Below are positions 1 through 20,289 of a stretch of 20,289 nt of DNA, one piece after another. Source of the stretch: Baffinella frigidus. Lineage: Eukaryota > Cryptophyceae > Cryptomonadales > Baffinellaceae. Below the pieces are notes generated by a model. That model ran no database searches. It had not been told where the DNA came from and was given only the letters and a program-made list of their open reading frames with translations. Made by a program: the position numbers and the translations under genes. How positions within the stretch are numbered: the stretch's first letter is position 1; each line of letters begins with the position of its first letter. The stretch is from NCBI GenBank assembly GCA_026770585.1, contig MU646865.1, positions 1 through 20,289 of the forward strand, given 5' to 3'.

Positions 1-480
1 CCCCTCGTCACCCCTCGTCACCCCTCCGCACCCCTCGGAAAATGCCTCTCACTTCCAGGTCGAAATGTCGAACATCACATGGCGGTTCCGTATACAGTGT
101 AGAGGGCTCCGAATAGATCTGTATAAGGAACTCCGTGGTTGTTCCTTAAAATCTATCGAAAATCCTGAAAAAAAATCTGGTCACTTTTCATAGAAAGAAA
201 GTAGTTAGAAGTCCTGAAGGTGCCAGAAACTTTTCAAAAACTCAGAAATTGAGTCTAAAATGATCTCAGAGGATGTCTTGGCCGTGCCCTCTGCGATATC
301 CCAAAAAGGGTCAAATCGGTACCCGCCTAGTCGATAAAGACAACGAAATCGACCTTGCATCTTAAATTTGAATAGCGAGCGCTTACTTACTTTCCGATTC
401 TCTACAAAATGCCCCCTGGACATTTTCACATTCCTCCACAGGGGAAAAAGATAGCCTAGCGCGTCGTCAGCACACACAAG
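1..480. other. Left flank without recognised gene
   Basis: Starts with about three CCCCTCGTCA units (1-38). The rest is mixed sequence, open in one minus frame up to 582, but with no recognisable motif. I see no supported gene here. Confidence 0.5.
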
Positions 481-488
481 AGACACAC

Positions 489-631
489 TGTCTCTCTTTC
501 TCTCTCTTTCTCTCTCTCTCTCTATCTCTATCTCTCTCTCTATAAGCGAGGTTCCTGAGAACAACTGTAAGGACAAGGTCACATGGTATAATCCTCACAC
601 AGGTTATGAGGCAATAAACCCTAAACCCCAA

Positions 632-677
<46 letters not shown>

Positions 678-690
678 CTCTCTCTCTCGG
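489..690. repeat. CT microsatellites
   Basis: TC dinucleotide runs at 489-541 and 638-690, separated by mixed sequence with one CCCTAAACCCC patch. Confidence 0.9.
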
Positions 691-847
691 GCGACACGTC
701 GGTGCTGATGCCGGGGGGCGGGTGCATCGGGACGGCCGCGCTCACCTGACGGGGCTTTGCGGAGAGGGACTTCAGCAGGTGGCCGAGCTCGTGTGGGAGG
801 GGGTGCAGATCGCCATCCGTGTTCCCAGACGGAGTCCCGATGTGTTT
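690..847 (-). CDS. Possible exon of a neighbouring gene
   Basis: GC-rich, open frame in a repeat-poor patch. From the acceptor CGCACAG|AAACAC (847) it reads KHIGTPSGNTDGDLHPLPHE, then LGHLLKSLSAKPRQ to a good donor CGTCAG|GTGAGC at 746. If unspliced it stays open to about 690 as VSAAVPMHPPPGISTDVSPE. No family recognised. It is on the same strand and about 2.2 kb past the TTC27 stop, so it would belong to another gene. Confidence 0.4.
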
Positions 848-896
848 CTGTGCGCGAGAGGTTGTTGCCAGTGTTGACTGACAGGCGCGAAATTGG

Positions 897-1017
897 TCCA
901 GATTGACCTGTTTGACCAGTTTGCAATTCTGAGAAAACTCACTAAGTCCCGAATCAGCGCTAAGTGAATTTTGACCAGTTTGACCAGTTTGACAAGTTTG
1001 ACAAGTTTGACAAGGTT
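897..1017. repeat. GTTTGACCA 9-bp tandem repeat
   Basis: About six head-to-tail units of GTTTGACCA or GTTTGACAA at 963-1017, with a further two near 900-925. The minus strand reads as a periodic KLV string, an effect of the 9-bp period. Confidence 0.85.
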
Positions 1018-1242
1018 GAATGCCGAGGGCAACACCAACCGGTCGGTTCCCTACTGAAGATCCACTGACAAGCCGAATGGGGAATTGATATTTTATTTGA
1101 TGAACACGTAAAGGACTCCGGTTTCACTTCTGTTCCTGCCGGTACCTTCAGGCTCCTTTCAGTTCCTTAAAATGTATAAAGGTACATTCAGTCTGGCTTT
1201 CGCAGCGCATCTTGTTGCGCACTCTATCTTTCTATCTATTTG

Positions 1243-1274
<32 letters not shown>

Positions 1275-1867
1275 ACTATTCGTTTAACTATTCGTCCAAC
1301 TATCCATCAGTTTCGATTTATCTATGTACCAGTTAGTTCGTCCACATCATCTTGATTTCACCGACTCCCTGGTCCTGAGGCGGGCCCGCGGTGAAGCTTC
1401 ACATCTCAGAACAGTAGATCTCGGAATATGTTCTAATTAGGAGACCACGGTTGAACAGAATTTTCTCAAGTACGAATTTGCTCAAGTACTGATCTTCGGC
1501 AAATTATGAGAAGCCCTCCTAAAACAACACCTAGGTGTTTGCTATTTTGAGGGTAACTCGGGAGTGGGCAACTTGGGTACAAAAATGATTCTAGGTCGAA
1601 AATTGGAGATTGGCCGCCCCCCGAATTCCTGCAACCTAACCCCGAAACCCGAACACCTACAGAGGTGAATCCCGCGTAAGGACACGCGTCTCTGAGACCG
1701 ATCTCTCATGGTCCTAACACAACTCTCCCTTCCTCTCTCCTCTCCTGCCGCCCCCCCCTCTCTCTCTCCCTCTCTCTCTCCCGGTCTCTCTCCCTCCTCT
1801 TCCCTCTCCCCCTCTCTTCCTCTCCCTCTCTCCGGCACTCCCTCTCTCTCCCCCTCCCCCTTTCACA
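1018..1867. other. Intergenic stretch with CTAT and CT-rich repeats
   Basis: Contains a TATC tetranucleotide run (about 1229-1274), then mixed sequence, then a CT/CCCT-rich tract at 1725-1860. No gene is supported. Confidence 0.6.
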
Positions 1868-1986
1868 TACAGGGGTACCTCGCTCGAAAGGAACGCCCCC
1901 CCCCTAGGGACAACCTTATGGCCCTAGGTAGACCTACTGTAGGGTTCTAGTCGAGGTTGGTTTCTTATGAGCCAGGCACCCCTGTA
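1868..1986. mobile_element. MITE-like foldback element, family 2, copy 1
   Basis: The ends TACAGGGGTACCTCGCTCGA and GAGCCAGGCACCCCTGTA are inverted copies with a few mismatches. The centre is GACCTACTGTAGGGTTCT. Two more copies lie within 700 bp. Confidence 0.78.
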
Positions 1987-2184
1987 AGAACCTTGTTAAA
2001 CAGTCCGTCGCGGTGTCCTTAAATCAAGGCATGCACACAAAAAGCGGTCGGCTGCGTTCCTTGGTTTATTCAGGACACTTCAGAATCCGGTACGTTTCCT
2101 TAAACAGTGTCCTTAATCGCGAGTAGCCCCTGTACAGCCGCATCTGGGGTACTGTGCCGGAAGGCCCCTACGGTACAGGGAGGG

Positions 2185-2307
2185 TACAGAGGGGTAACCC
2201 GCTCATAAAAAAGAGCCCCCCCACCCCAGGAACACCCTAGGTCCCTAGGCATATGCCTACTGTAGGGTTCTGGGGGGAGGCGGTTTCTTATGAGCAAGGC
2301 ACCCTTT
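2185..2307. mobile_element. MITE-like foldback element, family 2, copy 2
   Basis: Same layout as copy 1: GGGGTAACCCGCTCAT at the left, CTTATGAGCAAGGCACCC at the right, and GCCTACTGTAGGGTTCTGG in the centre. Confidence 0.75.
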
Positions 2308-2319
2308 AAACCCTACGGT

Positions 2320-2464
2320 GTTCCTTTCTGGGGGGGGGGGCAGTTGCATATGAGCCAGGCTTTTCTGTAGGGGAGGGCGCTTTCATGTGAGCGAGGGACC
2401 CCTGTAACCCTACACATACAGGTCTCTTCTCATATCCAACACCCTTCGGGGTGCCGTGAGGGTC
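2320..2464. mobile_element. Rearranged family 2 fragments
   Basis: Two right-end-like pieces (CATATGAGCCAGGC near 2347 and CATGTGAGCGAGGGACCCC near 2384) stand in tandem next to copy 3. They look like broken or nested copies of the same element. Confidence 0.5.
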
Positions 2465-2594
2465 TACAGGGGTACCTTGCTCATAAGAAACGCCCCCCCC
2501 CATAGGACCACCATAGGGGCCTACGCATAGGCCTACTGTAGGGTCTGGTGGTCCTAGGAGGAGGCGGTTTCTTATGAGCGAGGTAATCTATAGG
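2465..2594. mobile_element. MITE-like foldback element, family 2, copy 3
   Basis: The left end TACAGGGGTACCTTGCTCAT and right end CTTATGAGCGAGGTAATCTA are inverted copies. The centre is AGGCCTACTGTAGGGTCTGG. Confidence 0.77.
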
Positions 2595-2648
2595 GCTGCT
2601 CGCCTTCTCCGATCCCGCCCCCTGGCTCAGGCTAGAACAAAATATATC

Positions 2649-2724
2649 TACCCCCCCCCCCCCCAACCCTGGTCTCTCTGCTAGTCCGCGCGGGCCCTGG
2701 TCTCTCTGCTAGTCCGCGCGGGCC
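2649..2724. repeat. Poly-C run and perfect 28-bp direct duplication
   Basis: A 14-base C run (2651-2664) is followed by two exact head-to-tail copies of a 28-bp unit, 2669-2696 and 2697-2724, beginning CTGGTCTCTCTGCTAG and ending CGCGCGGGCC. Confidence 0.85.
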
Positions 2725-2729
2725 AGGTC

Positions 2730-3061
2730 CAACTGAAGTGGCCATACCAAGAAAGGTCTTTTCTTAAGTGGCCATACCGACAAAGGTCTTTTCTCAAGTG
2801 GCCCTACCGATAAAGGTCTTGTCTTGAGTTGCCCTACCCATCAAGGTCTCAAGTGGCCCTACCCCGAAAAGTCTTTTCTTAAGTGGCCTTACCCAGAAAG
2901 GCCTCTTCTTAAGTGGCCCATCTTAAGTGACCCTACCCAGAAAGGCCTCTTCTACTCCGCAGGCTTCCGAAAGGAAGCATGGCCTTTCTGCAGGATAAGT
3001 TCCGGTGTCCGCCTATGTTGGGAGCTCGAAGAACCTAAAGGACCAAAAAGAAAGGTCTCTT
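2730..3061 (-). repeat. Probable 3' UTR with ~30-bp tandem repeat and stop-codon echo
   Basis: About seven or eight imperfect copies of a unit like AAGTGGCCCTACCGAAAAGG plus TCTTTTCTT (plus strand) run from about 2735 to 2960. The positions next to the stop codon (3055-3077) are repeated at 2945-2967, including GCGGAGTAG. Transcription through here is inferred, not seen. The spacers are part of the repeat, so it is not a CRISPR. Confidence 0.7.
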
Positions 3062-3115
3062 CTACTCCGCAGGCTTCGCAGCCGCCTGGGCCGCCTTGAC
3101 CCGCTCGAGAAGCTC
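3062..3115 (-). CDS. TTC27: TTC27 last exon with stop codon
   Basis: Encodes ELLERVKAAQAAAKPAE and a TAG at 3064-3062. The acceptor is AACCAG|GAGCTT, phase 0. The alanine-rich C-terminal helix is an expected end for the family. The sequence downstream becomes a tandem repeat at once. Confidence 0.87.
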   Translation of the reverse strand, partial: ELLERVKAAQAAAKPAE

Positions 3116-6100
3116 CTGGTTCAGGGTTTGGGGTTTGGTGTTGGGGTTTAGGGTTTAGGATTTGAAGTTTGGGGCGGGCGGTTTAGGGTTTGGGGTTTAG
3201 GGTTTGGGGTTTAGGGTTTAGGGTTTAGGGTTTAGGGTCTAGGGTTTAGGATTTAGGATTTAGGGTTTAGGGCTGGGGTTTTGGGTTTTGGGGTTTAGAG
3301 TTAAGATTTTAGGATTCAGGATTTAGGCTTCAGGATTTAGGGTTAAGGATTTAGGGGTAAGGGTTAAGGGTTGAGGGTCTACTGTTTAGTGTTTAGGGGT
3401 TATGTTGGTTGCAATCCGATTGAACACATTTCACCCCGGATTAGGGGTCAGGCTGTCTGCCGTAGGATCCTAGTCCACGTACACGTTTAATGCACGGCAG
3501 ACGCGGTGCATGAGCAACCTTCAACCCTCAACCTTCACCCCTCACCTCGAGAGCATAAAGCCATGCCCCCTAACCCAGCGGCCACGTTTCGGGATTGTAT
3601 GAGTCCAAATTTACTCCCGGTTTGTGTTGGTCCTGTTTCGGGTTTCGTGTGTGTGTTGGTCCCGTTTCGGGTTTCGGGTTTGTGTTGGTCCGAACCTGGA
3701 GCCCGGCCATCTCCGGGGTGTCTTCAAACGAGTCCTTGCTCTTGGCGATTGACGACCTGGTACAGGTTCTTGGTTTCGAGATGCAGAGGTTACTCGCGAT
3801 TAAGAACACCTACCGTCCCTAGAGGGGGACTATGCTCCTAGGCAAAGAATACCGTAGGACCCTAGGAGTAGGGTTCAGTGTTCAAAGTTTAGGTTTTAGG
3901 GGCCGCTGTCGAGCGAGGTTGGCGCGAAATCAAAAGCCAAGGTCAAAAATCGACCTCGGCTTTTCCGTAGGAACCCCCCTATGTCCCTACCATAGGGCCT
4001 ATGGATTACGTTTATATGGACGGTTCCCATCTCGCTCGGCAGCGGTTGGGGTAAGGGGGGGCACAGACGGGAGGCCCTGTACCGCGGCGCTGCTAGGGAT
4101 TTAGTGTTCAATAAAGAGAGTTGAGTGTTCATGGGTTAGGGTTTAGGGTTTAGGGTTTGGGTTTAGGGTTTGGGGTTTAGGGTTCAGGGTTTAGGGTTTA
4201 GGGTTGAGGATTCAGGGTTCAGGGTTCAGGGTTTCGGGAATCGGGTTGAGGGTTTAGGGTTTCGGGAATCGGGTGTAGGGTTTCGATTTTGAGGTTTAGG
4301 GTTCAAGGTTTTGGGTTTCGGGTTTCGGGTTTCGTATTTAGGGTTTCGTATTTGGGGTTTCGTATTTAGGGTTTCGTATTTGGGGTTTCGTATTTAGGGT
4401 TTCGTATTGAGAGTTAGGGGGGGGTTACGTGAGCGCGGACTTGGATGCAAAGAGGCTCTGCGCGCTGCCGTCCCTGAGGTACGCCTCGACGACGTGCGTC
4501 AGGGTGCGCGCGACGCCTTGGAAGGCCTTCTCGTCAGACTGCCACCCGGCGACCTGCGAGTTTGCGTGGTGGTGGTGGTGGTGAGTGAGGGTGGCTGATG
4601 TAGGTGCGAGGGTTCAGGGTTTAGGGTTTTGAGTAAGTGCAACGCCCTTGAAGGCCTTTTCGTCGGGCTGCCACCCGGCGACCTGTGTGGGGGTTAGGGT
4701 TTAGGGTTGAGGGCCATCCTCTCAAGGTGCTCTCATGTCCCCTAAGAGGCTCTGCTCGATCCCGTCCCGCAGGTACCCTACACGGGAGTACAAGTTCAGG
4801 GTTTAGGGTTTGTGTTTTTTGTGTGCGCAACGCCTCTGAAGGCTTGCTGGCCAGGTTGCCAACCGGCGACCTGGTGTTAGGGTTATGGTTGAGCGTTTGC
4901 GGCGTTACTCGAGCTCCGTTGAGTGGTGCCCCCAAGGGTATCCCTTAGGTGGCGAGTAGGCTCATACCGTAGGGCCCTAGGACCTGCCTACGACCTCTTG
5001 GCAGGCAAATTTGACTGCCTCGCCACTTAAGGGATATCCCCAACGTTTGACATATTGCCACGTCATCCTCGCACGCGTCTCGCATACCCTCTTTCGGGTC
5101 TTGGGTATGAAACCAGAAACGTTTTTCTTCTTCCCTTTTTCAGACCCACCACACAGAGGGCTACGAAGGGATTTTCGGGCACTCGGTGCCCGAGTTTCCG
5201 TTACCTTATCCGTGGGAACCTCTCTATGCCCCCACGTGTTGCCTACCGTAGGGTCCTGGGCCTTATCGCTTAGGAGTGATGCAAAATCCCTTCGAAGTCC
5301 TGGGTGTGGTCTAGGGTTTAGGGTTGAATTTCACGAGAACCCACGGGCAGCATACCTGGAGGCATCGGAGGGTCTTGCGGCTTCGGGGTTCGGGTTTGCA
5401 GGACTCTCGAGCTTCTCTCATGCGAACCCTGAACTTCTTTGGGGTTTCGGGTCTAGGGAGGGAACCTGGCGGCAGCGGAGGGCCGTGCGGCTTCGGGTGC
5501 CGGGTTCCGGGTTTCGGGTTTCGGATCCAGGGTCTCGGATCTCGGGGTCTAGGGAGGGCAGAGGGCAACTGGCGGCATCGGCGGGCCGTGCGGCGGTTTT
5601 CGGTTTCCGGGTTTCGGGTTTCGGATCTTGGATCTATGGTCTTGTTCGTACAGGATCTGGAGGCAGCTCAGGGCCTTGGGGCTCCGCATTTCGGGTTTCA
5701 GGTTTCGGGTTTCGTGTCTCGGGGCAAGGCTTCACCTGCATCATACTCTAGGGTAGCATACCTGGCGGCATCGGAGAGCCTTGCGGCGGCACTCGAGCTC
5801 CGTGGACTAGTGTCCGCGTTCTTCTCTGTTCATCAGACTTATCTGGAGTTTAGGACTGAATTTCGCGAGAACCTACGGGCAGCATACCTGACGGCATCGG
5901 AGGGCCTTGCGGCGGCACTCGAGTTCCGTGGACTGGTGTCCGCGGTGCTTCAGGTACTCGGCGTACACGTCCCATACCTTCGCGTCATCGGCCACCTGAT
6001 TTGCAGGTTTATGAATTAGGGTTTAGGGTTTAGGATTTAGCACAGGGGAAGGAAAGGGCATGCGAAGCCCCCGCCAAAGGGACATCCAAGGCCCCCACCA

Positions 6101-7868
6101 AAAGGGGCTTCTGGTGTCCGCTCCGTGGACATCAGTGTTAAGGGTTTAGCACAGGAGAGGGAAATGAGATCAGTACCAGCTTCTCGTAATTCGGGGTTGG
6201 GGCTCAGTGTTTCGGATTTCAGGTTTCGGGTTTCGGGTTTTAGGTTTCGGGTTTCGGGTTTAGGGTTTAGGGTTTCGGAAATGCCTGGTTGGTGACGGCG
6301 GTGAGGAGCTTCTTGAGGCGCATGCGGAAGCCCAAACCCGACACCCTGAACCTTTAACCATAAACTCCAAACCCTAACCGCTAAACCCTACCTGCGGGTT
6401 TCGTGTTTCGTCTTCCGTGTCTCTGGTTTCGCCTTTTGGGTTTCGGGGTTTGAGGTTTTGTGTTTTGTGTTTAGGGTTTAGGGTTTAGGGTTTAGGGTTT
6501 AGGGTTTAGGGTTTAGGGTTTAGGGTTTAGGGTTTGTTGCCTGATTGGTAAGGGGTTCCGGGTGGTTTTGTTGGGGGTTTCGGGTATATGCCTGGTTGGT
6601 GACGGCGGTGAGCAGCTTCTCGTGGCGCATGCGGAAGCTCAAACCCTGGACCCTTAAACCCCCTGAACTCGAAACCCTAAGGGATTCGTGTTGAGAGTTT
6701 CGTGTTCAGAATTTCGGGTTTCGGTTTCGGGGATGCCTGGTTGTTGACGTTTTAGGTTTTAGTTTTTAGGTCTAGGGTTTAGGGTTTAGGGATTTGGGTT
6801 TCGGGTTGAGAGTGTTGGGGGTTTCGAGTTTCGGGTATATGCCTGGTTGGTGACGGCGGTGAGCAGCTTTTCGAGGCGCAAGCGGAACCGGTCTGCCCCC
6901 TCCAGTTCCGCTGCGGAAAAAACTCAAGGAGTCAGCGCCCTGCCATCGCTCGAGTTCCAACCCCCGTAGGAACCTAGAGCGTTGCGTTCTTTTCCCGCAG
7001 AAACAATAAATTGAAATGGTCAACGTTGACGGTTCCGGCACAAAATTACAAACTTTTACCATAGTTGCATTATTTATATTTGGCCGCGTAAATGATGTTG
7101 CATTATTCATGCTCTGAACACGTTCTAGCATACGGCAGTCAAAAACTGCGGTTGCTGATGAGCTTCTCGAGGCGCATGCGGAAGCGGTCTGCCCCCTCCA
7201 GTTCCGCTGCTCATAGGGTTGGAGGTTAGGGTTTCGTGTTTCTTGTTTCGTGTTTCGTCTTTCGTCTTTCGTGTTTCGTGTTTCAGGGTTCGGTTTCCGG
7301 TTTCCGGTTACCGGTTTCCGGTTTCCGGGTTCCAGGTTTCGGGATTCGGGATGATTGGGCACGCACGATCCTCGGCCTTGTCGACGATCAGCGCTTCGGG
7401 TTTCGGATCTTGTGGATTTGAGAATTTTGAGTTTGAGGTTTGGGGTTTGAGGGTTTGGGGTGTGGGATTTGGGATTTGAGATTCCGGGATGATTGGGCAC
7501 GCACGATCTTCGGCCATGTCAACGAGCAGCGCTTCGGGTTTCGGATTTCGCGGGTTTGAGGGTTTGGGGTGTGGGGTGTGGGGTTTCGGGTTTTGGGATT
7601 CGGGATGATTGGGCACGCACGATCCTCGGCCTTGTCGACCAGCAGCGCGAGAATGTGTGCGTCCACCTGAGAAGAGCCAGCGTTCAATAATTGCGTATAA
7701 AAACAGATGGAATTGAAATCACATTGGTTTAAATCAAATTTACCTTGTGGAAGGCCGGGATCCGGATTTAGGGTAGAAAGTCATTTTCAAGGATTCGCAG
7801 GAGTTCCCCAGTGGTGCGGAGGGCCAGGATCAATGTACAGCAACTCCCGAACCTTGCCACCCAAACCT

Positions 7869-7899
<31 letters not shown>

Positions 7900-10800
7900 A
7901 CCCGACACCTCTTTCTCGCGGATGCCGAGGAGTTCCCCGGTGGCGTGGAGGATCAGGATCAATGTAAAGCAACTCCCAAACCTGAAACCCCAACCCTAAA
8001 CCCTAAACCCCTAAACCCTAAACACCTCTTTTTCGCGGATGGCGAGAAGCTCCCCGGTGGCGTGGAGGACCAGGGCCCACTTCTTGAGGCGGACCGCTGC
8101 TTCGCGCAGGTTCTGCCAAATCTGCTTGACGAGTGAGAAAGTGTGTCAGCAAGAGAGAGAGAGATTTGGTTTACAGGAACCAATTGACCGGGTTGGAGGA
8201 TACAGCTGACCAGGTTATAGGAAGCAGCTGACCGGGCTAGACGGTCAGCTGTTTGCCAAGTCCTGGTTGCCTCGCGCAGGTTCTGCCAGATCTGCCGGGA
8301 GTGAGAGCGAGAGGCTGACATGCCAGCAAGAGAGGGAGAGGGAGAGGGAGAGGGAGAGGGAGCGGGAGAGAGAGACTGTCAGCAAGAGAGATGATTTGGT
8401 GTACATCGTACAGCTGACTGGGCTAAATGAAACAGCTGACCGGGCTACACGGTCAGCTTTTTTGCCACGAACGAGGCAGGGTTTAGGGTTGAGGGGTTTG
8501 AGGACCTTCCAGGAGTCTCGGCGGAGCTTGAGGGCCTCTTCGAAGGCTTGCAGGGCCTTTCGGTTTTCGGATTTCGGGTTTCGGGTTTCAGGTTTTCGGG
8601 ATTCGGGTTTCGGGATTCGGGTTTTCAGTTTCGATTTTCGGGTCGGTCCCAACTGTTTGTTTTACAGCACTCGAGACAATGTCGCTTCACTTGGGCCTTT
8701 TCCCGGCGTTTTCGTGGTTTTCGGACCTTCCAGGAGTCTCGGCGGAGCTTGAGAGCCTCTTCGAAGGCTTGTAGGGCCCCCTCCCAGTTCGACGTGCCCA
8801 TGTGCACAGCACCTGGTTCATGGTCGATTTAAGGTTACTATTACTACTATGATCATCATTATTATTATTAGGTTTCAGGGTTTAGGGTGTAGAGTATAGG
8901 TTGCAGGGCCCCCTCCCAGTTGGACGTGCCCATGTGCACCAGGCCTGGTTTGGGATTAATATTTATTTACAATTTACTATAAGTTTTTATCACTTTTGTA
9001 TTTATTTGTCTATGCGGGGTTGGGGGTTAGGGGTTAGGGTTCAGGGTTCAGGGTTTAGGGTTTGGGGTTGGGGTTCAGGGTGCAGGTGCAGGGCCCCCTC
9101 CCAGTTCGATGTGCCCATGTGCCCCGCGCCTGGTTTACGGTCGGGTTAAGGTTACTATTACTATTACTATTAGTACTTGTTTTCATTTTATTTTGATTGA
9201 TTTATTTGAGAGTCTGGGGTTTATTGTTTTGTACTATTTTGTTTTGATTTAAGGGTTGAGTGTTATTTATTCATTTAAGGGTTGAGGGCTTGGGGGGTCA
9301 GGGTCTAGGCTGTGTAGGGTGTAGGGTATAAGGGTCAGGTTTCAGGGTTCAGGGTGTAGAGCATAGGTCGCAGGACCCCCTCCAAGTTCGACGTGCCCAT
9401 GTGCACCGCGCCTGGAATAGGGTTGAAGAGTTTGTTTTTTAATGATGTGGGGGCTCGGGGCTTAAGATTTATGGTTGAGGGTCTAACGTGAAGGGGTTTG
9501 GGGATAGAGATGAGGGTTTAGGGTTGAGACCCCCCCCCCTGTCCTGCGTGCCCCACAATAGGTGGGGGTGAGGGGGATTTAGGGTTTAGGTGTTAGGGTT
9601 TAGGGTTTGGGGTTTAGGGTGTACCGATGTTGCCCCAGGACTCGAATGATTCTGGCTCCTGCTGCACCACGCGGAGGAACGCCGAGACTGCAATTTGGGT
9701 TCATCTTTTATGGTTTAGGGTTCAGGGTTTAGGGTTCAGGATTTAGGGCTTATGCCACAAAGCGGGTTTCGGGTTGAGGGTTGAGGGTTGAGGGTTTAGG
9801 GTTAAAGGTTTGGGGTTCATAGTTCATGTGTATGGTTTAGGTTTCAGGGTTCAGGGTGTAGGGTATAGGGTTAAAGGTGCATGGTTCAGGATTCAAGGTT
9901 CGGCGTCCAGGGTTCACAGTTCAGGTTTCAGGGGTGGGGATTGAGCGTGTCGGGTTTAGGGTTCAGGATTCACGATTTATAATTTATGGTTTGGGGTGCA
10001 TAGCTCAGGGTTTGGTGGTTTGGAATGTGTTAGGGTTGAGGGAGCTGCCTGCCGTGTCCCACTCCTTCAGGGTGTAGGGATGAGGGGGTCCGGAGTACGT
10101 AGCGACATTTTTCTCGTTGAGGGTGTAGGGTTGAGGGTGTAGGGTTGAGTGTGTGGGGTTCAAGGTGTAGGATTGAGGGGGTTGCCTGCCATGTCCCACT
10201 CCTTCAGGGTGTAGGGTTTATGGTGTGGGTTTCAGGGTGTAGGGTTGAGGGTGTAGGGTTGAGGGTGTGGGGTTGAGGGTGTAGGGTTGAGGGTGTAGGG
10301 TTGAGGATGTGGGGTTGAGGGTGTAGGGTTGAGGGTGTAGGGTTGAGGGTGTAGGGGTTAAGGGGCTGCCTGCGGTGTCCCACTCCTCCTCCTTCATCGC
10401 CGCGCACCCGAGCTTGAACCTGGTTCAGGGTGTGGGGGTTGGGGTGTGGGGTGTAGGGTGCAGGGTGTAGGGTGTAGGGTGAGGGGTTTGGGGCGAGTGT
10501 CTAGAGTTTGGGGTTTGGGGTTGAGGGTTAAGGGTATTGGGGGTACAGGGTTCAGGGTGCAGGGTGTAGGGTGTAGGTAAATTGGAAAGCAATCGGAGCG
10601 CGGGGTGTTTGGGGTTCAGGGTTTAGGGTTCAGGGGTTCAGGTTGAGGGTATAGTGTTCAAGGAACAGGGTTTTGGGTTTAGGGTTCAGGGTGTAGGGTT
10701 TAGGGTTTAAGGGAAATACCAGCTGTCAGGGTTCAGGGTGTAGGGTTTTGGGTTTAAGGGAAATACCAGCTGTCAGGGTACATGGGCGAGATTGCCAGAG

Positions 10801-13800
10801 CCTCCCTGAACATCGCGATCGCCTGCTTTCGGGTTTGAGGTTTAGGTTTTGGGATTAGGGTTCGGAGTTTAGAGTGTAGGGTTCAGGGCTCAGGATTTAG
10901 GGTTTATGGGTTAGGGATTAGGGGTTGGGGTTCAGGGTGCAGGGTTCAGCCTGTTTCAAGCCTCTAGGGCCCAGGGTTCAGGGTCCAGGGGCTCGCCTGC
11001 TTCAAATCGCCAGTCTTCAAGCAGTGCTGCGCGTGCCACCGCCGGGCCATCGCAAACTTGCACCCCGATATCAAATCGCCCGTCTCCACGCAGTGCGTGC
11101 CCTAACCCCGGAACCCTATGGCTTTCTGGTCAAGAGGGTGCAGGGTGCATTCGCCTGCTTCAAATTGCCGGTCTTGAGGCAGTGCTGCGCGTGCCCAAAA
11201 CCCAAACCCTCAAATCTCTCAGGTCCAAAGATCAGGGTGTTGCCTGCTTCAAATCCCCGGTCTTCAAGCAGTGTGTGCCCTAAACCCGGAAACCCAGAAC
11301 CCTGTAGCGTTCGGGTCTACGGTTCTAGGTTCAGGGTTCTGCCTGTTTCAAATCTCTAGAGTTCAGGGTGCAGGATTCTGCCTGCTTCAAATCGCCAGTC
11401 TTCAAGCAATGCTGCGCGTGCCACCGCCGGGCCATGGCAAACTTCTTCCCCGAAAGCTCCCAGGACTCTTCGAACCACGCCGGGTCCTCCTTGATGTACC
11501 TGGAACCGCCGGGAATCGGGCGCCTTCAGTACAGGACCACGCACGCGAATAGCCCCTACGGAATTGGTGCAATTGCCGTTGCAAACGTGCGCCCGGAAAA
11601 TAAAAATTTGTCAACTTTAGGAGGAAAGAAGGGGGCTCATACCTCATGACCAAGCCAGCATGCAAGGCGTCTTTGCTTAGTTCCACGGGTTGGCGGACTA
11701 TTCTAAAGTTGATGTTCGAAGTTCGTGGTACAAATCTGTCAACTTTAGGGGGAAAGAAGGGGGCTCGCACCTCATGACCAGGCCAGCATTTAGGGCGTTG
11801 GTTCCAAGGGTTACGGACTATTCTAAAGTTGACGTCCTGGGTATGTGATACAAATCTGTCAATTTTGCAAAAGATCTGTCCTTTGGAGCAAAAGAAGATC
11901 TGTCCTTTGGAGCAAAAAAACTTTGGAGCAAAAGAATTGGGCTCGCACCCCATGACTGCGAGCATGTAGGGCGTCTTGCGCTTGTCCAGCTGCTCTCTCA
12001 CCTGGTTTCGGGTTTAGGGGTTAGGGGTTGGGGTTTAGGGATTAGGGGTTGGGGTTTAGGGGTTGGGGCTGAAGGCTTAGGTTTTGGGGTTTAGGGTTTA
12101 GGGTTTAGGGTTTAGGGTCTAGGGTCTAGGGTTTAGGGTTTAGGGTTTAGGGTTTAGGGTTTTGGATGTTGGGGGTTTATTGTTTATGGTTTATGGTTCA
12201 TGGTTCACGGTGATTGGTTGTGGTTTATGGTTTATGGTTTATGGTTTATGGTTTATGGTTTATGGTTTATGGTTTATGGTTTATGGTTTATGGTATATGG
12301 TTGAGGGTTTGTACGGGGAAGTTTCAAAAACACGAAAGGTTCGGGAGCCAGGACGCAACGACGTTTTGCTCGGCTATCTCCTATTCACCCCCAAACCCTG
12401 AACCCTCAATCCTAACCCCTAAACACCACACCTTCTGCCGGCGATTTCCGACTCATCCTGGGCCACGTAGCACTTAAAATTTGCTTATATAGCGCTTTTT
12501 GTATCTGCCCCTAATCTCGTTGTTACTGCCCCTCTCCCTCAACCCTAAATCCTAACCAATAAACCCCATGACTTCCGTTCGGCGATTTCCGACTCATCCT
12601 GCGCGACGTAGCACTCGACCATTTCCTGGTACAGCCCTCAACCATCAACCCTCAACCCACAACCCACAACCCTCAACCCTCAACCCTCATTCGTAAACCG
12701 TAAACCAGCAGGCACCAACACAGAAGAGGACCCTCAAACCCCAAACCCAATCCTCCAAACCCCACACCTTCCGTTCGGCGATCTCTGACTCATCCTGGGC
12801 GACGTAGCACTCGACCATCTCCTTGTAGAGCCCGAGACCCTCAACCCCAAACGCGATAGCCGAACAAAGCTCGCCCACGTGCAACACTGTCGAGTTGTGA
12901 GCCTCGGTCGGACAGGTGTTTGAAGAGCTTCGATAGTTGACTAATAAAGGTGTCGTTTGCATCACTCAACTCAAGGCTCAAGGGCCCCATTGAGGACCTG
13001 TATCGAGAGTAATAAAGAAGAAGAAGAAGGTATCAATTAGTGATGCGTCAACACTCGTACGGGAGGCTCTCATACCTTCCGCTCGGCGATTTCCGATTCG
13101 TCCTGGGCGACGTAGCACTCGACCATCTCCTTGTACAGCCCGAGACCCTCGTACAGGTCCGCCGCGGTGCGGAGCATGCCAACCTTCATCATCCCTGTGG
13201 AATTTTGGGGGGTTTGGGGGGTTGGAGTTTGGGGGTGAGGTGTTGGCGTTTGGAATTTGGGGCACGGGGGTTTGAATTTCGAGTTTCGTGTTTCGTGTTT
13301 CGGGTCGCGCGTTTGGTGCGTTGGGTGTCCGGTCTCTCGTTTTGCGGTTTCGGATTTCGTGCCGCAGCGTGAATGTCCGTGAACGGACAGGGTTGATGGT
13401 TCAGGGTTCAGGGTTCAGGGTTTGGCACCGTCGGCCAGCTCCTTCTGCAGCCCCCACCGCAGCGGGTACGGCACCGAATACGCGAACGAGAGCCGCTCAC
13501 ACCAATGCGTGTGCGACCCTGCACCCTCAACCCTGAACCCCAACCCCCAAAACCAGGGTTTCGGGTCTCGCGTTTTGTTCGTCGGGGTTTGGTGTTCGGG
13601 TTCCAGGCTATAGCGGGTTCCAGGGCATCCCTTAAGTGGCGAGTAGGCTCCTACGCCCTACAGCAGGGCCCTAGGACCTGCCTAGGGCGAGTCAGGGCGA
13701 TGATCGCCCGTCCGCCACTTAGGGGATAGCGGGAGGTCCCCGGGGTCGCACCGTCGGCGAGCTCCTTCTGCAGCCCCCACCGCGGCGGGTACGGCACTGA

Positions 13801-16800
13801 GTACGCAAACGAGAGCCGCTCCGATGCCGCCGGTTCCTGTTAGTTCAGGTTTTAGGGTTTCGGGTTTCGGGGTTAGGGTGTAGGGTTTGGGGTTTCGGGT
13901 GTAGTGTTCGGGGGAAAGGGGTCGTTTTGGAGTCAAGAAAATACCTCGTCTTTGTACTGACCGACCAAGGCTTGCATCTGGCAGACTACTACTAAGTGGA
14001 CGATCTAATTTTGTAGTAGAAACACGTCACCTTTAGGGGGGAATACCTCATCTTTGTACTGGTCGACGAGGACTTGCATCTGGAGGCACGCGCGATCGAC
14101 CGTTTGCACCTTGGTCAGCTCTATCCGGCACCTGTGTTGGGTTTTGGGTTTAGAATTTAGGGTTGGGGGTTGGGGGTTGGGGGTTTGGGGTTGGGGGTTG
14201 AGGGTACAGGGTAAAGGGTATAGAGTTGAGCATTTGGGGTTTGGGGTTTAGGATTCAAGGTTTAGGTTTTAGGTTTTAGGGTTCAGTGTTCAGTGTTCAG
14301 TGTTCAGTGGTTAGGGTTTGTTAAGTTACTTGCTCTTCACGGAAAGTTTTCAGTGTTGAGTGTTCAGGGTTCAGGGTTCAGAGGTTCGAGTTTCGGGTGA
14401 CCGGGAGAGGAGGGAGGTGGTGAAAACGACCCAGTTGGTCACCTCAATCCCCTACCCCCGAAACCATCAAACCTCACATTCCCAAACCCTGCACCCCTTC
14501 CAGGTGGTCTTGACTCTGCAGGGGCTCTCGAGACTGTGCTGGCGCTGCAGGCAGAGCAACTCGTCGCCCGTATTACTCTCCTGCTGTCTGCCCCTCTCCC
14601 CCCTGGCGCCTCTGCAACCGTCACCCGAAAAGCCCCGAGGAACGCACCGGGAGAGGAGGGACGTGGTGAAGACAACCCAGTTGGTCTAGGGTTTAGTGTA
14701 GGTTCAGGGTAGGAAGGTTCAGGGTAGGTTCAGGGTTCAGGGTACAGGGTTTCGGGTGTAGTGATCAGGGTAACCGGAGAGGGAGGTGGTGAAAACGACC
14801 CAGTTGGTTGTAAGGTAGGTTTTGGGTAGGTTCAGGGTGCAGGGTGCAGGGTTCAGAGGTTCGGGGGTTTGAGTCACCGGGAGAGGAGGGAGGTGGTGAA
14901 AATGACCCAGTTGGTCGCGTGGAGGAGAACGCGCGAAATCAACGCCTGATTACGGGTTTCGGGGGTTAGCTTCGTCGCGGAGGCCCATAAGCACCCCATG
15001 CGGGTTTGGGTTACAGGGTTTAGGGGTTAGGGGTTCAGGTTTCGGGTTTCAGGGTCCGGTATTCGTGCTTCAATTGGTCGCGTGCAACAGAACCCGCGAG
15101 ATCAGCGCCTGGTGTAGTTTAGGGGTTTGGGTCTCGGTGTACGGGTTTCGGGCTCAGGGGCTCCGTAGCTCGGGTTCTGGGATTTGAGGTTTCGGGTTTC
15201 GGGTTTCGGGTTTCGGGTTTCGGGGTTAGGATTTCGGTTTTAGGGCGTAGGATTTCGGGTTTGGGGGTTGGGGTTTGAGCTTTAGGGTACCATCTGCTGC
15301 TCGCGGTTCATCTCGTCGCGCGCGCGGCTTCGGGTTTTGGGTTGGGGTTCCGGGTTCCGGGTTTCGGGTTTCAAGCTTCGGGCTCACGGTTTTGGGCCTC
15401 GGATTTCAATATCCGGGTTCCTCTTCGGGAGGTCTTTCGCCACGTGCCTCCTCAACCGAATATGAAGGGTGTAGGGTGTAGGAGGGTGGAGGGTGGAGGG
15501 TGGAGGGTGTAGGTAAGGAGGGTGGAGAGGGTAGGGTGTAGGGGCGCGACCATCTGCTGCTCGCGGTTCATCTCGTCGCGCGCGCGGTTCCGCCTCACCC
15601 ACGCACACCGTGTGAGAAGGATCGCCTGTTTGAGGGTTAGGGGTCAGGGGTGTAGGGTTTCTCGGTTATGGCCGACGGTTTGGGGCCCCAAACCCCAAAA
15701 CCCCAACCCCAAACCCTCAGCCCCAAACCCCTAAAACCCTCTCAGCCTGGTCAAAGTTTGGGAGGGGGCGCTGCTCCTATCAACTCCTGAACCTCAAACC
15801 CCAGCAAACCTCAAACCCCCAAACCCCAAACCCAAACCAAAAAAACCTTAACCCCAAAGCATTACCCCCAAAGCACCAAGCCCAGCGCCTCAAGCCTCAA
15901 CCCTAAACCTCTCGTCACCTGATCGACGTTGGAGAGGGGGAGCGGCTCGTCAATGCCCTGGTCCCCATCCGTAGAGCCCTCAACCCCAAACCCTATCCCC
16001 TAACCCCTCCTCACCTGATCGACGTTGGAGAGGGGGAGCTGCTCCTATAAACCCCTGAACCTAACACACTAGCAACCCCTGGACCAAAAACCTCCAACCC
16101 CAAACCCCCCACCCGAAAAAACAACTAACCACCAAAGCCTAACCCCCAATGCCCAAAGCCAAAACCCTAAATCCCGCACCCCTCTTCACCTGATCGACGT
16201 TCGAGAGGGGGAGCTGCTCGTCAATGCCCTGGTCCCCATCGAGCCTGCCATGGAGTTGGGGGTTTGGAGTTTGGTGTTTGGTGTTTAGGGTTTGGGGTTC
16301 AGGGTTTAGGGTTTGGTGTTTGGTGTTGAGAATTTGGGGTTTAGGATGTCGGGTTTAGGGTTCAGGGTGTAGGTTTTAGGGTTTGGGGTTCAGAATGTAG
16401 GTTTTAGGGTTTAGGGTTCAGGATTTAGGGTTGGGGGTTTGGAGTTCAGGGTTCAGGATTCAGGGTTCAGGGTTCAGGGCTTAAAGTTTAGGGTTTAGGT
16501 CCTAGGGTTTAGGGTTCAGTGGTCAGGGTTTAGGGTTGAGGGTTCAGTGGTCAGGGTTGAGGGTTTAGGGTTCAGGGTTTAGGGTTTAGGGTTGAAGGTT
16601 CAGGGTTTAGAGTTTAGGGTTTAGGATTTAGGTTTTAGGGTTTAGTGTTTAGGGTTTATGGTTTAGGATTTAGGTCCCAGGGTTTAGTGTTCAGTGTTTG
16701 GGGTTCAGGGTTTAAAGTTTGGGCTTGTGTTTTGAGGTATGGGCTTAGGTTTCAGGGCTTAAGGGCAAGGTTCGACTGACAGGATGAACCCTCAACCCTC

Positions 16801-19800
16801 AACCCTGAGCCCTAAGCCCTAAGCCCCAAGCCCTAAGCCTTGAACCCTGAGCCCTAAGCCCTGAACCCTGAGCCCTCAATCCTGAGCCCCACGCCCTGAA
16901 CCCTAAGCTCTAAGCTCTAAGCCCAAAGCCCTGAACCCAGAGCCCTGAGCCCTGAACCCTGAACTGTGAACCCTGAACCCGAAACCCTGAAACCTGAACC
17001 CACAACCCTCAACACTGAGCCCTAAGCCCTGAACCCGAACCCCTAAACTCTAAGCCCAACGCCCTCAACTTCACGTTGTCGAGAATATTGCTGAACCCTG
17101 ACCCTCAACCCTGAGCCCTCAGTCCTGAACCCTAGCCCCTTAACCCGAAGCCCAAAGCACTCAACCTGACGTTGTCGAGAATGTCGCAGTCTTCGTTCTT
17201 CCCCACCTGAACAGGGCTTAGGGTTTAAGTTTTCGGGTTTAGGGTTTAGGGTTTAGGGTTTAGGGTTTTGGGTTTATGGTTTAGGGTTCAGGGGGTAGGA
17301 TATACATCGAGAGCAAGAGTACAGGGGGGGGGCGAGGTTTCAGGTGGAAACGCGAGATTTCGGGGGGGGGAGGGTCGAGCATGTCAACTTGAGAATAGTC
17401 TGACAGCCGAGTGAGGCAGAGCTAGACCTAATAAGTACCAGAGGTTTAAGGTTTGGGGATAAGGTTTCAATGTTTAGGGTTTAGAGTTTGGGGCTTAGGG
17501 TTTAGGGACCTCCGTAACGCCGGCGCCGACAGATTTCTCATAACCTGTTTTAGGCTTTAGGGTTTAGAGTTGAGGGTTTAGAGTTGAGGGTTTGGGGTTT
17601 AGGGTTTAGGGTTTAGGGTTTCGGGTTTAGTGTTTAGGGTGTAGGGTTGAGTGTTTAGGGTTTAGGTTTCACAACCTCAAGGATCAGGAAAGACGTTTAA
17701 GGTTTAGCGTGTAGGGTTGCTAGGTTGTTGGTACAAATATGCTGGGTTGCTGGTGCAAATAACCTGGTTTCGGGTTTCGGGTTTCGGGTTTCGGGTTTCG
17801 GGTTCAAGTTTCTCTTAACCTGAAGGGTCGGGGAAGACGTCTTCCTTATCCCCCTCCTTCTCCTCCTCCTTCTCCTCCTTCACCTCCTCCGCTTTCTGGT
17901 TGGGGGTTTGTGGTTGAGGGATAGGATGGCCCGTCCGAACCCCCCACCATCTCCCCCCTCTCCTCCTTCGCCCCTTCCAGTTTCTGATTTAGGGTTTGTG
18001 GTTTGGGGGTTAGGGTGTACAGTGTATGTCGTCAGTGCCCCCCCCCTCTTCCTTCACCTCCTGTGGTTTCTGGATGGAGGTTTGCGGTTTGTGGTGCGGG
18101 GTTTGGGGTTTGTGGTTTGGGGTTTAGTTGTTAGGGTGTAGATTGTAGGTTTTAGGGTTTAGTGATAGGATTGCGGAGTAGTGTTCAGGGTTTAGGTGGA
18201 GCAGCGCGCCAGGACCGGTGACGGTTTAGGGTTTACGGTTCGTGGTTCGGGATTCAGGGTTCTGAGTTTAGGGTTGAGGGTGTATGGACCGGACCTTCTT
18301 GAGGCGGGAGCCGTCCTTGGAGAAGTTGGCGAGGCAGACTAGCTGTGCCAGATGGTCGCGACCCACTTATAAGGGAGTCACCACCTCCTTATACATGGAC
18401 GGCAACCCCTGACGACCCCCTTCACAAGGGGTTGTGACTCCCTTAACAAGGGGGAAAGGACCTTCTTGAGGCGGGAGCCGTCCTTGGAGGAGTTGGCGAG
18501 GCAGACTAGCTGCGCCAGGTGGTTCTGCTGGAACCTGCGTTTTGAGTGGAAGGTTGGGGGTCGGGAATGTCGAGTTTGGGGTTTGAGTTTTGGGTTTTAG
18601 GGTGTGGGGTTTGAGGTTTGGGTTTGGGGTTTGGAGTTTGGGGTTTAGTGTTTCGTGTTTGGGTTTCGGGTTTCGGGTTCCGGGTTCAGGGTTTAGGGTT
18701 TAGGGTTTCGGGTTTCGGGTTCAGGGTTCAGGGTTTAGGGTTTTGGGTTTTGGATTTCGGGCTTCGGGTTTCGGGTTCAGGGTTTCGGGTTTAGGATTTA
18801 GGGTGAGGGTTTAGGGTTAAGGTTCAGGGTTTTGGGTTTCGTGTTTCGTGTTTAGGTTTTAGGGTTCGGGGTAGGGTTTGGGTTTAGGATTTTGAGGTTT
18901 GGCTTGTCGGCTTTGGGTTGAGGGTGTTGGGTCTAGGGTTTGGGGGTGACTTGCGGCGGATGCCGATCTTGCCGGTGACCTCGTACTCGAGGCCACCCGC
19001 TTCCTAAACCTAAGCTCTAAACCCCAAACCCTAAACCCAAACCCAAACCCAAACCCAAACCCACACCCAAACCCACACCGCAGGAGTGCTCACACCGCAC
19101 TCCTGCGGTTTAGGGTTTAGGGTTTGGGGGTTACTTGCGACGGATGCCGATCTTGCCGGTGACCTCGTACTCGAGGCCTGAGCACACCTGTGGTAAGGGT
19201 TCGTGTTTAGTTTACACAAGTCACGTCCTATTAGTATTATAGACTCTGCCCGTATGTCTCCCTTCTAGCCAGCGCCCTGTTGCAGAGGTCTTGCCGGTGA
19301 CCTCGTACTCGAGGCCTGAGCACACCTGCAGTTTTGGTTTGGGGGTTAGTTTGGGTCTGGGGTTTTGGGTTTTGGGTTTTGGGTTGAGAGTTTAGGGTTT
19401 GGGTAATAGAGTGTGGGATTCGAATGAGAGGAGTGGGGCTTACAGTCCGGGGTTTGGGCTTCGGGGTGTTTCGTGTTTCGTGTGTACGGTTTGGGCAGTG
19501 TATGGTTCAGGGATTCGGGGTTCGGGATTGAGAATTCGGTGTTCAGAATGCAAAATTCGGGCGTCGGTGTTCAGGGTTCAGGGTCAGGGTGCAAAAGCAG
19601 ACATGGGCTCACCCAAGCGCCTTTCGGGTTTCGGGTTCAGAATTCACAGCTTCAGAGTTGGGGTTTCGGGTTTCGGGTTTCGGGTTTAGGGTTTCGGGTT
19701 TAGGGCTGAGGGGTTAGGGTTTAGGTTGAGGAGTCAGGAGAAGACCTGGGCCCGTTCAAGCGCCTCCTCGGACTTCACGTCCTCCCAATACGCCGAATGC

Positions 19801-19811
19801 GCCAGCGCCAC
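3062..19811 (-). CDS. TTC27: TTC27/Emw1-like TPR protein, 25 exons, 5' partial
   Basis: Exons (minus strand, 5' to 3'): 19811-19746, 19187-19135, 18534-18462, 17895-17820, 17544-17510, 17206-17166, 16244-16190, 15625-15551, 14945-14878, 14131-14047, 13836-13752, 13194-13076, 12001-11949, 11499-11382, 10822-10767, 10419-10370, 9687-9625, 8812-8727, 8121-8026, 7666-7621, 6910-6843, 5995-5888, 4553-4429, 3756-3696, 3115-3062. All junction phases agree and the sum is 1815 nt, 604 residues plus stop. The order of conserved blocks follows TTC27: the TGK-I-RRKFQ block, DCDIL, PLSNVDQA, the LVDQYKDE block, YPPRWGLQKELA, LYEGLGLYKEMVECY, then three canonical TPRs at about residues 316-416. About 240 N-terminal residues are missing relative to the animal protein. 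The family is known to be essential in yeast (cell-wall integrity) and has been linked to spliceosomal U5 assembly in animals. That role is not visible here. Family assignment is from remembered family motifs, not a search. Confidence 0.9.
3116..3695. repeat. Intron 24: heptamer repeats
   Basis: Positions 3116-3400 are mostly TTTAGGG, TTTGGGG and TTTAGGA units. Positions 3400-3600 are lower in repeats, with no coding signal recognised. From 3627 to 3690 the intron start (GGACCAACACA on the minus strand) occurs three times, a small tandem duplication next to the donor of exon 24. Confidence 0.75.
3696..3756 (-). CDS. TTC27: TTC27 exon 24
   Basis: Encodes SSIAKSKDSFEDTPEMAGLQ after the T completed across the splice. 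The acceptor is TACCAG|GTCGTC and the donor CTCCAG|GTTCGG. It fits the charged segment that precedes the C-terminal helix of TTC27. It has less conservation to lean on than the others, but both phases agree exactly. Confidence 0.82.
3903..4045. mobile_element. MITE-like foldback element in intron 23
   Basis: The ends CCGCTGTCGAGCGAGGT and ATCTCGCTCGGCAGCGG are inverted copies (two mismatches). The centre contains CCTACCATAGGGCCTA, like the centres of the other elements. About 143 bp, non-coding. Confidence 0.72.
4429..4553 (-). CDS. TTC27: TTC27 exon 23 (longest exon)
   Basis: Encodes 41 residues plus AC. It begins VAGWQSDEKAFQGVARTLTH and goes on through VVEAYLRDGSAQSL to FASKSAL. It matches the family's 'GW..D...F..+......+++.Y' helix. 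The acceptor is CGCAG|GTCGCC and the donor CTCAC|GTAACC. Confidence 0.9.
4641..4870 (-). repeat. Two upstream echoes of exon 23, one split by a telomere-like insert
   Basis: Copy 4682-4641 repeats VAGWQPDEKAFKGVA with its acceptor. Copy 4870-4825 repeats VAGWQPGQQAFRGVA, is interrupted by CCCTAAACCCTGAA-type sequence, and resumes at 4776-4742 as YLRDG.EQSL. The latter pair looks like a nearly whole exon copy with an insertion. Confidence 0.82.
4939..5036. mobile_element. MITE-like foldback element, family 1
   Basis: The ends TATCCCTTAGGTGGCGAG and CTCGCCACTTAAGGGATA are inverted copies. It shares its arms and an inner AGGGCCCTAGGACCTGCCTA with the element at 13626-13729. About 98 bp, non-coding. 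Confidence 0.8.
5143..5311. mobile_element. MITE-like foldback element in intron 22
   Basis: The left end GACCCACCACACAG...CTACGAAGGGATTTT and the right end AAAATCCCTTCGAAG...CTGGGTGTGGTC are inverted copies. The centre contains CCTACCGTAGGGTCCT. About 169 bp, non-coding. Confidence 0.75.
5356..5818 (-). repeat. At least four 3' echoes of exon 22, downstream
   Basis: Copies end at 5762 (CAG|GTATGC, 57 nt), about 5569, 5466 (CAG|GTTCCC) and 5356 (CAG|GTATGC). The last also repeats about 30 bases of intron after the donor. Sequence between them is TTTCGGG-type. Confidence 0.85.
5888..5995 (-). CDS. TTC27: TTC27 exon 22
   Basis: Encodes 36 residues, beginning VADDAKVWDVYAEYLKHRGH and continuing QSTELECRRKALRCRQ. 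The D..+W..YA......G......E.+.KA.+C pattern is typical of the TTC27 C-terminal region. The acceptor is AATCAG|GTGGCC and the donor CGTCAG|GTATGC. Confidence 0.92.
6285..6749 (-). repeat. Three 3' echoes of exon 21, downstream
   Basis: Copies 6749-6737 (13 nt), 6636-6592 and 6331-6285 repeat FRMR..KLLTAVTNQ and keep GC donors (GCATCC, GCATAT, GCATTT). Confidence 0.88.
6843..6910 (-). CDS. TTC27: TTC27 exon 21, GC donor
   Basis: Encodes ELEGADRFRLRLEKLLTAVT then NQ, matching the family's 'L...L.+LF..+TS.V..D' region. The acceptor is CTGCAG-like GCAG|CGGAAC. The donor is AACCAG|GCATAT, the third GC donor of the gene. The exon 7 kb-side copy at 7157-7206 has no donor. Confidence 0.88.
6911..7156. 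other. Non-repetitive intron filler, intron 20
   Basis: About 190 bases (6960-7150) of ordinary mixed sequence inside an otherwise heptamer-filled intron. No ORF, foldback or motif recognised. It is the junction side of the exon 21 duplication. Confidence 0.55.
7157..7206 (-). repeat. 5' echo of exon 21, upstream
   Basis: Repeats the first 50 nt of exon 21 (ELEGADRFRMRLEKL) with the AG acceptor, then breaks off. Confidence 0.87.
7367..7532 (-). repeat. Two 3' echoes of exon 20, downstream
   Basis: Copies 7532-7505 and 7394-7367 repeat ALLVDKAED and the donor ATC|GTGCGTGCCCAATC, including about 18 bases of intron. Confidence 0.88.
7621..7666 (-). CDS. TTC27: TTC27 exon 20
   Basis: Encodes VDAHILALLVDKAED plus C, equivalent to the family's 'D...L..LV.A+.D' helix. 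The acceptor is TCTCAG|GTGGAC and the donor GATC|GTGCGT. The donor context is atypical (C before GT) but is preserved in both echoes. Confidence 0.87.
7793..7956 (-). repeat. Two 3' echoes of exon 19, downstream
   Basis: Copy 7956-7909 repeats LHATGELLGIREKE with donor GAG|GTGTCG. Copy 7830-7793 repeats LALRTTGELLRI and has lost the donor. Confidence 0.85.
8026..8121 (-). CDS. TTC27: TTC27 exon 19
   Basis: Encodes IWQNLREAAVRLKKWALVLH then ATGELLAIREKE, phase 0 at both ends. With the W of exon 18 it reproduces the family's 'W..IW.N........+..A+.....LL..+' helical pair. The acceptor is AAGCAG|ATTTGG and the donor AAAGAG|GTGTTT. Confidence 0.92.
8122..8465 (-). repeat. Tandem ~170-bp duplication with 5' echo of exon 19
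   Basis: The segment 8113-8290 is repeated at about 8284-8465. Shared parts, in order, are the first 25 nt of exon 19 with its acceptor (echo 8291-8267), a GTGAGA/CAGCAAGAGAG tract, GATTTGGT, and CAGCTGACCGGGCTA with ACGGTCAGCT. In the second unit a GGGAGA microsatellite (8330-8385) has expanded. Confidence 0.85.
8506..8558 (-). repeat. 3' echo of exon 18, downstream
   Basis: Repeats the last 53 nt of exon 18 (ALQAFEEALKLRRDSWK) almost exactly with donor AAG|GTCCTC. Together with the upstream copies it splits the exon near the same internal point (GGCCCTRCAAG). Confidence 0.9.
8727..8812 (-). CDS. TTC27: TTC27 exon 18, TPR 3
   Basis: Encodes AVHMGTSNWEGALQAFEEAL then KLRRDSWK, the rest of TPR 3 (W..A...F.EALK......W). 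The acceptor is AACCAG|GTGCTG and the donor TGGAAG|GTCCGA. This is the only complete copy among four copies that share its 5' half and two that share its 3' half. Confidence 0.93.
8901..9411 (-). repeat. Three 5' echoes of exon 18, upstream
   Basis: Copies starting at 9411, 9129 and 8944 repeat the acceptor (CCAG|GCGCGG, CCAG|GCGCGG, CCAG|GCCTGG) and HMGTSNWEGAL, then break off at the same place, after about 43 nt. A shared ACTATTACT-type AT-rich tract follows two of the copies (8830-8870, 9150-9180). Confidence 0.9.
9625..9687 (-). CDS. TTC27: TTC27 exon 17, TPR 2/TPR 3 junction
   Basis: Encodes SAFLRVVQQEPESFESWGNI plus G. It ends TPR 2 (F....+..P) and starts TPR 3 (..WGN+G). The acceptor is TTGCAG|TCTCG and the donor ATCG|GTACAC. 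No echo of this exon was found. Confidence 0.9.
10049..10207 (-). repeat. Two 3' echoes of exon 16, downstream
   Basis: Copies 10207-10186 and 10069-10049 repeat KEWDTA from the end of exon 16 and keep GC donors (CAG|GCAACC, CAG|GCAGCT). Between them lie TTGAGGG/TGTAGGG repeats. Confidence 0.82.
10370..10419 (-). CDS. TTC27: TTC27 exon 16, TPR 2, GC donor
   Basis: Encodes W/FKLGCAAMKEEEWDTA plus G, the W...G......+.+.A core of TPR 2. The acceptor is AACCAG|GTTCA. The donor is CCGCAG|GCAGCC, again GC rather than GT. The frame continues as V-SAFLRVV in exon 17. Confidence 0.92.
10705..10732 (-). repeat. 3' echo of exon 15, downstream
   Basis: About 27 bp identical to 10753-10779, covering the last 12 nt of exon 15 (CCTGACAGCTG) and the donor GTATTTCCCTTAAAC. 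Confidence 0.8.
10767..10822 (-). CDS. TTC27: TTC27 exon 15, end of TPR 1
   Basis: Encodes AIAMFREALAISPMYPDS plus TG. It completes TPR 1 (A at repeat position 20, P at 32) and begins TPR 2. The acceptor is AAGCAG|GCGATC. The donor is AGCTG|GTATTT, splitting the conserved Trp codon. Confidence 0.92.
10952..11357 (-). repeat. About six 3' echoes of exon 14, downstream
   Basis: Copies end at 11343, 11244, 11155, about 11070, 10997 and 10952, covering 12 to 64 nt of CHCLKTGDLKQ-type sequence. All but the one at 11070 keep a GC donor (GCAGAA, GCAACA, GCGAAT, GCGAGC, GCTGAA). The 10997 copy reaches back to KFAMARRW. Confidence 0.87.
11382..11499 (-). CDS. TTC27: TTC27 exon 14, start of TPR 1, GC donor
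   Basis: Encodes GYIKEDPAWFEESWELSGKK then FAMARRWHAQHCLKTGDLKQ. The D..+++++WELS..+.A.A.R..A...L..G++ pattern matches TTC27 at the start of its canonical TPRs. The acceptor is TTCCAG|GTACA. The donor is AAGCAG|GCAGAA, a GC donor. No GT at that point keeps the frame into AIAMFREAL of exon 15. Confidence 0.92.
11607..11890 (-). repeat. Tandem ~125-bp repeats with echoes of exon 13
   Basis: Two full units, from about 11607 and from about 11735, and the start of a third near 11859. Each full unit carries a copy of the end of exon 13 with a donor (11674-11643, GAG|GTATGA; 11797-11771, GAG|GTGCGA). The rest is unique intron sequence including ATTCTAAAGTTGA. The echoes are two bases longer than the exon between CTGGC and GTCATG, so they are out of frame. 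Confidence 0.85.
11949..12001 (-). CDS. TTC27: TTC27 exon 13
   Basis: Encodes VREQLDKRKTPYMLAVM plus GG. It corresponds to the family's '++QL++.+TP.+.+LLGD' segment. The acceptor is AACCAG|GTGAGA and the donor ATGGG|GTGCGA, phase 2. Confidence 0.9.
12180..12300. repeat. TTTATGG heptamer array
   Basis: About 11 almost perfect tandem copies of TTTATGG (12221-12297) preceded by looser copies. The variant differs from TTTAGGG at one base. It is homogenised only here, which points to local expansion. Translated, it gives a periodic hydrophobic string that is not a gene. Confidence 0.9.
12432..12841 (-). repeat. Three 3' echoes of exon 12, shortening downstream
   Basis: Copies at 12841-12768 (74 nt), 12636-12573 (64 nt) and 12474-12432 (43 nt) repeat the end of exon 12 (CYVAQDESEIAERK). 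Their donors are GGAAG|GTGTGG, GGAA|GTCATG and AGAAG|GTGTGG. Each is shorter than the one before it with distance from the intact exon. Confidence 0.9.
13076..13194 (-). CDS. TTC27: TTC27 exon 12
   Basis: Encodes 39 residues, beginning MMKVGMLRTAADLYEGLGLY and continuing KEMVECYVAQDESEIAERK. This is the family's 'A..++E.L.++++++.CY...G....AE' helical repeat. The acceptor is CCACAG|GGATG and the donor CGGAAG|GTATGA. It is one of the longest exons. Confidence 0.93.
13429..13499 (-). repeat. 3' echo of exon 11, downstream
   Basis: About 71 nt, over 80% of exon 11 (SERLSFAYSVPYPLRWGLQK then ELAD), with donor GACG|GTGCCA. The element at 13626-13729 separates it from the intact exon. Confidence 0.88.
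13626..13729. mobile_element. MITE-like foldback element, family 1
   Basis: The ends are ATCCCTTAAGTGGCGAG and its inverse CCGCCACTTAGGGGAT. The inner motif AGGGCCCTAGGACCTGCCTA is shared exactly with the element at 4939-5036. About 104 bp, non-coding, in intron 11 just downstream of exon 11. Confidence 0.78.
13752..13836 (-). CDS. TTC27: TTC27 exon 11
   Basis: Encodes EPAASERLSFAYSVPYPPRW then GLQKELAD, phase 1 out. The acceptor is AACAG|GAACC and the donor GACG|GTGCGA. The ERL.F.Y....PP.W.LQ+ELA motif is diagnostic for the family and precedes the TPR array. Confidence 0.92.
13945..13985 (-). repeat. 3' echo of exon 10, downstream
   Basis: Repeats CQMQALVGQYKDE from the end of exon 10 with donor GAG|GTATTT, about 60 bp downstream. 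Confidence 0.87.
14047..14131 (-). CDS. TTC27: TTC27 exon 10
   Basis: Encodes CRIELTKVQTVDRACLQMQV then LVDQYKDE. The acceptor is ACACAG|GTGCC and the donor GATGAG|GTATTC. The pattern TV.RA..Q.Q.LVDQ..D is among the most recognisable parts of TTC27 and anchors the identification. Confidence 0.92.
14402..14809 (-). repeat. Three 3' echoes of exon 9, downstream
   Basis: Copies at 14809-14775, 14686-14648 and 14441-14402 repeat TNWVVFTTSLLS and donors CCG|GTTACC, CCG|GTGCGT and CCG|GTCACC. The spacing is about 125 and 245 bp, with 7-mer repeats between. Confidence 0.88.
14878..14945 (-). CDS. TTC27: TTC27 exon 9
   Basis: Encodes ALISRVLLHATNWVIFTTSL then LS plus CG. The acceptor is AATCAG|GCG and the donor CTCTCCCG|GTGACT, phase 2. 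NW.+.T.SLL.R is the strongly conserved TTC27 segment just before the ERA...Q.L.DQ block. Confidence 0.9.
15073..15108 (-). repeat. 5' echo of exon 9, upstream
   Basis: Repeats the first 36 nt of exon 9 (ALISRVLLHATN) with the CAG acceptor, then breaks off. Confidence 0.85.
15291..15327 (-). repeat. 3' echo of exon 8, downstream
   Basis: Identical over 37 nt to the end of exon 8 (RARDEMNREQQM) with donor ATG|GTACCC. Confidence 0.88.
15551..15625 (-). CDS. TTC27: TTC27 exon 8
   Basis: Encodes 25 residues, AILLTRCAWVRRNRARDEMN then REQQM. The acceptor AAACAG|GCGATC was chosen because it alone gives phase 0 with exon 7. The donor is CAGATG|GTCGCG. The pattern A+LL..C.......DEM...+M matches the family helix after PLS.V.Q. 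Confidence 0.87.
15747..16044 (-). repeat. Three 3' echoes of exon 7, downstream
   Basis: Copies end at donors 16015 (CAG|GTGAGG), 15919 (CAG|GTGACG) and 15747 (CAG|GCTGAG). They cover about 30, 51 and 29 nt of exon 7. The middle copy still reads DGDQGIDEPLPLSNVDQ. The most diverged one has GC in place of GT. Confidence 0.85.
16190..16244 (-). CDS. TTC27: TTC27 exon 7
   Basis: Encodes LDGDQGIDEQLPLSNVDQ. The acceptor is GGCAG|GCTC and the donor GATCAG|GTGAAG. PLS.V.QA across exons 7-8 is a family-diagnostic turn before a helical repeat region. A nearly complete downstream copy (15919-15969) lacks an acceptor in the right phase, so this one is taken as the real exon. Confidence 0.85.
17070..17090 (-). 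repeat. 3' echo of exon 6, downstream
   Basis: Repeats ATTCTCGACAACGT of exon 6 and a donor-like AAGTTGAG. It lies about 75 bp downstream of the intact exon. Confidence 0.65.
17166..17206 (-). CDS. TTC27: TTC27 exon 6
   Basis: Encodes VGKNEDCDILDNV plus AG. The D.DIL.N.+L pattern across exons 6-7 corresponds to the conserved 'DIL..P.L' stretch of the family. The acceptor is TTCAG|GTG and the donor GTCAG|GTTGAG. Confidence 0.8.
17510..17544 (-). CDS. TTC27: TTC27 exon 5 (35-nt micro-exon)
   Basis: The acceptor is AACAG|GTTATG and the donor ACGGAG|GTCCCT. With the G left by exon 4 it reads GYEKSVGAGVTE. It is needed because exon 4 ends in phase 1 while exon 6 begins in phase 0, and this stretch repairs exactly that. 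No homology is recognised, so it is supported by phase and splice sites only. No echo was seen. Confidence 0.65.
17676..17695 (-). repeat. 3' echo of exon 4, downstream
   Basis: About 20 nt resembling the DVFPDP end of exon 4, followed by GAG|GTTGTG, a match to the real donor TCAG|GTTAAG. Short and diverged. Confidence 0.5.
17820..17895 (-). CDS. TTC27: TTC27 exon 4, charged K/E-rich linker
   Basis: Encodes 25 residues of lysine/glutamate-rich low complexity (KAEEVKEEKEEEKEGDKEDV) ending FPDPS, phase 1 out. The acceptor is ACCAG|AAAGCG and the donor TCAG|GTTAAG. It falls where TTC27 proteins have a variable linker, so length and composition are probably lineage-specific. Confidence 0.78.
17955..18069 (-). 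repeat. Two 5' echoes of exon 4, upstream
   Basis: Copies at 18069-18045 and 17983-17955 start at an AG and read QKPQEVKEEG and QKLEGAKEER when the CAG is included, like the QKAEEVKEEK of exon 4. Both stop short of the donor and are diverged. Confidence 0.65.
18295..18355 (-). repeat. 3' echo of exon 3, downstream
   Basis: Repeats 61 of the 73 nt of exon 3 (HLAQLVCLANFSKDGSRLKK, one Ser changed to Phe) with donor AAG|GTCCGG. The copy lies beyond the foldback element at 18370-18445. Confidence 0.87.
18370..18445. mobile_element. Short foldback (MITE-like) element in intron 3
   Basis: The 16-bp arms TAAGGGAGTCACCACC (18370-18385) and GGTTGTGACTCCCTTA (18430-18445) are inverted copies with one mismatch, around a 44-bp centre. 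It sits between exon 3 and its echo. No coding capacity. A target duplication is not clear. Confidence 0.6.
18462..18534 (-). CDS. TTC27: TTC27 exon 3
   Basis: Encodes FQQNHLAQLVCLANSSKDGS then RLKK, continuing the conserved block (family pattern FQ...+AQL+L). The acceptor is ACGCAG|GTTCC. It is preferred over the TTCCAG eight bases further in because exon 2 ends in phase 2. The donor is AAGAAG|GTCCTT. Confidence 0.87.
18951..18994 (-). repeat. 3' echo of exon 2, downstream
   Basis: Repeats the last 44 nt of exon 2 (GLEYEVTGKIGIRR) with donor CGCAA|GTCACC. There is no acceptor at the copy's left end. Confidence 0.85.
19054..19128. repeat. Perfect 12-bp hairpin at a telomere-repeat strand switch
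   Basis: CCGCAGGAGTGC (19078-19089) and GCACTCCTGCGG (19097-19108) are perfect inverted copies with a 7-base loop. CCCTAAACCC-type repeats lie to the left and TTTAGGG repeats to the right, so the whole stretch can fold back. Confidence 0.85.
19135..19187 (-). CDS. TTC27: TTC27 exon 2
   Basis: Encodes VCSGLEYEVTGKIGIRR plus two bases. The acceptor CCACAG|GTG was chosen over the internal TGCTCAG because only it keeps phase with exon 1. The donor is CGCAA|GTAACC. The L.YEVTGKIGIRRKFQ block across exons 2-3 corresponds to the conserved L.LTGALGKRTRFQ region of TTC27. Confidence 0.85.
19289..19325 (-). repeat. 5' echo of exon 2, upstream
   Basis: Near-identical to the first 37 nt of exon 2, including the CAG acceptor and VCSGLEYEVTGK. 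It is cut off before the donor. Confidence 0.85.
19746..19811 (-). CDS. TTC27: TTC27 exon 1 of window
   Basis: Encodes 22 residues, VALAHSAYWEDVKSEEALER followed by AQ, phase 0 at both ends. The acceptor is CACCAG and the donor is CAG|GTCTTC. It leads in frame into the next exon, whose conserved block follows a helical A..A..W motif in this family. The true first exons lie outside the window. Confidence 0.82.
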
Positions 19812-19977
19812 CTGGTGAGAGTGTGCGGTTTAGCGTTCGCGGATCGGTACATTTATGTTCGTATTTCGAGACCCGTATAAAGACGCGGGCGTAAAAATCT
19901 AGACGCGGGTGTAAAAATCTAGACGCGTTTGTGAAAATCCAGCCTTGAAACAAAGGCCACGGACAGCCTCGAGTGGT

Positions 19978-20013
19978 GACGTCCTCCCAGTACGCCGAAT
20001 GCACCAGGGCCTC
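19978..20013 (-). repeat. 5' echo of exon 1, upstream
   Basis: Repeats the start of exon 1 as EALVHSAYWED with its own AG (CGAAG|GAGG), then breaks off into unrelated sequence. It lies upstream of the intact exon and has no usable donor at the matching place. Confidence 0.8.
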
Positions 20014-20203
20014 CTTCGAGGATTTGGGGTATGGGGTGCAGGGTTCAGGATTTACGGTTTAGCGTTCACGGTGTAGGGTGTAGGGTGTAGGATGTAGGAT
20101 GTAGGGTGAAGGGTGTAGGGTGTAGGATGTGGGGTGTAGCGTTTAGGGTGAAGGGTGTAGGGTGTAGGATGTAGGGTGTAGGGGTGTAGGGTCCACCTCC
20201 ACG

Positions 20204-20289
<86 letters not shown>
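20204..20289. repeat. 86-base poly-C run at window edge
   Basis: Uninterrupted C to the last base. It follows TGTAGGG repeats and CCACCTCCACG. It may be a real G/C homopolymer or an assembly/sequencing artefact at a contig end. Confidence 0.9.

Follow-up and report, generated by a model that had tools for sequence, protein, structure and literature searches.

Most exons of a gene of the cryptophyte Baffinella frigidus are accompanied, in their neighbouring introns, by partial copies (echoes) of their own edges. These echoes are local, direct in orientation and polar, they leave the exons in one intact frame, they recur in a second gene, and the spacers between them are mostly unrepeated. On balance, we consider the locus a dense case of exon stuttering caused by a local fault of repair or replication, often with an insert placed between the copies.

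The window (the whole 20,289-nt stretch of DNA analysed) contains one gene, on the minus strand, whose 25 exons run from + coordinates 19811 down to 3062, agree in phase and form a single open frame of 604 codons followed by TAG. The 24 introns have GT (21) or GC (3) donors, and all 24 acceptors are AG. The product is a tetratricopeptide-repeat (TPR) protein with matches to TPR in general only, a candidate member of the TTC27/EMW1 family.

Each exon was compared by Smith-Waterman alignment with all non-exon DNA of the window, on both strands, with a score of at least 30. All 45 matches lie on the gene's strand, none being inverted, and 44 are in an adjacent intron or flank; the remaining one is a low-complexity E4 match (1798-1844). 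In 500 dinucleotide shuffles the 99th percentile was 32 and the maximum 42, so the seven matches scoring 30-33 are not secure on score alone. A second search, with the exon plus 8-base flanks as query, a threshold of 28 and non-adjacent introns instead of shuffles as control, gave 53 copies in adjacent introns or gene flanks and a single one (E3, at 6304-6320) in the other introns, a space 11.4-fold larger (Table 1). Thus, two features of exon stuttering are present: edge copies with a splice site in the adjacent intron, above a shuffled control, and a proximal, not distal, location (53 adjacent against one non-adjacent). In this second search copies were found for 22 of the 25 exons (all except E5, E17 and E24), exactly as the preliminary description had counted, and 21 of the 24 introns hold at least one, the exceptions being those after E5, E23 and E24. 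The exon parts measure 13-75 nt, often with several copies per intron.

Table 1. Exons, copies and inserts of the window gene (copies are listed under their exon; nt, nucleotides of the exon)
Feature	Position	Strand	Basis
E1, first exon seen	19746..19811	-	gene model
E1 5' copy, upstream	19979..20015	-	8-base-flank search
E2 exon	19135..19187	-	gene model
E2 5' copy, upstream	19289..19328	-	8-base-flank search
E2 3' copy, downstream	18943..18994	-	8-base-flank search
E3 exon	18462..18534	-	gene model
E3 3' copy, downstream	18291..18356	-	8-base-flank search
Insert between E3 and its 3' copy, hairpin-like ends (by eye), not repeated past copy	18357..18461	.	spacer test
E4 exon	17820..17895	-	gene model
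E4 5' copy, upstream, low complexity	17941..17989	-	8-base-flank search
E4 5' copy, upstream, low complexity	18046..18077	-	8-base-flank search
E4 3' copy, downstream, score at cut	17673..17696	-	8-base-flank search
E5 exon, no copy found	17510..17544	-	gene model, copy search
E6 exon	17166..17206	-	gene model
E6 3' copy, downstream	17064..17086	-	8-base-flank search
Long telomere-like heptamer array (example), G-rich on +	16254..16750	+	by eye
E7 exon	16190..16244	-	gene model
E7 3' copy (nt 5-55), downstream	15911..15969	-	8-base-flank search
E7 3' copy, downstream	16007..16044	-	8-base-flank search
E7 3' copy, downstream	15746..15776	-	8-base-flank search
E8 exon	15551..15625	-	gene model
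E8 3' copy, downstream	15289..15327	-	8-base-flank search
E9 exon	14878..14945	-	gene model
E9 5' copy, upstream	15071..15111	-	8-base-flank search
E9 3' copy, downstream	14397..14440	-	8-base-flank search
E9 3' copy, downstream	14645..14686	-	8-base-flank search
E9 near-3' internal copy (nt 31-60), downstream	14779..14808	-	8-base-flank search
E10 exon	14047..14131	-	gene model
E10 3' copy, downstream	13940..13981	-	8-base-flank search
E11 exon	13752..13836	-	gene model
E11 3' copy, downstream	13425..13498	-	8-base-flank search
E12 exon	13076..13194	-	gene model
E12 3' copy, downstream	12763..12842	-	8-base-flank search
E12 3' copy, downstream, donor lost	12572..12637	-	8-base-flank search, splice check
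E12 3' copy, downstream	12427..12474	-	8-base-flank search
E13 exon	11949..12001	-	gene model
E13 3' copy, downstream, within head-to-tail unit	11763..11798	-	copy search, spacer test
E13 3' copy, downstream, within head-to-tail unit	11635..11673	-	copy search, spacer test
E14 exon, GC donor	11382..11499	-	gene model
E14 3' copy, downstream, GC donor kept	10995..11068	-	copy search, splice check
E14 3' copy, downstream, GC donor kept	11149..11195	-	copy search, splice check
E14 3' copy, downstream, GC donor kept	11241..11273	-	copy search, splice check
E14 3' copy, downstream, GC donor kept	11337..11365	-	copy search, splice check
E14 3' copy (nt 88-113), downstream, donor lost	11071..11096	-	copy search, splice check
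E15 exon	10767..10822	-	gene model
E15 3' copy, downstream	10712..10738	-	8-base-flank search
E16 exon, GC donor	10370..10419	-	gene model
E16 3' copy, downstream, GC donor kept	10041..10066	-	copy search, splice check
E16 3' copy, downstream, GC donor kept	10178..10203	-	copy search, splice check
E17 exon, no copy found	9625..9687	-	gene model, copy search
E18 exon	8727..8812	-	gene model
E18 5' copy, upstream, intron unit shared	9087..9135	-	copy search, spacer test
E18 5' copy, upstream	8901..8950	-	8-base-flank search
E18 5' copy, upstream	9372..9415	-	8-base-flank search
E18 3' copy, downstream	8502..8557	-	8-base-flank search
E19 exon	8026..8121	-	gene model
E19 5' copy, upstream, intron unit shared	8268..8295	-	copy search, spacer test
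E19 3' copy, downstream	7905..7957	-	8-base-flank search
E19 3' copy, downstream, donor lost	7781..7828	-	copy search, splice check
E20 exon	7621..7666	-	gene model
E20 3' copy, downstream	7359..7394	-	8-base-flank search
E20 3' copy, downstream	7497..7532	-	8-base-flank search
E21 exon, GC donor	6843..6910	-	gene model
E21 5' copy, upstream	7161..7210	-	8-base-flank search
E21 3' copy, downstream, GC donor kept	6584..6636	-	copy search, splice check
E21 3' copy, downstream, GC donor kept	6281..6329	-	copy search, splice check
E21 3' copy, short, downstream, GC donor kept	6733..6749	-	copy search, splice check
E22 exon	5888..5995	-	gene model
E22 3' copy, downstream	5755..5824	-	8-base-flank search
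E22 3' copy plus ~40 nt of intron, downstream	5348..5381	-	copy search, splice check
E22 3' copy, downstream, donor lost	5569..5609	-	copy search, splice check
E22 3' copy, downstream	5464..5491	-	8-base-flank search
E22 internal copy (nt 55-89), downstream	4897..4931	-	8-base-flank search
E23 exon	4429..4553	-	gene model
E23 5' copy, upstream	4639..4685	-	8-base-flank search
E23 5' copy, upstream	4821..4873	-	8-base-flank search
E23 nt 72-104 copy, upstream, polarity exception	4744..4776	-	both copy searches
E24 exon, no copy found	3696..3756	-	gene model, copy search
E25 exon, carries stop TAG	3062..3115	-	gene model
E25 3' copy with stop codon, downstream	2944..2967	-	8-base-flank search

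In the second search, all 38 copies of 3' ends lie downstream of their own exon and all 12 copies of 5' ends upstream, with none reversed, close to the earlier estimates of about 40 and about 12; the 38 include, besides 37 others, the E7 copy of nt 5-55, labelled 'whole' by the script although its first four bases are missing. The three internal copies are two downstream and one upstream. The latter, from nt 72-104 of E23 (4744-4776), lies beside a 5' copy of the same exon (4821-4873), with which it looks like a whole-exon copy divided by an array; the statement that 3' parts occur only downstream and 5' parts only upstream therefore stands for the exon ends and fails for this piece. Of the 38 3' copies, 33 retain the splice dinucleotide (a count in which E25 figures with its stop-codon end), as do all 12 5' copies; 17 of the 38 extend, without gaps, at least 8 nt into the intron. 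Since 3' copies hold intron bases beyond the exon end, the copied template was DNA. With arrays masked, the repeat pairs of the window are 71 direct and 3 inverted, none of these 3 touching exons.

The preliminary description proposed a genome-wide search, and the pattern does recur elsewhere. In a second gene (L222), at a site picked by coordinate alone, nine of 11 matches lie in adjacent introns with the expected polarity; the remaining two belong to a single fused copy on the downstream side, in which the end of exon X8 is joined straight to exon X9 with the intron missing. Reversed echoes at similar rates, named in advance as the contrary outcome, number zero both here and in the window gene, and L222 has no inverted match either. 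Two more exons on other contigs, read by eye, show the same polarity. In contrast to the window, 11 other readable stretches gave 96 direct against 75 inverted pairs, with no comparable dominance of direct pairs and few pairs in some stretches, a result that we count against our explanation. The genome measures 382 Mb. The dinoflagellate spliced-leader motif had no match at one mismatch or fewer in this genome, a result that is not decisive because part of the sequence is masked as N. Among viral contigs, no relative of a 98-residue part of the protein and no match of one array pattern was found. Looser array patterns gave matches in bacterial genomes (at least 120 stretches) and in viral contigs (81 stretches); the matched loci longer than 1 kb have at most 5.3 heptamers per kb, versus 16.5 in the window. 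Three loci that were read (L194, L136 and L112) look prokaryotic or viral and were discarded as related loci.

The introns are, as in exon stuttering, rich in simple repeats: telomere-like heptamers account for 44% of intron and flank bases (those in frequent 8-mers, mostly heptamer-type), they adjoin many copies, and array-like sequence is seen between copies. In many pairs the two copies seem to enclose an insert, made up of telomere-like heptamers or of a hairpin, which resembles the outcome of a repaired break or a stalled fork. The duplication proposed earlier, a tandem one straddling the splice site, leaves these heptamers out. Plain head-to-tail duplication should make the spacer between two copies recur outside the pair, and this was sought with 52 of the 53 copies, leaving out the E23 exception. 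Twenty of the 52 neighbouring pairs were too array-rich, and 32 were testable. By the cut chosen, 24 of these 32 spacers have no repeat outside the pair, including two borderline ones (E20 and E25) that score above their shuffles and below the cut, and eight are repeated, three of them (E1, E22, E23) weakly or from another cause. As regards the tandem arrangement of exon stuttering, all copies are direct, with the spacers divided as above.

Plain tandem duplication over many rounds, with one breakpoint in the exon, the other in the intron and the inserts added later, is a possible though rather unlikely account of the whole locus. Polarity does not single it out, because any local copying that spares a complete exon together with its splice site gives the same result. 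The 24 unrepeated spacers argue against it, as do E3, E10, E11 and E12, whose homology ends 5 nt or less into the intron even though the sequence after the intact donor is unique; a repeated spacer could, however, have been erased because arrays evolve fast. In its favour, the E13 copies lie in overlapping head-to-tail units (a 142-nt match at distance 120), the upstream copies of E18 and E19 have intron units in common, the E20 and E25 spacers, although under the cut, score higher than their shuffles, and several echo pairs have junction flanks in common. With these head-to-tail units, one mechanism may not fit all copies. What survives of the earlier proposal is local, same-strand copying of edges with their splice sites; the tandem step fits poorly with 24 of the 32 testable spacers. 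An origin of the copies from RNA or cDNA that was reinserted in the gene is very improbable: 3' copies hold GT or GC, 17 of the 38 with 8 nt or more of intron, and 5' copies hold AG. The fused echo of L222 would suit such an origin, but also agrees with an intron gained after the echo was formed, and a window match across the E18/E19 junction (11 + 24 nt, score 50) has 11 nt that also resemble the intron end. Apart from this ambiguous case, the 10 junction-spanning matches of the window gene are 4-nt spills, weak or low-complexity matches, and neighbouring E22 and E23 pieces. Array-rich DNA is hard to assemble, and a poly-C run (20210-20289) marks a doubtful spot; nevertheless, the copies are diverged, polar and recur on other contigs, and the exons make up one open frame, so that an assembly artefact caused by repeats is hardly credible.

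The 161 exon-echo differences are spread 32/28/101 over codon positions 1/2/3; 98 of them are synonymous, versus 27% expected. This excess of silent differences is greater than a junk-copy model permits and also counts against our explanation. It would suit genuine alternative exon parts under coding constraint, and echo-echo differences lean to position 3 too (20/43, p = 0.05), with no clear difference from the exon-echo bias (Fisher p = 0.08). Most pieces, however, miss one splice end, the splice dinucleotide is gone from five of the 38 3' copies and a few echoes have indels, making this reading improbable; the echoes are probably for the most part not spliced. A diverged paralogue as the origin of the silent differences was rejected, the protein's 20 matches in the readable genome all being at its own locus. 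In the sampled genome stretches (67 direct pairs without gaps, 51 of them carrying at least three mismatches) mismatch periodicity was too weak for use, with a best phase of 174 versus a null mean of 164 and a null maximum of 176; inverted pairs gave 155 versus 156.

Under the explanation that we prefer, a local fault of DNA repair or replication would recopy, beside the original, either the end of an exon (some tens of bases) with the donor or its beginning (again some tens of bases) with the acceptor, and the two copies would often be separated by telomere-like heptamers or by a hairpin element. Selection would retain just those events after which an intact exon with functional splice sites remains, hence 3' pieces downstream and 5' pieces upstream, in agreement with the earlier view that polarity reflects selection for an intact mRNA. 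As the same edges are affected again and again and some echoes derive from other echoes, introns would grow; the gain in length through edge copying had been anticipated. Copy and insert may be born in one event, either by fill-in repair of a staggered break, for whose overhangs exon parts of 13-75 nt are in our judgement long, or by forks that stall at arrays or hairpins and switch template backward. Array-like motifs in exons do not appear to drive the breakpoints, as 41 exon-internal breakpoints showed no enrichment over random positions of the same exon (p = 0.35 to 0.51, four thresholds), which likewise tells against our explanation. The array flanks of 43 copies are 29 C-type and 22 G-type for 3' copies and 15 C-type and 0 G-type for 5' copies: 3' copies adjoin arrays of both orientations, so array strand was rejected as an explanation for the 3'/5' bias, and an idea based on fork direction was dropped because the counts contradict its prediction. 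At the ends of 32 introns, short direct repeats average 3.47 nt, against 3.27 in mismatched pairs; the direct repeats at both ends that go with intron gain by insertion were thus not found above control. In comparison with Introner transposable elements, two intron stretches (13622-13684 and 4935-4990) are related at 81% and hairpin-like by eye. A more tentative and rather unlikely reading is that in this lineage telomere-like repeat synthesis inside genes heals each break or stalled fork near an exon edge, recopying the edge and laying down heptamers; the same process would then make arrays and echoes, and the echoes would be datable fossils of earlier states of the exons, among them in L222 (8843-8920) an exon predating its split by an intron.

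The preliminary description knew of no name for such a pattern; it has one and several relatives, of which the first three are precedents for our explanation: (i) Exon (or sequence) stuttering was described in February 2026 on chicken dot chromosomes (Hron et al. 2026, PMC12954441), in 190 of 5,572 introns (3.4%), as imperfect tandems with exon parts of 20-187 bp (median 36), gerbil genes being mentioned as data not shown. Both there and here, partial edge copies with donor or acceptor are multiplied in the adjacent intron, the exon is intact and introns are full of simple repeats; here, by contrast, 21 of 24 introns of one gene are affected, and telomere-like heptamers or hairpins often separate the copies. 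(ii) New introns of Daphnia carry exon-end direct repeats from staggered double-strand breaks (33 repeats of 4-12 bp), and recurrent breaks were proposed to lengthen introns (PMC4202315). The exon's terminal bases are likewise repeated in the neighbouring intron here, but over 13-75 nt and often several times per intron. (iii) Interstitial telomeric sequences are inserted at breaks, sometimes with direct target duplication, which is rare (3/66 loci and 2 complex cases; PMC7215372), whereas the window arrays are degenerate heptamers. (iv) Intron gain by tandem genomic duplication from AGGT within an exon (PMC3443670) resembles the case of the window gene in that exon sequence is duplicated locally and in connection with splice sites; that process creates introns, while here existing introns receive exon pieces.

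New here are the lineage, the density, the telomere-like inserts and the unexplained excess of silent differences. Stuttering across a whole gene, and again in a second one, in a seemingly unrelated eukaryote suggests that introns grow in this way, driven by repair or replication, quite generally, and not as an oddity of avian dot chromosomes. Gene finders face, in nearly every intron of the window gene, decoy donors and acceptors that come with genuine coding sequence. The mechanism is made testable by the polarity and by the layout of copy, insert and copy, and the echoes may provide, within one genome, a fossil record of exon sequence and intron gain.

The window, which forms the beginning of contig C553 in a 382 Mb genome of 1364 contigs, carries a minus-strand gene whose 25 exons (E1 to E25, 19811 -> 3062) join with consistent phases into a single open frame of 604 codons plus TAG. 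The product, putatively TTC27-like, is a tetratricopeptide-repeat protein by Pfam, and its PDB matches (the 60 best of 78) are general TPR proteins. All 24 introns end in AG, with 21 GT and 3 GC donors. Frequent 8-mers, mostly degenerate telomere-like heptamers (e.g. TTTAGGG, TTCAGGG, TTTCGGG), cover about 44% of the intron and flank bases. Two related sequences, hairpin-like by eye and 81% alike, lie in separate introns (13622-13684 and 4935-4990), and similar hairpin-like sequence directly follows the donors of E3 and E11. Past the 3' end of the gene, 2726-2953 is occupied by direct repeats 39-49 nt long (AAGTGGCC... units by eye); a C run (20210-20289) closes the window, and the following 6312 bases of the contig are N.

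Partial duplicates of these exons (copies, or echoes) lie beside the exons that they resemble. When every exon was aligned to all non-exon DNA of the window on both strands (score at least 30), all 45 matches fell on the gene strand and 44 of them in a neighbouring intron or flank, the sole distant match being to E4 and of low complexity; the background from 500 shuffles reached 42 at most, with its 99th percentile at 32. With exons plus 8-base flanks as queries and a cut of 28, adjacent introns and flanks held 53 copies versus 1 elsewhere, in a non-adjacent space 11.4 times larger. Copies of exon 3' ends are all downstream (38/38; 37 by script plus E7 nt 5-55) and copies of exon 5' ends all upstream (12/12), while two of the three internal copies are downstream and one is upstream. 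At least one copy accompanies 22 of the 25 exons. The counts in the preliminary description are borne out; array-masked repeat pairs in the window were 71 direct versus 3 inverted. The one exception to polarity is a copy of E23 nt 72-104, from the 3' half of the exon, that lies upstream of E23 near a 5' copy. An array separates these two pieces (4744-4873), which are probably a single whole-exon copy that the array has split. Within flanks of 80 nt, no 5' copy adjoins an array whose coding strand is G-rich (15 C, 0 G), and 3' copies adjoin both types (29 C, 22 G). The GC donors, those of E14, E16 and E21, are still GC in 9 of 10 copies and are therefore probably older than them.

The preliminary description ascribed the copies to plain tandem duplication, and their ends and spacers bear on this. 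When extended into the intron without gaps, 21 of the 38 3' copies match for no more than 5 nt past the exon end and the other 17 for 8-65 nt, and 9 of the 12 5' copies match for no more than 6 nt; the splice dinucleotide is retained in 33/38 (the stop end of E25 included) and 12/12, respectively. Because some copies carry many intron bases, these must derive from DNA. Array-like motifs were not favoured at the exon-internal ends of copies. If a head-to-tail unit had been duplicated, the spacer between two copies would be expected again outside the pair. Among 52 neighbouring pairs, 20 spacers with fewer than 40 non-array bases were left out and 32 tested, a repeat having to score 26 and exceed 200 shuffles. 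Eight spacers were repeated (two at E13, two upstream of E18, one upstream of E19, and one each at E1, E22 and E23, these last three being weaker or explained otherwise); 24 were not by this cut, including those of E20 and E25, which nevertheless exceeded their own shuffles. Clear instances are E3, E10, E11 and E12, where the sequence behind the intact donor, unique or hairpin-like, is missing past the copy. Since most testable spacers are not repeated, plain tandem duplication would directly account for a minority of pairs; many others look like the two ends of a single insertion event with a duplicated flank. We infer as their cause either the repair of staggered breaks or backward template switching at stalled forks. 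Both ingredients are known in kind: exon-end repeats of 4-12 bp in Daphnia introns have been attributed to staggered breaks (PMC4202315), and telomeric repeats may enter breaks with target duplication (PMC7215372).

The differences between exons and echoes are unexpectedly silent. In 43 alignments (low-complexity E4 omitted) we counted 161 differences, distributed over codon positions 1/2/3 as 32/28/101, of which 98 were synonymous versus 27% expected. By our estimate a constrained exon and a neutral echo would place at most about 47% of differences on position 3; 101/161 exceeds this (p = 3e-5, differences common to several echoes being counted repeatedly), whereas differences confined to a single echo (15/14/37) are not clearly above it (p = 0.08). 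Over 3062-19811, exon-echo differences are strongly silent, beyond what neutral copies of constrained exons would give. C-G changes made up 25/101 on position 3 versus 2/60 on the others. Ten echo-echo pairs, hand-picked for a common junction (three overlapping within E14, that of E13 doubtful), differed at 14/9/20 sites (p = 0.05 versus one third; p = 0.08 versus the exon-echo share), which is only suggestive of echo-echo differences being nearer neutral; both echoes agreed against the exon at 1/0/11. In L222, another stretch of this genome, position 3 held 30 of 48 differences (phased by hand). Part of the divergence thus seems to have built up between coding sequences. Some echoes may be in coding use, and deep allelic variation is our guess for the silent excess; a second copy of the window gene was not found in the readable genome.

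The pattern is not confined to one gene, and the exon-edge copies of the preliminary description are real and recur elsewhere. Of 20 stretches at preset coordinates, 14 were all N and 6 at least partly readable, among them L222, which carries a second gene, presumably bestrophin-like, with 10 exons read by eye; because its frame breaks between X6 and X7, this model probably lacks at least one exon. Its 11 matches (score at least 32, no shuffle background), none inverted, comprise six scored 3'-end copies and one further match of 3' type (X6 nt 7-51), all downstream, two 5'-end copies upstream, and two that form one fused copy downstream, in which the end of X8 and X9, today 265 bases apart, are joined without an intron. 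Either the X8/X9 intron is younger than this copy or the copy is RNA-derived. The window gene has no clear fused copy, its single E18/E19 match being ambiguous. In a set of 32 introns, direct repeats at the intron ends did not exceed the control. The dinoflagellate spliced-leader motif had 0 matches in the readable genome.

Fused exon copy in L222 and the sites tied to it
Feature	Coordinates in L222
Parts of the fused copy	8843-8874 and 8875-8920
Sites tied to the fused copy	8359-8423, 8689-8734, 8843-8920

In L231, picked for its arrays and with both exons read by eye, a kinase-like exon has three 3' copies, all downstream, and a second exon has one copy on either side, of its 5' end upstream and of its 3' end downstream; L235, adjoining the window, holds an exon-like pair alike at 56/60 positions. 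With arrays masked, 11 readable stretches from beyond the window gave 96 direct versus 75 inverted near pairs, some of these stretches having only 1-3 direct ones; the window is therefore an extreme case that not all stretches resemble. In a viral collection, L194 (1-4360) and L136 (4195-4410) carry CCCTGAA heptamer runs in both orientations, apparently intergenic by eye.

The preliminary description knew of no name for such a pattern; one was in fact given in 2026, when 'exon stuttering' was described for the dot chromosomes of chicken, gerbil genes being mentioned there as data not shown (PMC12954441). No other paper in the literature searched used exon-stuttering terms. There, adjacent introns contain copies of the lateral parts of exons (median exon part 36 bp) that include a donor or acceptor; 115 genes and 236 introns are involved, as are 3.4% of dot-chromosome introns, and the authors speculate that the copies arise through misalignment in meiosis or through repair when replication is under stress (PMC12954441). 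The window gene behaves like exon stuttering and shares three of the features tested, and differs from it (i) in density, (ii) in its telomere-like inserts and (iii), by inference, in lineage. The pattern in the window is a fresh form of the phenomenon named in 2026.
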